The notes beneath the pieces were generated by a model, which saw nothing but the letters and a program-made list of their open reading frames with translations, did no database searches and was not told the origin of the DNA. The position numbers and the translations under genes were made by a program. From assembly GCA_017467535.1 (NCBI GenBank), contig JAFUST010000100.1, forward strand, positions 1-57,152: 57,152 nt of DNA. Reading direction: 5' to 3'. The stretch is from Prevotella sp. (GTDB taxonomy: Bacteria; Bacteroidota; Bacteroidia; Bacteroidales; Bacteroidaceae). Within the stretch, counting starts at the first letter, position 1. Every line of letters starts with the position of its first letter. Shown here piece by piece: positions 1-57,152 of the stretch.

Positions 1-1
1 C

Positions 2-133
2 AAGCGCGACGACGAGAACTACTTCTACGTAGGCTGCTGTGAGTACAAAGGCAAGGGCAACGAGCCTGAACTCATCAAGGAGCCGCTGGAGTACGAGGCT
101 ATTAAGGTACAGACACGTAACTATAAGAACTAA
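2..133 (+). CDS. frdA: Fumarate reductase/succinate dehydrogenase flavoprotein subunit, C-terminal end (partial)
   Basis: Only the last 43 codons and the stop are in the window; the gene starts upstream. The reading frame is open from base 2 and ends in KVQTRNYKN, six bases before the iron-sulfur subunit gene begins. The tail resembles the C-terminus of Bacteroidetes FrdA/SdhA, the FAD-binding catalytic subunit that interconverts succinate and fumarate on the cytoplasmic face of the membrane. The assignment rests mainly on the tight coupling to frdB, because no catalytic motif is visible in this fragment. Confidence 0.8.
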   Translation, partial: KRDDENYFYVGCCEYKGKGNEPELIKEPLEYEAIKVQTRNYKN

Positions 134-139
134 GGAATT

Positions 140-898
140 ATGGCAAAGAATATCAGTTTTACAATAAAGTTCTGGCGCCAGAATGGCCCCAAGGACGCAG
201 GTCACTTCGATACGCACGAGATGCACGACATACCTGATGATACCTCGTTCCTCGAGATGCTCGACATCCTGAACGAGGAACTCATCAACGAGGGCAAGGA
301 GCCCTTCGTGTTCGACCACGACTGCCGCGAGGGTATCTGCGGCATGTGCTCACTCTACATCAACGGCACGCCCCACGGCAAGACCGAGCGTGGCGCTACC
401 ACCTGCCAACTCTACATGCGCCGTTTCAACGACGGCGATGTGATCACCGTAGAGCCCTGGCGCTCGGCTGCCTTCCCCGTCATCAAGGACTGCATGGTAG
501 ACCGCAACGCCTTCGACAAGATCATCCAGGCAGGCGGCTACACCACCATCCGTACTGGTCAGGCTCAGGATGCCAACGCCATCCTCATCCCCAAGGAGGA
601 TGCCGACGAGGCTATGGACTGTGCTTCTTGCATCGGCTGTGGCGCCTGCGTCGCTGCCTGTAAGAACGGCTCCGCCATGCTCTTCGTATCCAGCAAGGTG
701 TCTCAACTCGCCCTCCTTCCCCAGGGCCGCGTAGAGGCTGCCAAGCGTGCTAAGGCTATGGTGCTGGCTATGGAGGAGGCCGGCTTCGGCAACTGCACCA
801 ACACCCGTGCCTGCGAGGCCGTCTGCCCGAAGAACGAGACCATCGCCAACATCGCCCGTCTGAACCGCGAGTTCATCAAGGCTAAGTTGGCCGACTAA
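140..898 (+). CDS. frdB: Fumarate reductase/succinate dehydrogenase iron-sulfur subunit
   Basis: This 252-residue protein carries electrons between the membrane quinone pool and the flavoprotein subunit. An N-terminal 2Fe-2S ferredoxin domain shows cysteines at about 62, 67, 70 and 89 (the CREGICGMC motif). The C-terminal helical domain has two further cysteine clusters, [14 protein letters not shown] near residue 160 and [12 protein letters not shown] near 220, which hold the 4Fe-4S and 3Fe-4S centres. Length and motif order match the B subunit of Bacteroidetes fumarate reductase. It starts six bases after frdA and is followed directly by a strong hairpin terminator, so it is the last gene of the frd operon. 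In these fermenters the complex normally works as a fumarate reductase in succinate production (family knowledge). Confidence 0.95.
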
Positions 899-919
899 TA
901 GTTGTAACCTCATAGTGTG

Positions 920-961
920 ATCGCTCCCAACTCCAACTCTAAAGGGGTTGGGAGTGATTTT
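920..961 (+). terminator. Rho-independent terminator of the frd operon
   Basis: A 15-bp stem (920-934 with 944-958, two G-T wobbles) closes a 9-nt loop and runs into TTTTGT. It lies 21 bp after the frdB stop. A GTG at 917 could extend the next gene through this hairpin, which is why the downstream ATG at 977 is preferred as that gene's start. Confidence 0.85.
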
Positions 962-976
962 GTAAGAAGAGTAAAG

Positions 977-1957
977 ATGCATTATGCCATAAATCTCAGC
1001 CGATGGCTGGCAGCCCACGCCTCGCTGTTTATCATTGCCATTGCGGTGATGACATTCTTCGTGCCTGACCTGTTTTCGTGGGTCAGGGGAACCACACAGA
1101 CCGTTATCCTGGGCATCATCATGCTGACGATGGGACTGACGCTGACGACGGACGATTTCCGCGTCCTGGCGCGTCGGCCGCTGGATATTCTGATAGGTGC
1201 CTGCGCCCAGTTCCTGATCATGCCCTGCGTGGCTTATCTGTTGGTGCGCGTGTTCCGTCTGGAGCCGGCTCTGGCGCTGGGCATCCTGCTCGTGGGCTGC
1301 TGTCCTGGCGGTGTGTCGAGCAACATCATGTCCTATCTCTGTCACGGCGATGTGGCTTTCTCCGTCGGCATGACCTGCGCTTCCACCCTGTTGGCACCAG
1401 TCATGACGCCGCTGCTGATGGAGTTGACGGCAGGCGAGATCATCGAAATTGATGCCGTCGGTATGTTCCTCAACATCCTGATCGTGACGATTATCCCCGT
1501 TGGAATCGGCTGTTTTCTCAACTACACTTATTCTCATAAGGCGAGTTTCCCGACCATCCAGTCGCTCATGCCAGGACTCAGTGTCACGTGTCTGGCCTGC
1601 ATCGTTGGCGGTGTCATCTCTACCGTTCACGACGACTTGGTGGCTCGCGGCCTCTGGCTCTTCCTCTGGACTTTCGCCGTCGTGCTGTGCCATAACTCCC
1701 TCGGCTATCTCTTAGGATGGACGGCTGGCCGCTTGGCGGGTTTCTCCGTAGCCAAGAAGCGCACCATCTCTATTGAGGTGGGCATGCAGAATGCAGGTTT
1801 GGCCACCGTTCTGGCTGGCACGTTCTTTGCCGCCCAGCCTCTGGCCGTGCTGCCCTGCGCCATCAGTTGTGCGTGGCACAGCATCAGTGGCACCATACTC
1901 GCAGGGCTCTTCCTGCGGGCGGATCGCCATCATAAGAAAGTTGAGCAGCAAAAGTGA
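977..1957 (+). CDS. Bile acid:sodium symporter family (BASS/SLC10-like) transporter
   Basis: A 326-residue, very hydrophobic protein with about nine to ten membrane segments. It shows typical BASS features: GLTLTTDDF after the second helix, the Gly-rich CCPGGVSSNIMSYL segment near residue 115, and the EVGMQNAGLATVLA helix near 265. These proteins carry organic anions with Na+ across the inner membrane; bacterial members transport bile acids, pantoate or other carboxylates, so the substrate is open. The start was placed at ATG 977 (MHYAINLSRW) because an in-frame GTG at 917 lies within the frd terminator. A small relic resembling two separated pieces of this protein lies behind glutamine synthetase at 5122. 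Confidence 0.88.
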   Translation: MHYAINLSRWLAAHASLFIIAIAVMTFFVPDLFSWVRGTTQTVILGIIMLTMGLTLTTDDFRVLARRPLDILIGACAQFLIMPCVAYLLVRVFRLEPALALGILLVGCCPGGVSSNIMSYLCHGDVAFSVGMTCASTLLAPVMTPLLMELTAGEIIEIDAVGMFLNILIVTIIPVGIGCFLNYTYSHKASFPTIQSLMPGLSVTCLACIVGGVISTVHDDLVARGLWLFLWTFAVVLCHNSLGYLLGWTAGRLAGFSVAKKRTISIEVGMQNAGLATVLAGTFFAAQPLAVLPCAISCAWHSISGTILAGLFLRADRHHKKVEQQK

Positions 1958-1985
1958 GACAGGCGAGTGCCTTTCCTGTCGAATA

Positions 1986-2882
1986 TCATGAGATGTTTTT
2001 CGCAGTGTGCCCTTTTCGGAGCGCCCTCAGCGTCTGTAGCAATACGCTGAGCAGGATGAGGGTGATGCCGAGATAGAACGAGAAGTTGATTTCGCGGCCC
2101 TCGCCGAAGATGAGAAAGGCAAGGATGATGGTGTAGCAGGGCTCCAAGTTGTAGGTCAGGTTGACGGTGAAGGCGGAGAGCCGCTTGAGGGCTTGAATCT
2201 GCAGGAGATACATGCCCACCGTGCAGAACAAAGCGTGGCAGAGCATGAACCACAGGTTTGAGCCCTCTGGAATGACGACCACAGGCTGTTGACTGGGGAA
2301 GAACAAGAGATAGACGGGGATGATGGCCGACACGATGACGAGGCCGCCCGCCATCTGATACATCAGCACGGTGCGACTGCGAACGCCCACGCTGACCTTC
2401 TTGTTGCAGATAGCATAGAGGGCGCAGACAGCCGACGACACGACTCCGATGGCGATGCCGTAGCGATAGCGGGCATCAAGCGAGAAGATGCACATCACGC
2501 CGATCACCGTTATCAGCGAGAACAACAGTTCGAGCCACGACAGCCGCTTCTTGAAGATCAGTGGTTCTAAGAGAGCCGTGAAGAACCCGATGAGCGAAAA
2601 GCAGATGACGCCTATCGACACGTTCGACGCCTTGATGCTGCCGTAGAAGAGTATCCAGTGGAACCCCAGCAAGGCACCGCAGCCGCACAGTTGCAGGAAC
2701 TTGCGCCAGCCAACGCGCGGCAGACCTGTGAATACCAGCAGGATGCAACTGGTGAAGAGCATGCGGTACCACACGATGTCCACTTCGTTCAGCGTGATCA
2801 GCCGTCCGAACAGGCCCGTGAATCCTGCCAGCAGCACACTCAGGTGCAGTTGTATAAACCCCCTTTTCGTTTCGCTCATCAT
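1986..2882 (-). CDS. EamA/DMT-superfamily permease
   Basis: A 298-residue membrane protein with ten predicted hydrophobic helices arranged as two five-helix EamA repeats, about residues 10-140 and 150-290. The second repeat ends in the usual NLEPCYTIILAFLIFGE segment, the hallmark of DMT exporters. The family moves amino acids, nucleobases or other metabolites across the inner membrane; the substrate cannot be read from sequence. The gene converges on the BASS gene with only 28 bp between stops. It has its own -7 box at 2938-2945. A second ATG three bases downstream is an equally possible start. Confidence 0.88.
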   Translation of the reverse strand: MMSETKRGFIQLHLSVLLAGFTGLFGRLITLNEVDIVWYRMLFTSCILLVFTGLPRVGWRKFLQLCGCGALLGFHWILFYGSIKASNVSIGVICFSLIGFFTALLEPLIFKKRLSWLELLFSLITVIGVMCIFSLDARYRYGIAIGVVSSAVCALYAICNKKVSVGVRSRTVLMYQMAGGLVIVSAIIPVYLLFFPSQQPVVVIPEGSNLWFMLCHALFCTVGMYLLQIQALKRLSAFTVNLTYNLEPCYTIILAFLIFGEGREINFSFYLGITLILLSVLLQTLRALRKGHTAKNIS

Positions 2883-2937
2883 TGTTGTTGTTCGCTAATA
2901 TTGTCTTAAAGGCTTTCTTCTTGTTCCTTTTGGCCGG

Positions 2938-2945
2938 CAAAGTTA
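2938..2945 (-). promoter_or_regulatory. -7 promoter element for the EamA gene
   Basis: Read on the minus strand this is TAACTTTG, a perfect match to the Bacteroidetes TAnnTTTG box. It predicts a leader of about 50 nt before the EamA start at 2882. Confidence 0.65.
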
Positions 2946-3133
2946 CAACTTTTTCTGCACTTTTTTCGTTATTTCAGAATTTTTTGTCTTTGCACACGGG
3001 TTATGCCAATTTGCTTTCAAGGGCCCATTTCTCTGCAGAAATCACGCTCATCTGATACGCCTTCTGTGCTTTTAACTCGGCTCGATATAACGACGCGGTC
3101 GTATTGGTGTGTCAAAGGTATGCCTCCTGACGG

Positions 3134-3220
3134 ACCAAAACAAGTTGTTTTGGTCGGTTAGGGATGGGACTTTCGGGTCGTAAGTCACGGTACTATGAAA
3201 CCAAAACAAGTTGTTTTGGT
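3134..3220. repeat. Two identical 21-nt palindromes, 66 bp apart
   Basis: The 680-bp gap between the EamA gene and glutamine synthetase holds two identical 21-nt palindromes at 3134-3154 and 3200-3220. Each has 10-nt arms ACCAAAACAA/TTGTTTTGGT around a single central base. The inner 15 nt read AAAAC-AAGTT-GTTTT, the same 5-5-5 geometry as the arrays at 33.5, 37.4 and 55.0 kb. The spacing of exactly 66 bp is three of their 22-bp periods. The two intermediate phases are not palindromic. Nothing else convincing is seen in 2946-3490; an 87-codon open frame over the promoter looks like chance. Confidence 0.8.
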
Positions 3221-3492
3221 AGCAGTGTAGGCAGTGCAACTTCGGCAAAAAGGTACACTATACTTAACGCGCTGGTACTTAGACGATTAGAAAGGATAGT
3301 ACAACTTTGACAGATATTGCATACTTTTGCTGGACGAGCATAACCTGCAATTCGTTGGAGTTGCTTCAAGCCCGTTTAATTAACACTTTGAGGCAGGGGA
3401 AATCCCCCAAAGTCCTCGTTTCCGCCCATAAAGATAAGCATGGTCTTGACATTTTTTTATTCACCAGACGTAATAATCTCAGAATTTTTATT

Positions 3493-3500
3493 TATCTTTG
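3493..3500 (+). promoter_or_regulatory. -7 promoter element for glutamine synthetase
   Basis: TATCTTTG matches TAnnTTTG and predicts a leader of about 55 nt before the ATG at 3563. A similar TACTTTTG lies near 3323. No clear -33 TTTG is visible. Confidence 0.6.
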
Positions 3501-3562
3501 CAGGCAAAGTTTCCAATCAAGTCAGACCGCACTAAGAGAAAAGTTAACCAAATACCTATATT

Positions 3563-5113
3563 ATGACTAACAATCAGTACATCCTGAACGCCAACCCCAT
3601 TGTGGCGTTCCTACAGAAACCTTCGGCTGAGTTTACGAAGGAAGACATCATCGACTACATGGTGAAGAATGACATCCGTATGGTGAACTTCATGTATCCT
3701 GGCGGCGACGGACGGCTGAAGACGCTGAACTTCGTGGTCAACGACCTGGCCTATCTCGACACCATCCTCACTTGTGGCGAGCGTGTCGACGGCTCCAGCC
3801 TCTTCTCATTCATTCAGGCTGGTTCGAGCGACCTCTATGTGCTGCCCCGCTACCGCACGGCCTTTGTCGACCCCTTTGCCGAGATTCCCACGCTGTCGTT
3901 GCTCTGCTCGTTCTTCGACAAGGACGGCCGACCCTTGGAGTCGTCGCCCGAGCACACGCTGCACAAGGCTGCCGAGGCCTTCCGCAAGGTCACAGGTATG
4001 GAGTTCCAGGCTATGGGCGAACTGGAGTACTACGTCATCAGCGACGACGAGAGAATACAGGACGACGGCTCGGTGGCCGAGGTGAGTGCCTATCCCGCCC
4101 AGGATCAGCGCGGCTACCACGAGTCGGCCCCTTATGCAAAGGGCGGCGACTTCCGCACCCACTGCATACAGTATATCGCCCAGACGGGCGGACAGATAAA
4201 GTACGGTCACTCCGAGGTGGGCAACTTCTTCCTCGACGGCAAGAACTATGAGCAGAACGAGATTGAGTTCCTGCCCGTGCCTGTGGAGCAGGCCGCCGAC
4301 CAGTTGATGGTGGCCAAGTGGATCATCCGCAACTTGGGCTATCAGTTGGGCTACGATGTCACCTTCGCCCCCAAAATCACAACCGGTAAGGCCGGCTCGG
4401 GGCTGCATATCCACATGCGTATGGTAAAGGACGGGCGCAACCAGATGCTCAGCGGCGGTGCCCTTTCGGAGAGTGCACGCAAGATGATTGCGGGCATGAT
4501 GGATCTGGCGCCTGCCATCACCGCCTTCGGCAACAAGAATCCCATGAGTTACTTCCGCCTGGTGCCCCATCAGGAGGCACCTACCAACGTCTGCTGGGGC
4601 GACCGCAACCGCTCCGTGCTGGTGCGAGTGCCGCTGGGGTGGTCGGCCGATGTCAACATGGCGGCCTTGGCCAATCCTCACGACACGACGCTCACCGCCC
4701 AGCCTTCGCCGCTCACCAGCGAGAAACAGACCGTAGAGATGCGCTCGCCCGACGGCAGTGCCGACCTCTACCAGTTGTTGGCCGGCCTCTGTGTGGCCTG
4801 TCGTCACGGTTTTGAGATGGACAATGCTTTGGAACTGTCCGAGCGCACCTATGTCAACGTGAATATCCATGCTGCCGAGAACGCCGACCGTCTGGCCACC
4901 TTGGCTCAGTTGCCCGACTCGTGCGTGGCCAGTGCCGCCTGTCTTGAGCGTCAGCGTGCGGTGTTTGAGGAGTACGGCGTCTTCGCTCCTGCCATGATTG
5001 ACGGCATCATCGCTCAACTGCGCGCCTTTGCCGACACCACCTTGCGCACCGATATCGAGGGTAAGCCCGACGAGTTGCAGAATCTCGTCAACCGCTTCTT
5101 CCACTGTGGCTAA
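3563..5113 (+). CDS. glnA: Glutamine synthetase, type I-like
   Basis: A 516-residue glutamine synthetase, which makes glutamine from glutamate, ammonia and ATP in the cytoplasm. An N-terminal beta-grasp domain (about 30-125) is followed by the catalytic barrel. Metal and substrate motifs visible are GELEYY near 152, GSGLHIHMRM near 278 and NRSVLVRVP near 350. The length is near GSI (about 450-500) and far below the roughly 730-residue GSIII that many Bacteroides also carry. The enzyme is therefore a GSI-type or GSI-like paralogue. Its long 5-prime region contains the two large palindromes, so regulation through them is conceivable but unproven. The product could instead be a gamma-glutamyl ligase of the same fold; the well-kept motifs favour a real synthetase. 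Confidence 0.88.
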   Translation: MTNNQYILNANPIVAFLQKPSAEFTKEDIIDYMVKNDIRMVNFMYPGGDGRLKTLNFVVNDLAYLDTILTCGERVDGSSLFSFIQAGSSDLYVLPRYRTAFVDPFAEIPTLSLLCSFFDKDGRPLESSPEHTLHKAAEAFRKVTGMEFQAMGELEYYVISDDERIQDDGSVAEVSAYPAQDQRGYHESAPYAKGGDFRTHCIQYIAQTGGQIKYGHSEVGNFFLDGKNYEQNEIEFLPVPVEQAADQLMVAKWIIRNLGYQLGYDVTFAPKITTGKAGSGLHIHMRMVKDGRNQMLSGGALSESARKMIAGMMDLAPAITAFGNKNPMSYFRLVPHQEAPTNVCWGDRNRSVLVRVPLGWSADVNMAALANPHDTTLTAQPSPLTSEKQTVEMRSPDGSADLYQLLAGLCVACRHGFEMDNALELSERTYVNVNIHAAENADRLATLAQLPDSCVASAACLERQRAVFEEYGVFAPAMIDGIIAQLRAFADTTLRTDIEGKPDELQNLVNRFFHCG

Positions 5114-5121
5114 TTCTTTAT

Positions 5122-5190
5122 ATGGACTATCTGCTCGGCTGGCCGGCAGGACGGCTGGCAGGCCTCTTTCTTAACAGGGACAAGCGTTGA
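5122..5190 (+). pseudogene. Possible relic of a BASS-family transporter
   Basis: A 22-codon frame, MDYLLGWPAGRLAGLFLNRDKR, begins nine bases after the glutamine synthetase stop. Its first half resembles YLLGWTAGRLAG of the BASS protein encoded at 977-1957, and its end resembles the AGLFLRADR tail of the same protein. This looks like a copy with the roughly 60 residues between two LAG motifs lost. The similarity is short, so a chance match or a genuine micro-peptide is possible. Confidence 0.35.
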
Positions 5191-5237
5191 TAAATTAAAA
5201 TATTGTTTCACGAAAAGTTATTATTAGAAATGAATAA

Positions 5238-5432
5238 ATTCTAATTACCACGCAGTTGCAACTGTTTGACAATCAGCAGTCGAAAGGGTGGGTCAGATAC
5301 TTTGTAGAAGACAGTTCTACCGATCAGTGGATCATGACGTGCAAATGCGCAAGCATTGATGAAAGCCAGACATTTACTGCTCGTTTCACGCTGGACATCA
5401 ATACGGGAGAATACTATATAAATAAGGAATAG
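5238..5432 (+). pseudogene. Orphan C-terminal gene fragment without a start
   Basis: An open frame of 64 codons after a stop at 5235 has no ATG near its beginning but reads like real protein: QLFDNQQSKGWVRYFVEDSS and later FTARFTLDINTGEYYINKE. The alternating polar and hydrophobic pattern suggests a small exported beta-rich domain. It is probably the 3-prime remnant of a deleted gene, since it lies beside another relic in the same 337-bp gap. The family is not recognised. Confidence 0.4.
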
Positions 5433-5450
5433 ACGGACTTTTGAGTTTTT

Positions 5451-6674
5451 TCATTCCTTCAGTTTCTTCTTCAGCAGTTTGTTGATGGCCTGCTCAAGCG
5501 ATTCCGTGGGCTCTATGATGTTGTAGTCTTCCCAGAAGTCAGGGTCTGTGAAATAGTCCACTCGGTCGTAGAAGGCATCGCGCGAGTCGAAGGAACTGCG
5601 CCCGGAGATGGGCAGGATGTCGTCCTGCTGCTTGTCTGTGACCACCATCTCGCAGCAGGCTGTGAAGGAGGTAGCAAACAGACGTCGCCTCCAGTCGCAG
5701 TTGAAGCGGAACGTGTTGCATATATAACTGATGCGCGTCACCCCGTCCTCATAACGGTAGTTTATCAGGCAACTTAGTTCCTTGGGCTTGAAGCGCACGC
5801 CTGCGGGCTTCTTGATCAGCATCAGGCGCGTGGCCTTCTCCTGGTCACTCATGTCCAGCGTCAGTTCTGCACGGGTGAAGGCCAGCGTCTCGCAGTCGAT
5901 GTACAGTTTGCCGAAGTACAGGGCGTAGGGCATTGCCATCCTGGGTGCTATGCTGACCACATACTGCGTGCGGTTGTCGATGACTTCGGGTATTTCCATC
6001 TTCAGGTCGTAGCAAGCCAGTTCCTCGGCGTTGAGCAGGAAGTCGGTGTTTTTCGCGATGTCCAGTTGGATGGGCTGCACGGGCCCGCCCATCACCTTCA
6101 CGCTCAACGTGTCGCTTTTCTTCGGGCTCAGCAGGCGCCGTCCCTTGCGGATGGCCACGCGGTCCCTGTGCGTGTTGCGGTTGTAGGCCGTCTTATACAT
6201 ATCCACTACCCCCTCGGCCACATAGATGAAGTGTTTTTGCTTCATGGCCGTCTCGCGATAGAAGCAGTTGTACAGTTCTGGTTGCCGGCTGTAGTTCTCG
6301 GGTATCTTCTTGATGGCGGTGTTCACCAGTTCGCGCGGATCTTCGCCGAACACCACCACCTCCTGCAGTCGGATGCTTGCTGGCTTGAGTCGTATGCGCA
6401 GCGGTTCTTCCTGTGGGGCAGATATTTTCAGTTGGTAGGACTGGTAGCCGAGGTGCGACACCATGATCTGCACGGGCAGTTCATCCACTTTCAGCGTGAA
6501 GAAGCCGTCGTCGTTGGTGATGACCGACTTGGTACCCCCCATGACGGTCACAGAAGCCTGAACGATACGATCACCCGATTTCTCGTCGATGACTGTTCCG
6601 CTCACCACCGCCTTTTGTGCCCATGCAAGAGTGGCCCAGGCGGCCAGGAAAAGGAATAAAGTGCTTCTTCTCAT
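5451..6674 (-). CDS. Exported CarboxypepD_reg-like domain protein
   Basis: A 407-residue protein with a clear signal peptide (MRRSTLFLFLAAWATLAWAQ). A CarboxypepD_reg-like beta-sandwich follows at about 22-105, with the hallmark VSGTVIDEKSG...GFFTL and VSHLGYQSY pattern. The remaining 300 residues form a domain common behind such modules in Bacteroidetes outer-membrane or periplasmic proteins, of unknown function. The short sandwich is the one found at the N-terminus of SusC/TonB receptors, but no barrel follows here. An upstream ATG at 6689 adds five residues before the signal peptide and is less likely. The gene stands alone, convergent with the relic region and divergent from dusB. Confidence 0.8.
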   Translation of the reverse strand: MRRSTLFLFLAAWATLAWAQKAVVSGTVIDEKSGDRIVQASVTVMGGTKSVITNDDGFFTLKVDELPVQIMVSHLGYQSYQLKISAPQEEPLRIRLKPASIRLQEVVVFGEDPRELVNTAIKKIPENYSRQPELYNCFYRETAMKQKHFIYVAEGVVDMYKTAYNRNTHRDRVAIRKGRRLLSPKKSDTLSVKVMGGPVQPIQLDIAKNTDFLLNAEELACYDLKMEIPEVIDNRTQYVVSIAPRMAMPYALYFGKLYIDCETLAFTRAELTLDMSDQEKATRLMLIKKPAGVRFKPKELSCLINYRYEDGVTRISYICNTFRFNCDWRRRLFATSFTACCEMVVTDKQQDDILPISGRSSFDSRDAFYDRVDYFTDPDFWEDYNIIEPTESLEQAINKLLKKKLKE

Positions 6675-6820
6675 ACTATTCTGCTGCAAACTTACATATA
6701 ATTTTTGAATTATGCAACTGCAGAGTTAAAAAAATGAGGTTTGCTGCATTGCAATTCAATAAATCCAGACAATACGTAAAAAAGATGAGTCAGGAGGAAT
6801 CATAATCGGGAATTTCTTTG

Positions 6821-6828
6821 TATCTTTG
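6821..6828 (+). promoter_or_regulatory. -7 promoter element for dusB
   Basis: TATCTTTG ends nine bases before the dusB ATG. Transcription should then start only a few bases before the start codon, giving a nearly leaderless mRNA. Confidence 0.65.
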
Positions 6829-6837
6829 TAGCCAGAA

Positions 6838-7818
6838 ATGAAGATAGGAGAGATAGAATTTGGTTCCCGTCCGGTGTTCCTGGCACCGATGGAGGATGTG
6901 ACGGACATTGGGTTCCGACTGCTGTGCAAGCGGTTCGGGGCTTCGATGGTCTACACGGAGTTTGTGTCGGCGGAGGCCCTGATCCGCGACGTGAAGTCGA
7001 CACAGCAGAAACTCATCATCAGCGACGAGGAGCGGCCGGTAGGCATACAGATCTATGGTCGCGACGTGGAGGCGATGGTCGAGGCGGCGCAGATCGTGGA
7101 GCAGGCGGGGCCAGACATCATCGACCTGAACTTTGGTTGCCCGGTGAAGAAAGTGGCGGGCAAAGGAGCCGGGGCCGGTATGTTGCAGAACATCCCGAAG
7201 ATGCTGGAGATCACGCGCAAGGTGGTGGACGCGGTGAAGTTGCCCGTAACGGTGAAGACCCGGCTGGGCTGGAACCAGGAGCAACTCATCATCACCACGC
7301 TGGCCGAGCAGTTGCAGGACTGCGGCATCCAGGCGCTGACCATCCACGGACGGACCCGTGCACAGATGTATACTGGCGAGGCCGACTGGACGCTGATAGG
7401 CGAGGTGAAGCGGAATCCGCGCATCCATATCCCCATCATAGGCAACGGCGACATCACCTCTGCCGAGGAGGCCAAGCGGGCGTTTGAGACCTACGGCGTG
7501 GATGCCGTGATGGTGGGGCGCGCCACCTTCGGGCGGCCGTGGATCTTCAAGGAGATGCGCGACTATCTGGACCGCGGAATTTTCGATGAAACCTTTGGTT
7601 TTAACGAGAAACTGGACATCTTGGAGGAGCAGTTGCGCATCAATGTGGAGCGAATTGACGAGACACGCGGCATACTGCACACCCGCAGGCATCTGGCTGC
7701 CACGCCCATCTTCAAGTCTATACCCAATTTCCGTCAGACCCGCATCGCCATGCTGCGGGCCGACAAGATGGACGAACTCATGGCCATACTCGAACAAACC
7801 CGCACGCTGTTAGGATGA
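6838..7818 (+). CDS. dusB: tRNA-dihydrouridine synthase
   Basis: A 326-residue FMN-dependent enzyme that reduces uridine to dihydrouridine in the D-loop of tRNA. The TIM-barrel begins with the typical VFLAPMEDVTDIGFR. The active-site stretch DLNFGCPVKKV near residue 97 holds the catalytic cysteine, HGRTRAQMY near 180 follows, and GNGDI and MVGRATFGRPWIF complete the FMN site. A short helical tRNA-binding domain follows from about 250. DusB is the usual bacterial-wide member, and order and length fit. Its last four bases overlap the start of the downstream regulator (ATGA), so the two are probably co-transcribed. Confidence 0.93.
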   Translation: MKIGEIEFGSRPVFLAPMEDVTDIGFRLLCKRFGASMVYTEFVSAEALIRDVKSTQQKLIISDEERPVGIQIYGRDVEAMVEAAQIVEQAGPDIIDLNFGCPVKKVAGKGAGAGMLQNIPKMLEITRKVVDAVKLPVTVKTRLGWNQEQLIITTLAEQLQDCGIQALTIHGRTRAQMYTGEADWTLIGEVKRNPRIHIPIIGNGDITSAEEAKRAFETYGVDAVMVGRATFGRPWIFKEMRDYLDRGIFDETFGFNEKLDILEEQLRINVERIDETRGILHTRRHLAATPIFKSIPNFRQTRIAMLRADKMDELMAILEQTRTLLG

Positions 7819-10166
7819 GACGCTGGACCACCCTTCTCGCTATGGCTCTGACGCTGGTCTCGCAGGCACAAGATCTGCGGGAACTCTACCGCTACGACGA
7901 GACTAACAGTGCACTGGAGGGTCATACCACCCAGATACTGCAAGGGCGCGACGGGCTGCTGTGGATAGCCACCTGGAACGGGCTGTGCCGCTTCGACGGC
8001 TACGAGTTTGTGCAACTGAAGCCTCAGGCGGGCGATGGCTGCTCGATCTCCTCCGACCGGATACGCGACATCTGGCTGGCCGACGATGGCGACATCTACC
8101 TGCGGGCCGACGATGACATCTACCGCTTTGACACACGTACCTACCGCTTCAGCGACATGGCCGACGACGGGGAGCGGCAGCAGGCCGAGAACAGTCTGCT
8201 GAACCAGCCCACTCGCGGCAAACGCAAGAACGGCTTTTTCTATATCACCGACCAGCAGGGACTGGAGTGGCAGATCAGAGACGACGCCCTCTACTGCATG
8301 AGTCCCGTGGTGCGGCCTGCGCTGCCGCTGCCGATGGAGCAGAAGGCCATGGTGCGCTGCATACAGCGGGACAGCAAGGGGCGCGTGTGGGTGGCCACAA
8401 GAGACGATGCCACCGTCAGACTGCTGGACGGCGAGGGGCACCCCCTGGGCTATCTCTCAGCCAACGGCACGCTGACAGACCGTTGTCAGACGTTCGGCCA
8501 CGCTGTCTACTGCCTCACCGAGACTCGCAGCGGCCACCTCTTTTTAGGCACGAAGCCCGACGGACTCTTTCGTTTGACGGAGCAGGCGGAGGGGCGGTTT
8601 GCGGTGGAACCTGTCGGCGGGCTGAGCAACAATCAGGTGTATGGCATTGCCGAAGACCGCTGGGGACGGCTGTGGGTGGCCACGCTGGGTGGCGGCATCG
8701 CCTGCATAGAGCATCCCGAGGCGGCGCACCCGCAGGTGGTCAGCACATGGGCCGATTACCCCGCAAACCTCTGTCAGAGCGTGCGCCATATCCACATCAC
8801 CGGCGACACGCTCCTGGCCGCCACCACGGAGGGCCTGATTGTCGGAAAACTGACGGGAAACCTTCAAAAAATCCGATTCCATCGACACAGTAAAGAGCCC
8901 TACCGGCAGGACTGCCTGACCTGCAATGCCACGATGGACATCGCCGAGGACGCTGCGGGCCACCTGTTTGTGGCCACCGAGACGGGAGGCATCTGCGAGA
9001 TCATGTCCGACAATCTGCTGGCCGACACCCTCTCATTTCGTCACTACAACCTGCAAAACGGTCTGCTGCCCACTGACATGACGCTCAGCATGACGCCCGT
9101 GGCCGACGGGCGGTGGCTGGTGGTCTGTCCGAAGCAGATGGTCTACCTTGACACCAAGGCTGGCACCTACGAGAATCTGGATCATCACTTCTTTCACGAG
9201 ATACTGCGCTTCAGCGAGGCCCGTCCGCTGCTGACGGGCGACGGCCGCTGGCTGATTCCCACGCTGGAGGGAGCCGTGTGGCTGCCACTCGGCGAGATGC
9301 GCCGCAGCAACTACCAACCGCCGCTGCTGCTGACGAGCATCAGCACGCTGCACAAACAGGGACAGGGCGACACCGAGAACCTGGCCGTCACCATGCTCGA
9401 CACCCTGCGGCTCAGTCCTTCGGAGCGCAGCATCACTGTGCGCTTCTCCGCCCTCGACTACACCGACCCACAGGCCGTCAACTACCAGTTCCGACTGGAC
9501 AGCGAGGGCACCGACTGGACCAACCTGGGCCACAACCACAGCGTCACCCTGCTGGACCTGCGCCCCGGCACCTATCACCTCGCCATCCGCTCGACCAATA
9601 GCGACGGCACGTGGACCGACAACACCCGCACGCTGACCATCATCGTAGAGCCCACGTTCTGGGAAACGCCGTGGGCCGTGGTGCTCTTCATCGTGCTGGC
9701 ACTGGCCGTCGTGGGGAGCATCGTCTATACCTTATTATATATACGCCGCATCAAGCGCCGCCAGCAGGAGACCCTTGCCGCCTATCTGTCGCTTCTGGAA
9801 CAAATGGAGACCAAGGAGACACCGCAGCCGACGGAGCAGACCAGCGACCCCTTCATGCAGCAGGTACTGGCCTTCGTGGAGGCGAACATCAGCAACAGCG
9901 AGGTGGACGTGAACCAGATGGCTGAGGCCTGTGCCGTGAGCCGTTCGGTGCTGCAGCGCAAGATGAAGCAACTGATGGGTGTCTCGCCGGCCGACTTTTT
10001 GCGCGAGGCCCGCATCAAGCATGCCTGCCAACTGCTGAAAAATGCCGATTCTATCGTTGCCGATGTGGCCTATAAGTGTGGTTTCAACGATCCCAAGTAC
10101 TTCAGCCGCTGCTTCAAGCAGTCGGTGGGCGTCTCGCCCTCGGAGTATAAAAATCAGGTCAAATAG
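7815..10166 (+). CDS. Membrane-spanning propeller sensor fused to AraC DNA-binding domain
   Basis: A 783-residue regulator. A signal peptide (1-18) is followed by repeated two-component-regulator-type propeller blades (about 19-500, for example DGLLWIATWNGLCRFDG and WGRLWVATLGGG). A Y_Y_Y domain (about 533-612), one membrane helix (about 619-644) and a C-terminal AraC-type helix-turn-helix (about 678-782) complete it. Classical hybrid two-component systems of Bacteroides have the same sensor but add histidine kinase and receiver domains; both are missing here. Ligand binding outside must therefore be passed straight through the helix to DNA binding. Such HTCS-like sensors usually control neighbouring polysaccharide genes, and the next gene encodes a pectin esterase with its own promoter. 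Overlaps dusB by four bases. Confidence 0.88.
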   Translation: MRRWTTLLAMALTLVSQAQDLRELYRYDETNSALEGHTTQILQGRDGLLWIATWNGLCRFDGYEFVQLKPQAGDGCSISSDRIRDIWLADDGDIYLRADDDIYRFDTRTYRFSDMADDGERQQAENSLLNQPTRGKRKNGFFYITDQQGLEWQIRDDALYCMSPVVRPALPLPMEQKAMVRCIQRDSKGRVWVATRDDATVRLLDGEGHPLGYLSANGTLTDRCQTFGHAVYCLTETRSGHLFLGTKPDGLFRLTEQAEGRFAVEPVGGLSNNQVYGIAEDRWGRLWVATLGGGIACIEHPEAAHPQVVSTWADYPANLCQSVRHIHITGDTLLAATTEGLIVGKLTGNLQKIRFHRHSKEPYRQDCLTCNATMDIAEDAAGHLFVATETGGICEIMSDNLLADTLSFRHYNLQNGLLPTDMTLSMTPVADGRWLVVCPKQMVYLDTKAGTYENLDHHFFHEILRFSEARPLLTGDGRWLIPTLEGAVWLPLGEMRRSNYQPPLLLTSISTLHKQGQGDTENLAVTMLDTLRLSPSERSITVRFSALDYTDPQAVNYQFRLDSEGTDWTNLGHNHSVTLLDLRPGTYHLAIRSTNSDGTWTDNTRTLTIIVEPTFWETPWAVVLFIVLALAVVGSIVYTLLYIRRIKRRQQETLAAYLSLLEQMETKETPQPTEQTSDPFMQQVLAFVEANISNSEVDVNQMAEACAVSRSVLQRKMKQLMGVSPADFLREARIKHACQLLKNADSIVADVAYKCGFNDPKYFSRCFKQSVGVSPSEYKNQVK

Positions 10167-10231
10167 GTGGATTTTCGCGTCTCTCCACCTCGTTGACGCA
10201 TTTTTCGCCCTCACCTCTTTTATATTAGTCG

Positions 10232-10239
10232 TATCTTTG
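10232..10239 (+). promoter_or_regulatory. -7 promoter element for the pectin esterase gene
   Basis: TATCTTTG sits in an AT-rich patch between the regulator stop and the ATG at 10273, leaving a leader of about 27 nt. It is the likely target promoter of the adjacent AraC-type sensor. Confidence 0.6.
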
Positions 10240-10272
10240 CCGGCGGAAATCCTACTTAAAACAACTGCTTAT

Positions 10273-13200
10273 ATGAAGAAACTTATGTATGTGATGATGG
10301 CGCTGCTGCTGACCCTTTCGTCAGGCATGCAGGCCAAGAAGGTGCACACGTTGGGCGACTCGACGATGGCACCTTACGATGAATCGGCCACCAACACGCG
10401 CGGTTGGGGAATGTACTTCGGTAACTTCCTGACCAACGGTTGGACCAGCGTGAACTACGCCAAGGGCGGACGCGACTCGCGCGGCGGCTACAACGAACTC
10501 TGGCAGAACGCCAAGAACAACGTGGAGGCCGGCGACTACGTGCTCATCCAGTTTGCCCACAACGACGAGAAGTTCAACGGCGTGGACAATGAGGAACTGC
10601 AGGCCTACTACACCGCCAAGGGCGATGCCACGAATGCCGCCTCGGTGAAGAGTGACGGCCGCGGCACCGTGCCTTCGACGACCTACAAGAATTGGCTGAC
10701 GAAAATCGTCAACGAGGTGAAGGCCAAGGGCGCAACGCCCATTTTGGTGTCGGCTGTCTGCCGTTGCTACTTCGGCAGCGACAACAAGATTACCAAGGCC
10801 GGTCAGCACAACCTGGCCGACAAGTTTGACGCCCTGGTGAACGGCACGCTGAAGACGGGTCAGAAACTGACCACCGACGACCACTCGATGGACTACTCCT
10901 ACCAGATGGAGCAACTGGCCAAGGAACTGAACGTGGCCTTCATCGACATGACGAGTGCCACGAAGTCGCTCTACGAGAGTTACGGCACCTACGACAAGTG
11001 CTATGCCGCCATGTTCGACAAGGGTGGCGAGAAGGACAACACCCACTACAACACCACGGGTGCCCTGCTGGCAGCCCGCCTCTGCGCACAGTTGATGAAG
11101 GAGCAGGGTATCCTGACGGACAACATCAACGTGCCCACCGACCTCTCTATCTCTCCCGCCACGGCCGACATGGGTGATGGCTATCTGGGACAGTTTGCCA
11201 CGAAGGAACTGACGCTCAACGGCTTCGGTCTCGACCCCGCCACGGGTACCATCGGCATCACTGCCACCGAGGGCATCCTGCTCTCTACCGACAAGCAGAC
11301 TTGGGAAAACACGCTCACCTTCGACTATACTAACGGTACGCTGGTGAAGACCTTCTACGCCAAGGTGAACCTGACCGTGGCCGGTAGGTTCAACGGCACC
11401 GTGACGGCTACGCTGGGCAGCAAGAAGGTGGATGTGCCCCTCACCGTGAATGTGGTGGAATTGGGCGGTGGCGACCCATTCAGCGTGAAGTGGGCGCTGA
11501 CCAGCAAGAACGACCCCGAGATTGAAGGCAATGCGCTGGCCACGGCCACGAAGTATGAGGGCATGGGCACCTACGGTCTGCTCAACGGCTACGGCGCACT
11601 GATCGCCCCTGGCGATGGCAAGGGCGGCACCTGGGCTGCCGGTATCGACGACGTGCCCGGCCAGTATGTGCAGTTTGCCGTGACGGCTCCCGAGGGCAAG
11701 AAACTCGACATCAACCATATCGCCATGGCCATCAAGGCCCAGGGCGGCGGTTCGCTGCAGTGCCATGTCTACTATTCCACCGACGGCTTCGTCTCCCGCA
11801 AAACCCTGCTGTCGTCGGGCGTGCTCACCAGCACTGTCGTCAACATCGACGACAACACCGTGATGGCCAGCCTCGACGAGGGCGAGCAACTGCTGGTGCG
11901 CATCTATCCCTGGTCTACCAAGGAGGATAAGGGCCGCTGGATCTGTGTGCAGGATGTGGTGGTGAGCGGTCAGTCGAAAGATGCCGCCGGCGTGAACATC
12001 GAGGGCACGATCTCCTATAGCCTCAGTGCAGGCGGAAAGAATCAAGGCGACGATGCCGTCTTCGCCCCCACGGAACTGTCGGCAGGTTTTGCTGCCAAGA
12101 AGTGGACGGCCGGCAGTGCGCTGACGGTTGAGGGCACGAAGTCCTACCGCGGCGCAAGCGGCACGGCCAATATCCCCCAGACCCGTATCTATAACGGCAC
12201 CGGCGCAAGTTTTCCCGGTACTGCCACCAAGGACAACACCCTGACGCTGACCCTGACACCAGAGGACGGCTTTACGTTTGTGCCCACACAGGTCAGTTTC
12301 GAGGCCGCTCGCTATGGCACCGACGGTGGCAACATCAGTGCCAGCATCGGCGAGGGCGACGATGCGGTGGTGCTGGTGAGCAACGCTGCTGTCAACCGCG
12401 ACGGCAAGAGCCTGGCCGTCCAGTCGTTTTCCGAGGACATCAACGGTGTGACGGTCACTACCGACAAACCACTGAAACTGAACTTCTCGTTCCTCTCCCT
12501 GGGTAACAGTAAGGAGATGGGCCTTTCGAACGTGGTGATCAAAGGCACTCTCGTGGGTACTGCCGCTCAGACCACAAAATATGAACTGACTACCGCCGTG
12601 GAGCCTGCCGAGGCCGGCACCATAGAGGTGGAGCCCGACATGGCCTCCTACAAAGAGGGTACTACTGTGAAACTGACCGCCAAGCAGAACTTCGGCTTTC
12701 GCTTCAAGGAGTGGCAGGACGCCACCGGCGCCAAGGTGACGACCGACGCCGTGACCACCGTGACGATGGATGCAGCGAAAACCATGAAGGCCGTCTTCGA
12801 GACCGTGCCTGTCTATACCATCACCACCAAGGTGACCAACGATGCAGAGCGCTCGCTGGGCAGCATCACCCTGACCCCTAACGACCATGCCAACCGCTAT
12901 GAGGCCGGCACGGAGATCACTGCCACGGCCAACGAGAGCAAGATACTGAAGTTCATGCAGTGGACTGACGAGAACCAGAATGCCGGCACACAGGCCGTCC
13001 GCATGCTGACCGTCGACAAGGACATGGAGTTGGTGGCCAACTACGAGGTGCAGGACTTCATCGCCGTGTTTGATGCCAGCAGCATGCAGAGTTATGCCTA
13101 TACCACCACGTCGGGCTATCCCTTTTCGGCCGACCTGACCTGGGACGACAACCGCAATGCCAAGGCCAGCGTGGTGAAGGTGAAGGACGGTTCGCTGGCT

Positions 13201-15348
13201 TACACCAAGGATGGTGGCACCCCCGTGGTGCGCAATCGTGAGGGCGTGGTGCTCGCCGGCATCAACGGCCTCTACCAGAACGGCTACCGCACCACCGACA
13301 TCGCCTGGCAGTATGAGTTCTCTACCGTGGGCTTCACCACGGCTACGTTTACGGCCGACATGGCTGCCAAGAACATGGCCACCAAGAACTGGAAGGCCCT
13401 CGTCTCTACCGACGGCAAGACCTATGAGCCCATCAAGGGCGCAACCTGGGAGATGACCGCCAACAGCGTGAAGCCCCTGAGCATTGACCTGCCTGCCACG
13501 GCTATCGGCAAGGAGACCGTCTATCTGCGCATCACCGGCGACGGCACCGATCTGCTGTCGAGCAGTTATGCCTTCGACAAGACCTTCGACGGACTGGACT
13601 ACTGCGACCACTCTGAGAGCGGCGTGGGCAATGTCTACGTGCTGGGCACGGCTGAGGTCGTGGCCGACAACGACGCCCCCGTGGCCATCGGTCTGCTGCC
13701 TGCCGACGGCGCCAAGGACGTGAGCGCCACCGGTCGCATCACCATCTCCTACGACGAGCGCATCCTCTCGGCAGAGAGCACGGCGAAGGCTACCCTGCAG
13801 GGTAACGGCGAGACCAAGGAACTGTCGCCCGTATGGAGCAACCGCTCGGTGAGTTTCGACTACATGGCCTTGGCTTATGGTCAGACCTACACCTTCTCGA
13901 TGCCTGCCGGTTTCGTGCAGGACCGTTCGGGCAACAAGGGCGCTGCCGTCAGCATGACCTTCACCGTGATGGAGCGTCAGCAGCCGCAGGCTCGCCTCTA
14001 TGATGCCGTGGTGGCTCTGGACGGCACCGGCGACTACACCACCGTGCAGGCTGCCATCGATGCTGCTCCTGCCAACAGAGTGAAGCCCTGGCTCATCTTC
14101 ATCAAGAACGGCCAGTACAACGAGCATATCAATATTCCCGCCACGAAGCCCTATCTGCACCTCATCGGTCAGCAGCGCGACAAAACCGTCATCCTGGACG
14201 ATAAACTGAGCGGTGGCGACAATGCCCTGCACGTCAGCGTCGGTGCAACCGTGGTGGTGAATGCCGACAACACCTTCTTCGAGAACCTGACACTCGAGAA
14301 CTCCTATGGTCACGAGAAGCAGGAGGGCCCGCAGGCCCTGGCCCTGAACACCGTCGGCGACCGCATCGCCCTAAACGGCGTGGCCCTGCTCTCCTATCAG
14401 GATACCTGGATCACCTCCAGCAACCAGAAGGCCCGCCACTACATCAAGAACTCGATCATCGAGGGTGCCGTGGACTTCATTTACAACGGTGGTGATGTGT
14501 ATCTCGACGGCGACACGCTGGAGATCAACCGTCCCTCGGGCGGCTACATCGTGGCTCCCTGGCACAGCGAGGAGACCCGGTGGGGCTACGTGTTCCAGAA
14601 CAATGTCATCCGTCCGCGTGCCGGAGTGGATGTGAAGGATGTATGGCTCGGTCGTCCTTGGCACGGCACGCCCAAGACGGTGTTCATCAACACCCAGACC
14701 TTTGTGAACATCCCTGCCAAGGGCTGGTACAACACGATGGGCGGACTGCCCGAACTCTGGGCCGACTATGGCACCGTGGATGCCAACGGCAACCCCGTCA
14801 GCACCAAGGAGCGTGAGTCTTACTACTACTATTGGGCCGACGATGCCAAGACCCAGAAGGTGGAGAAGTATGATGTGAAGAACTACCTGACCGACGAGGA
14901 GGCAGCCCAGTACACCATCCAAAACGTGATGAGCGGCACCGACGGTTGGCAGCCCAACCTGCTGTGCGAGGCCTGCCAGGCTCCCGTCGTGAAGGCCAAT
15001 GGCGGCAAGATAGAGTGGGAGACCGTGCCCTATGCCATCTGCTATGTCATCACCAAGGGCGAGCAGGTCGTAGGATTCACCACGGAGACCAACTATGAGG
15101 CCGAGTCGGGTGCTGCCTATCGGGTGCAGGCCGTCAATGAGTATGGCGGACTGAGCCAGTACGGTGTGGCACCGGTCAGCACGGGTATCGATGCGCTGAC
15201 GTCAACGGCCAGCACTTCCTCTCCCGTTCAGTACTATACGCTCGACGGACGCCAGCACGACAAAGCCGCACTGAACGCTACGGTACGCGGCGGCGGTATC
15301 CTCATCGTCCGCATGGCCGACGGCAGTGTGCGCAAGGTGATGAAGTGA
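10273..15348 (+). CDS. Secreted CE12-type acetylesterase / CE8 pectin methylesterase multidomain protein
   Basis: A 1,691-residue secreted enzyme. After the signal peptide (MKKLMYVMMALLLTLSSGMQA) comes an SGNH/GDSL esterase of the rhamnogalacturonan-acetylesterase type: GDST near 28, the GGRDSRGGY block, FAHND near 95, and the DNTHYN Asp/His pair near 254. The middle (about 290-1240) holds several Ig-like and repeat modules, including two InlB-like repeats around 770-930 and a Big_5-like domain near 1140. A pectinesterase beta-helix spans about 1240-1525, with GDYTTVQAAID, YQDTW and AVDFIYNGGDVYLDG. The C-terminus ends with a short YYTLDGR...GGGILIVRMADG segment, as in many Prevotella secreted proteins. 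The two esterases together would strip acetyl and methyl groups from pectin. The start was chosen at the signal peptide; the open frame itself begins earlier. Confidence 0.88.
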   Translation: MKKLMYVMMALLLTLSSGMQAKKVHTLGDSTMAPYDESATNTRGWGMYFGNFLTNGWTSVNYAKGGRDSRGGYNELWQNAKNNVEAGDYVLIQFAHNDEKFNGVDNEELQAYYTAKGDATNAASVKSDGRGTVPSTTYKNWLTKIVNEVKAKGATPILVSAVCRCYFGSDNKITKAGQHNLADKFDALVNGTLKTGQKLTTDDHSMDYSYQMEQLAKELNVAFIDMTSATKSLYESYGTYDKCYAAMFDKGGEKDNTHYNTTGALLAARLCAQLMKEQGILTDNINVPTDLSISPATADMGDGYLGQFATKELTLNGFGLDPATGTIGITATEGILLSTDKQTWENTLTFDYTNGTLVKTFYAKVNLTVAGRFNGTVTATLGSKKVDVPLTVNVVELGGGDPFSVKWALTSKNDPEIEGNALATATKYEGMGTYGLLNGYGALIAPGDGKGGTWAAGIDDVPGQYVQFAVTAPEGKKLDINHIAMAIKAQGGGSLQCHVYYSTDGFVSRKTLLSSGVLTSTVVNIDDNTVMASLDEGEQLLVRIYPWSTKEDKGRWICVQDVVVSGQSKDAAGVNIEGTISYSLSAGGKNQGDDAVFAPTELSAGFAAKKWTAGSALTVEGTKSYRGASGTANIPQTRIYNGTGASFPGTATKDNTLTLTLTPEDGFTFVPTQVSFEAARYGTDGGNISASIGEGDDAVVLVSNAAVNRDGKSLAVQSFSEDINGVTVTTDKPLKLNFSFLSLGNSKEMGLSNVVIKGTLVGTAAQTTKYELTTAVEPAEAGTIEVEPDMASYKEGTTVKLTAKQNFGFRFKEWQDATGAKVTTDAVTTVTMDAAKTMKAVFETVPVYTITTKVTNDAERSLGSITLTPNDHANRYEAGTEITATANESKILKFMQWTDENQNAGTQAVRMLTVDKDMELVANYEVQDFIAVFDASSMQSYAYTTTSGYPFSADLTWDDNRNAKASVVKVKDGSLAYTKDGGTPVVRNREGVVLAGINGLYQNGYRTTDIAWQYEFSTVGFTTATFTADMAAKNMATKNWKALVSTDGKTYEPIKGATWEMTANSVKPLSIDLPATAIGKETVYLRITGDGTDLLSSSYAFDKTFDGLDYCDHSESGVGNVYVLGTAEVVADNDAPVAIGLLPADGAKDVSATGRITISYDERILSAESTAKATLQGNGETKELSPVWSNRSVSFDYMALAYGQTYTFSMPAGFVQDRSGNKGAAVSMTFTVMERQQPQARLYDAVVALDGTGDYTTVQAAIDAAPANRVKPWLIFIKNGQYNEHINIPATKPYLHLIGQQRDKTVILDDKLSGGDNALHVSVGATVVVNADNTFFENLTLENSYGHEKQEGPQALALNTVGDRIALNGVALLSYQDTWITSSNQKARHYIKNSIIEGAVDFIYNGGDVYLDGDTLEINRPSGGYIVAPWHSEETRWGYVFQNNVIRPRAGVDVKDVWLGRPWHGTPKTVFINTQTFVNIPAKGWYNTMGGLPELWADYGTVDANGNPVSTKERESYYYYWADDAKTQKVEKYDVKNYLTDEEAAQYTIQNVMSGTDGWQPNLLCEACQAPVVKANGGKIEWETVPYAICYVITKGEQVVGFTTETNYEAESGAAYRVQAVNEYGGLSQYGVAPVSTGIDALTSTASTSSPVQYYTLDGRQHDKAALNATVRGGGILIVRMADGSVRKVMK

Positions 15349-15350
15349 GA

Positions 15351-16262
15351 TTAATGCTTGATGTTCCGCGGGTGGTGCAACAGCACCTCCTCGCGGAGCG
15401 TCTGCATAGAGATATGTGTATAGATTTCGGTGGTGCCGATCGATTCGTGGCCCAGCAGTGCCTGGATAACGCGAAGGTCGGCACCGCCTTCCAGTAGGGC
15501 CGTGGCAAAGGAGTGGCGCAGTGTGTGGGGCGAGATGGTCTTCCGGATGCCTGCCTCCTCGGCCTGCCTCTTCAGCATGATGAGTATCATGGTGCGTGTC
15601 AGATGGGCGCCGCGGCGGTTCAAGAAGACATAATCCTCCTCGCCGGGCCTGATCTTCAGCGAATTGCGCCACGGCAGATAGTTGTCTATTTCCCTGAGTG
15701 CCCGTTCGGAGATAGGCACCAGACGCTCCTTCGACCCCTTTCCCATGATGCGCACGAAGCGTTCTTCGGCGTAGACCTGTGAGAACTGCAGGCCGACCAG
15801 TTCAGAGACACGGAGACCACAGGAGAAGAGCACCTCGATGATGGCGCGGTTGCGGTGGCCCTCGGGCTTCGACAAGTCGATGCTGTCCTCCAGTTTGTCC
15901 ACCTCCTGTGGCGTCAGGAACTCTGGCAGATGTTCGCCCACCACGGGCGATTCCAGCAGTTCCGTAGGGTCGCTGTCCATGTAGCCGTCCATGACGAGAA
16001 ACCGGTAGAACGAGCGCACGCCGCTCAGGATTCTGCACTGCGAGCGCGGCCCGATTCCGATGTCGTGCAGCCCGGCGGCAAAGGCCTGCAGGTCCTCCAG
16101 CGCAGCGTCGGCAGGCACCTTCGCCGTCTGCCCCAGAAACACCAGCAGTTTGTCCAGGTCGCGGCCATAGGCCTCCACCGTGTTTGCCGACATGCTGCGC
16201 TGCAGTTTCAGGTAGCGCAGGTAGTCGCGCCGCATCTTTTTGGTCTGTTCGTCCATCGTCAT
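15351..16262 (-). CDS. xerD: Site-specific tyrosine recombinase XerD
   Basis: A 303-residue chromosome dimer-resolution recombinase of standard XerC/D length. The SAM-like core-binding domain is at about 10-95, with LRYLKLQRSMSANTVEAYGRDL. The catalytic domain shows the Arg in FSCGLRVSELVGL, the Lys in GKGSKERLVP, SPHTLRHSFATALLEGGA, LGHESIGTTEIYTH and its tyrosine nucleophile. All catalytic residues are present, unlike the integrase at 55.8 kb. The calls XerC and XerD are hard to separate from sequence alone; the pattern LLGHESIGTTEIYTHI favours XerD. ATG 16256 is an alternative start. Confidence 0.9.
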   Translation of the reverse strand: MTMDEQTKKMRRDYLRYLKLQRSMSANTVEAYGRDLDKLLVFLGQTAKVPADAALEDLQAFAAGLHDIGIGPRSQCRILSGVRSFYRFLVMDGYMDSDPTELLESPVVGEHLPEFLTPQEVDKLEDSIDLSKPEGHRNRAIIEVLFSCGLRVSELVGLQFSQVYAEERFVRIMGKGSKERLVPISERALREIDNYLPWRNSLKIRPGEEDYVFLNRRGAHLTRTMILIMLKRQAEEAGIRKTISPHTLRHSFATALLEGGADLRVIQALLGHESIGTTEIYTHISMQTLREEVLLHHPRNIKH

Positions 16263-16278
16263 AGCCTGTTTTATGGTG

Positions 16279-16286
16279 CAAAATTA
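16279..16286 (-). promoter_or_regulatory. -7 promoter element for xerD
   Basis: TAATTTTG on the minus strand fits TAnnTTTG and lies 16 bp upstream of the xerD start. Confidence 0.55.
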
Positions 16287-16329
16287 AAAAAAACTCCCCA
16301 CAAGCAGCCCATGTTTTATGTTTTTTTTA

Positions 16330-16337
16330 TAAATTTG
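16330..16337 (+). promoter_or_regulatory. -7 promoter element for the M6 protease gene
   Basis: TAAATTTG on the plus strand, back to back with the xerD promoter. It ends 17 bp before the upstream ATG (16355) and 38 bp before the preferred one (16376). Confidence 0.55.
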
Positions 16338-16375
16338 CAGCCGAAATAGAAACGATGACCCATTCAGACGAGACA

Positions 16376-18145
16376 ATGAGACACAAAATCCCGGCGCTCC
16401 TGCTGGCCCTCCTGCTGGCAGCCATACAGGCACAGGCGGCCCCCGCCCTGCGCGGTCCCTTCACCGTCAGACAGCCCGACGGCACCCTGCTCACCATCGA
16501 GCAGCATGGCGACGAGCACCATCACTGGACAGCCACTGTCGACGGCACGCTGGTGGTCAACACCGGCCTTGGTGGCTGCTACGTGGCACAGATCAACGAC
16601 GAGGGCCTGCTCACGCCCACTGCCATCCTGGCCCACGAGCCCCTGCTGCGCAGCGCCGAGGAGCAGCAGGCCATAGCCCGGCAGGCCCAGCGCCGCCCCC
16701 GCTTCCACAGTCGGGGCCAGGCCCTTCGGCGCCGTGCGCTGGGCATCAATGCCAGTAGCCACTACCTGCCGCACACCGGCACGCCCCGTGTGCTGGTCAT
16801 CCTGGCCGCCTACAGCGATTTGCCCTTCACGGTCAATGAGCCCCTCAGGGCCTTCTCACAGTATATGCACGGAGACACGCAGGAGGATCTGGGCAACCAC
16901 AACGACCTCAACCACTACAGCGTGCAGCAGTACTTCGACGCCTGCAGCCACGGACAGTTTGTGCCACAGTTCGACCTGGTGGGCCCCATCACCCTGCCCC
17001 AGACCATGGACTACTATGGCGGCACCTCCTCCACCGGCAGCGACGACCGCTTCGGCGAGTTCTGCCGCGATGCCACCGAGGCCGCCAAGCCCCTGGTGGC
17101 CGACTGGTCGGTCTACGACAACGACGGCGACGGCACCATCGAACTGGTGTGCATCATCTTTGCCGGCTACGGCCAGAACCAGGGCGGAGCCGCCAGCACC
17201 CTCTGGGCCAAAGCCAGCAACCGCAACCTCCAGTTGGACGACCAGCACCGCATAGCCTTCTTCAACTGCTGCAGCGAACTGTTTCATCCTGCCGAGGCAT
17301 ACCGCGACCGCATCAACGGCAAGGGCACCTTCTGCCACGAGTTCTCCCACTGCCTGGGCCTGCCCGACCTCTATGCCACCACATCGTCGGCCTATGTCGA
17401 CAATCAGGGCATGGAGTCGTGGGACATCATGGACTATGGCCTCTACAACAACAACGGCTTCTCCCCCTGCCTCTACACCGCCTGGGAGCAGGAGGTCATG
17501 GGGTGGACCGTCATCGAGCCGCTCAGCACAGACTCATCACTCCACCTCCAGCCTCTGGAGGAGGGCGGCAATGCCTACAAGATAGTCAATACCAACAACG
17601 AGCGCGACTACCTGGTAATGGAGAACATCCAGCAGCGCGGCATCAACGCCCGAGCCCTGGGCCACGGCCTGCTGGTCTACCATGTGGCCTATCCCCACGA
17701 GCAGGTCGGCATGTACGACGCCCCCAACAACACCCCGGGCCGTCCCGCCGTGGCCGTGGTGCCTGCCGGCGGACTGCTCATCAACAAATACCTGATGGGC
17801 ACAGGCCGCACCTACACCAACGCCGAGTGGCGGGCCAGCGTGGCGGCCTCACCCTTCCCCGGCACCGGTCAGGTCACCACCCTGAGCGACGGCCAGCAGT
17901 TGCCCAACTTCTGCTTCTACGGCCCCGACGGCACCACCCTTCCCGTCGGCATCGTGCTGCACCAGATCGACGAGTCACCCGACGGTACCGTCACCCTCAC
18001 CCTGGCCGACCCCACCGCCGTCCGCCCCCCTCGTTCCTCCCTCCTCGCTCCTCCCTCCTCGCCCCTCCACAATCTGCTGGGCCAGCGCGTCCACCGTCCA
18101 GCACCGGGCATCTACATCTGGAACGGAAAAAAAGTAAAAAGATAA
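16376..18145 (+). CDS. Secreted M6-family metalloprotease
   Basis: A 589-residue secreted zinc protease. The signal peptide MRHKIPALLLALLLAAIQAQA starts at ATG 16376; ATG 16355 would add seven residues. The catalytic motif HEFSHCLGLPDLY (HExxHxxGxxD type) lies near residue 321, followed by the structural GMESWDIMDYG methionine-turn segment, as in immune inhibitor A-like M6 proteases. Members degrade host or dietary proteins outside the cell. The C-terminus NLLGQRV...GIYIWNGKK resembles tails of other secreted proteins here. The stretch just before it, RPPRSSLLAPPSSPL, is encoded by a polypyrimidine repeat and looks like inserted DNA rather than conserved protein. Confidence 0.88.
   Translation: MRHKIPALLLALLLAAIQAQAAPALRGPFTVRQPDGTLLTIEQHGDEHHHWTATVDGTLVVNTGLGGCYVAQINDEGLLTPTAILAHEPLLRSAEEQQAIARQAQRRPRFHSRGQALRRRALGINASSHYLPHTGTPRVLVILAAYSDLPFTVNEPLRAFSQYMHGDTQEDLGNHNDLNHYSVQQYFDACSHGQFVPQFDLVGPITLPQTMDYYGGTSSTGSDDRFGEFCRDATEAAKPLVADWSVYDNDGDGTIELVCIIFAGYGQNQGGAASTLWAKASNRNLQLDDQHRIAFFNCCSELFHPAEAYRDRINGKGTFCHEFSHCLGLPDLYATTSSAYVDNQGMESWDIMDYGLYNNNGFSPCLYTAWEQEVMGWTVIEPLSTDSSLHLQPLEEGGNAYKIVNTNNERDYLVMENIQQRGINARALGHGLLVYHVAYPHEQVGMYDAPNNTPGRPAVAVVPAGGLLINKYLMGTGRTYTNAEWRASVAASPFPGTGQVTTLSDGQQLPNFCFYGPDGTTLPVGIVLHQIDESPDGTVTLTLADPTAVRPPRSSLLAPPSSPLHNLLGQRVHRPAPGIYIWNGKKVKR
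18021..18067. repeat. Polypyrimidine CTCCCTCCTCG-type simple repeat inside the M6 protease CDS
   Basis: A 47-base tract of C and T with few other bases, built from repeats of CCCTCCTCG and GCTCCT. It is translated in frame into a Ser/Pro/Leu linker between the protease body and its C-terminal tail. It stands out from the normal codon use on either side. Confidence 0.6.
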
Positions 18146-18165
18146 AACGACGACACACATAGTTT

Positions 18166-18190
18166 AATGTTCAATCTTCAATGTTCAATG
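18166..18190. repeat. TTCAATG/TTCAATC simple repeat providing the ompH start codon
   Basis: Three TTCAAT words in a row lie directly before ompH, and the last ATG of the repeat is the preferred ompH start codon. The same words form the inverted pair at 27499-27637, so this is an interspersed repeat rather than local chance. Confidence 0.65.
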
Positions 18191-18736
18191 AATAAGATCT
18201 TAGCAATCCTTTTAGCCCTCTTCACCCTCGCGGCCTCCGCGCAGACCGAAGAGCCCGCGGCCGCCGGCCAATTCTCAATTCCCAATTCTCGCCCCCTCCG
18301 CATCGGCTATCTCAGTTACGACTCCGCACTGGTCCGCATGGCCGACTATGCCGCCGTGCAGCAGCAGATGGCCGCCCTGCGCTCCGCCTACGAGGCCGAG
18401 ATGCAGCGCGTGGAGGACGAGTTCAACCAGAAGTACGAGGCCTTCCTGGAGGGTCAGAAAGACTTCCCCCGCACCATCCTGCTCAAGCGCCAGACCGAAC
18501 TGCAGACGCTGCTGCAGCGCAACGTAGACTTCCGCCGTCAGGCCCAGACCGAACTGCAGCAGGCCGAGCGCCAGGCCATGCAGCCCCTGCACCAGCGCCT
18601 GACCGAGGCCATAGCCCGCGTGGCCGCCCATCAGGGCCTGGCCGTGGTGCTCAACACCGACTCCCGAGCCTGCCCCTTCGTCGACCCCGCGCTGAGCGTC
18701 GACGTCAGCCAGGCCGTCAACGATCTGCTCCGCTGA
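18188..18736 (+). CDS. ompH: OmpH/Skp-family periplasmic chaperone
   Basis: A 182-residue protein: signal peptide MNKILAILLALFTLAASAQ, then an OmpH/Skp domain from about 40, with IGYLSYDSAL and a long charged coiled-coil arm (about 60-130). It ends with the usual GLAVVLNTDSRACPFVDPALSVDVSQ block. Skp-like chaperones hold unfolded outer-membrane proteins in the periplasm. The start was taken at MNKILA (18188); an upstream ATG at 18167 falls inside repeat DNA. Residues 28-35 (QFSIPNSR) are encoded by a CAATTCTC repeat inserted between signal peptide and mature domain. The gene overlaps murI by one base. Confidence 0.88.
   Translation: MNKILAILLALFTLAASAQTEEPAAAGQFSIPNSRPLRIGYLSYDSALVRMADYAAVQQQMAALRSAYEAEMQRVEDEFNQKYEAFLEGQKDFPRTILLKRQTELQTLLQRNVDFRRQAQTELQQAERQAMQPLHQRLTEAIARVAAHQGLAVVLNTDSRACPFVDPALSVDVSQAVNDLLR
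18269..18290. repeat. CAATTCTC/CAATTCCC repeat in frame inside ompH
   Basis: Three tandem CAATTC-words within 22 bases, translated as part of the linker behind the OmpH signal peptide. The repeat is AT-rich in an otherwise GC-rich gene. Confidence 0.55.
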
Positions 18737-19584
18737 TGATGACGCCCGACGCACTGCCCACGGCCCCAGGCCCCATCGGCATCTTCGACAGCGGCTACGG
18801 CGGACTGACCATCCTCCACGGCATCCGCCAGCGCCTGCCCCAGTACGACTATCTCTACCTGGGCGACAACGCCCGTGCCCCCTACGGCACCCGCTCCTTC
18901 GACGTGGTCTACCAGTTCACCCGCCAGGCCGTGGTGCGCCTCTTCCAGATGGGGTGCCACCTCGTGGTGCTGGGCTGCAACACCGCCTCGGCCAAGGCCC
19001 TGCGCACCATCCAGCAGACCGACCTGCCCCGCCTCGACCCCCAGCGGCGCGTGCTGGGCATCATCCGTCCCACGGCCGAGGTCGTGGGGTCGCTCACGCG
19101 CACCCGCCATGTGGGCATCTTTGCCACCGAGGGCACCATCCGCAGCGAGTCCTACAATCTGGAGATCGGCAAACTCTTCCCCGACGTGCAGGTCAGCGGC
19201 GTGGCCTGTCCCTTCTGGGTGCCCCTGGTGGAGTACAACGAGGCCACGGGGCCCGGAGCCGACTATTTCGTGCGTAAGCGCGTAGACCAGTTGATGAGCC
19301 TCGACCCGCAGATAGACACCGTCATACTGGGCTGCACCCACTATCCCCTGCTGCTGCCCAAGATCCGCCGCTACATGCCCTCGGGCGTGCGCATCGTCTC
19401 CCAGGGCCACTATGTGGCCGACAGCCTCAGCCACTACTTCCGCCGCCACCCCGAGATAGAGCAGCGCTGCACCCGCGGCGGCCGCGTGCACTACCTGACC
19501 ACCGAGAACCCGCAGAAGTTCAGCGAGCAGGCCCAGATCTTCCTCCGCGAGCCCGTGGAGGTGGAGCACATCACGCTGGGGTAG
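18736..19584 (+). CDS. murI: Glutamate racemase
   Basis: A 282-residue enzyme that makes D-glutamate for peptidoglycan. It shows IGIFDSGYGGLTIL at the N-terminus, and both catalytic cysteines are present: GCNTAS near residue 81 and GCTHYPLLLPKI near 200. YLGDNARAPYG lies between them. Length is slightly above the usual 260-270 because of an N-terminal extension of about 12 residues. Its ATG overlaps the ompH TGA (TGATG), so translational coupling is likely. The pairing of ompH and murI is common in Bacteroidales. Confidence 0.95.
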   Translation: MMTPDALPTAPGPIGIFDSGYGGLTILHGIRQRLPQYDYLYLGDNARAPYGTRSFDVVYQFTRQAVVRLFQMGCHLVVLGCNTASAKALRTIQQTDLPRLDPQRRVLGIIRPTAEVVGSLTRTRHVGIFATEGTIRSESYNLEIGKLFPDVQVSGVACPFWVPLVEYNEATGPGADYFVRKRVDQLMSLDPQIDTVILGCTHYPLLLPKIRRYMPSGVRIVSQGHYVADSLSHYFRRHPEIEQRCTRGGRVHYLTTENPQKFSEQAQIFLREPVEVEHITLG

Positions 19585-19590
19585 CGGCGT

Positions 19591-19632
19591 CTATTGTTTA
19601 TTGGCTAATGTTTATTGTTTATTGTTTATTGT
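19591..19632. repeat. TGTTTATTG tandem repeat at the end of the TPR gene
   Basis: Five near-copies of TGTTTATTG between convergent murI and TPR genes. On the minus strand the first copy reads AATAAACAATAA and supplies the last codons and the stop of the TPR protein (…KDNKQ stop). Confidence 0.65.
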
Positions 19633-21589
19633 CCTTCAGCAGTTGCTCCGCCGTCTCCGCGCCCTGTTGGGCCACCCGCGTGGCGGCGTGGTCTTCGCCA
19701 TACTTTTCACGGAATACGGCCAGTGCCTGCCGGTAGCAGTTGAGCGCCGCCTGGTAGTCCTGCTTCAGCAGATAGGCATAGCCCATGTTGCAGCGCACCT
19801 GCGCTACGTCCGGATGCGGCCCGTCGTATGTCTCTCCATATATGGCCAGAGCCTTCTGCAGGAACTCCAGTGCCCTGTCTGGCAACCCCATCTTGCAGTT
19901 GATGGTCCCCAGGTTGTTGCACGAGACGGCAATCTCAGGATGCGCCTTGCCGTAGATGTTGATGCGTGAGATGAGTGCCTTCACGTAGCATTCCATCGCC
20001 TCGTCCAGACGGCCCAGATTGTCCAGGGCAGCCCCGATGCTGTTGTACGACGTGGCCACCAGCGGATGGTTCTCGCCGTAGACGCCCGCCCTGATGCTCA
20101 GCGCCCGTCGGTAGAACTGCAGGGCCAGCGAGTCGTTGCCCTGGGCGGCGTAGACGGCCCCCATGTTGTGATAGGCCTGTGCCGTGGCCGGGTGAGCCTC
20201 GCCGCACGTCTTCTCGCAGATGCTCAGTGCCTGCTGGTAGCACCTCATGGCCTGCTCCAGGTCGCCCGTCCGCTTATAGGACAGCCCCATGTTGTTGTAG
20301 ACCATTGCCACGTCGGCGTGCTCCGTGCCGATAGTTCCCCGCCATATCTCCAGTGCCTCGCCGTAGCACCTCAGTGCCTCGGCGTAGCGGCCCAGACACA
20401 GGTGCACGTAGCCCAGATTGTTGTATGATAGTGCCACGTCCTCGTGCTCCCTGCCATATACCGTCTGCCAGATGGCGAGAGCCTGCTGGTGATTCTCCTC
20501 GGCCTCGTTGTAGCGGCCCAGGCTGGACAGCGTCACCCCCAGGTTGTTGTAGGCCGTTGCCGCGTCGGCGCGCTCCTCGCCCTGTTGCGTCAGGGCCAGC
20601 CTCAGGCTGCGTCGGTCGTAGAGCAGCGCCTTCTCGTAGTCTGCCACATAGCGGCCCAGAAACTTACCCGCCGTGAGTTGCCATTCCACACGTGTGGTAT
20701 CCAGTTCGGCGCGTGTTTCAATGTAGTGGCGCGCCTTCTCGTTGTCCAGCCGCGCCAGTGCTATCGTGAAGAGTTGGTACAAGTGCTCTGCATCCCTCTC
20801 CTGCTGCTTCAGCACCTTGGCCATGTCCGCCTCCGCCTGCCGGATCATGTCGTTGGCAGAGATGACGCTCCGGTCTATTCTTGCAAGCGCCTCACGGTTG
20901 CGCTCAAGCACGCCCACGGGGTCAAACTCCGCGCTGAGCAGTGAGTCTGCACGCTCCAGGTCGCCGTTCTCAATGCAGATGTTGACTTCGCGCTCTCGAT
21001 CGCTCAGGCTGTCGTAGTCTATGTGAGCATAGTGCTCGGCTAGTCCGTCGATGAGCGACTGGTATTTCTCAAACCGCTCCTGCAGCCCCCTCAACGCCTC
21101 ACTGTACTGCTCCGCCGTCATCATTTGGTCTGCCTTTTGCTGCTCCAGCAGGGCGAGCCTGGCCTTGTAGTTCTTTTCAGCCGTCCTGTATGCATTGTCC
21201 TCTATACGCTGCTTGTCGGCCTGCAACTGGGCCGTCTGCACCATAGTAATGATCAGGGGCACTCGGTCAGAGAAGGCATGCTGCCGTCCGATGATGCTTT
21301 TCTCGTTCAGTTCGTAACCGCTCTTCTGCACCTGCTGCAGGGCGTAAGGCTCGCCGTTTCTCTTGCCGGGCATACTCATGAGGATAGTGCCGTCGCCGCG
21401 ACTCACAGTGGCATTGTGCTCCCCCTTCACCCTGACAGTCACGCCGCTCAGGGCCTCTCCCTTTCGGTCGGGGCGCCCCAGCGTCTTCACCAGACCCTGC
21501 TGCGTCTGCGCATCCACAGACACCGGCAGCAGTCCTGCCAACAGCAGCATTCCAACGATCATGATTTGCACTCTACGAGGTGTCATCAT
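19619..21589 (-). CDS. Exported kinesin-light-chain-type TPR protein (cluster paralogue 1)
   Basis: A 656-residue protein with a signal peptide ending near VDAQ, then the motif QTQQGLVKTLGR shared with the two plus-strand neighbours. An Ig-like CarboxypepD_reg-type module follows at about 30-110, a charged coiled-coil segment at about 115-290, and a run of about eight 42-residue TPRs of kinesin light chain type at about 325-640 (YNNLGVTLSSLGRYNEAEEN and relatives). The coiled-coil contains two further cluster signatures: DYDSL with an NGDLERADSLL block, and RAELDTTRVEW. It should act as a periplasmic or surface scaffold. It is divergent from the 21728 gene, with both promoters in the 138-bp gap. 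Partner and ligand are unknown; the neighbouring membrane TIR protein is the obvious candidate partner. Confidence 0.8.
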   Translation of the reverse strand: MMTPRRVQIMIVGMLLLAGLLPVSVDAQTQQGLVKTLGRPDRKGEALSGVTVRVKGEHNATVSRGDGTILMSMPGKRNGEPYALQQVQKSGYELNEKSIIGRQHAFSDRVPLIITMVQTAQLQADKQRIEDNAYRTAEKNYKARLALLEQQKADQMMTAEQYSEALRGLQERFEKYQSLIDGLAEHYAHIDYDSLSDREREVNICIENGDLERADSLLSAEFDPVGVLERNREALARIDRSVISANDMIRQAEADMAKVLKQQERDAEHLYQLFTIALARLDNEKARHYIETRAELDTTRVEWQLTAGKFLGRYVADYEKALLYDRRSLRLALTQQGEERADAATAYNNLGVTLSSLGRYNEAEENHQQALAIWQTVYGREHEDVALSYNNLGYVHLCLGRYAEALRCYGEALEIWRGTIGTEHADVAMVYNNMGLSYKRTGDLEQAMRCYQQALSICEKTCGEAHPATAQAYHNMGAVYAAQGNDSLALQFYRRALSIRAGVYGENHPLVATSYNSIGAALDNLGRLDEAMECYVKALISRINIYGKAHPEIAVSCNNLGTINCKMGLPDRALEFLQKALAIYGETYDGPHPDVAQVRCNMGYAYLLKQDYQAALNCYRQALAVFREKYGEDHAATRVAQQGAETAEQLLKDNKQ

Positions 21590-21616
21590 CAGCCATTCCT
21601 TTTTTACTTACGATTG

Positions 21617-21624
21617 CAAAGATA
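21617..21624 (-). promoter_or_regulatory. -7 promoter element, leftward TPR gene
   Basis: TATCTTTG on the minus strand, 28 bp upstream of the ATG at 21589. Confidence 0.6.
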
Positions 21625-21686
21625 CACAAAAATAAGAAAAGCACAAAAAAATCTGGAATCTCTCAGCCTATTTCGTGAAGTTTTTG

Positions 21687-21694
21687 TAAATTTG
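21687..21694 (+). promoter_or_regulatory. -7 promoter element, rightward TPR-TPR-TIR operon
   Basis: TAAATTTG, 33 bp upstream of the ATG at 21728. Together with the box at 21617 it makes a compact divergent promoter, so one regulator could control the whole cluster. Confidence 0.6.
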
Positions 21695-21727
21695 TAGCCG
21701 AAATACGAAGAGAACTATAAATAAGGA

Positions 21728-23992
21728 ATGAGAAGATTCGTTGCACTTACGGTTTGCCTTTGGGCTGCACTGGCTGTCGTGGCACAGACCCAGCAGGGGT
21801 TTGTGAAGACGAAGGGGCGCATGGTGAACGGTCAGCATGTAGCCGGACAGGGCCTGCCTGGGGCTACGGTGACTATTCAGGGGCGCAGTGCCGTGGCTGT
21901 GAAAAATGCCAACGGCTCGTTCTCGTTTCCTGTTTCTGGCAAGTCCTTTAGGGTTCAGGGAGTTCAGAAAAAAGGATATCAACTGGTGGATGCCGATGCG
22001 ACGGCCAAGGCATATCACTATTCTCCTAATCCTATTTTTTTTGTGATGGAGATGCCTGAACAGCAGATGGAAGACCTCCTGATCGCTCAGGAGAAAATCA
22101 GTCAAGGCTTGAAAAAACAGTATCAGCGTAGTCTGGCAGAGAACAGACGGCTGAGAGAAGAAAACAGAATCTCGCAAGAGGAATACGAAAAGAATCTACA
22201 GCAGATTATTAACGAGCAGAATAATAGCGGAAAACTGATTAAGGAGATGGCTGAGCGCTATGCCAGTATGGACTACGACCAATTGGATGAATTCGGGCAG
22301 CGCATCAGTGAACTGATATTAAATGGCGACCTTCAAGAGGCTGACTCGATGCTAAAGACGAAAGGAGATATTTCCTCAAGGGCAGATATATTCAGACGCG
22401 AGTGGCAAGTACTGAATGATGAGAAAGAAAATCTCGCCCAACAGCGGCAGAAAACAGTTCAGGCACGTGAATTGTTGCAGAAGAAAATGGAAGAACTGGC
22501 TACTGACTGTTACAGCAAAGCGGAAATATTCAAGATGCAGTTTATGGTAGACTCGGCCATGCACTATCTGAGGCAGCGTGCAGAATTAGACACTATGCGT
22601 AGTGACTGGACGTACAATTTTGCCTACTACTGTTACGAGAATAATTATTATTCGCAAGCCATTAGTGGGTGTGAGCGGATATTGGCACTTTACCCTCAAG
22701 AGCCACTACTTGAAACAAAGACTCTACTGGGTATTGTCTATCATTTAACTGGTCAGCGAGGCAAAAGCACTGCCCTGTTTGAAGATTTAGTGGAACAGCG
22801 CCAATTAATCTATGCCTCGAATCCAGGGACTGCCGACCAGTTGGCAACATCGCTGATGAACTTAGGTAACACCTACAAAGAAACGGGCAGATACGACGAT
22901 GCGGAAAGAGTCTATAGTGAGTCGTTGAAACTAAAAAGGCAACTAGCACATGACACGGAAGGTGAGTTTGATGTTGCAACCACCCTTTATAATCTGGCAA
23001 CGCTCTACCTGAATCAGAGCCGGTTTGCAGAGGCCGAGCCTTATCTGCAGGAGGCACAGACCATCTATCGTCGCTGCATAGACAGAGATCCAAGCAATCT
23101 GGAATATCAAGAAGATTTGGCACATCTGTTGAGGATGATAGGGGCTATGTATCATGAGACGCAACGGCAAAAAGAGGGTATCCAGTTGGCTGAAGAGTCA
23201 GTGGATATCTGCCAGGAATTAGCGGAGAGAAATCCTCAGAAATACAACTTGTCTCTCAGTTCGTCACTCTCCACTGTGGCTGCTATTTATAAGGATACGT
23301 ATCGGATGGATGATTACGAGGCTACTTTGTTGAGAATACTTGACATTAAGCGCGGTTATGCCAAGGAAGACCCCACTATGTTTGGTGCCGGACTGGTGGT
23401 AACACTCGACACGCTGGCAAACCTCTATAGGTTAACAGACCGTGTTGGCCAAAGAATAGATGTCGTGAGGGAGAAAGTTGAGATGTGCCGCTATCTGTCT
23501 ATAGCCAATCCCCAGAAGTACTTGCCGATGGTGGCTTGGGACTTACGTGTCTTAGCGATGAATGAAATTGATGACAGGCCAAAGGAGGGAATGGCTCATT
23601 GCCTTGAATCTGTAGAGCGATACAGAGAGTTGTCAAAGGACAATCCGGCCTTTGAACCATTCTTGGCAGATGTGCTAGGTATGCTTGGTGACTATTATTC
23701 ACAAGATTCTCTTGTGGCAGATGCAGAACAAGCCTATTTGGAGTCCATAGAGATTATGAAAAGGCAACCTGCTGAAAATCAGGAATATCTGTCTGTGCCT
23801 ATGGCAATCGGCTTGTATAATTTGGGGCTACTCTATTATCGAAAAGCAGACTGGGAAAAGGCGCAAGATGCCTTTTTTCAATCACGTGATATCTATAAGA
23901 AACTGTCAGATATTGATCCGCAAAAGTTTGAGGAGGACTATCAAGGGGCTTGCGGAATGATCAAAAAGATAAAAGAGAAAATGGAGAAATAG
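21728..23992 (+). CDS. Exported TPR protein (cluster paralogue 2)
   Basis: A 754-residue protein. The signal peptide ends at VVAQ, followed by QTQQGFVKTKGRMVNG and an Ig-like module (about 35-105: LPGATVTIQGRSAV…GSFSFPV). A strongly charged coiled-coil comes next at about 110-265, with SLAENRRLREENRISQEEYE. The paralogue signatures DYDQL, NGDLQEADSML, IFKMQFMVDSAMHYL and RAELDTMRSDW are all present. From about 310 the protein is made of degenerate TPR helices, less regular than in its neighbours. No enzyme motif is seen. It lies five bases upstream of paralogue 3 and belongs to the same operon as the TIR gene. Role is inferred as the extracytoplasmic part of a sensing system. Confidence 0.8.
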   Translation: MRRFVALTVCLWAALAVVAQTQQGFVKTKGRMVNGQHVAGQGLPGATVTIQGRSAVAVKNANGSFSFPVSGKSFRVQGVQKKGYQLVDADATAKAYHYSPNPIFFVMEMPEQQMEDLLIAQEKISQGLKKQYQRSLAENRRLREENRISQEEYEKNLQQIINEQNNSGKLIKEMAERYASMDYDQLDEFGQRISELILNGDLQEADSMLKTKGDISSRADIFRREWQVLNDEKENLAQQRQKTVQARELLQKKMEELATDCYSKAEIFKMQFMVDSAMHYLRQRAELDTMRSDWTYNFAYYCYENNYYSQAISGCERILALYPQEPLLETKTLLGIVYHLTGQRGKSTALFEDLVEQRQLIYASNPGTADQLATSLMNLGNTYKETGRYDDAERVYSESLKLKRQLAHDTEGEFDVATTLYNLATLYLNQSRFAEAEPYLQEAQTIYRRCIDRDPSNLEYQEDLAHLLRMIGAMYHETQRQKEGIQLAEESVDICQELAERNPQKYNLSLSSSLSTVAAIYKDTYRMDDYEATLLRILDIKRGYAKEDPTMFGAGLVVTLDTLANLYRLTDRVGQRIDVVREKVEMCRYLSIANPQKYLPMVAWDLRVLAMNEIDDRPKEGMAHCLESVERYRELSKDNPAFEPFLADVLGMLGDYYSQDSLVADAEQAYLESIEIMKRQPAENQEYLSVPMAIGLYNLGLLYYRKADWEKAQDAFFQSRDIYKKLSDIDPQKFEEDYQGACGMIKKIKEKMEK

Positions 23993-23997
23993 TCAAT

Positions 23998-26349
23998 ATG
24001 GGGAAAGCAGAGTGCATACGATTTGTTTGGTGCATAGCCATGTGGCTGTTGGCGGGTGTGGCAGGCGCACAGACACAGCAGGGCTATGTGAAGACCAAGG
24101 GGCGTATGGTAAATGGGCGGGTTGTGCCTGGTAAAGGACTGAGTGGAGCCGTTGTTTTACTGAAAGGTCGAACTGCGGTCTTGGTGAATCAGGCTGACGG
24201 CCACTTCTCCTTTCCTATTGTCGGACAGACATTTGTCATTGAAGGTGTGACGAAACAGGGTTATCAATTGGTGGATGTCGACATCAGTAGGACCCCCTTT
24301 CAGTATGCAGAATCGCCTATTTATCTGGTTATGGAGACTCCCGAACAACAACTGGAAGACCAACTGGAGGCTAAGGAGCGTATCACCATGGCTTTGAGGA
24401 AGCAGTATCAGAGTGCCTTGGCTGAGAACAAACGACTGCGCGAGGAGAGGCGTATCTCTCAGGATGAATATGAAAAGGCTATGCAACGACTGGTCAGCCA
24501 GCAGCGAAACAACAGCATTTTTGTCAGCAGGCTGGTTGATGAGTTTTCAAAGGTTGACTATGACCAGTTGGACGATTTCAACCGAAGGGTGCATGAGTTC
24601 ATTCTGAATGGTGAATTTAGACAGGCCGATTCATTGTTGGCCACAAAGGGCGATATGCCCGGTCGCATTGTGGCGTTTCAGAACGAATGGCAAGTGCTGA
24701 CCAAAGAAGAAAACCGTCTCTCGCAACAACAGCAGGCGGCAGATCAGTTGGATTCACATCTGAAGAAACAACTTGCTGATTTGGCACAGGACTGCTGGAG
24801 CAGATACCAGATCTTCAAGATGCGCTTTCAGAACGATTCGGCTGCCTATTATCTGGAACTGCGTGCCGGGCTCGACACGGCAAATGTGGAATATCAGCGT
24901 CAGGCTGGTGACTTCTTGACGGACTATCTCAATAACTATTCGCAGGCTGAAGTATATTATCAACGTGCCCTTTCTTGTGCCAATCGTATCTATGGCGAAA
25001 AAAGTGAATGGAGTGCTGTGCTCCTGAATCAGATGGCCAATGTGCTGTATTATCAGAACCGATATGCGGAGGCCTTGCAAAAATATGAGCAGTCACTGGC
25101 TGTTTTCAGGCTTGACGAAAGTAGGCAGGCATTGAACATCACCGTTAATATGCGAAACATGGCTGCTATTTGTAAAAATGTCAACAATGATGACCGAAAA
25201 GCCTTGGCTATATACAAGGAGGCCTTGGACGTGCGGGAGCGGTTATTAGGGCAGTGCCATCCGCTGACAGCCGAAGTTTTGTTTGATATAGGAGTTTCTT
25301 ACAACAACTTAAGTGAATACGACAAAGCGCTGGAATATGAGGAAAAGGCGCTTGATGTGTTTCGTGAGTCTGGTGATGAGTATCGCGCTGACATGGCGTC
25401 GGTCTTGGAGGGTATTGGTACCATTTATTTTAATAAAGGGGAGTATGGCCAGACCCTAAATTACTACAAACGGTCATTTGATATCAGAAATGAGATATTC
25501 GGTCAGCACCATGTTTTGACAGCAGCCAATCTTCGTGGCATTGGCGACACATTCTACAGACTCGGCGAATACGACCAGGCATTGGACTATCTCAACAAAT
25601 CTTTAGCCATCAGAATGGAAAAACAGGGCGAAAAGCATACCGATGTGGCATCTACTCTCAATGCCATAGGCAATGTTTATTATAATAAAAAGGAATATGG
25701 AGTGGCGCTCGACCACTATACTCGCGCGCTGGCCATTCAAAAACAGGTCTTAGGAGAGCACCATCGTATTGTGGCTACAACGCTGAACAACATAGCCAAC
25801 ACGCATCGCAATCAGGAGGATTATGCGGCGGCAGCAACATGTTACGAGCAGGTGCTGGCCATTAGGAAAGATCTGCTTGGCCCGCGTCACCCATTGGTTA
25901 GCGTTGGGCTTAACGAACTGGGCAATGCTTATCGTATCTTGAAGCAGAATGACAGGGCGATTGACTGCTACGAACAGGTGTTGGACATTGGTCCAACGGA
26001 TCAAGGCCTCTGCGAGTTGGATATTGTTTCGGTCCTCAGGTACACCAGTATGCTGTATAGCATGAAGGGAGATCTGGAGAAAGCCGTGGCGTATGCAGAA
26101 AGAGCACTTCCTGTGTTGCGTCAAGTGTACGGTGAGCACCATGAGGAGGTGGCTGCCAACATCTATCTGACGGCTATGATCTATTCGGCTTTTCATCAAG
26201 ATGAAAAGGCTCTGGAGTTTTTTGAGCAGGCCCTGAGCGAATTTGAAATAGCAGGGAATGCCAATCCTGGATACATCAGGAAATGCAGTGAAGCCATTAC
26301 CGCTATTCGTGAGCGTCGAAAGGCTCATGAGGATCATAAGGAAAAGTGA
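23998..26349 (+). CDS. Exported TPR protein (cluster paralogue 3)
   Basis: A 783-residue protein closely related to paralogue 2. The signal peptide ends at AGAQ and is followed by QTQQGYVKTKGRMVNGR and an Ig-like module (LSGAVVLLKGRTAV…GHFSFPI). A coiled-coil follows with SALAENKRLREERRISQDEY, plus the DYDQL, NGEFRQADSLL, IFKMRFQNDSAAYYL and RAGLDTANVEY signatures. From about 315 to 750 it holds ten or so kinesin-light-chain-type TPRs. The ATG at 23998 was chosen because the preceding in-frame ATG lies inside the upstream gene and does not begin a signal peptide. It sits five bases after paralogue 2 and 18 bases before the TIR gene. Confidence 0.82.
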   Translation: MGKAECIRFVWCIAMWLLAGVAGAQTQQGYVKTKGRMVNGRVVPGKGLSGAVVLLKGRTAVLVNQADGHFSFPIVGQTFVIEGVTKQGYQLVDVDISRTPFQYAESPIYLVMETPEQQLEDQLEAKERITMALRKQYQSALAENKRLREERRISQDEYEKAMQRLVSQQRNNSIFVSRLVDEFSKVDYDQLDDFNRRVHEFILNGEFRQADSLLATKGDMPGRIVAFQNEWQVLTKEENRLSQQQQAADQLDSHLKKQLADLAQDCWSRYQIFKMRFQNDSAAYYLELRAGLDTANVEYQRQAGDFLTDYLNNYSQAEVYYQRALSCANRIYGEKSEWSAVLLNQMANVLYYQNRYAEALQKYEQSLAVFRLDESRQALNITVNMRNMAAICKNVNNDDRKALAIYKEALDVRERLLGQCHPLTAEVLFDIGVSYNNLSEYDKALEYEEKALDVFRESGDEYRADMASVLEGIGTIYFNKGEYGQTLNYYKRSFDIRNEIFGQHHVLTAANLRGIGDTFYRLGEYDQALDYLNKSLAIRMEKQGEKHTDVASTLNAIGNVYYNKKEYGVALDHYTRALAIQKQVLGEHHRIVATTLNNIANTHRNQEDYAAAATCYEQVLAIRKDLLGPRHPLVSVGLNELGNAYRILKQNDRAIDCYEQVLDIGPTDQGLCELDIVSVLRYTSMLYSMKGDLEKAVAYAERALPVLRQVYGEHHEEVAANIYLTAMIYSAFHQDEKALEFFEQALSEFEIAGNANPGYIRKCSEAITAIRERRKAHEDHKEK

Positions 26350-26367
26350 AAAAAAACAAAAACCATC

Positions 26368-27498
26368 ATGGAACAGGAATACAAATACTTTGCGTTTATC
26401 AGTTACAACTCTAAGGACACGGAGTGGGGCAGGCGGGTGCAGCGGAAACTGGAGCACTACCGCATGCCGGCCACGCTGTGCAGTGAGCACGGATGGGAAC
26501 GAACGCCCATCAAGCCGGTGTTCTTTGCACCCACCGACATACAGCCCGGCGGGCTGAACGAGGAACTGCAGGAGCGGCTGAGGGCGGCGCGCCACCTGAT
26601 AGTCATCTGTTCGCCCAACTCGGCACGGTCGGAGTGGGTAGGCAGGGAGATTGCGTTCTTCCACCAGTTGGGGCGCACCAGGCAGATCCACTTCTTCATC
26701 GTCAGCGGACAGCCGCACAGCGGCAACCCGGAGACGGAATGCTTCAACGGGGTGGTGGAGCAGTTGGGCCTGCCCGAGATACTCGGTGCCAACATCCACG
26801 AGCAGGTCTACCGCTGGCCGTGGCTGAACAGGGAGCGGGCCTACGTGCAACTGGTGTCGAAACTGCTGGGTGTGGAGTTCGATGCCATCTGGCAGCGCCA
26901 CAAGCGGCGGCTCGTGCGCAAGGTGGTCTGCTGGGCCGTGGGCATCGTGGCCGTGATGGCCGCCCTGCTGGGTGTATGGCTGAAGAACCAGCCTGTCGAC
27001 GTGTCGGTGCACGTGCGGGAGACTTCTGTCCACAGCAGCGCGTTGCCGCCACTGAGGGATGCCGTGGTCACGCTGGTGCTGAGCAACGAGACGAAGACGG
27101 ACACCATCCGTTCGATAGACGGCGGCGTGGTGCTGAGGAACATTCCGCACCGCTACGTGGATGAAGAGGTGCACGTGCGGGTGACTTGCCGCGACTTCCT
27201 GCCTGTAGACACGCTGCTGCTGCTGACGAAGGAGGTCTGCATCGGCGTGCAGCGCGATGCGGCGGTCTATGGCGACGTGCGCTTCCGCCTCTGGAACCCC
27301 GACCGCGAAGAGGCCGTCGCCGGTGCTGCGGTGACGGTGGAGGGCCATGAGGCCGTGAGCGACGAAAGCGGACTGGTGCGCCTGCGGATTCCCCTGGAGC
27401 AGCAGCGCACGGTGTACCACGTGGCGGCTGCCATCCCGCTTGTGACGGACTCGGTCTACATGCCCTGCGGCGAGGATGACGTGCTGCTCTGTTACTAA
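26368..27498 (+). CDS. Membrane-anchored TIR-domain protein with extracytoplasmic Ig-like modules
   Basis: A 376-residue protein. An N-terminal TIR domain (about 5-170) opens with KYFAFISYNSKD. It carries SPNSARSEWVGRE, with Glu94 in the position of the catalytic glutamate of NAD-cleaving TIR domains. A single membrane helix (about 186-205) follows a basic stretch (HKRRLVRK), which predicts the TIR domain inside the cell. Residues 210-376 outside form two small beta-sandwich modules, the second (AVAGAAVTVEGHEAVSDESG) like the Ig-like module of the upstream TPR proteins. Bacterial TIR domains are often NADases in immunity or signalling. Here the single-pass layout and the operon with exported TPR proteins suggest an outside-to-inside sensor. 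Enzyme activity is not proven by the sequence. Confidence 0.88.
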   Translation: MEQEYKYFAFISYNSKDTEWGRRVQRKLEHYRMPATLCSEHGWERTPIKPVFFAPTDIQPGGLNEELQERLRAARHLIVICSPNSARSEWVGREIAFFHQLGRTRQIHFFIVSGQPHSGNPETECFNGVVEQLGLPEILGANIHEQVYRWPWLNRERAYVQLVSKLLGVEFDAIWQRHKRRLVRKVVCWAVGIVAVMAALLGVWLKNQPVDVSVHVRETSVHSSALPPLRDAVVTLVLSNETKTDTIRSIDGGVVLRNIPHRYVDEEVHVRVTCRDFLPVDTLLLLTKEVCIGVQRDAAVYGDVRFRLWNPDREEAVAGAAVTVEGHEAVSDESGLVRLRIPLEQQRTVYHVAAAIPLVTDSVYMPCGEDDVLLCY

Positions 27499-27637
27499 CA
27501 TTGAAGATTGAACATTGAACATTGAAGATTCTTGCTCTGGCAAGCGTCCCTGCGGGCCGAGCGGAACATTTTTCGGAAAGTTAAATTTGTATAATCTCGA
27601 CTGATAATGTTCAATGTTCAATGTTCAATCTTCAATG
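27499..27637. repeat. Inverted pair of 32-nt TTCAATG-type repeats
   Basis: The arms 27499-27530 and 27606-27637 are inverted copies built from CATTGAA-words, matching at about 29 of 32 bases. They enclose about 75 bp with a TAAATTTG box at 27582. The pair begins one base after the TIR stop and ends just before the DUF3737 promoter. It can form a large hairpin that might end the TIR operon transcript, but there is no U-tract. Confidence 0.75.
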
Positions 27638-27644
27638 ATTTTCG

Positions 27645-27652
27645 TACCTTTG
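27645..27652 (+). promoter_or_regulatory. -7 promoter element for the DUF3737 gene
   Basis: TACCTTTG, 26 bp upstream of the ATG at 27679, directly behind the inverted TTCAATG repeat. Confidence 0.6.
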
Positions 27653-27678
27653 CACCGCTTAAAACTATATATTAGACT

Positions 27679-28530
27679 ATGGAGATTATCAGAAACCAGC
27701 ATTTCGAGGGCGAGCGCCCGCTCTTTGAGACCCACAACCTGCGACTGGAGCAGGTGACCATTGGCGATGGCGAGAGCGCCATCAAGGAGTGTTCCAATAT
27801 CGAGGCGGAGGACTGCCGCTTCTGGGGCAAGTACCCCTTCTGGCACGTACACGGCTTCAAGATCAACCGCTGCCAGTTTGATGTCGGTGCCCGTTCGGCC
27901 CTGTGGTACAGCGACCACATGGACATGCGCAACACCCGCATCGACGGTCCGAAGATGTTCCGCGAGATGAGCGACCTCTATCTGGAGAATGTCATCATCA
28001 ACGATGCCGACGAGACCTTCTGGCGCTGCCGCAACATACGCGCCAAGAACCTGCGCCTGCACGAGGGCACCTATCCCTTCATGTTCTCCGAGGACATCGA
28101 GATTGACGGTCTGCGCGTAGACTCGAAGTATGTGTTCCAGTACTGCAAGAACGTGACCCTGCGCGATGCCCACATCGTGACGAAGGACTCCTTCTGGGAG
28201 TGTGAGAACATCACGATCATCGACTCGGAGATAGACGGCGAGTACATCGCCTGGCACTCCAAGAACGTGCGACTTGTGAACTGCCACTTCTCCGGCGAGC
28301 AACTCTTCTGCTATGCCGACAACCTGGTGCTGGAGAACTGCTCGTTCGACGCCCAGTGCGACCGCGTCTTCGAGTACTCCAATGTCCAGGCTGACATCCG
28401 AGGCCACATCGAGAACATCAAGAACCCCACTTCTGGCCACATCGTGGCCGACTCCATCGGCAGCATCACCATCGACCAGAACGTGAAGCAGCCGGCCAAC
28501 TGTGTGATAGAGGTGAGGACTGAACAATAA
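27679..28530 (+). CDS. DUF3737 family protein (right-handed beta-helix)
   Basis: A 283-residue protein made almost entirely of short repeating turns such as IEAEDCRFWGKYPFWHVHG and NVRLVNCHFSGEQLF. This is the pattern of a right-handed beta-helix, and the sequence matches what I know of DUF3737 proteins. It has no signal peptide, so it is probably cytoplasmic. The rich Cys, Trp and His content along one face suggests a ligand or metal surface, but no catalytic residues can be named. It lies upstream of the PatB/MalY aminotransferase in the same direction, separated by a REP-like repeat. The function of the family is unknown to me. Confidence 0.85.
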   Translation: MEIIRNQHFEGERPLFETHNLRLEQVTIGDGESAIKECSNIEAEDCRFWGKYPFWHVHGFKINRCQFDVGARSALWYSDHMDMRNTRIDGPKMFREMSDLYLENVIINDADETFWRCRNIRAKNLRLHEGTYPFMFSEDIEIDGLRVDSKYVFQYCKNVTLRDAHIVTKDSFWECENITIIDSEIDGEYIAWHSKNVRLVNCHFSGEQLFCYADNLVLENCSFDAQCDRVFEYSNVQADIRGHIENIKNPTSGHIVADSIGSITIDQNVKQPANCVIEVRTEQ

Positions 28531-28531
28531 C

Positions 28532-28728
28532 AGACTCTCCCCCAGCCCCTCCCTGTGAGGGAGGGGAGTGGATAGACAATGTACTCAAAAGAAAAGTTAA
28601 GTATGAAATACGATTTTGACGAGATCATCGACCGGCGCGGCACAGGCTGCGTGAAGTGGGACGAACAGCCCCCTGCCTTCCAAACTAATGACTCCCCTCC
28701 CTCACAGGGAGGGGCCGGGGGAGAGTCT
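28532..28728. repeat. REP-like inverted pair of 38-nt elements; second copy lies inside patB
   Basis: Copy 1 (28532-28569) and copy 2 (28691-28728) are inverted copies with 37 of 38 bases identical. Each is itself partly palindromic (CCCCTCCCT…AGGGAGGGG). Copy 1 lies just after the DUF3737 stop. Copy 2 is read in frame as DSPPSQGGAGGES in the N-terminal region of the aminotransferase. Confidence 0.85.
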
Positions 28729-29820
28729 ATTATCCCCCTCTGGGTGGCCGACATGGACTTCCGCGCCGCCCCCGCCATCCAGGAGGCCGTGCGCTGGCGG
28801 ATGGAGCACGGCGTCTTCGGCTACACCGTCGTCGAGGCCAACTACTATGAGGCTATCATCTCGTGGTTCAAGCGCCGCCACCAGTGGACCATCCACCGCG
28901 AGGAGATCCTCTATACCACCGGCGTGGTGCCCGCCATGGCCGTGGCCCTGAAGGCACTCACCATGCCGGGCGAGAAGGTGCTGATGCTGTCGCCTGACTA
29001 CAACTGTTTCTTCTCCTCCATCCGCAACAGCGGCTGCGAGGTGCTGGAGACCGTGCTGCAGTGGGACGGCAAGGGCCGGTTCGAGGTGGACTGGGCCGAC
29101 TTCGAGGCCAAGTGTGCCGACGAGAAGACCACCGTCTTCCTGCTCTGCAATCCCCACAACCCCACGGGACGGGTATGGACCATGGAAGAACTGAGCCGCA
29201 TGAACGACCTCTGTATGAAGCACGGCGTGAAGGTGGTGAGCGACGAGATACACTGTGAACTCATCATGCCCGGTCATACCTTCCAGCCCTTTGCGGCCGT
29301 GAGCGAGGCTTGCCGTCAGAACAGTGTCATCCTGAACTCGCCCTCCAAGTCGTTCAACATCGCCGGCCTGCAGACGGCCAACATCATCTGTGCTCGCCCT
29401 GAGTGGCGCCGCCGTCTGGATCGCGCCATCAACATCAACGAGGTGTGCGACCTCAATCCCTTCGGCCCCGTGGCCCTGATGGCCGCCTACAACGACAGCG
29501 AGGACTGGATAGACGAACTGAACCAGTATCTCTGGCAGAACTACACCGCCCTGCTCGACTATGCTGCCCTCCATCTGCCCGACTGGAAGGTGCGACCCCT
29601 GGAGGGCACCTACCTGCCCTGGGTCGACATCAGCGCCACTGGCATGACCTCGCAGCAGTATGCCGACCACCTGATGCGCCACGCCAAGGTGTGGGTGAAC
29701 CCCGGCACGATGTACGGCCCGCAGTCGGGCGAGGGCTACATCCGCCTGAATATCGCCTGCCCCCGCAGTGTGCTGATGGAGGCGCTGGAGAGGGTTTCTG
29801 GCCTAAGCCCCCTAAGTTAG
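28603..29820 (+). CDS. patB: PatB/MalY-type PLP-dependent aminotransferase (C-S lyase)
   Basis: A 405-residue fold-type I PLP enzyme. Members cleave C-S bonds of cystathionine or cysteine conjugates, or act as aminotransferases. MKYDFDEIIDRRGTG is the usual start of the family, so ATG 28603 is preferred to 28579. IIPLWVADMDF, the HNPTGRVW block and SPSKSFNIAGLQ with the PLP lysine (K249) are intact. About 20 residues between CVKWDEQ and IIPLWVADMDF are extra compared with the family, and 13 of them come from a REP-like repeat. The last residues (GLSPLS) and the stop are encoded by a second repeat type. Both termini have thus been altered by repeats while the core is preserved. Confidence 0.9.
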   Translation: MKYDFDEIIDRRGTGCVKWDEQPPAFQTNDSPPSQGGAGGESIIPLWVADMDFRAAPAIQEAVRWRMEHGVFGYTVVEANYYEAIISWFKRRHQWTIHREEILYTTGVVPAMAVALKALTMPGEKVLMLSPDYNCFFSSIRNSGCEVLETVLQWDGKGRFEVDWADFEAKCADEKTTVFLLCNPHNPTGRVWTMEELSRMNDLCMKHGVKVVSDEIHCELIMPGHTFQPFAAVSEACRQNSVILNSPSKSFNIAGLQTANIICARPEWRRRLDRAININEVCDLNPFGPVALMAAYNDSEDWIDELNQYLWQNYTALLDYAALHLPDWKVRPLEGTYLPWVDISATGMTSQQYADHLMRHAKVWVNPGTMYGPQSGEGYIRLNIACPRSVLMEALERVSGLSPLS

Positions 29821-29933
29821 GGGGTGGGGGGCCGAACAAGCGCAGGCTCCCCCAAAAAAGGAATACTCAATTAAAAATCGGGGTCTGATGTACGCTTGTT
29901 CAGACCCCCAACCCCCTAACTTAGGGGGCTTAG
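29803..29933. repeat. REPIN-like inverted pair (TAAGCCCCCTAAGTTAGGGGG type), copy 1
   Basis: Two inverted arms of about 40 nt, at 29803-29842 and 29893-29933, share a core AAGCCCCCTAAGTTAGGGGG, a G-rich tail and the word AACAAGCG. The left arm contains the patB stop codon. The right arm ends nine bases before the OPT gene. A second pair of the same family is at 40033-40165. Confidence 0.88.
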
Positions 29934-29942
29934 AAAAAAAAT

Positions 29943-31949
29943 ATGGAAATAAAGATGAATGCAGGCGAGGCGCCCATCGGCGAGCAACTGCCTGAGAATG
30001 CGTTTCGCGAGTTAAGCGAGGGCGAGGAGTATCAGCCACTGATGTCGCCCCGCGCCAACTATCCCGAGGTCAATGCGTGGTCGGTCACGTGGGGCGTGCT
30101 GATGGCCATGCTCTTCTCGGCCGCCGCTGCCTATCTCGGTCTGAAGGTGGGCCAGGTGTTCGAGGCCGCCATCCCCATCGCCATCATTGCCGTCGGCGTG
30201 TCGACGGCTGCCCGCCGCTCCCGGGCTTTGGGCGAGAATGTCATCATCCAGAGCATCGGCGCCTGTTCGGGTGCCGTGGTGGCCGGTGCCATCTTCACGC
30301 TGCCGGCCATCTATATCCTGCAGGCCAAGTATCCCGACATGTCGGCCTCGTTTCTGCAGGTCTTCATGGCTTCGGCCTTGGGCGGCATCCTCGGCATCCT
30401 GTTTCTCATCCCCTTCCGCAGGTATTTCGTGAAGGAGATGCACGGCCGTTATCCCTTCCCTGAGGCCACGGCCACCACGCAGGTGCTGGTCAGCGGCGCC
30501 AAGGGCGGCGACCAGTCGAAGCCGCTGCTGCTGGCAGGACTCGTGGGCGGTCTCTACGACTTCATCGTGGCCACCTTCGGCTGGTGGAACGAGACGGTGA
30601 CCAGCCGCATGATAGGGTGGGGCGAACTGCTGGCCGACAAGACGAAACTCGTCTTCAAGTGCAACACCTCGGCCGCCGTTCTCGGTCTCGGCTATATCAT
30701 CGGCCTGCGCTATGCTATGTTCATCTGCCTGGGCTCTGTGGCCGTGTGGTGGCTCATCGTTCCCCTCATGTCGCTGCTCTTCGGCGACCAGGTGCTCAGC
30801 GTGGGCGGCGTGGAGGCCACGACAGCCGTCGGCGACATGTCGGCAGAGGAGATCTTCAAGACCTATGCCCGCAGCATCGGCATCGGCGGCATAGCCATGG
30901 CCGGCGTCATAGGCATCATCCGCTCGTGGGGCATCATCAGGAATGCCGTCGGCCTGGCTGCCAAGGAGATGCGGGGCGGCAAGGACGAGGCTGCGGCCAA
31001 GGCCATGCGCACCGACCGCGACCTGTCGTTCCGCTTCATCGGCATCGCCTCGCTGTCGGCCTTGCTCATCACCTTCGTGTTTTTCTGGCTCGGCGTGATG
31101 CACAATGTCATGTTTGCCGTCGTGGCCATCCTGCTGGTCACGGTCATTGCCTTCCTCTTCACCACCGTGGCTGCCAACGCCATTGCCATCGTGGGCTCCA
31201 ACCCCGTCAGCGGCATGACCCTGATGACGCTCATCCTGGCCTCGGTGGTCATGGCGGCCGTGGGGCTCAATGGTTCTGGCGGCATGCTGGCAGCACTGAT
31301 CATGGGCGGCGTGGTCTGCACGGCCCTGTCGATGGCAGGCTGCTTCATCACCGACCTGAAGATAGGCTACTGGCTCGGCTCCACGCCCCGCAGGCAGCAG
31401 CAGTGGAAGTTCCTCGGCACCCTCGTGTCGGCTGCCACCGTGGGCGGCGTGATGATGCTGCTCAACCAGACCTACGGCTTCGACCCCGAGCAGGAGGGCC
31501 ACCTGGTGGCTCCTCAGGCCAACGCCATGGCCGCCGTCATCGAGCCGATGATGAACGGTGCCGGAGCCCCCTGGCTGCTCTATGGCATCGGCGCCGTGCT
31601 GGCCGTGGTGCTCACGCTGTGCAAGATTCCCGCCCTCGCCTTTGCTCTGGGTATGTTCATCCCCCTCGAACTTAACATCCCGTTACTCGTGGGCGGTGCC
31701 ATCAACTGGTACGTCACCACGCGCTCCAAGGAGAAGGCCGTCAACGAGGCCCGTGGTGAGCGTGGCACGCTCATCGCCTCCGGCTTCATCGCCGGTGGTG
31801 CCCTGATGGGCGTGGTCAGTGCCCTGCTGCGCTTCGGTGGTTTCAATCCCGTCAGCGAGTCGTGGCTGGCCAATCCTCTGAGCGAGGCCTGTGCCCTCGT
31901 TGCCTACGTCCTATTAATTGTCTATTTCATCAAAGCGACAAAGAAGTGA
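29943..31949 (+). CDS. OPT-family oligopeptide transporter
   Basis: A 668-residue inner-membrane protein with about 14-16 hydrophobic segments. After a hydrophilic N-terminus of about 45 residues, NAWSVTWGVLMAMLFSAAAAYLG begins the first helix, followed by the VGQVFEAAIPIAIIAVG segment typical of OPT proteins. The internal GNAIAIVGSNPVSGMTL-like block near residue 415 is also characteristic. OPT proteins import peptides or metal-chelate siderophores by proton symport; bacterial members are mostly assigned to peptides. The gene overlaps the GH28 gene by four bases (GTGA), so the two form an operon. Confidence 0.88.
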   Translation: MEIKMNAGEAPIGEQLPENAFRELSEGEEYQPLMSPRANYPEVNAWSVTWGVLMAMLFSAAAAYLGLKVGQVFEAAIPIAIIAVGVSTAARRSRALGENVIIQSIGACSGAVVAGAIFTLPAIYILQAKYPDMSASFLQVFMASALGGILGILFLIPFRRYFVKEMHGRYPFPEATATTQVLVSGAKGGDQSKPLLLAGLVGGLYDFIVATFGWWNETVTSRMIGWGELLADKTKLVFKCNTSAAVLGLGYIIGLRYAMFICLGSVAVWWLIVPLMSLLFGDQVLSVGGVEATTAVGDMSAEEIFKTYARSIGIGGIAMAGVIGIIRSWGIIRNAVGLAAKEMRGGKDEAAAKAMRTDRDLSFRFIGIASLSALLITFVFFWLGVMHNVMFAVVAILLVTVIAFLFTTVAANAIAIVGSNPVSGMTLMTLILASVVMAAVGLNGSGGMLAALIMGGVVCTALSMAGCFITDLKIGYWLGSTPRRQQQWKFLGTLVSAATVGGVMMLLNQTYGFDPEQEGHLVAPQANAMAAVIEPMMNGAGAPWLLYGIGAVLAVVLTLCKIPALAFALGMFIPLELNIPLLVGGAINWYVTTRSKEKAVNEARGERGTLIASGFIAGGALMGVVSALLRFGGFNPVSESWLANPLSEACALVAYVLLIVYFIKATKK

Positions 31950-33322
31950 AACTGTTTCTTACCCTATTAGGGCTGCTGGGGGCCATGAGTCTGCAGGCCC
32001 GTGACTATAACATCAAGGACTATGGTGCCAAGAGCGACACCACCGTTCTGTGCACTGCTGTACTACAGCAGTGCATTGACCTCTGCTCTGCCGATGGTGG
32101 GGGACGGGTGGTGGTGCCTGCCGGCAACTACAAGATCGGCACCATCATCCTCCGGTCGAACGTGCACCTGCACCTCGAACAGGGAGCCACACTCTACGGC
32201 TCCACCGACCTCAAGGACTATCAGCGCGTAAAAACCAACTACGTGTCGCTTCGCACTCATGTGAAGACCATCCAACTCATCTGTGCCGACTCCGTGGAGA
32301 ATGTGGTCATCGACGGCTACGGCACCATCGACGGACGCGGACGGTCCTTCAAAAAACTCACTTGGAACGACGAGGGCATCACCCGCCCCCACCTGCTCCG
32401 CTTCGTGCAGAGCCGCAACATCACCATCAAGGACATCACCCTGCGCAACAGCGGCTGCTGGATGCAGCACTACCTGGCCTGCGACCAGGTGCGCATCGAT
32501 GGAATCAGGGTTTTTAATCGGAATAACTACAACAACGATGCCCTCGACCTGGACGGCTGCCACGATGTGGTGGTGCGCGGTATGCTGGCCGACAGCGATG
32601 ACGACGGCATCACGCTGAAGAGCACCTCGCCCCGCCTCTGCGAGGATATCACCATCAGCGACTGCGTAGTCAGCAGCCACTGCAATGCCGTGAAACTGGG
32701 CACCGAGACCAATGGCGGCTTCCGCAACATTAATATCCACGGTATCGTCGTCAAGCCCAGTAGCGACCAACGGGAAAAATTCTTCGGCCAGTGGATCGGC
32801 TCTTCGGCCATCTCGCTCGAGATCGTCGACGGTGGCGTGCTGGAGAATGTCAACGTCTCCGACATCACCGCCGAGGGCACCGAGTCGCCCATCTTCATCC
32901 GTCTGGGCAACCGCGGCCGGGGCTACATAGCCGAGGATCTGGATGCGGGCAAGATCGTGCCCATCGACCATGTGGGGCGCATCAGGGGTGTCCATCTCGA
33001 CAACATCCAGGTCTACGGTGCCGGCAGCATGGGCTGCAGCATCACTGGCCTGCCCGGCCATCCCGTCGAGGATGTATCGCTGTCTCGCATCACCCTCCGC
33101 CACAAGGGCGGTGTCAACGAGGCAGACCTCCCGGCCATTGCCGACAGCCTGCGCAACGAGAAGGAAAAAGACTATCCCGAGGCCACCATGTGGGGCAACC
33201 TGCCCGCCAAGGGCTTCTATGTCCGCCACGCCCGCCGCATCCGCTTCGCCGACATCCAGGTCCTGACCGACGAGCCCGACGCCCGTCCAGACATTGTCCG
33301 TGAGGATACCGACGAGCCCTGA
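31946..33322 (+). CDS. GH28-family polygalacturonase
   Basis: A 458-residue glycoside hydrolase that cuts polygalacturonan or rhamnogalacturonan backbones. The GTG start at 31946 overlaps the OPT stop and gives a perfect signal peptide (MKLFLTLLGLLGAMSLQA). The beta-helix starts with YNIKDYGAKSD. The catalytic aspartates lie in NNDALDLDG near 197 and SDDDGITLKS near 217; CNAVKLGTETNGG near 245 is the partner loop. With the CE12-CE8 protein at 10.3-15.3 kb it would form a pectin-degrading set, because demethylated pectin is the normal GH28 substrate. Specificity among GH28 subtypes cannot be set from sequence alone. Confidence 0.9.
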   Translation: MKLFLTLLGLLGAMSLQARDYNIKDYGAKSDTTVLCTAVLQQCIDLCSADGGGRVVVPAGNYKIGTIILRSNVHLHLEQGATLYGSTDLKDYQRVKTNYVSLRTHVKTIQLICADSVENVVIDGYGTIDGRGRSFKKLTWNDEGITRPHLLRFVQSRNITIKDITLRNSGCWMQHYLACDQVRIDGIRVFNRNNYNNDALDLDGCHDVVVRGMLADSDDDGITLKSTSPRLCEDITISDCVVSSHCNAVKLGTETNGGFRNINIHGIVVKPSSDQREKFFGQWIGSSAISLEIVDGGVLENVNVSDITAEGTESPIFIRLGNRGRGYIAEDLDAGKIVPIDHVGRIRGVHLDNIQVYGAGSMGCSITGLPGHPVEDVSLSRITLRHKGGVNEADLPAIADSLRNEKEKDYPEATMWGNLPAKGFYVRHARRIRFADIQVLTDEPDARPDIVREDTDEP

Positions 33323-33361
33323 GAACCACCACGTGAGTAAAGGCGCATCCTTTTTCCTACA

Positions 33362-33453
33362 AGATTTTTTTCGCGAAAAATCTGTCACTTCTATCACTTT
33401 CCTTTGTTTATCGGGGTTTAAGTGGTGACAGATGTGGTGATAGATGTGATAGA
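33362..33453. promoter_or_regulatory. Hairpin followed by inverted TCTATCAC-type words
   Basis: A hairpin at 33362-33383 (AGATTTTT…AAAAATCT) is followed by two copies of TCTGTCAC/TCTATCAC (33381, 33390). After 28 bp come three inverted copies GTGACAGA/GTGATAGA (33425, 33437, 33446). This looks like a multi-site operator or terminator-operator. A similar hairpin and word cluster precedes the palindrome array at 55.0 kb. Confidence 0.55.
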
Positions 33454-33542
33454 TTTAACGAATATTTAGAAAAAAGAATTGCCGATTTCGGGTCATTTTC
33501 ATCGCTTTTTGAAAAGATTGCCCTGAAATCGATGGATAGTCG

Positions 33543-33667
33543 TTCCAGATATAGGAACGAGTTGTTCCATTCGATGGAATGGTTTGTTCCAGGGGGTGGA
33601 ACATTTTGTTCCAAGGCTTGGAACATTTTATTCCAGGGCCTGGAACACTTCCTTCCAAGGGGTGGAA
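33543..33667. repeat. Six-unit palindrome array, strict 22-bp period (TTCCA-N5-TGGAA)
   Basis: Six 15-nt units start at 33543, 33565, 33587, 33609, 33631 and 33653. Each has arms TTCCA and TGGAA (the first ends in AGGAA) around a 5-nt centre, and every spacer is exactly 7 nt. The centres differ (GATAT, TTCGA, GGGGG, AGGCT, GGGCC, AGGGG). The array lies in the 445-bp gap between the GH28 and AGCS genes. No gene is seen in this gap. Confidence 0.95.
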
Positions 33668-33713
33668 CAACATCTTTTGGACGTATTTGTTTGGAGATAT
33701 GAAGAAAAACACG

Positions 33714-33721
33714 TAACTTTG
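33714..33721 (+). promoter_or_regulatory. -7 promoter element for the AGCS gene
   Basis: TAACTTTG, 46 bp upstream of the ATG at 33768 and 46 bp behind the end of the palindrome array. Confidence 0.6.
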
Positions 33722-33767
33722 CAGCGAGCGAATCATAATATGAAGAGGTGAAAAAAACGAGACGAAG

Positions 33768-35132
33768 ATGGAGGCTATCAGTGATTTCTTTGCCCTTCTC
33801 AGTTCATTCCTGTGGGGCTGGCCGATGATTGTGCTGCTGCTGGGCACGCACGTGTTTCTCACCTTCCGACTGCGCATACCGCAGCGCAAGTTGCTGACGG
33901 GCATACGGTTGTCGGTGCAGAAAGACCAGGAGGCAGCGGGCGACGTGAGCCAGTTTGGCGCGTTGGCCACGGCTCTGGCGGCCACCATCGGCACGGGCAA
34001 CATCGTCGGTGTGGCCACGGCTGTGGCCCTGGGCGGACCTGGGGCTGTGCTGTGGTGCTGGCTGACGGGCATTTTCGGCATGTCGACCAAGTATGCCGAG
34101 GGTCTGCTGGCCGTGAAATACCGTGTGAAGGGTGAGAACGGCCGTATGTATGGCGGACCGATGTATGCCCTGGAGCGCGGGCTCCACATGAAGTGGCTGG
34201 CGCTGATTTTCGCCGCTTTCACCGCGTTGGCCTCGTTTGGCATCGGCTGTACGGTGCAGGCCAACTCCATTGCGCTGCTGGCTAACGAGACCTTCGGCAT
34301 ACCCACATGGCTCGTCGGCCTGCTCATCTGCCTGCTGGCGGCCTGCGTCATCTTGGGTGGCGTGAAGGTCATTGCCAAGGTCTGTACGGTGCTGGTGCCC
34401 TTCATGGCTATTCTCTATGTGCTGGGCTGCATCGTCATCCTCTGCATGAACGGCTCGTATGTCTGGCCCGCCGTTACGCTGATTGTCGACAGCGCCTTCA
34501 ACCCCTCGGCTGCCGGCGGCGGCTTCGTGGGGGCGACGGTGATGATGGCCGCCCGCTACGGCATAGCCCGCGGCCTCTTTTCGAACGAGAGCGGCATGGG
34601 CAGCGCACCCATCGTGGCTGCTGCCGCCCAGACGCGCAACCCCGTGCGCCAGGCGCTGGTCAGCAGCACGGGCACCTTCTGGGACACCGTGGTCATCTGT
34701 GCCCTGACAGGACTGGTGCTGGTCAGCAGCATCCTGGCCTATCCCGACATCACCTATGCCGACGGCGCCGCGCTGACCAAGGTGGCCTTCTCGAAGATAC
34801 CCTACGTGGGGGCGCCGCTGCTCACCTTCGGCATCCTGACCTTTGCCTTCAGCACCATCCTGGGCTGGAGTTACTACGGCGAGAGTGCCGTCAACTACAT
34901 TGAAGGTCGCCATATCAACCGATTCTATCGCATCCTCTTCATCGTGGCCCTCTTCTTCGGCAGCATCATCACGCTGGACATCATCTGGAACATAGCCGAC
35001 TGCATGAACGCCCTGATGGCCATCCCCAACCTGGTGGCCCTGCTCCTGCTGAGCGGCGTGGCGGCCCGCGAGACCAAGAAATATCTGTGGGCGGGTCGGC
35101 TGGACGAAGAGATGGAGGAAGAACCAAATTGA
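33768..35132 (+). CDS. Alanine/glycine:cation symporter (AGCS) family protein
   Basis: A 454-residue membrane protein with about eleven helices. It shows the AGCS block ATALAATIGTGNIVGVATAVALGGPGAVLW near residue 65 and MSTKYAEGLLAVKYR after it. FSNESGMGSAPIVAAAAQT lies near 275. These proteins import alanine or glycine with Na+ or H+ through the inner membrane. All regions of the family are present and the length is normal. The gene has its own -7 box just behind the six-unit palindrome array. The following methyltransferase starts 12 bp after its stop, so they may share a transcript. Confidence 0.92.
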   Translation: MEAISDFFALLSSFLWGWPMIVLLLGTHVFLTFRLRIPQRKLLTGIRLSVQKDQEAAGDVSQFGALATALAATIGTGNIVGVATAVALGGPGAVLWCWLTGIFGMSTKYAEGLLAVKYRVKGENGRMYGGPMYALERGLHMKWLALIFAAFTALASFGIGCTVQANSIALLANETFGIPTWLVGLLICLLAACVILGGVKVIAKVCTVLVPFMAILYVLGCIVILCMNGSYVWPAVTLIVDSAFNPSAAGGGFVGATVMMAARYGIARGLFSNESGMGSAPIVAAAAQTRNPVRQALVSSTGTFWDTVVICALTGLVLVSSILAYPDITYADGAALTKVAFSKIPYVGAPLLTFGILTFAFSTILGWSYYGESAVNYIEGRHINRFYRILFIVALFFGSIITLDIIWNIADCMNALMAIPNLVALLLLSGVAARETKKYLWAGRLDEEMEEEPN

Positions 35133-35144
35133 TGCTACGGAACG

Positions 35145-36341
35145 ATGAACGCTAAAACACGTGATTTCATCGCGCAAAACCGCGAAGCCGACGTGCGCCG
35201 ACTGGCCTTGCAGGGTGGTCGCGATGCCGAGGTAGATTTGCCCCTGGCCCTGCGCCAGATAGCAGGTTGGCAAGTGGCGCGCCGCAAACTGCCTTCGTGG
35301 GCGGCCAATGGCGAGGTGCTCTATCCCGTAGGCCTCTCGATGGAGCAATGCTCCAGCGAGCAGACGGCCCGCTATAAGGCCGACATCTGCCGCCGACTGT
35401 CCGCCGCATACCCCCAGCCCCGCACACTGGTTGACCTGACGGGAGGCTTTGGGGTGGACTTCACGTTGATGAGCGAAGGGTTTAGCCGCGCCATCTATGT
35501 GGAGCAGAATGCCGACTTGTTCGAGGTGGTCTCCGCCAACTTCCGGGTCATGGGCCGGCAGGTGGAGACGGTTTGTGCTGATGGAATCGACTTTTTGCAC
35601 GGTCTTCAGACCCGTGCTACCGTCATCTTCCTCGATCCGGCCCGCCGCGACGGTCACGGAGGGCGCACCTACGGCATTGCCGACTGCACCCCTAACGTGC
35701 TCGACGTCAGCGATGAACTGCTCGACCGGGCGGACTTCGTCATACTGAAACTATCGCCCATGCTCGACTGGCGAAAAGCCGTGCAGGACCTGGGCGAACT
35801 ATACGTCAAGGAGGTGCATATCGTCTCCGTTCAGAACGAGTGCAAGGAACTGCTCATCGTGATGCAGCGCACCAATGACAGGCCCCTCGTGCTCTTCTGC
35901 GTCAACGACGACATGGTGTGGAGCCCCTCGGCGGCTGTCGCTGACCATGTGCCGCAACAGGGCGGGGCCAGCGCGGGCCAATATCTCTACGAGCCCAATG
36001 CCTCCATCATGAAGGCTGGCTGCTTCAGCGAGGTGGCGGTGGCCTTCGGCGTAGAGCCGCTGGCCGGCAACAGCCATCTCTTTGTGGCCAACCGGCTGAT
36101 AGCCGACTTCCCAGGGCGGAAGTTCCAGATTTCGGCCATTTCATCGATGAACAAGCAAGAACTCAAGACGACCCTCAAGGATATCAGACAGGCCAATGTG
36201 ACGGTGAGGAACTTTCCTCTCTCGGTGGCAGAACTCCGCAAGCGGCTCCGACTGGTCGACGGCGGCTCCGACTATATCTTTGCCACCACGCTGGCTGACG
36301 GCCGTCATGTGCTGATCCTTTGCAGGAAAGCAGAAAAGTAA
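35145..36341 (+). CDS. Class I SAM-dependent methyltransferase with THUMP-like domain
   Basis: A 398-residue protein with an N-terminal helical region. A Rossmann methyltransferase core shows motif I as LVDLTGGFGVDF near residue 98 and a DPARRDGHGGR block near 163, in the position of the catalytic motif IV. The C-terminal third (about 310-395) matches the THUMP-like domain found behind this core in Bacteroidetes. The likely substrate is RNA, but the exact nucleotide is unknown. No signal peptide, so cytoplasmic. It follows the AGCS gene by 12 bp. Confidence 0.8.
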   Translation: MNAKTRDFIAQNREADVRRLALQGGRDAEVDLPLALRQIAGWQVARRKLPSWAANGEVLYPVGLSMEQCSSEQTARYKADICRRLSAAYPQPRTLVDLTGGFGVDFTLMSEGFSRAIYVEQNADLFEVVSANFRVMGRQVETVCADGIDFLHGLQTRATVIFLDPARRDGHGGRTYGIADCTPNVLDVSDELLDRADFVILKLSPMLDWRKAVQDLGELYVKEVHIVSVQNECKELLIVMQRTNDRPLVLFCVNDDMVWSPSAAVADHVPQQGGASAGQYLYEPNASIMKAGCFSEVAVAFGVEPLAGNSHLFVANRLIADFPGRKFQISAISSMNKQELKTTLKDIRQANVTVRNFPLSVAELRKRLRLVDGGSDYIFATTLADGRHVLILCRKAEK

Positions 36342-36376
36342 AAAGGAAAAAACTTAAATAACAAACAGAGAGTATT

Positions 36377-37348
36377 ATGAGTACAGAACAACAGACACCG
36401 TTCTTTAAGCAGACGTGGTTCCTGGGCGGAATAGCCGCCCTGGCCATTTTCGTTTTATGTTTCTTAGCCATCGACTACGTGGGCAGTCCTGACGAGCCGT
36501 CGAGGCCTGATGTGGAGGAGGAAGTGATAGCCACCCTCCAGACCAACGAGCCGCTCATCGCCATTGCCCGGCAGCAGGGCTGGATTAAAGCCGACGCTAC
36601 CGAGATGACCAGCGTGGATGCTGTAAACGTGGACAGTATCGGACAGGTATTCAGTGGCAGTAACATTCAATCTTTCAGTGAGTTTCGCTATTTCCTGAGC
36701 GTAGAGGAGATACCCGCAGGAGCCTTTGCTCATGCCGACCAGTTGAAGCAGGTGGTGGTGCCTGCCGGGGTGGTGACCATCGAGTATGGCGCCTTTGCCG
36801 ACTGTCCGTCGCTGGAGGATTTGCAGGTAGACACGGCCAACACCCATTATGATTCGCGCCAGGACTGTCATGGCATTATCTCGACCTGGAAGGGCAAACT
36901 GATGCTCGTGGCCGGCTGCAAGAGCACGGTGATGCCTGACGACGTGCGCTATCTGGCTCCGCAGGCCTTTGCCGGCTGCACGGCTCTGCAGAAAGTAGTG
37001 TTCCCCGAGCGGATGGAGGAGATTGGCGAAGCGGCTTTCCGTGGCTGCACAGCCTTGAAGGAGGTGGAGATACCACAGGGCGTGCGTTTCGTTGAGGCTG
37101 GCACCTTCAGCGGCTGCACGGCCCTGCAGAGTGTGACCCTCTCGAAGAGTGTGGAGCGTCTGCGCGAAGGCGCCTTCAGCGGCTGCACCAGTCTGACGAA
37201 GATTGCCATCCCCAAGCGTTATCCGCCCATCGTGGAGAATGCCTTCGATGCCTTCACGGCTACCGTCTACGTGCCGCAGGGGCAACTGAACTCTTACTAT
37301 AGGGACAAGGTCTGGAAGAACTTCCAGAACATCAAGGAACTGCCTTAA
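36377..37348 (+). CDS. Membrane-anchored BspA-type leucine-rich repeat protein
   Basis: A 323-residue protein with an uncleaved N-terminal membrane helix (about 14-36), then a short spacer. LRR_5-type leucine-rich repeats run from about 105 to 300: APQAFAGCTALQKVVFP, GEAAFRGCTALKEVEIP, EAGTFSGCTALQSVTLS and REGAFSGCTSLTKIAIP. The end, VYVPQGQLNSYYRDKVWKNF, is the usual BspA cap. BspA-like proteins bind host or bacterial surfaces. The N-terminal anchor is unusual, since most relatives have a cleaved signal and a C-terminal sorting tail. Its stop codon borders the palindrome array at 37366. Confidence 0.85.
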   Translation: MSTEQQTPFFKQTWFLGGIAALAIFVLCFLAIDYVGSPDEPSRPDVEEEVIATLQTNEPLIAIARQQGWIKADATEMTSVDAVNVDSIGQVFSGSNIQSFSEFRYFLSVEEIPAGAFAHADQLKQVVVPAGVVTIEYGAFADCPSLEDLQVDTANTHYDSRQDCHGIISTWKGKLMLVAGCKSTVMPDDVRYLAPQAFAGCTALQKVVFPERMEEIGEAAFRGCTALKEVEIPQGVRFVEAGTFSGCTALQSVTLSKSVERLREGAFSGCTSLTKIAIPKRYPPIVENAFDAFTATVYVPQGQLNSYYRDKVWKNFQNIKELP

Positions 37349-37365
37349 CCAGAGTCAGGACGAAG

Positions 37366-37468
37366 CAAACCTCAAGTTTGGACGGAGCAAACCTCAAGTT
37401 TGGACGGAGCAAACTCCGGGTTTGGACGAAGCAAACTCTGGGTTTGGACGAAGCAAACCAGAACTGTG
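37366..37468. repeat. Palindrome array, strict 22-bp period (CAAAC-N5-GTTTG)
   Basis: Units at 37366, 37388, 37410 and 37432 have arms CAAAC and GTTTG around centres CTCAA, CTCAA, TCCGG and TCTGG. A fifth unit at 37454 has a decayed right arm. The 7-nt spacers are GACGGAG or GACGAAG, and one more spacer precedes the first unit. The array lies between convergent LRR and ompA genes, just before a strong terminator. Confidence 0.95.
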
Positions 37469-37480
37469 GAAGGCATGAAA

Positions 37481-37516
37481 AACGATGGCGCTCGAGGATG
37501 CTCGAACGCCATCGTT
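37481..37516. terminator. Strong bidirectional hairpin terminator
   Basis: AACGATGGCG/CGCCATCGTT forms the outer 10 bp and TCGAG/CTCGA the inner 5 bp of the stem, with one mismatched pair between and a 4-nt loop. An A-run on the left and CTTT on the right allow it to serve the convergent LRR and OmpA genes. Confidence 0.85.
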
Positions 37517-37539
37517 GTCTTTACTGGAAGTGCGGCGGA

Positions 37540-38721
37540 TTAGTTGATCTGCTCCTTCACCTCTACGTCGCGGCTGACAGCCTTCTTCACCTTCTTGGTG
37601 GTCTGCTTCTCAACCTCAACCTCCTCGTAGGTGGTCACCTTGAAGGTACCCTCGCCGGTGACGATGACGCAACGGTTCTTGTCGTTCTCAGCGAACGGCT
37701 GAACGGTGTCACCCTTCGAATCGGTAGTGATGCGGCTGGCGTCGATGCCGTGCTCCTTGACGAACTTGTCGGTCACGCTGGCAGCACGCTTCTGGGCGTA
37801 GCCCTTGTTCAGGCGGGGATTACCCGTGCCCTTATCGGCATAGCCGGTGACGGTGAACTTGGCATCGTCGCTGGTCTTCATCAGGTCAGCCACCTTCTTG
37901 ATGGCATCGTCGATGCCTGCGGCAGCGTCAGCATCGCTCTCGCGGATGTTGAAGAAGATAGCCTCTTCCATCTTCTTCTGCTCCATCTTCTCCACGGGGC
38001 GCTTCTCCTTCACCATGATGGTGGTGGGCTCGTCTACTTCGACGGTATCGGTGACGGTCACAATCTTGGTGATGTACTTAGGCTCAGCCTTCTTGTAGCC
38101 GAAGCGGACGTTGAGGCCCAGCATGGCAGTGAACTGCCAGTCGTCGGCATCGTTGGTCTTCGAGTTGAAGCGGTCGCTCAGCGAGTTGGCGTTCACTTCG
38201 AGTGACACGCCGATGGGCTTGGCCTGATTGGTCTCCAGGCGGAGGCCTGCACGCAGGTTGTGGCTCAGACGGTTGTCATCCCAGGCCAGCGGCGTAGCCT
38301 CGGCGGGCAGGTTGAGGGCCTTCAGTTCATCGTTGTCCCAGGCATAGTTCAGGCCTACACCACCCAGCAGGATGAGGTTGAGGGCGTGGTTGGTGCCCTT
38401 GCTGAACATATTGCTGAGGTTTAGCATCAGGTCGAGGTCGGGTGTGAAGTAGTTCCACTTGTAGTACTGCTCTCCGATACCGCTCTTGGCTTGCCATGCG
38501 TTGACATGGAGGCGAGCGCCGACAACGGGCGTGAAGTAGTGCCCGAACGACAGGGCTGCCGTCGGGGTAATCAACTTGTCCATCTTGGCATCTGTGGCTG
38601 TCAGTTGTACACCACCCTGTGCCTCCACGTAGGAGTAGGACTTCCATTCTCTGGTTTGTGCCTGTGCAGCACCAACCATCAGCAGCGCAACGGCTGCGGT
38701 CAACAGTTTCTTGCTTTTCAT
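37540..38721 (-). CDS. OmpA-family outer-membrane protein
   Basis: A 393-residue protein: signal peptide MKSKKLLTAAVALLMVGAAQAQ, an N-terminal beta-barrel (about 23-210) with alternating aromatic strands, a charged linker rich in Lys and Glu (about 215-260), and an OmpA-C peptidoglycan-binding domain (about 265-365). The latter contains VTGYADKGTGNPRLNKGYAQKRAASV. It should tie the outer membrane to the cell wall. A 30-residue charged tail (EEVEVEKQTTKKVKKAV) follows the OmpA domain, which is longer than usual. The gene has its own promoter and terminator and stands alone. Confidence 0.92.
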   Translation of the reverse strand: MKSKKLLTAAVALLMVGAAQAQTREWKSYSYVEAQGGVQLTATDAKMDKLITPTAALSFGHYFTPVVGARLHVNAWQAKSGIGEQYYKWNYFTPDLDLMLNLSNMFSKGTNHALNLILLGGVGLNYAWDNDELKALNLPAEATPLAWDDNRLSHNLRAGLRLETNQAKPIGVSLEVNANSLSDRFNSKTNDADDWQFTAMLGLNVRFGYKKAEPKYITKIVTVTDTVEVDEPTTIMVKEKRPVEKMEQKKMEEAIFFNIRESDADAAAGIDDAIKKVADLMKTSDDAKFTVTGYADKGTGNPRLNKGYAQKRAASVTDKFVKEHGIDASRITTDSKGDTVQPFAENDKNRCVIVTGEGTFKVTTYEEVEVEKQTTKKVKKAVSRDVEVKEQIN

Positions 38722-38758
38722 TTACCCTAGAGTTTGTTTTAAATTCGAATTCTGCCTG

Positions 38759-38766
38759 CAAAGTTA
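38759..38766 (-). promoter_or_regulatory. -7 promoter element for the OmpA gene
   Basis: TAACTTTG on the minus strand, 37 bp upstream of the ATG at 38721. Confidence 0.6.
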
Positions 38767-38839
38767 ATAAATTTTCTTGAAATGGCAAGAAAAGTTGCTA
38801 AAAATAGTTTTTTTCTTGCGTAATATCGTGAAAAAGCCT

Positions 38840-38847
38840 TACCTTTG
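38840..38847 (+). promoter_or_regulatory. -7 promoter element for the acyltransferase gene
   Basis: TACCTTTG, 29 bp upstream of the ATG at 38877. It is divergent from the OmpA promoter. Confidence 0.6.
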
Positions 38848-38876
38848 TACGTTGTTATACGTAAAAAACGGAAGTT

Positions 38877-40049
38877 ATGTCGTCAATAGAGATCAAACGA
38901 GTGACTGACAGACGGGGGCTGGACAAGTTTATCCAGTTCCGCTATGACCTGTACAGGGGAAACAAGTACGATGCCCCTAATCTGTATAGTGACGAGGTGC
39001 ACACCTTGAGCCGCGACAAGAACTCGGCCTTCGAGTTCTGCGAGGCGGAGTATTTCCTAGCCTATAGAGACGGCAAGGTGGTGGGCCGCGTGGCCGGCAT
39101 CATCAATCACCGCTACAACGAGCAGTGGGATTGCCAGGCCGTGCGCTTCGGGTGGATTGACTTCATCGACGACACCGAGGTCTCGACAGCCCTGCTGAAG
39201 GCCGTCGAGGACTGGGGCCGCGAGAAAGGGATGGTGGAAATCATAGGCCCACTGGGCTTCACCGATATGGACCCCGAGGGCATGCTGACCAAGGGCTTCG
39301 AGGAACTGAACACGATGGCCACGCTCTACAACTATGACTACTATCCGCGTCACATGGAGCAGATGGCTGGCTACGAGAAGGACAACGACTACGTGGAGTA
39401 TAAGGTGTTTGTGCCCAAGGAAGGCATGCCGGAGAAGATGAAGCGCGTGGCGGAACTGTGTATGCAGCGCTACAACCTGCACGTGGTGAAACTGAAGAAG
39501 GCTGACGTCTTCGGCCCCCGCCAGTACGGGCAGCGCGTCTTCAAGGTAATCAACAAGACCTTCGGCCATCTGTATGGCTACTCGGAGATGTCGCAGAAGC
39601 AGATAGACGAGTACGTGAAGATGTACTTCAAGTTCCTCGACCTGGAACTGCTCTGCATCATTGAGGACTGGAACACGCCCGACCACGACGTGATAGGCGT
39701 GGGCATCACCATCCCCTCGCTGACCAGGGCGCTGCAGAAGTGTCGCAACGGCCGGCTCTGGCCCTTCGGTTGGTGGCACCTGATGATGGCCCTGAAGTTC
39801 AAGAAGACCGACATCGTGGACTGTCTGCTCATAGGTGTGCTGCCCGAGTACCGCCCGAAGGGAGCCAATGCCCTTCTCTTTTACGACCTCATTCCCATCT
39901 ATCAGAAGTACGGCTTCAAGTGGGGCGAGACCCACGTGGAGATGGAGACCAACGGCAAAGTGCAGAGCCAGTGGATGTACTTCGATCACGAACAGCATAA
40001 ACGCAGAAGATGCTATAAGAAAAGCCTCTCCATAAGCCCCCTAAGTTAG
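38877..40049 (+). CDS. GNAT-like N-acetyltransferase family protein
   Basis: A 390-residue cytoplasmic protein. The N-terminal part (RRGLDKFIQFRYDLYRGNKYDAP) and the FLAYRDGKVVGRVAGIINHRYNE beta-hairpin with GWIDFIDD resemble a GNAT acyltransferase core. The second half (about 255-380) contains a further GNAT-like fold with VDCLLIGVLPEYRPKGANALLF. The acceptor is unknown; the family is widespread in Bacteroidetes and poorly studied. The last six residues, SISPLS, and the stop are encoded by the REPIN-like repeat at 40033, so the native C-terminus has been replaced or extended. Downstream is parE. Confidence 0.75.
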   Translation: MSSIEIKRVTDRRGLDKFIQFRYDLYRGNKYDAPNLYSDEVHTLSRDKNSAFEFCEAEYFLAYRDGKVVGRVAGIINHRYNEQWDCQAVRFGWIDFIDDTEVSTALLKAVEDWGREKGMVEIIGPLGFTDMDPEGMLTKGFEELNTMATLYNYDYYPRHMEQMAGYEKDNDYVEYKVFVPKEGMPEKMKRVAELCMQRYNLHVVKLKKADVFGPRQYGQRVFKVINKTFGHLYGYSEMSQKQIDEYVKMYFKFLDLELLCIIEDWNTPDHDVIGVGITIPSLTRALQKCRNGRLWPFGWWHLMMALKFKKTDIVDCLLIGVLPEYRPKGANALLFYDLIPIYQKYGFKWGETHVEMETNGKVQSQWMYFDHEQHKRRRCYKKSLSISPLS

Positions 40050-40165
40050 GGGGTTGGGGGTCTGAACAGACGAAGAAGAACTAACCTATAAATATGACAG
40101 ACAATAATACAAATATAGAAAACCTTGGCGGTTCAGACCCCCAACCCCCTAACTTAGGGGGCTTA
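40033..40165. repeat. REPIN-like inverted pair (TAAGCCCCCTAAGTTAGGGGG type), copy 2
   Basis: The arms are at 40033-40072 and 40131-40165 and match the pair at 29803-29933. The left arm holds the stop codon of the acyltransferase gene. The right arm lies inside the parE reading frame, giving [13 protein letters not shown] partial third copy follows at 40166-40186. Confidence 0.88.
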
Positions 40166-42145
40166 AACTCAGGGGGTGGGTCTGACTACACCGATGACAA
40201 CATTCGAACTCTGACCGGGACAGAGCACATCCGCCTGCGCCCTGGTATGTACATCGGGCGACTGGGTGACGGCTCGCTGCCCGAAGACGGCATCTACGTG
40301 CTGCTGAAGGAAGTCATCGACAACTCTATCGACGAGTTCAAGATGAAGGCCGGCGACCGCATAGAGATCAATGTGGACGACAATCTGCGGGTCTCCGTGC
40401 GCGACTATGGCCGCGGCATCCCGCAGGGCAAGATGATCGAGGCCGTCAGCGTGCTCAACACGGGCGGCAAGTACGACTCGAAGGCCTTCAAGAAGAGCAT
40501 CGGCCTGAACGGTGTCGGCGTGAAAGCCGTCAACGCGCTGAGCAGCCACTTTGAAGTGCGCTCCTATCGCGACGGCAAAGTGCGCAAGGCTGCCTTCGAG
40601 AAGGGCAAACTGGTGAGCGACGTGACAGAGGACACCCAGGACGAGAACGGCACCTACATCTACTTCGAGCCCGATGACACGCTCTTTCAGAACTACCAGT
40701 TCCACGACGACATCGTGGAGACCATGCTGCGCAACTACACCTATCTTAATATAGGGCTGGCCATCATGTACAACGGTCGCCGCATCCTCTCGCGTCGAGG
40801 CCTGGAGGATCTGCTGAAGGACCGCATGAGTGCCGATGCGCTCTACCCCATCATCCACCTGCAGGGCGAGGACATCGAGATAGCCTTCACCCATGCCAAT
40901 CAGTACGGCGAGGAATACTACTCGTTCGTCAACGGCCAGCATACGACGCAGGGCGGCACCCACCAGAGTGCCTTCAAGGAGCACATCGCCAAGACCATCA
41001 AGGAGTTCTTCCAGAAGAACTTCGAGTATGGCGACATTCGCACGGGCATCGTGGCCGCCATCGCCCTAAACGTGGAGGAACCCATGTTTGAGAGTCAGAC
41101 GAAGATCAAACTGGGCTCGCTTACCATGGCCCCCGTGCCGCCCACCGTCGATGCCGAGCACCCCATGCCGGTCAGCATCAACAAGTATGTGGGTGACTTT
41201 ATCAAGCAGGAGGTGGACAACTACCTGCACAAGAATCCCGACGTGGCCGAGGTGATACAGCAGAAGATTATGGAGAGCGAGAAGGAGCGCAAGGCGATGG
41301 CCGGCGTCACCAAACTGGCCCGCGAACGTGCCAAGAAAGCCAACCTGCACAACCGCAAGTTGCGCGACTGCCGCATCCACTTCAGCGACGTGAAGAACGA
41401 CCGTAAGGAGGAGTCGTGCATCTTCATTACCGAAGGCGACTCGGCCAGTGGCTCCATCACCAAGAGCCGCGACGTGAACACCCAGGCGGTCTTCTCTTTG
41501 AGGGGTAAACCCCTGAACACGTTTGGCCTGACCAAGAAAGTGGTCTACGAGAACGAGGAGTTCAACCTGCTGCAGGCCGCCCTCGACATTGAGGAGGGGC
41601 TCGACACGCTGAGATATAATAAGGTGATCGTGGCCACCGATGCTGATGTGGACGGCATGCATATTCGTCTGCTGATTATCACCTTCTTCCTGCAGTTCTT
41701 CCCCGAACTGATCCGCAAGGGCCACGTCTACGTGCTGCAGACACCGCTCTTTCGCGTCCGCAACCGCCGCACCAAGATCCGCAAGAAGGAAGTGCTGGCA
41801 CAGGAGGATGAGAAGAACGCCAAGAGTCAGAACGCCAAGGCCAAGAGCGACTTCATCACCCGCTATTGCTACAGCGAGGAGGAGCGCCTGAAGGCCATCA
41901 GCGACTTGGGCCCCGATCCCGAGATTACCCGATTCAAGGGTCTGGGCGAGATCTCACCTGAAGAATTTGCCGGTTTCATCGGGCCAGACATCCGCTTGGA
42001 GCAGGTAACGCTGCACAAGACCGACCAGGTGCAGAAACTGCTGGAGTACTATATGGGTAAGAACACGATGGAACGGCAGAATTTCATCATCGACAATCTG
42101 GTTATTGAGGAAGATCGTCCAGAGGAAGAGGAGGACTACGACTAA
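40094..42145 (+). CDS. parE: DNA topoisomerase IV subunit B
   Basis: A 683-residue type II topoisomerase ATPase subunit; with ParC it decatenates daughter chromosomes. The GHKL ATPase domain starts with [26 protein letters not shown] and the ATP-lid region [14 protein letters not shown]. The TOPRIM domain shows [14 protein letters not shown] near 447 and the DADVDG metal motif near 515. ParE is preferred to GyrB because of the short TOPRIM region and the IPxR-like TKIRKKE tail seen in Bacteroidetes ParE. The first 30 residues before [11 protein letters not shown] are extra, and most are encoded by REPIN-like repeat DNA. The ATPase gene follows after six bases. Confidence 0.88.
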
Positions 42146-42151
42146 CGGCAG

Positions 42152-45001
42152 ATGGGCATGACCGCAGCGCATCACTATACAGGTCTGACCGATGCCCAGG
42201 TGTTGGAAAGCCGCAGGAAGTATGGCATCAACGTGCTGACGCCTCCTGAGAGGGACACGCTTTGGGACCGTCTTTGGCGGGCCTGTAGGCACTGGATCAC
42301 CATCCTGCTGGTCGTGATGCTCGTGGGTTCGCTGGTGGCAGCGGTCTGTCTGGCAGGTTCGATGGGGGCCGCCGTTTGGGTGATGCCCGCCATCCTGCTC
42401 GTGGCAACGCTCATGATTATGCTGGTGGGCTTCTTTGGCGGCTATAGTGATCCGCTCTATCGCATACTAATTGTCGTCTTCATCCTTTCTATAGGCATCT
42501 CCATCTATGAGTTTGAGTGGGGCGGCGAAGGGGTGTCCACCTTCTTCGAGCCTATCGGCATCATCGTGGCCTTGTTGCTGGCCACGGGTGTGGCCTTTGT
42601 CCTGGAGCGCAACAACGAAAAGACATTCCAGAGCCTGAACGAAGTGAACGACGACACGCTGGTGAAGGTCATCCGCAACGACCGGGTCAGCCAGGTACCG
42701 CGCCGCGATATCGTGGTGGGCGACATCGTCATTCTGGAAACGGGCGAAGAGGTGCCTGCCGACTGCGAACTGCTGGAGTCGCTCAACCTGACAGTCAATG
42801 AGTCATCGCTGACGGGTGAACTGCAGGCCGAGAAGACAACTGACGAGACGGCTTTCGACAAGGAGGCCACCTATCCTTCGAACCACATCATGAAGGGAAC
42901 GACCCTCATTGAGGGCTACTGCACGGCTCGCGTGCTCCAGGTGGGTGATGCCACCGAGAGCGGACGGGTGTTTGAGGCGGCCCAGGTGGACGAGGGCGAT
43001 CCCACGCCGCTGAGCGAGAAACTGAACCGGCTGGCGGGCTGGATCACGAAGGCCAGTTACCTGATTGCGGCCCTGATCATTGTGGGGCGCGTGGTGGTCT
43101 ATGCCTTTGTGAGCGACGATACTGACTTCAGCACGACCGATGACTGGCTGGGCTTCATTTCCTTTGTGCTCCACACCATCATGATAGCCGTTACACTCGT
43201 GGTGGTGGCCGTGCCCGAGGGCCTGCCCATGAGCGTCACGCTCAGCCTGGCCTTCAGTATGCGAAAGTTGATGAAGGAGAACACGCTGCCCCGCACGATG
43301 CATGCCTGCGAGACGATGGGGGCTGCCTCGGTCATCTGTACCGACAAGACGGGCACGCTGACGCAGAACCTGATGCAGGTGGCCGAGGTCAAACTGGAGC
43401 AGGACCTCAGCGACGGCCTGCTGGCAGAGATGCTGGCCGTGAACACAACGGCTAACCTCGACACGCAGGACTCTGGCACCAAGGCCATCGGCAACCCCAC
43501 CGAGGGGGCCCTGCTATTGTGGCTCTACGGCCGAGGCACCAACTATCTGCCTATCCGCGAATCGGTAGCGATTGTTGACCGTCTGCCTTTCTCCACCATC
43601 AATAAGTATATGGGCACCATCGTCCAGTCGGCTGTCACAGGTCGGCGGATGCTCTATGTCAAGGGAGCGCCGGAAGTGGTGATGGGTCTCTCGGCCATAT
43701 CGGCAGAGGCGCGCCAAGCCTACGACGCCCTGCTGAAGGACTATCAGGACCGAGGCATGCGCACGTTGGCTCTGGCCTATCGGGAGGTGGACGAGGGCAG
43801 GAAGCCCTTCAGCGACGGGCGGCTGAATGTGAGCGGCCTGCACTTTGCAGGCATCTTCGCCATCAGCGACCCCGTGCGCCAGGAGGTGCCCGCCGCCATC
43901 AGGAGTTGTCTCAATGCCGGCATTCTGGTGAAAATTGTCACGGGCGATACGCCTGGCACGGCACGAGAGATTGGGCGGCAGATAGGCCTGTGGACCGACG
44001 CGGACACGGAGCGCAACATCATGACGGGCACCGAGTTTGCTGCCATGAGCGATGAGCAACTGGCCGAGCGGGTGGAAGACATCAAGATACTGTCGCGGGC
44101 ACGGCCTAACGATAAGGAGAGACTGGTACATCTGCTGAGGAGCCGCGGACTGGTGGTGGCCGCTACGGGCGACGGCACCAACGATGCACCGGCCCTGAAT
44201 GCGGCTGATGTTGGCCTATCGATGGGCGACGGCACAGCCGTGGCCAAGGAGGCCAGCGACATGACCATCCAGGACAATTCGTTCTCCACCATCGCCCGTG
44301 CCGTAATGTGGGGTCGCTCGCTCTATAAGAACATCCAGCGCTTCATCCTGTTCCAGATGACCATCAATGTGGCGGCCTGCCTGGTGGTACTCATCGGCGC
44401 TTTTGTAGGGCGCGAGTCACCGCTCACGGTCACGCAGATGCTGTGGGTCAACCTCATCATGGACACCTTTGCCGCCATTGCCCTGGCCTCGCTGCCACCC
44501 AGTCCTCAGGTGATGCAGGAGAAGCCGCGACGCATCAGCGACTCCATCGTCAGTCGCGAGATGGCCTGGAGCATTCTCGGCGTGGGAGGTCTCTTCACCG
44601 TCTTGCTGACGACTCTGCTGCTGGTCTTTGAGCATACTAAGATAGGGACGGTGGACGATCTGCTGACCTGTCAACTGGGGGCCTACGATGGTCTTGACAC
44701 CAAGGAACTGAGTCTCTTCTTCACCATCTTTGTCATGCTGCAGTTCTGGAATATGTTCAACGCCAAGGCCTTCATGACGGGCCGGTCGGCCTTTGCCCGC
44801 ATCAGCGAGTGCAGGGGCTTCATGTTCATTGCAGCCATCATATTGGTAGGACAGATTATCATCGTACAACTGGGTGGACAGATGTTTGGCGTGGAGCCGT
44901 TGATGCTAACCGACTGGGCTGCCATCATCATCGGCACGTCGGCTGTCCTCTGGACAGGAGAAATAGTGAGATTTATCAACAGACGAATAAAAACATCATA
45001 A
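42152..45001 (+). CDS. P-type calcium-transporting ATPase
   Basis: A 949-residue P2-type ATPase that pumps Ca2+ out of the cytoplasm. The N-terminal cation-ATPase domain is at about 5-60. The first helix pair is followed by the actuator domain with NESSLTGE near 215. The phosphorylation motif CTDKTGTLT has its Asp near 397. The nucleotide domain contains KGAPEVVM, and the hinge has TGDGTNDAPAL near 672. The last six helices carry NVAACLV and MLWVNLIMDTFAAIALA, the cation-binding segments of PMR1/SERCA-like pumps. All functional motifs are present. It sits between parE and the processing protease in a tight run of genes. Confidence 0.93.
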   Translation: MGMTAAHHYTGLTDAQVLESRRKYGINVLTPPERDTLWDRLWRACRHWITILLVVMLVGSLVAAVCLAGSMGAAVWVMPAILLVATLMIMLVGFFGGYSDPLYRILIVVFILSIGISIYEFEWGGEGVSTFFEPIGIIVALLLATGVAFVLERNNEKTFQSLNEVNDDTLVKVIRNDRVSQVPRRDIVVGDIVILETGEEVPADCELLESLNLTVNESSLTGELQAEKTTDETAFDKEATYPSNHIMKGTTLIEGYCTARVLQVGDATESGRVFEAAQVDEGDPTPLSEKLNRLAGWITKASYLIAALIIVGRVVVYAFVSDDTDFSTTDDWLGFISFVLHTIMIAVTLVVVAVPEGLPMSVTLSLAFSMRKLMKENTLPRTMHACETMGAASVICTDKTGTLTQNLMQVAEVKLEQDLSDGLLAEMLAVNTTANLDTQDSGTKAIGNPTEGALLLWLYGRGTNYLPIRESVAIVDRLPFSTINKYMGTIVQSAVTGRRMLYVKGAPEVVMGLSAISAEARQAYDALLKDYQDRGMRTLALAYREVDEGRKPFSDGRLNVSGLHFAGIFAISDPVRQEVPAAIRSCLNAGILVKIVTGDTPGTAREIGRQIGLWTDADTERNIMTGTEFAAMSDEQLAERVEDIKILSRARPNDKERLVHLLRSRGLVVAATGDGTNDAPALNAADVGLSMGDGTAVAKEASDMTIQDNSFSTIARAVMWGRSLYKNIQRFILFQMTINVAACLVVLIGAFVGRESPLTVTQMLWVNLIMDTFAAIALASLPPSPQVMQEKPRRISDSIVSREMAWSILGVGGLFTVLLTTLLLVFEHTKIGTVDDLLTCQLGAYDGLDTKELSLFFTIFVMLQFWNMFNAKAFMTGRSAFARISECRGFMFIAAIILVGQIIIVQLGGQMFGVEPLMLTDWAAIIIGTSAVLWTGEIVRFINRRIKTS

Positions 45002-45015
45002 AGGATTTAAGGTAT

Positions 45016-46602
45016 ATGCTGAAACAAACCCTGACAATTGCCGCTCTGGCCCTTGGGCTGACGGTGCAGGCGCAGATGCGACCTGACAGCGAGAATGCAC
45101 TGCGCAAACTGAATATTGCAGAGATGGCCGTCAAGAACCTCTATGTGGAGGAAGTGGACGAGCAGAAACTGGTGGAGGATGCCATACGCGGCATGCTGGA
45201 GAAACTGGACCCGCACTCCAGTTACTCCACGCCCAAGGAGACCAAGGCGATGACAGAGCCCCTGAACGGTTCGTTCGAAGGTATCGGCGTGCAGTTTAAT
45301 ATGGTGGACGACACGCTCATGGTCATACAGCCCGTCATCAATGGCCCGTCGGAAAAGGTGGGCATCGTGGCTGGCGACCGCATCGTGATGGTCAACGACA
45401 CGACCATTGCAGGCGTGAAGATGACGAAGGAGGAGATTATGCGCCGCCTGCGCGGTCCCAAGGGTACGATAGCCGACCTGCGTGTGGTGCGTCCGGGCAT
45501 CAAGGATTTGCTGACCTTCAAGGTGAAGCGCGACAAGATTCCCGTCCATTCCATCGATGCTACCTATATGCTACGGCCGGGCATCGGCTATATCCGCATC
45601 GGCAATTTTAGTGCCACCACCTACGATGAATTCATGGAAAGTATGGACAACCTGAAGCGGCAGGGCATGAAGAATCTTGTGCTCGACCTTCAGGAGAATG
45701 GGGGCGGTTATCTGCAGGCTGCTGCCGACCTGGCCGGCGAGTTCCTCGATGCTGGCGACCTGATAGTCTATACCGAGGGCCGTCGTGTGCAGCGTCGTGA
45801 GTATAGGGCTCCGGGCAATGGTGGTTTCCGTAGCGGTAAGGTGGTAGTGTTGGTGGACCAATATACGGCTTCGGCAGCAGAGATTGTGACGGGTGCCATC
45901 CAGGATCAGGACCGCGGTATGGTGGTGGGACGCCGCACCTATGGCAAGGGCCTCGTTCAGCGGCCTATCGACTTGCCCGACGGTTCGATGATCCGTCTGA
46001 CCATTGCCCACTACTACACGCCTTCCGGTCGTTGCATCCAGAAGCCTTACGAGAAGGGAAACAAGAAGAGTTACGACCAGGACATCGTGAACCGCCTGAA
46101 CCACGGCGAACTGACCAATGCCGACAGCATCCACTTTGCCGACTCGCTGAAGTTTGAAACGCTGAAGCAGCATCGCACGGTCTATGGTGGCGGTGGCATC
46201 ATGCCCGACTACTTCATTCCCCTCGATACGACCAGGTACACCAAGTATCATCGTGAACTCTCGGCCAAGAGCATCATCATCCAGCAGAACCTGCGCTATG
46301 TAGACCAGAACCGCAAGACGCTGCATAAGAAGTACGACACACGTGACCAGGCCGTGGGCTTCAAGGAATTCAAGGAGGAGTTTGAGGTGCCCCGCAAGTT
46401 GATAGATGACATCGTGGCCGAGGGCAAGAAGCAGAACATCAATCCAAAGGATGAGGCTGAGATGCAGCAGACGCTGCCCTATCTGCGTCTGCAACTGAAA
46501 GCCCTCATAGCCCGCGACCTGTGGGATATGAGTGAATACTTCTCTATCATCAACGAGGACAGCGAAGCCGTCAAAAAAGCCTTGGAACTACTCTCAGAGT
46601 AG
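45016..46602 (+). CDS. C-terminal processing peptidase (S41 family)
   Basis: A 528-residue periplasmic protease. The signal peptide MLKQTLTIAALALGLTVQAQ sets the start at 45016, though the frame is open further upstream. A PDZ domain (about 80-165: GSFEGIGVQFNMVDDTLMV…GPSEKVGI) precedes the S41 catalytic domain. The Ser-Lys dyad is S286 (TASAAEI) and K311 (RRTYGKGLVQ), 25 residues apart as in Prc/CtpA. The C-terminal 150 residues are helical. It trims the ends of exported proteins. The stop overlaps the 3-prime end of the convergent ybeY gene by nine bases. Confidence 0.92.
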   Translation: MLKQTLTIAALALGLTVQAQMRPDSENALRKLNIAEMAVKNLYVEEVDEQKLVEDAIRGMLEKLDPHSSYSTPKETKAMTEPLNGSFEGIGVQFNMVDDTLMVIQPVINGPSEKVGIVAGDRIVMVNDTTIAGVKMTKEEIMRRLRGPKGTIADLRVVRPGIKDLLTFKVKRDKIPVHSIDATYMLRPGIGYIRIGNFSATTYDEFMESMDNLKRQGMKNLVLDLQENGGGYLQAAADLAGEFLDAGDLIVYTEGRRVQRREYRAPGNGGFRSGKVVVLVDQYTASAAEIVTGAIQDQDRGMVVGRRTYGKGLVQRPIDLPDGSMIRLTIAHYYTPSGRCIQKPYEKGNKKSYDQDIVNRLNHGELTNADSIHFADSLKFETLKQHRTVYGGGGIMPDYFIPLDTTRYTKYHRELSAKSIIIQQNLRYVDQNRKTLHKKYDTRDQAVGFKEFKEEFEVPRKLIDDIVAEGKKQNINPKDEAEMQQTLPYLRLQLKALIARDLWDMSEYFSIINEDSEAVKKALELLSE

Positions 46603-47004
46603 GGCCAAGGCCTTGTTTTCAGCGGCTTCCATCACTTCGCGTTCCCCTGGGCCTTTGTCGTTGATGCCGCAGAGGTGCAGTATGCCGTGTATGATGACGC
46701 GGTGCAGTTCTTCGTCGTAATCCTTGTGGAAGAGTTCTGCATTCGAGCGCACCGTGTCGAGCGAGATGACCAGGTCTCCGTTTAGCACGTCATCCTCGCA
46801 GTAGTCGAAGGTGATGATATCCGTATAGTAGTCGTGTCCCAGATATTCACGATTCACTTCCAGGATGTGCTCGTCGTCACAAAACAGGTAGCCCACCTCG
46901 CCCACCTTCTTCCCGTAGGTGGCGGCCACGCGCCGAATCCAGGCTGAGGTGTCCCTGCGCCTGATGTTCGGCATCTTTATGTTTTCTGTGCTATATGTAA
47001 TCAT
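46594..47004 (-). CDS. ybeY: Endoribonuclease YbeY (rRNA maturation factor)
   Basis: A 136-residue metal-dependent endoribonuclease that acts in 16S rRNA 3-prime maturation. The signature HGILHLCGINDKGPGE supplies the metal site. The first two histidines are present, but the third ligand position is Asp (GIND) instead of the His of the E. coli motif (GYDH), which I believe is a Bacteroidetes variant. Central strands VGYLFCDDEHILEVNREYLGHDYYTDIITFDY are typical. Its start overlaps the coaD stop by four bases, so coaD-ybeY is an operon. The last nine bases overlap the convergent protease gene. Confidence 0.92.
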   Translation of the reverse strand: MITYSTENIKMPNIRRRDTSAWIRRVAATYGKKVGEVGYLFCDDEHILEVNREYLGHDYYTDIITFDYCEDDVLNGDLVISLDTVRSNAELFHKDYDEELHRVIIHGILHLCGINDKGPGEREVMEAAENKALALL

Positions 47005-47462
47005 TTCTTCTTTGGTAAATAGTCTGAAGTGTCTACGCCGAAGTGTTCCAGTTCGCGTACCATGCTCGATGAAATCGAGGATAATTGCGGTTCGCTGTAG
47101 AGCAGCAGGGTCTCCACTTCGCCGTTGGTGAGTTGGCGGTTTACGTCGGCTTGCTCGCGTTCATACTCAAAGTCTTTCACCGATCGCACACCTTTTATGA
47201 TATAATGGGCCCCCACGCTACGGGCCAGGTCGACAGCCAGGCCATAGTAGGTTCTCACTTCTATGCGGGGCTCGTCTTCGTAGAGCCGGGCGATGGCCTG
47301 CATGCGCTCCTCAGCCGATCGCATACCGGGTTTCTGCACATGGTCGCCCACCACGCCGATGACCAGTCGGTCGAACAGAGGTAATGCCCGGCGCACGATG
47401 GAATTGTGGCCGACGGTGAAGGGGTTGAAACTCCCCACAAAGATACCTGTTTTCTCTTTCAT
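47001..47462 (-). CDS. coaD: Phosphopantetheine adenylyltransferase
   Basis: A 153-residue enzyme for the fourth step of coenzyme A synthesis. The nucleotidyltransferase motif GSFNPFTVGHNSI lies at the N-terminus, ADVNRQLT marks the pantetheine pocket and ISSSMVRELEHFG is the second ATP motif. The ATG at 47462 was chosen because translation from an upstream in-frame ATG adds ten residues that run through the -7 box. With the box ending four bases before this ATG, the mRNA is expected to be leaderless. It overlaps ybeY by four bases. Confidence 0.93.
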   Translation of the reverse strand: MKEKTGIFVGSFNPFTVGHNSIVRRALPLFDRLVIGVVGDHVQKPGMRSAEERMQAIARLYEDEPRIEVRTYYGLAVDLARSVGAHYIIKGVRSVKDFEYEREQADVNRQLTNGEVETLLLYSEPQLSSISSSMVRELEHFGVDTSDYLPKKK

Positions 47463-47466
47463 GGGG

Positions 47467-47474
47467 CAAAAGTA
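47467..47474 (-). promoter_or_regulatory. -7 promoter element for coaD
   Basis: TACTTTTG on the minus strand ends only four bases before the coaD ATG. This implies transcription starting at or next to the start codon. Confidence 0.5.
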
Positions 47475-47525
47475 CAAAAAAAAAAGGAGCAAAACAAATA
47501 ATCGCTCCCTTTTTTGTGCTTGTGC

Positions 47526-47735
47526 TTACTTTCTCCTGAACGTGTCTTTCGACAATTCCTTGAAGAAGTCGTAGTTCAGCACACGGCAGAACTTCTGCAG
47601 CAGTCCTGTGTTGATATCCTCACGCTCGAAGATGTTGTAGACGTTGGTGCGCTCGCACTCAATCTGCTTTGCCATCCAGATGACGGAGACCTTACGCTCG
47701 GCCATCACTTCCTTGATTCTTTGTCCAATATGCAT
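47526..47735 (-). CDS. Small XRE-type helix-turn-helix protein
   Basis: A 69-residue protein that fits a bare XRE DNA-binding domain: MHIGQRIKEVMAERKVSVIWMAKQIECERTNVYNIF covers helices 1-3, followed by the LLQKFCRVLNYDFF helix typical of Cro/C1 repressors. It has no partner domain. The gene begins 25 bp after the end of the hybrid sensor gene and runs the same way, so both may be on one transcript. Related single-domain proteins occur next to regulators and toxin genes; no toxin is seen here. Confidence 0.72.
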   Translation of the reverse strand: MHIGQRIKEVMAERKVSVIWMAKQIECERTNVYNIFEREDINTGLLQKFCRVLNYDFFKELSKDTFRRK

Positions 47736-47760
47736 AGTTCCAAAGGTTTAAATGAGTTAA

Positions 47761-50598
47761 TTAATCTATTTGTCTGTATTTCGTTGGAGTCATGTCGAAT
47801 GTCTGCTTGAAGATACGACTGAAGTAGGCCACGTCGTCGAAGCCGCATCTTTGTGCCACATCGCCGATGGGCATATTGAGGTCGGCCTTCAGCAGTCGCT
47901 TGGCTTGAGTCATGCGCAGTCGCATGATGTAGGTAGAGGAGTTGCTGCCGGTGATGGTCATGACCTTGCGGTTCAGGTGGGCACGGCTGACGGCCATCTC
48001 GTCGGCTACGGCCTCCATGCTGACGTTGCCGCGGGCCATCAGGCGATAGACCACTGAGACCAGTTTGTTCATGAACTGCTGATCATCAGCCGACAGTCGG
48101 GTGTTCTTGTCCGGTGCGTCGAAGCCTATCTGGCTGAGCATCGTTGTTATCTTCTGCTGGCTTTCCAGTAGTTTCTCTACCCTGACCAGCAGTTCCTCAG
48201 AGTTGAAGGGCTTGACCAGATAGGCGTCAGCACCGGCCTTGAGGCCTTGTATGCGGTCTTCCTCAGTGGTCTTGGCCGTGATGATAATGATGGGTATGTG
48301 CCCCAGTTGGTCGTCCTTCTTGATTTGCCGGCAGAGTTCCATGCCGTTGAGTTCGCCGGGCATCATAATGTCTGTGATGATCAGGTTGGGTAATATCTCC
48401 CGTGCTTTCTGAAGTCCGTCAGTGCCGTTTCGGGCATAGAACAACTGAGCCTTGCAGAGTTGTATGCCGATGTAGTAGGCGATGTCCTGGTTGTCCTCCA
48501 CGATGAGTATCTTGCAGTCGCTCTGGTGCTGGGTGTCGTTGCTGCTTGGGCTGTCTATGTTGGCTGAATTCTCGTTGGTTTCCGTGATGGGATTGCAGGC
48601 CAGTGTTTCTGTGTTCTCATTCCATACTTCGGTCGTGTTGGCATGCTTCATCGGCAGAAGGATAGTGAATGTGGAACCTTGACCCTCGATGCTGTCTACA
48701 CTGATGTCGCCATTCAGTGCCTCGACGATCATTTTCGTCAGAGAGAGTCCGACACCAGTTCCGATGTCACCGGCATTCTGCCTGCCCTCGAAGAAAGGCT
48801 CGAAGATATGGGGCATATCTTCTGCATTGATGCCCCGACCGGTATCGAACACCTGTATCTTGACCCTGTTGCTGGCGGTCTGTTCCAGCGTGAGGTTCAC
48901 TTTTCCGTATTTGGGCGTGTATTTGATGGAATTGGAAAGCAGGTTGGAGATGATCTTCTGCACGTAGTTGGGTACGAAGTCCATGTCGATGCGAGTCATC
49001 GAGTGGGTGTAGGTCAATTCCTGACACTTGCTGTCGGCATAGGGCTGGAAGTACTGGATGATCATCTCCACATAGGCCACGATGTTGCCGTGGACCCATT
49101 GGGGCGTGCCAACGGCAGAGCGCACCTTGGAGATGTCGAGCAGTTGGTTGATGAGACCGAGCAGCGAGTTGCTCTGACGGACAATCATCTTGGCCGACGA
49201 GCGCACCTGCCCCATGTCCTCCACCTCCTGGTCTTCCAACTGATGACCTAGTCCGAGGATGACCGTCAGGGGTGTCCGAAACTCGTGGGTGATGTTGGTG
49301 AAGAAGTCTTCGCGGGTCTTCTGCGTCTTCTGCATCATCCGCTGTTTGGCCATCCTCAGGCGCAAGCGGTACCATAGATATATCAGGAAGATGATGGCCA
49401 GCAGGATGATGAAACTGGTGACGTAGATGATGATCACTCGTTGCGACCTCATGTGGCGCAGGTCTTCGGTCACGGCTATCAGTTCATTCTGCTGCCGCTT
49501 GCTGTCAATGGCGATATTCATGTTCTGGATGTTGGTCATCTTCTGCAGATTGACCACGCTATCTCTCATCTGGTCGTACAGCAGGTGGTGCTGCAGAGCC
49601 TGCCTGATGTCACCTTTCTCCTCGTACAGTTCGTAGAGCAGCCTGTGCACCTGGGCCATGTGTTCCCTCGAACCGATGCGTTGAGCCGTCTCGTTGGCTT
49701 CGTTCAGTTCCTCTTGTGCCTGGTCGAACTGATGCTGCCTGATGTAGATGCCGGCGATGCCAAGCATGATATCCAATCGGTGCCACTCATCCTTGCTCTG
49801 CGACATCAGGTCGCTGGCTATGGTGTATTCCTTGAGAGCCTCTTCCAGTTGACCTTCTTTCTCGTAGAGTTCGCCGAAGTGCTGATGGCTGATGGCGATG
49901 CCAAGCGTGGTGCCGGCCTGCTCGTTCATGCTCAGCGACTCTTGATAGTACGCCCATGCCGAGTCGTGCTGACCGGCCATCTCCTTGATATAGCCCAGAT
50001 TGGCCAGGTTGATGGCCTGCCCGAGCGCACTGCCCAGGGCACGTTCGCCCTGTAGGGCCTGCCGCAGACAACTGTCGGCCTGGCTCCAGTCTTGCAGCGT
50101 CAGGTAGACATTGCCCATTCCGTTGAGAGCCATCACGCGGCATTTCTGGGCAATGGCACCGCTGTGGTCGGCCTTTTCCATGATGAGCGTCAAGGCCTGC
50201 AAATGATTGTGTGTGGCTTCTTCCAGTTGGCCCACCCGCCTGAAGTCGGTGCCGATGCAGTTGTAGGCCTGCGCCATCTCCAGGGTGTCCTCCGCTTCGA
50301 CGGCTAATTGCAGTTCCTGCATGTGGTACTCAATGGCATCCGCGAAGTGGCTCTGATCGCGCATCTTTCTGCCCAGTGCCTTCAGCGTGGCCATCTGCCC
50401 CAGCAGATTGTTGTCTTTGGCAAACTGGCGGTTCTGTTCCAGAAGTGAGTCGGTGTTTCTGATGCTTCCTATGGTAGAGTCCATCGCGGTGCGTTCCTCG
50501 TCGGTGAAATCGGCAGACCTGTGTGACTGCTGGCAAGCGAGCGTCAGCAGTAGGATGCACAGGGCGAGTGGAATCCGCAATAACTTAGATTCTATCAT
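47761..50598 (-). CDS. TPR-sensor hybrid two-component system protein with AraC output
   Basis: A 945-residue hybrid regulator. MIESKLLRIPLALCILLLTLAC is a lipoprotein-like signal sequence. TPR helices fill about 50-370 as the periplasmic sensor, and a membrane helix lies near 390-412. The kinase has its His in ITHEFRTPLTVILG near 440, a SNLLSNSIKYTP ATP block and DTGRGINAEDMPHIFEPFF. A receiver follows with IVEDNQDI and the phospho-acceptor Asp in ITDIMMPGE near 740, then an AraC HTH (about 840-945). The whole phosphorelay is in one protein. The sensor is TPR-based rather than the propeller used by polysaccharide HTCS, so the signal is open. An ATG three codons upstream lies almost at the predicted transcription start. 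Confidence 0.9.
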   Translation of the reverse strand: MIESKLLRIPLALCILLLTLACQQSHRSADFTDEERTAMDSTIGSIRNTDSLLEQNRQFAKDNNLLGQMATLKALGRKMRDQSHFADAIEYHMQELQLAVEAEDTLEMAQAYNCIGTDFRRVGQLEEATHNHLQALTLIMEKADHSGAIAQKCRVMALNGMGNVYLTLQDWSQADSCLRQALQGERALGSALGQAINLANLGYIKEMAGQHDSAWAYYQESLSMNEQAGTTLGIAISHQHFGELYEKEGQLEEALKEYTIASDLMSQSKDEWHRLDIMLGIAGIYIRQHQFDQAQEELNEANETAQRIGSREHMAQVHRLLYELYEEKGDIRQALQHHLLYDQMRDSVVNLQKMTNIQNMNIAIDSKRQQNELIAVTEDLRHMRSQRVIIIYVTSFIILLAIIFLIYLWYRLRLRMAKQRMMQKTQKTREDFFTNITHEFRTPLTVILGLGHQLEDQEVEDMGQVRSSAKMIVRQSNSLLGLINQLLDISKVRSAVGTPQWVHGNIVAYVEMIIQYFQPYADSKCQELTYTHSMTRIDMDFVPNYVQKIISNLLSNSIKYTPKYGKVNLTLEQTASNRVKIQVFDTGRGINAEDMPHIFEPFFEGRQNAGDIGTGVGLSLTKMIVEALNGDISVDSIEGQGSTFTILLPMKHANTTEVWNENTETLACNPITETNENSANIDSPSSNDTQHQSDCKILIVEDNQDIAYYIGIQLCKAQLFYARNGTDGLQKAREILPNLIITDIMMPGELNGMELCRQIKKDDQLGHIPIIIITAKTTEEDRIQGLKAGADAYLVKPFNSEELLVRVEKLLESQQKITTMLSQIGFDAPDKNTRLSADDQQFMNKLVSVVYRLMARGNVSMEAVADEMAVSRAHLNRKVMTITGSNSSTYIMRLRMTQAKRLLKADLNMPIGDVAQRCGFDDVAYFSRIFKQTFDMTPTKYRQID

Positions 50599-50617
50599 AG
50601 TACACATATATGTGGTG

Positions 50618-50625
50618 CAAATTTA
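50618..50625 (-). promoter_or_regulatory. -7 promoter element for the hybrid regulator
   Basis: TAAATTTG on the minus strand, about 19 bp upstream of the chosen start. A small palindrome CACATATATGTG lies between them (50602-50613). Confidence 0.55.
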
Positions 50626-50800
50626 CGAAAAACAAATGAATACACCATCTTCGCCGATGGGAAAATCATTCAGTAGTCTTGTCTTGGCTTCGTGCCGATT
50701 TGATTGGTTAAGGTGTTGATAATCAGGTTTTTGTTCTCGTTGTAGTGTGCGCTCAGTCCTAACCGATGCTCCGAAAAAGTTTCCTCAGTCCAAGCAAAAT

Positions 50801-50824
50801 GTAAAAGGCGGCGCAACACCGCCG
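50801..50824 (-). terminator. Rho-independent terminator of ruvB
   Basis: On the minus strand GGCGG and CCGCC form a short GC stem, followed by TTTTAC. It lies eight bases after the ruvB stop. Confidence 0.7.
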
Positions 50825-50831
50825 TTCTATT

Positions 50832-51875
50832 TTATTCGTCAAAGAGACTGGGCTGCATGGCTGTCCCCGTGAAGGGGCTGCGGCCAAAGTGGCGATAGGC
50901 CAACTCGGTCACCATGCGACCTCGGGGGGTACGTTTGATGAAACCCTCCATGATGAGGAAGGGCTCATAGACCTCCTCCACCGTGCCGGCATCCTCGCCA
51001 ACGGCAGTAGCGATGGTGGTGATACCCACCGGGCCACCGCGGAATTTGTCGATGATAGTCAGCAGTATCTTGTTGTCAATCTCGTCCAGGCCATACTTGT
51101 CTATGTTCAGGGCAGTCAGGGCGATTCGCGAAATCTTGGTGTCTATGCCGCCGTTTCCCTTCACCTGAGCAAAGTCACGCACCCGGCGCAGCAGCGAGTT
51201 GGCTATACGGGGCGTGCCTCGTGACCGTCCGGCAATCTCCATTGCCGCATCCTCGGTGATGGGTACGCCCAGCAGGTGGGCAGAGCGTTCAATGATTCTG
51301 GCCAGCGTCTCCGGGGCGTAGTATTCCAGATGCATATTGATGCCGAAGCGGGCCCTGAGCGGAGCCGTCAGCAGGCCGCTGCGGGTGGTGGCACCCACCA
51401 GCGTGAAGGGGTTCAGGTCTATCTGGATGGTACGGGCCGACGGGCCTTTGTCTATCATGATGTCTATGCGATAGTCCTCCATCGCCGAATAGAGATATTC
51501 CTCTACCACAGGCGACAGGCGGTGTATCTCGTCGATGAAGAGCACGTCGCGCGGTTCCAGCGACGTCAGGATGCCGGCCAAGTCGCCGGGTTTGTCGAGC
51601 ACGGGGCCGCTGGTGATCTTGAAGCCCACGCCCAGTTCGTTGGCAATGATGTTCGAGAGTGTGGTCTTGCCCAGTCCTGGAGGACCGTGCAACAGCGTGT
51701 GGTCGAGCGGCTCACCGCGGTACTTGGCAGCCTCAACGAACACCTGCAGGTTCTCCACCACCTTCTGTTGTCCGCTGAAGTCGCTGAAGTTCAGGGGTCG
51801 CAAGGCATTCTCGAAATCCTTCTCCCCTCCGCCGGCATAGCGCTCCTGGCGAATGTCAAAATCCTCGTCCATCAT
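50832..51875 (-). CDS. ruvB: Holliday junction branch-migration ATPase RuvB
   Basis: A 347-residue AAA+ motor that drives branch migration with RuvA. Walker A is [15 protein letters not shown], Walker B is [13 protein letters not shown], and sensor 1 is [20 protein letters not shown] with its arginine finger. The C-terminal winged helix, [18 protein letters not shown], follows. Length and all motifs are standard. Two ATGs are adjacent (51875 and 51872). No ruvA or ruvC is nearby, as is usual in Bacteroidales. It has its own promoter and terminator. Confidence 0.97.
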
Positions 51876-51898
51876 CTATAGGCAATCATTCTTGGCTG

Positions 51899-51906
51899 CA
51901 AAGATA
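51899..51906 (-). promoter_or_regulatory. -7 promoter element for ruvB
   Basis: TATCTTTG on the minus strand, 23 bp upstream of the ruvB start. Confidence 0.65.
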
Positions 51907-51997
51907 CAAATAAATTCCCAATAAGCGCACTTTCATCTGTTAAAGAGTGAAAAATGCCCATTGCTCCTTTCCGGCATAGATAGAGTAGGGCATGACA

Positions 51998-52039
51998 GAA
52001 CGGTCCTCCTGATCCACTAAAGGATGAGGAGAACCGTTC
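51998..52039 (-). terminator. Long hairpin after the BspA gene
   Basis: An 18-bp stem with 16 pairs (GAACGG…CCGTTC outside, ATCC…GGAT inside) and a 6-nt loop. It starts about 20 bases after the BspA stop. No U-tract follows on the minus strand, so it may protect the 3-prime end rather than terminate. Confidence 0.6.
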
Positions 52040-52059
52040 CGCAATAATTTCAGGCGAAA

Positions 52060-53496
52060 TTACTTCACCACGACCTTGATGCTCTTGCTTCCGACCTTCA
52101 CGATGGCGACGGAGCCTGCCTGCAGCGAAGTCCTGACCGTTGCCGTTCCGTTTTGGCTGACAGCCGAGCCCTCCTGCATGCCATTGATGCCATAGACGCT
52201 GACCTGCGTACCGTCATCTATGCCTTGCACCTTCAGCACGCCACCCTCGCTCTGTACCAGAATAGCCCGGGCCGAGATGCTGGCCATGCCGTTGGCTATG
52301 CCCTCAGTCTTAGGCTCTACGTCCACCCAGCACAGTGTCGCGTAGACCGTCTCAGAGTCCTCATATTCAGCCTTTGCGGCATAGACGCTGATGCTGTAGG
52401 TCACACCGAGTTGCACTTCATTTGCAGTATAGGTGCCCATGTCCGCATCTGTGATGCTTGACACGCAAGTGGCCCCCTCAGTCTCACAGTTGAATGTCAG
52501 TTTCCCGTTTTTATAACTGATGGTAGGTTTCTCGCACTTCTTCGCCTCAGGCGTCACAGGGTCGCTGCCACCCGTTCCATCCTCTATGAACAAGAAATCC
52601 TTCCATCCTTCTGTTGCTTTATATTTCTCTTTCGTACCTACAGGCACATATAGGGTGCCGTTCATGAAAGTATTCTGACTAAATGTCATCATGTTATTGT
52701 ACGTTTTTCCTCTTATTTTAAACGGATTCTCTATCAACGACACAACCGTAGCAAGATTGTCGCACTCATAGAACGCAGAACTCCCGATACTCGTCACGCT
52801 ATTTCCAATAGTCACCGAACTCAGGCCGCTACATCTCCAGAACGCCTCACTCCCGATACTCGTCACGCTGTTAGGGATGGTCACAGAACTCAGGCCGCTA
52901 CAGCCAGAGAACGCATTATACCCGATACTCGTCACGCTGTTAGGAATCACTAAGTTCTTAATTTCCGTGTCTTCATCGCTATATAAGTGATGAGCGTAAT
53001 ACAGAGGGTTAGCATAATAAGCATAATAACCGTTAAACTTTATATTGCACCACGCAGCAATATCTTTGACGATTACTTTTTGAAGTTTGTCACAATTATA
53101 GAACGCTTTTTCTCCGATACTCGTCACGCTGTTTCCAATTGTCACCGAGGTCAGGCCGCTACAGTCATAGAACGCATGATCCCCGATACTCGTCACACTA
53201 TTTCCAATTGTCACCGAGGTCAGGCCGCTACAGTTATAGAATGCTCTTTTTCCGATACCCGTCACCTTTCGTGTTCTATTCATATAAGTAACTTCATCAG
53301 GAATAACAAAATTTCCACTATAACTCTTATAATCAGTATTCTTATAAGTAATTTCCAGTTCCAAGCCATCACTGATGTAATTGTAATAAATCGTTACACC
53401 ATCCGCATTCTCAACTGCGATGTCATAGGCTAAAGCCTTGGCTCCAACCATACTCATGAGTACGGTGAGCAGAACAATCAAATTAAGTTTCTTCAT
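52060..53496 (-). CDS. Secreted BspA-type leucine-rich repeat protein
   Basis: A 478-residue surface protein with a cleaved signal peptide (ending near KALA) and LRR_5 repeats at about 70-290. Several repeats are almost identical at DNA level, with SGLTSVTIGNSVTSIG or SGLSSVTIPNSVTSIG. The YVPVGTKEKYKATEGWKDF cap follows, then a middle Ig-like module (about 315-385). A C-terminal domain (VYGINGMQEG…SLQAGSVAIVKVGSKS) resembles a type A type IX secretion sorting domain. BspA proteins bind fibronectin, other bacteria or mucosal ligands. The near-identical repeat DNA suggests recent expansion or gene conversion. Confidence 0.88.
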   Translation of the reverse strand: MKKLNLIVLLTVLMSMVGAKALAYDIAVENADGVTIYYNYISDGLELEITYKNTDYKSYSGNFVIPDEVTYMNRTRKVTGIGKRAFYNCSGLTSVTIGNSVTSIGDHAFYDCSGLTSVTIGNSVTSIGEKAFYNCDKLQKVIVKDIAAWCNIKFNGYYAYYANPLYYAHHLYSDEDTEIKNLVIPNSVTSIGYNAFSGCSGLSSVTIPNSVTSIGSEAFWRCSGLSSVTIGNSVTSIGSSAFYECDNLATVVSLIENPFKIRGKTYNNMMTFSQNTFMNGTLYVPVGTKEKYKATEGWKDFLFIEDGTGGSDPVTPEAKKCEKPTISYKNGKLTFNCETEGATCVSSITDADMGTYTANEVQLGVTYSISVYAAKAEYEDSETVYATLCWVDVEPKTEGIANGMASISARAILVQSEGGVLKVQGIDDGTQVSVYGINGMQEGSAVSQNGTATVRTSLQAGSVAIVKVGSKSIKVVVK

Positions 53497-53509
53497 AAAA
53501 TATTATTAA

Positions 53510-53962
53510 TTATTTCTTGCAATTCTTAAGGGCTTTAATTATCTCCATGAGTTTAGAAAAGGACGAAAACCTAGCATACATAGTTAGATGAGGCTTTTCC
53601 CCTTTTTTTTGTTTTTTTGAAGATACTTTATTAACATCTTCTAAAACGATTTCGTCATTGCATTTAAATATGCGATTGTGTGCAAACGCATTACGAACAT
53701 GAGAGAGTAGTTGTCTTATATTAGTATCAGAATTAAAATAAAACACATTAGTCTCTGTTTCATTTTCCTGCTCCAGAGTATTGAGTGTATCTTTTATATC
53801 GAATCCTAGATCCCTTTTTGCTTGTTTATATTCCTTTTGTCTCTTGTCATAGGGAATTGCAAAGAAGGTGTCTTGCTCACAATGTTGCAGAATTTCGTTA
53901 TAAAAGTCTGCGATCTCTGGTGTTTTCAATGCCTTTGTAGATGTTCTTTCTTTAGCATTCAT
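53510..53962 (-). CDS. Putative HEPN-domain protein, candidate toxin
   Basis: A 150-residue, mostly helical, AT-rich gene product. The stretch LLSHVRNAFAHNRIF contains RNxxxH (R-N-A-F-A-H), the active-site signature of HEPN ribonucleases, preceded by a suitable helix and followed by a variable basic region. I do not recognise a named family. It overlaps the small upstream gene by four bases (ATGA), the layout of toxin-antitoxin pairs. BspA starts 13 bp after its stop. Base composition differs clearly from the GC-rich genes to the left, suggesting acquisition. The function as an RNase toxin is inference. Confidence 0.6.
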   Translation of the reverse strand: MNAKERTSTKALKTPEIADFYNEILQHCEQDTFFAIPYDKRQKEYKQAKRDLGFDIKDTLNTLEQENETETNVFYFNSDTNIRQLLSHVRNAFAHNRIFKCNDEIVLEDVNKVSSKKQKKGEKPHLTMYARFSSFSKLMEIIKALKNCKK

Positions 53963-54195
53963 TTTGTTTTGGTTTTAGTGAGTTTACTATATGTTATTCT
54001 GTACTTTTCTGCATCTAAGAGATGTGATTTTAGGAATTCGTTCAATTCTTCTGAACTAGGTTTTTCTGAACAAGATATGTAAATGGGGTCATAATTACTA
54101 TCTGGGTAGGATATTTGCATCCAGTTTTTCCCTTGTGCAACAACTTCATTAAGTTGTTCAACTTGGATGATTTTTAATTCTTTTTTCATATACAA
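53959..54195 (-). CDS. Small acidic/basic mixed protein, candidate antitoxin
   Basis: A 78-residue protein of unknown family. It begins MYMKKELKIIQVEQLNEVVA, then a short beta-rich part with DSNYDPIYISCSEKP, then a helix SSEELNEFLKSHLL, ending in a Lys/Thr-rich tail (SKLTKTKTK). Its stop overlaps the ATG of the HEPN-like gene. The size and position fit an antitoxin made before its toxin. No DNA-binding or MNT nucleotidyltransferase motif is visible, so it is not a standard HEPN-MNT partner. A second ATG (54189) is also possible as start. Confidence 0.55.
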   Translation of the reverse strand: MYMKKELKIIQVEQLNEVVAQGKNWMQISYPDSNYDPIYISCSEKPSSEELNEFLKSHLLDAEKYRITYSKLTKTKTK

Positions 54196-54605
54196 GATTT
54201 TACGCCTACCCGCTCTCCCTGCCTCAGCCGGTTAATATGAATGTTGGTATAAGGAAACAAAAAGGGCGCGGGAGTAAACTTTCTGTCGCTTACCCCACTG
54301 TATAGGCCTTCGCATTGCCCTTCTATCGAGATAAGCAACTCAGCCAGCCCACGCCTTTGCGTATTATAATGGATATGCTGGAAGCCAATGGTGGCTGCCA
54401 GACATAGGAATATAATACACCCAGCATGGACGCTTCGTTGCGTATATCCTCTGATAGAATTCAAGTTGCGAAGTTGATACAGTAGAAGATAACGTCAAGA
54501 AAACGTCCTTCGAGGCCGGCCTTACAAACGGCTTTGTCGGCCTCTGTTCCATCGATGTCGTGACCCGCTCACCCTTGCGGGCTACCTGAGTCAGCGGCAA
54601 AGTTA
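54186..54605 (-). other. Promoter and structured leader or degenerate element upstream of the HEPN pair
   Basis: A -7 box TAACTTTG at 54598-54605 (minus strand) is followed by hairpins, CCCGC…GCGGG and a GAGGCC…GGCCTC stem with an inner ACAAA/TTTGT pair at about 54510-54545. It contains two overlapping frames in different registers (62 codons at 54364-54552 starting MEQRPTKPFVRP, and 92 codons at 54186-54464). Neither resembles a normal protein. I recall similar peptides as common spurious annotations in Prevotella, which would point to an interspersed element or RNA. It could serve as a 400-nt leader for the HEPN pair. Confidence 0.4.
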
Positions 54606-54838
54606 CAAAAGATTTTTGAAACAACAAAGAAAATGGGCAAATAACTCGGTATTTAACAATATCATCTTCGAGCACAAAGGATAATATTCTATCGAAAAGG
54701 CCCAAACCTCACAAATCCGCCAATGGAGGCTCCAACCCCATCGCATGGAGCGTGATCTCCTACACGCATTTTTTAATAAAACATGGGGATGCCCACCAAA
54801 GGCTTGCAGATCACTGGTTGTTGTTGCTGTTTTTCAAA

Positions 54839-55275
54839 AAGTTTTTTCTTGAGAAAAATTTCATAAAAGTAACTACATAACTACATTTTTACAGTTAAAG
54901 TACTTATAATCAGATATTTAATCGATGTATGTCACATACATAAAACTACATACGACCTACATAAACTGACGTTAAAGCCCCTGTTTCACCTATTACGGCA
55001 CCCGCTCTTTGATATTGTTTCCACATTGTTCCAATGAGCGAAACACTTTGTTTCTCCCATTGAAACACTTTGTTTCGCCTATAGAAACAAAGTGTTTCAG
55101 CAAAAGAAACATTTTGGAACACATTGGTTTTCAATAGATTAGCGGTATTTTTACCATAAAAAGCCACTATTTTTGCCCAAATAATGTAGGTCAATTTCAA
55201 ATTATGTAGGTTAACTACATAGTGCATCTATTTGTGTATCAGTATATTAACACCTAAAATGTAGTTATGTATGTC
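54839..55275. repeat. Hairpin plus dispersed ACTACATA-type words flanking a palindrome array
   Basis: A hairpin near 54839-54861 (AAGTTTTTT…GAAAAATTT) precedes two CTACAT words at 54873. Further TATGTAG/CTACATA words follow on both strands at about 54926-54960, 55184, 55203-55220 and 55258-55275. They lie on both sides of the array at 55040. No gene is convincing in 54606-55730; a 77-codon frame at 55267 contains a TAACTTTG box and looks non-coding. Confidence 0.6.
55040..55120. repeat. Four-unit palindrome array, strict 22-bp period (GAAAC-N5-GTTTC)
   Basis: Units start at 55040, 55062, 55084 and 55106. Arms are GAAAC and GTTTC, and the fourth unit has a decayed right arm (GGAAC). Centres are ACTTT, ACTTT, AAAGT and ATTTT, so unit 3 is unit 1 inverted. 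The spacers are always 7 nt (TCCCATT, GCCTATA, AGCAAAA). Confidence 0.95.
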
Positions 55276-55579
55276 AAAACGCAACTTTTTTTTGGAAAGC
55301 GAAATTTTGAATCACAAGAGCAGGCATCAAAATGGCAAGAAGCGATTTTTCGTAACTTTGTAAGAATTCGCAATCTTTCTTTATCTAAAGGCAGTTTGGG
55401 AGATGGAGGAAAAATTGGGTTACGAATAAGAGACCGTTCTATTTTCACGAATATCAAGGTTGTTGGGAATGATGAGGTTATTACGGACGAGATAGCGTAA
55501 ATCGTTGATACTGCGTTGGTTTGCGGTTATTTGCGCTTTTGAGATTCTTTCGGATTGGAAAGAATGTTGAGCCTGTTCC

Positions 55580-55630
55580 GTTACCTAAGTGTTACCTCTG
55601 TTACTGCGTTTGGTAACTGGTAACACTTGG
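55580..55630. promoter_or_regulatory. GTTACC inverted-repeat cluster upstream of the integrase
   Basis: GTTACC at 55580 and 55591 faces GGTAAC at 55612 and 55619. The outer 10-mers AAGTGTTACC (55587-55596) and GGTAACACTT (55619-55628) are exact inverted copies. This may be an operator for the integrase promoter or arm-type sites for the recombinase. Confidence 0.55.
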
Positions 55631-55725
55631 TGAAAACATGGAAGTCTGTACGAGATTTCCAACGACTCGGAAAAACATACATATTCTGGCATATTTTGCA
55701 CGGCAGGGGACGTTCTGAGAATGTA

Positions 55726-55733
55726 TAACTTTG
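55726..55733 (+). promoter_or_regulatory. -7 promoter element for the integrase
   Basis: TAACTTTG, 21 bp upstream of the ATG at 55755. A TTG start at 55731 would lie inside this box, which argues for the ATG. Confidence 0.6.
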
Positions 55734-55754
55734 CACTCAAAAACTCAGAAGCGT

Positions 55755-57089
55755 ATGAAAAATGTGATTAAGAGAGAGCAATGCAAGCTTGCTTGCGGAT
55801 TGCCGAACGTGAACATTTTATCTAAAGTAAGCAAATTCAAGGTGTTGCTCTACCTTAAAAAGAGCAATCTGGATAAGCAGGGAAAAGCACCAATCATGGG
55901 GCGCATCACCCTCAATAACTCAATGGCACAGTTCTCATGCAAACTGTCCTGTAATCCCAAGTTGTGGAACTCTCGTTCAGGCAGGCTGGATGGCAAGAGC
56001 AAGGAGGCGGTTGAGACGAATGCCAAGATCGAGCGCATTCTGCTTTCTGTCAATTCTGCAGTTGACAATCTCGTCAAGCGTAATGTGGACTTCACAGCTA
56101 TGACGGTCAAGGAGATGATGCAGGGCAGCATCAACGGGCAGGTAACGCTCCTTCAAGTTTTCGATATTCTGTTGGAAGATACGAAAAACCGTGTAGGCAT
56201 AGACAGGACACCTGCCACCTATACCTGTATCAGACAGGTAAAAGACTCGCTTGCAGAATTCATCCCTGCAACATATGGGGTCAGAGACATGGCGTTCAGT
56301 CAGATGCCCAACCAGTTCATCAGTGACTATGAGCATTTCCTGATTGACGGACAAGGCAAAAAGGCTACTACTGCCCATAAGTATTTCACCTATCTGAAAC
56401 TGGCTTGCCGCAGGGCATACAAGGACGGACTAACAGACAAGTACCTCTTTGCACGTTACAAGGAACCAACCATACCCAAGAAATCGCCACGAACCATAAC
56501 TCCAGAGAACTTCCAGCGGATAGTCAGCCTGCAAATCCCATTGAATAAGCCTTCACTCATGATCTCACGTGACCTGTTGCTGATAGCCTGCTACACGGGT
56601 ATGGCTTATATTGATGCTGTATCAGTTACACAAGACAACCTGTCATACGATGAGCAAGGGAGCCTGTGGCTGAAATACAAGCGCAAAAAGACAGGGGTAC
56701 AGGCTGTCGTGAAACTGATACCAGAAGCCATTGAACTGTTCGACAAATATAAGGACGCTGGTCTGCCAACGCTGATGCCCCGCCAGAACGATGCCTTCCT
56801 ATTGAAGAACTTGAAGAAGATAGCGGAAATGGCAGGTTGCACACAGTCAATCAGCCACCACATGGGAAGGCACTACTATGCCTCTATCCTCACCTTATCC
56901 AATGACGTGCCAATAGATGTCATCAGCAAGATGCTTGGTCACACGAATGTGAGAATGACACAAGTCTATGCAATGGTGACACAGGACAAACTCTTTGAGG
57001 AAGCCGACAAATTCATTGAAGCAACCAAGGACTTTGTACTGGTGCTCAATGCAAACAGCAAAGCAATCGTAAACAAGCAAAGACAATAA
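55755..57089 (+). CDS. Tyrosine recombinase/integrase, IntDOT-like family
   Basis: A 444-residue integrase of the kind found on Bacteroidetes conjugative and mobilisable elements. It has an arm-binding N-terminal domain (about 20-110, with KVLLYLKKSNLDKQGKAPIM), a SAM-like core-binding domain (about 130-235) and the catalytic domain (about 245-420). Catalytic residues seen are HHMGRHYYAS (His and Arg), the LGHTNVRMT block and the Tyr in VYAMV. The first catalytic arginine is absent, because the box reads CYTGMAYIDAVSV where most recombinases have TGLR. IntDOT is also known to lack this residue. The gene marks the end of a mobile element that continues to the right. Confidence 0.9.
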   Translation: MKNVIKREQCKLACGLPNVNILSKVSKFKVLLYLKKSNLDKQGKAPIMGRITLNNSMAQFSCKLSCNPKLWNSRSGRLDGKSKEAVETNAKIERILLSVNSAVDNLVKRNVDFTAMTVKEMMQGSINGQVTLLQVFDILLEDTKNRVGIDRTPATYTCIRQVKDSLAEFIPATYGVRDMAFSQMPNQFISDYEHFLIDGQGKKATTAHKYFTYLKLACRRAYKDGLTDKYLFARYKEPTIPKKSPRTITPENFQRIVSLQIPLNKPSLMISRDLLLIACYTGMAYIDAVSVTQDNLSYDEQGSLWLKYKRKKTGVQAVVKLIPEAIELFDKYKDAGLPTLMPRQNDAFLLKNLKKIAEMAGCTQSISHHMGRHYYASILTLSNDVPIDVISKMLGHTNVRMTQVYAMVTQDKLFEEADKFIEATKDFVLVLNANSKAIVNKQRQ

Positions 57090-57101
57090 ATAATAGCAAT
57101 T

Positions 57102-57152
57102 ATGAACAGAAGTACATTCAGACTGATGCCCTATATCAACAGGGCAAAAACA
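57102..57152 (+). CDS. N-terminus of a second tyrosine recombinase (partial)
   Basis: Seventeen codons, MNRSTFRLMPYINRAKT, run off the window end. The STFRLMPYINRAK pattern is the usual beginning of a second Bacteroidetes integrase with an arm-binding domain. It starts 12 bases after the first integrase, which fits the tandem recombinase gene pairs of Bacteroidetes mobile elements. Confidence 0.65.
   Translation, partial: MNRSTFRLMPYINRAKT

Follow-up and report, generated by a model that had tools for sequence, protein, structure and literature searches.

Plasmid replication iterons are sites of 17–22 bp that recur about every two helical turns, have linkers that tolerate change and work with a cognate Rep initiator, and CRISPR arrays alternate a conserved palindromic repeat with a variable spacer of fixed length, each tens of bp long. 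Within the Bacteroidales, BrickBuilt of Porphyromonas gingivalis (PMC4596501) is a MITE minisatellite with a 23-nt tandem unit, without spacers and always intergenic; the same paper notes an earlier report of 22-nt tandem repeats from strain W83. In the present study, we analysed a 57,152-nt stretch of Prevotella sp. DNA (GCA_017467535.1, contig JAFUST010000100.1; hereafter the window), whose short palindromic arrays share with BrickBuilt the order, a tandem unit of nearly equal length, dispersal, and unit numbers that change from strain to strain where the locus itself is conserved; the leader and tail of BrickBuilt are also reminiscent of the blocks flanking our families A and C. The Prevotella arrays differ in that their pitch is 22 bp, made up in family B of a 17-bp core and a variable 5 bp, in that they comprise several unrelated motifs instead of one sequence family, in that some lie inside genes at slots of equal length, and in that family B arrays carry no evident long flanking block where BrickBuilt sits within a MITE.

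The REP, BIME and REPIN sequences and their RAYT genes (PMC3733652, PMC2817692, PMC3116915 and PMC3686654), with a GTAG or CGTC tag next to the palindrome in the REP/RAYT system, are similar in being dispersed short palindromes that form mosaics and species-specific families, and differ from the Prevotella arrays, in which 17-bp cores follow a regular 22-bp pitch, some arrays lie in genes, and a RAYT gene is inconsistent. RAYT-driven spread was rejected because the Y1 transposase (PF01797) is not consistently present: no match was obtained in three array-bearing genomes, G003 (99% complete), G042 and G043 (completeness not given for either), while the genome of the window (G000) has one match (24 bits, cut-off 23), G041 one and the sister G040 two. 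The likeness to CRISPR lies in a conserved palindromic repeat with a variable spacer of fixed length; the units here are of 17 + 5 bp in dozens of tiny arrays, and no cas family was found by Pfam among 20 proteins flanking family A, C and D loci. The closest functional analogue is the iteron, through its spacing at about two helical turns, from which the Prevotella arrays differ in being chromosomal, dispersed over dozens of loci, built of symmetric cores, and endowed with a motif that differs by lineage. The sequence-only reading had raised the possibility of an undescribed class, which agrees with our literature search, as the papers searched, a limited set, describe no family with such arrays.

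Four families are represented in the window, and none of their features is assigned to a strand. Family A consists of six TTCCA-N5-TGGAA units at a pitch of 22 bp (33543..33669, the units themselves at 33543-33667), the first with one arm mismatch, separated by 7-nt gaps that vary, the commonest form of the inter-unit sequence being TGGAACA-ttt-TGTTCCA; an orthologous array exists in a sister (L105). Beside it lies a flanking block (33365..33470) composed of an AT-rich hairpin and GTGATAGAT-type repeats, with an inverted copy on the far side in some members; this block occurs at 10 places in the genome including the window, the other nine being 80–97% identical over the matched part. Nearby on the plus strand is a sodium:alanine symporter gene (33768..35132; Pfam Na_Ala_symp), which served as the query for fetching 80 named relatives. 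Family B (37358..37459) carries CAAAC/GTTTG arms every 22 bp (37366-37458) with variable 5-bp linkers, includes four full GTTTG-N7-CAAAC cores at 37376, 37398, 37420 and 37442, and has an LRR_5 gene on one side and an OmpA gene on the other, each with its 3' end towards the array. Family C comprises three GAAAC-N5-GTTTC units every 22 bp (55040..55098), the centre of the third being inverted (AAAGT where the others have ACTTT). It is enclosed in a long element of about 500 bp with CTACAT-type outer repeats and imperfect inverted symmetry overall (54830..55322, exact ends approximate), which is 71–74% identical over about 500 bp to those at L025, L027 and L028. A tyrosine recombinase gene (Phage_integrase by Pfam) follows at 55731..57089 on the plus strand; no integrase was found in the six scanned neighbours of other family C copies. 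Family D is represented by two copies (3134..3154 and 3200..3220) of a 21-bp palindrome, ACCAAAACAAGTTGTTTTGGT, whose arms flank a single central base, with more matches elsewhere in the same genome. These two copies start 66 bp apart, that is 3 x 22, and so have no 7-nt spacer while following the same 22-bp grid, as do all five distinct family D pairs among the loci examined (three in this genome, one in L117, one in L152). The sequence-only reading of one geometry at four loci thus holds, in place and period, for the A, B and C arrays, and fails for the spacer of the 3.1-kb pair. Flanking blocks are shared among copies in families A and C and, in some copies, inverted on the two sides, their exact ends being approximate, while family B pairs show weaker flank similarity of 65–85%, mostly over about 90–230 bp with the array included.

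Each of these arrays belongs to a family dispersed through its own genome, so the four loci are not the independent cases they had been taken for; nevertheless, the earlier claim of a class with shared architecture and different letters is borne out, since the 22-bp architecture recurs with other arms across many rumen Prevotella genomes, exceeds shuffled controls, and has 0 Rfam matches at the gathering threshold in the window. The structural-pattern search that had been suggested as a check (5-nt inverted arms with at most one mismatch, 22-bp period, at least three units) found three arrays in the window and one across the 264 kb of 20 unselected stretches, whereas five dinucleotide shuffles gave 0.0 on average, which excludes a chance origin. 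In 2.35 Mb of Prevotella DNA, TRF, with overlapping rows collapsed to the best, gave 64 arrays of period 22 against 6, 4 and 6 at periods 19, 20 and 23, and only one period-22 array was seen in 567 kb of other Bacteroidales families. A palindromic scan of the 80 named loci, from which low-complexity arrays were dropped, as they were from the scans behind the strict densities, the range of centre lengths and the stem departures given below, likewise gave 16 arrays at period 22 (14 after merging) versus 0 in shuffled sequence, the next highest periods being the harmonics 33 and 44 and 21 (6 versus 1 shuffled). When consensus dyads were compared with letter shuffles (p <= 0.02), with rows kept where the consensus was exactly as long as the period (hence 56 of the 64 at period 22), palindromy was significant in 15/56 arrays at period 22, 7/55 at period 21 and 0/12 at periods 19, 20 and 23.

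At about 27 tandem 22-bp arrays per Mb sampled, roughly 65 are expected in a genome of this size, and at least 42 array loci, some with only two units, were found in the genome itself; the projection of hundreds per genome was accordingly too high. Strictly palindromic arrays are unevenly distributed, their density ranging between samples from 0 to 13 per Mb: the 264 kb of this genome and the 220 kb of G016 that were sampled hold one each, and the 123 kb of G008 none. The reversed control pattern occurs at 41 places in G008, the genome with no array in the 123 kb sampled.

What is invariant in the class is the 22-bp pitch: spacing and symmetry are kept rather than letters. Among families A, B and C, all 54 spacings between neighbouring exact-arm units at most 70 bp apart, in the window and in loci fetched by DNA search (those of family B with a query that itself has the 22-bp pitch), are multiples of 22 (22 bp, n = 49; 44 bp, n = 4; 66 bp, n = 1), with no spacing of 21 or 23 bp. 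The exact rule of 5-nt arms, 5-nt centre and 7-nt spacer cannot be upheld, as it is only one of two equivalent frames when dyads recur every 11 bp, and arrays outside the window were detected with centres of 3 to 11 nt. In family B it is the 7-nt part that is conserved and the 5-nt part that varies, so that each unit consists of a 17-bp quasi-palindrome that is conserved and a 5-bp linker that varies (37 of 53 linkers distinct; 35 of 51 in a stricter recount). Over all family B units, covariation in the centre exceeds permutation for the pair 3-5 and falls below it for 1-7 and 2-6; in the linker no pair exceeds permutation except 1-5 among distinct linkers (p 0.01).

Among the roles suggested earlier, in-phase DNA-binding platforms fit best, and we tentatively favour the reading that a putative dyad-recognising protein of drifting specificity uses the arrays as iteron-like sites in helical phase. 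Each unit would be a dyad site of about 17 bp, with neighbours held exactly 22 bp, or about two DNA turns, apart, so that dimers of the putative protein could occupy almost the same face of the helix and form a multimer or bridges between arrays. Such a protein would read the symmetric core and ignore the linker, which would explain why linkers drift in letters but keep their length. Several observations count against this proposal: 22 bp slightly exceeds two turns of B-DNA, most period-22 arrays (41/56) lack significant palindromy by the consensus test while some at period 21 have it, linkers are not random, and motifs are not strictly species-bound.

The role of the putative protein would probably lie at the level of the chromosome, in bridging, nucleoid structure or marking, instead of the control of one promoter class, since arrays occur in co-directional, convergent and divergent gaps (33, 11 and 8 of the 52 intergenic arrays) and some inside genes. 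There is no promoter bias, and promoter-linked operator arrays were rejected because divergent gaps are not enriched. Five of the 26 listed family B arrays fall inside ORFs as called by a crude caller (ATG starts, at least 90 aa), which also placed 5 of 10 window/family A entries and 3 of 6 family C entries in ORFs, these being judged mostly spurious and excluded from the in-gene count. Well supported are the arrays in cbiA (Pfam, orthologues), an OEP efflux gene (Pfam) and the gene at L015 (G043 orthologue), while the ORF at L226 is doubtful. A common neighbour gene was rejected, as the 30 Pfam-scanned proteins (7 of the window, 3 array host genes and 20 from A, C and D loci elsewhere; family B neighbours being those of the window) had a single family recurring at two array loci, the beta-barrel family PF13505, in one case under its cut-off.

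The arms depend on lineage, with some sharing. Those of family B occur in 0 of 39 relatives (at most two mismatches), at 99 places in the sister G040 and at 46 in G043; AAAACAA/TTGTTTT pairs are shared by G000, L117 and L152, and TTCCC/GGGAA by G042, G041 and L168. At a 66-bp slot in cbiA, G000 and G040 carry GTTTG/CAAAC units, one of them inverted in place between the two, and G042 carries TTCCC/GGGAA units; this motif was predicted to be dispersed in G042, and a check located it at 7 places in 5 loci. An origin of the cbiA array by insertion was rejected, since the length of the orthologous slot is unchanged in G042 and G043 despite different letters, and G009 has a slot 3 nt longer. In the L015 gene, all three cores of the slot differ in G043. 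The swapped-slot evidence comes from these two genes; no pair of orthologous slots was obtained from the 80 named loci. With the iteron-like reading, the specificity of the putative protein would differ by lineage and arrays at fixed chromosomal slots would be re-lettered to match. We put forward, with somewhat greater reserve, the idea of a rumen Prevotella system in which dozens of slots with 17-bp dyads at 22-bp pitch are re-lettered together as the specificity of the recognising protein changes, so that site and protein would co-evolve within a system defined by geometry without sequence conservation.

The main rival, possible though on the unlikely side, is that the 17-bp cores, which can form hairpins, have no cellular function and are propagated and overwritten through a process tied to replication or recombination, for which template switching at quasi-palindromes, cruciform processing and short-homology conversion between arrays are candidates, the 22-bp module being what is copied. 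A copying mechanism, already named by the sequence-only reading, is kept alive by unit switches between sister species: core types are switched in place in the pairs L016/L262 and L012/L260, and in L016/L262 whole core types switch though the flanks are about 94% alike, which looks faster than point mutation and selection. The inverted cbiA unit and the inverted, MITE-like flanks of families A and C point the same way, as do 46 of 122 stem departures in 61 arrays that are changed on both sides, a figure biased by a detector that requires palindromes. Substitutions are also more frequent in arrays than in flanks (41/418 versus 307/5996; odds ratio 2.0, p 2e-4), counter to simple purifying selection. 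Against such copying, linkers hold their length and mostly not their letters, cbiA shows no visible insertion, and Y1, the sole transposase family tested, gave no match in three array-bearing genomes. Copying of whole multi-unit segments between loci was rejected, as two-unit segments common to more than one array number only 2/33 among 19 arrays of G000 and 0/27 among 17 arrays of G040; the arrays are thus not simple copies of one another.

It is doubtful that these are ordinary minisatellites generated through slippage or unequal exchange, in which helix geometry during replication or recombination would favour a period of 22 and palindromy would mostly be incidental. The 41 period-22 arrays without significant palindromy would suit this origin, as would the gain or loss of exactly one 22-bp unit between sister species (L016/L262, L020/L263), the mostly head-to-tail order of adjacent family B units (65 of 75, with 7 opposite and 3 ties) and the resemblance among linkers, two of which are equal with probability 0.023–0.026 versus about 0.002 for uniform 5-mers. 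However, slippage would duplicate the linker along with the core, and family B linkers mostly differ within and between arrays; nor would it readily give 54 spacings with none of 21 or 23 bp, unrelated motifs in the cbiA slot by genome, each dispersed in its own genome, or near-absence from other Bacteroidales families. RNA hairpins acting in transcripts as terminators, stabilisers or protein-binding stem-loops are highly improbable: although the predicted folds of arrays A, C and D far exceed shuffles (z -6.3 to -9.1; B weakly, z -1.6 and -2.0) and the detector-biased compensated departures would fit, the two strands fold about equally well, the folds of A and B pair units with each other instead of forming the hairpin trains once proposed, arrays occupy all gene orientations and some coding sequence, an RNA hairpin leaves the rigid pitch unaccounted for, and strand polarity was rejected on a comparison of low power in which G-T and A-C mismatches are unpolarised (25 versus 24; per-array maxima sum 41 versus null 42.8).

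As only pitch and symmetry are shared, ordinary homology search does not recognise the class as a unit. As protein sites, the arrays would exemplify, in bacteria, motifs that turn over quickly while their positions stay fixed; as selfish elements, they would be a palindrome system of an abundant gut genus in which RAYT is not consistently present. On either reading, part of the Prevotella intergenic sequence and a few in-gene stretches become interpretable. Additionally, the arrays are also found in genomes of isolates such as Xylanibacter brevis ATCC 19188 (L141) and Prevotella sp. ne3005 (L122), and an assembly artefact was rejected on that ground.

Each array of the window is a member of a dispersed family. 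By direct reading, tandem repeat finder (TRF) and repeat search, family A lies at 33543-33667 as six TTCCA-N5-TGGAA units, family B at 37366-37458 with CAAAC/GTTTG arms and four complete GTTTG-N7-CAAAC 17-mers, and family C at 55040-55098 as three GAAAC-N5-GTTTC units, of which the last has an inverted centre. The pitch of all three arrays is 22 bp; family D is a pair of 21-bp palindromes at 3.1 kb. The sequence-only reading had given all four loci one geometry of 5-nt arms, 5-nt centre and 7-nt spacer; the 22-bp pitch stands for A, B and C, but the 3.1-kb pair lacks the 7-nt spacer, and it falls on the 22-bp grid because its copy starts are 66 bp apart (3 x 22). The proposed excess over shuffled sequence was borne out: scanning for inverted 5-nt arms gave three arrays of the 22-bp class in the window and one in the 264 kb of own-genome sequence sampled as 20 unselected stretches, against a mean of 0.0 over five shuffles.

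DNA searches of the own genome, which is 79% complete at 2.39 Mb, returned 11 matches for family A, 23 for B and 16 for C (E up to 0.1 for both B and C, some C matches being the two strands of one place) and 6 for the D pair, the query being included in each count. The pattern GTTTG-N7-CAAAC-N5-GTTTG-N7-CAAAC, allowing up to 3 mismatches, occurred at 78 places against 0 for its reversed control, and the A pattern, allowing up to 2, at 26 against 2 (5 against 0 in the congener G003); 42 array loci were listed in the own genome. Family A sits within a longer element, with a flanking block at 10 places, and family C within a roughly 500-bp element that shows inverted symmetry as a whole. The 61 B units in arrays have only 13 distinct 7-nt centres (counting either strand), four of which make up 45 units, whereas their 5-nt linkers are mostly unlike (37 of 53 distinct; 35 of 51 under stricter duplicate removal), and a B unit therefore consists of a conserved quasi-palindrome of 17 bp and a 5-bp linker that varies. 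The linkers are nonetheless non-random, two being equal with a chance of 0.023-0.026, where uniform 5-mers would give about 0.002.

Spacing was counted, in the window and in loci fetched by DNA search, between neighbouring units with exact arms that lay no more than 70 bp from each other. All 54 spacings of the three families were multiples of 22 bp: 22 bp sixteen times, 44 bp twice and 66 bp once for A, 22 bp ten times and 44 bp once for C, and 22 bp 23 times and 44 bp once for B, whose query itself has a 22-bp pitch and so biases the count toward that value. A looser unit pattern gave one spacing of 55 among 35, and D pairs were 66 bp apart in five of five distinct cases.

With the arms left free, 80 named loci around the alanine symporter gene, mostly from rumen Prevotella MAGs (1.34 Mb), yielded 16 palindromic arrays at period 22 (14 once merged) against 0 in shuffled sequence, and 19 congener stretches, four of them (G003) picked around matches, yielded 6 against 1. 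In the first set periods 33 (10) and 44 (6) were also high because dyads recur every 11 bp, followed by 21 (6 against 1 shuffled) and 15 (5 against 0). In forty congener stretches, with the hit-chosen G003 ones excluded, period 22 accounted for 9 arrays, and no other period between 15 and 30 had more than 2. Arms vary from array to array in these scans, and within some arrays they change together. TRF, which applies no palindrome criterion, found 64 arrays of period 22 in 143 stretches (2.35 Mb), with 6, 4 and 6 at periods 19, 20 and 23; periods 21 (63) and 24 (13) include coding and 7-mer repeats. Strongly palindromic consensus units made up 15 of 56 at period 22 and 7 of 55 at period 21, with none among the 12 of periods 19, 20 and 23; since 41 of the 56 fall short of this, the pitch is the feature that holds more generally. 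A 23-bp array (TACCTAGGTAAGAGTGGTGCGAA, with the palindrome TACCTAGGTA) at 2392-2473 of locus L049 is a rare neighbour of the class.

Arrays also occur in isolates, e.g., Xylanibacter brevis ATCC 19188 (L141), and other Bacteroidales families gave one period-22 array in 567 kb. Strict palindromic arrays are unevenly dense: the own sample has 3.8 per Mb, congeners have 13.2, genome G016 has 4.5, and 123 kb of G008 has none. In G008, 41 places, none in the 123 kb sampled, fit the reversed control CAAAC-N7-GTTTG at 22-bp pitch, and these may be one long array. The B arms were absent from 39 relatives (up to 2 mismatches), and the sister genome G040 has them at 99 places, G043 at 46, G041 at 1 and G042 at 0; the D pair is also present at loci L117 and L152, and a TTCCC/GGGAA motif in G042, G041 and L168. 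The motifs are thus not strictly confined to one species.

The evidence on array slots comes from two genes, cbiA (CbiA and GATase_3 domains) and the L015 gene. The cbiA alignment is gap-free across the array in the own genome, G040, G043 and G042: the first two carry three B units, with the last one inverted in G040; G043 carries a degenerate B-like array, and G042 two TTCCC-N5-GGGAA-type units with two arm mismatches. In G009 the slot is 3 nt longer without a clear array, and in G041 it holds a larger insertion bearing 7-mer repeats. The predicted dispersal of TTCCC/GGGAA in G042 was borne out (7 places at 5 loci, including cbiA); G041 has 3 places, G040 has 4, all with 2 mismatches (control 1), and the own genome, G043 and G009 have 0. 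In the L015 gene, three of three cores differ between the own genome and G043. After the cbiA part of locus L018, the region of residues 410-466 is a linker apparently translating a second dispersed, GC-rich repeat, with many weak matches elsewhere in the own and sister genomes; L050 4040-4136 is apparently of that second kind (cf. the 33-bp CTCCCTCACAGGGAGGGGCCGGGGGAGAG unit of L050).

Away from stretch ends, 6 of 58 period-22 arrays lie in ORFs and 52 are intergenic, the latter being co-directional (33), convergent (11) or divergent (8), near the available 114, 37 and 48 kb. A location inside a gene is well supported for the arrays of cbiA, of an outer membrane efflux gene and of the L015 gene, which has an orthologue in G043 and no Pfam match; on our own reading of the sequence, an alpha-2-macroglobulin-like ORF (L228) and a peptidase-like plus-strand gene (L031) are further putative hosts. 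The one family shared among array-adjacent proteins (for B, those of the window) was PF13505, seen at two loci and at one of them below its cut-off.

The arrays were compared with REP/RAYT, CRISPR and iterons; BrickBuilt, a MITE minisatellite of Porphyromonas gingivalis, is the nearest described repeat (PMC4596501). The literature searched, in a search of limited reach, held no previous account of 22-bp arrays, and an earlier description may exist, e.g., in the account of 22-nt repeats in strain W83 that the BrickBuilt authors cite (PMC4596501).

Between the own genome and its sister, flanks are mostly 94-98% identical (90% upstream of L012). Five intergenic arrays show replacement of linker blocks, a switch of core type, gain or loss of entire 22-bp units, or almost no difference, and substitutions amounted to 41/418 in arrays against 307/5996 in flanks. 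At L012 1360-1480 a long hairpin adjoins an array (GCATTCTATAG...CTATAGAATGC in the sister locus L260), its stem altered on both sides between the two species.

Iterons offer a geometric analogue of phased arrays. We favour, on analysis of the arrays, an iteron-like set of dyad sites on which a putative protein would sit at fixed pitch; this would account for the fixed pitch with variable linkers, the symmetric cores, the indifference to gene direction and the motif swap at a kept slot. The in-phase DNA-binding platform proposed earlier would thus fit in these respects, but by itself it leaves the fast in-place core switching and the raised substitution rate unexplained. Both would be explained by a copying process, either template switching or short-homology conversion, and protein binding and copying may both be at work. 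The weakest reading is the hairpin train of RNA, which fares poorly: A, C and D fold strongly on both strands, B folds weakly, mismatches show no strand polarity (a test of low power), and the pitch is left without an account.

Beside the putative protein-site arrays, the window carries other tandem repeats. Those of 69 bp at 52770-52947 and 53092-53265 (2.5-2.6 copies each) lie within a minus-strand ORF (52060-53496), and heptamer arrays (GTTCAAT, CAATTCT, TATTGTT, AACATTG, AATGTTC) lie at 18162-18190, 18269-18290, 19589-19633, 27497-27530 and 27606-27637, period 7 being the top TRF period of the own-genome sample and window (37 rows). Some heptamer arrays form inverted pairs flanking TTTGCTACCGC/GCGGTAGCAAA, and one such element occupies the cbiA slot of G041.
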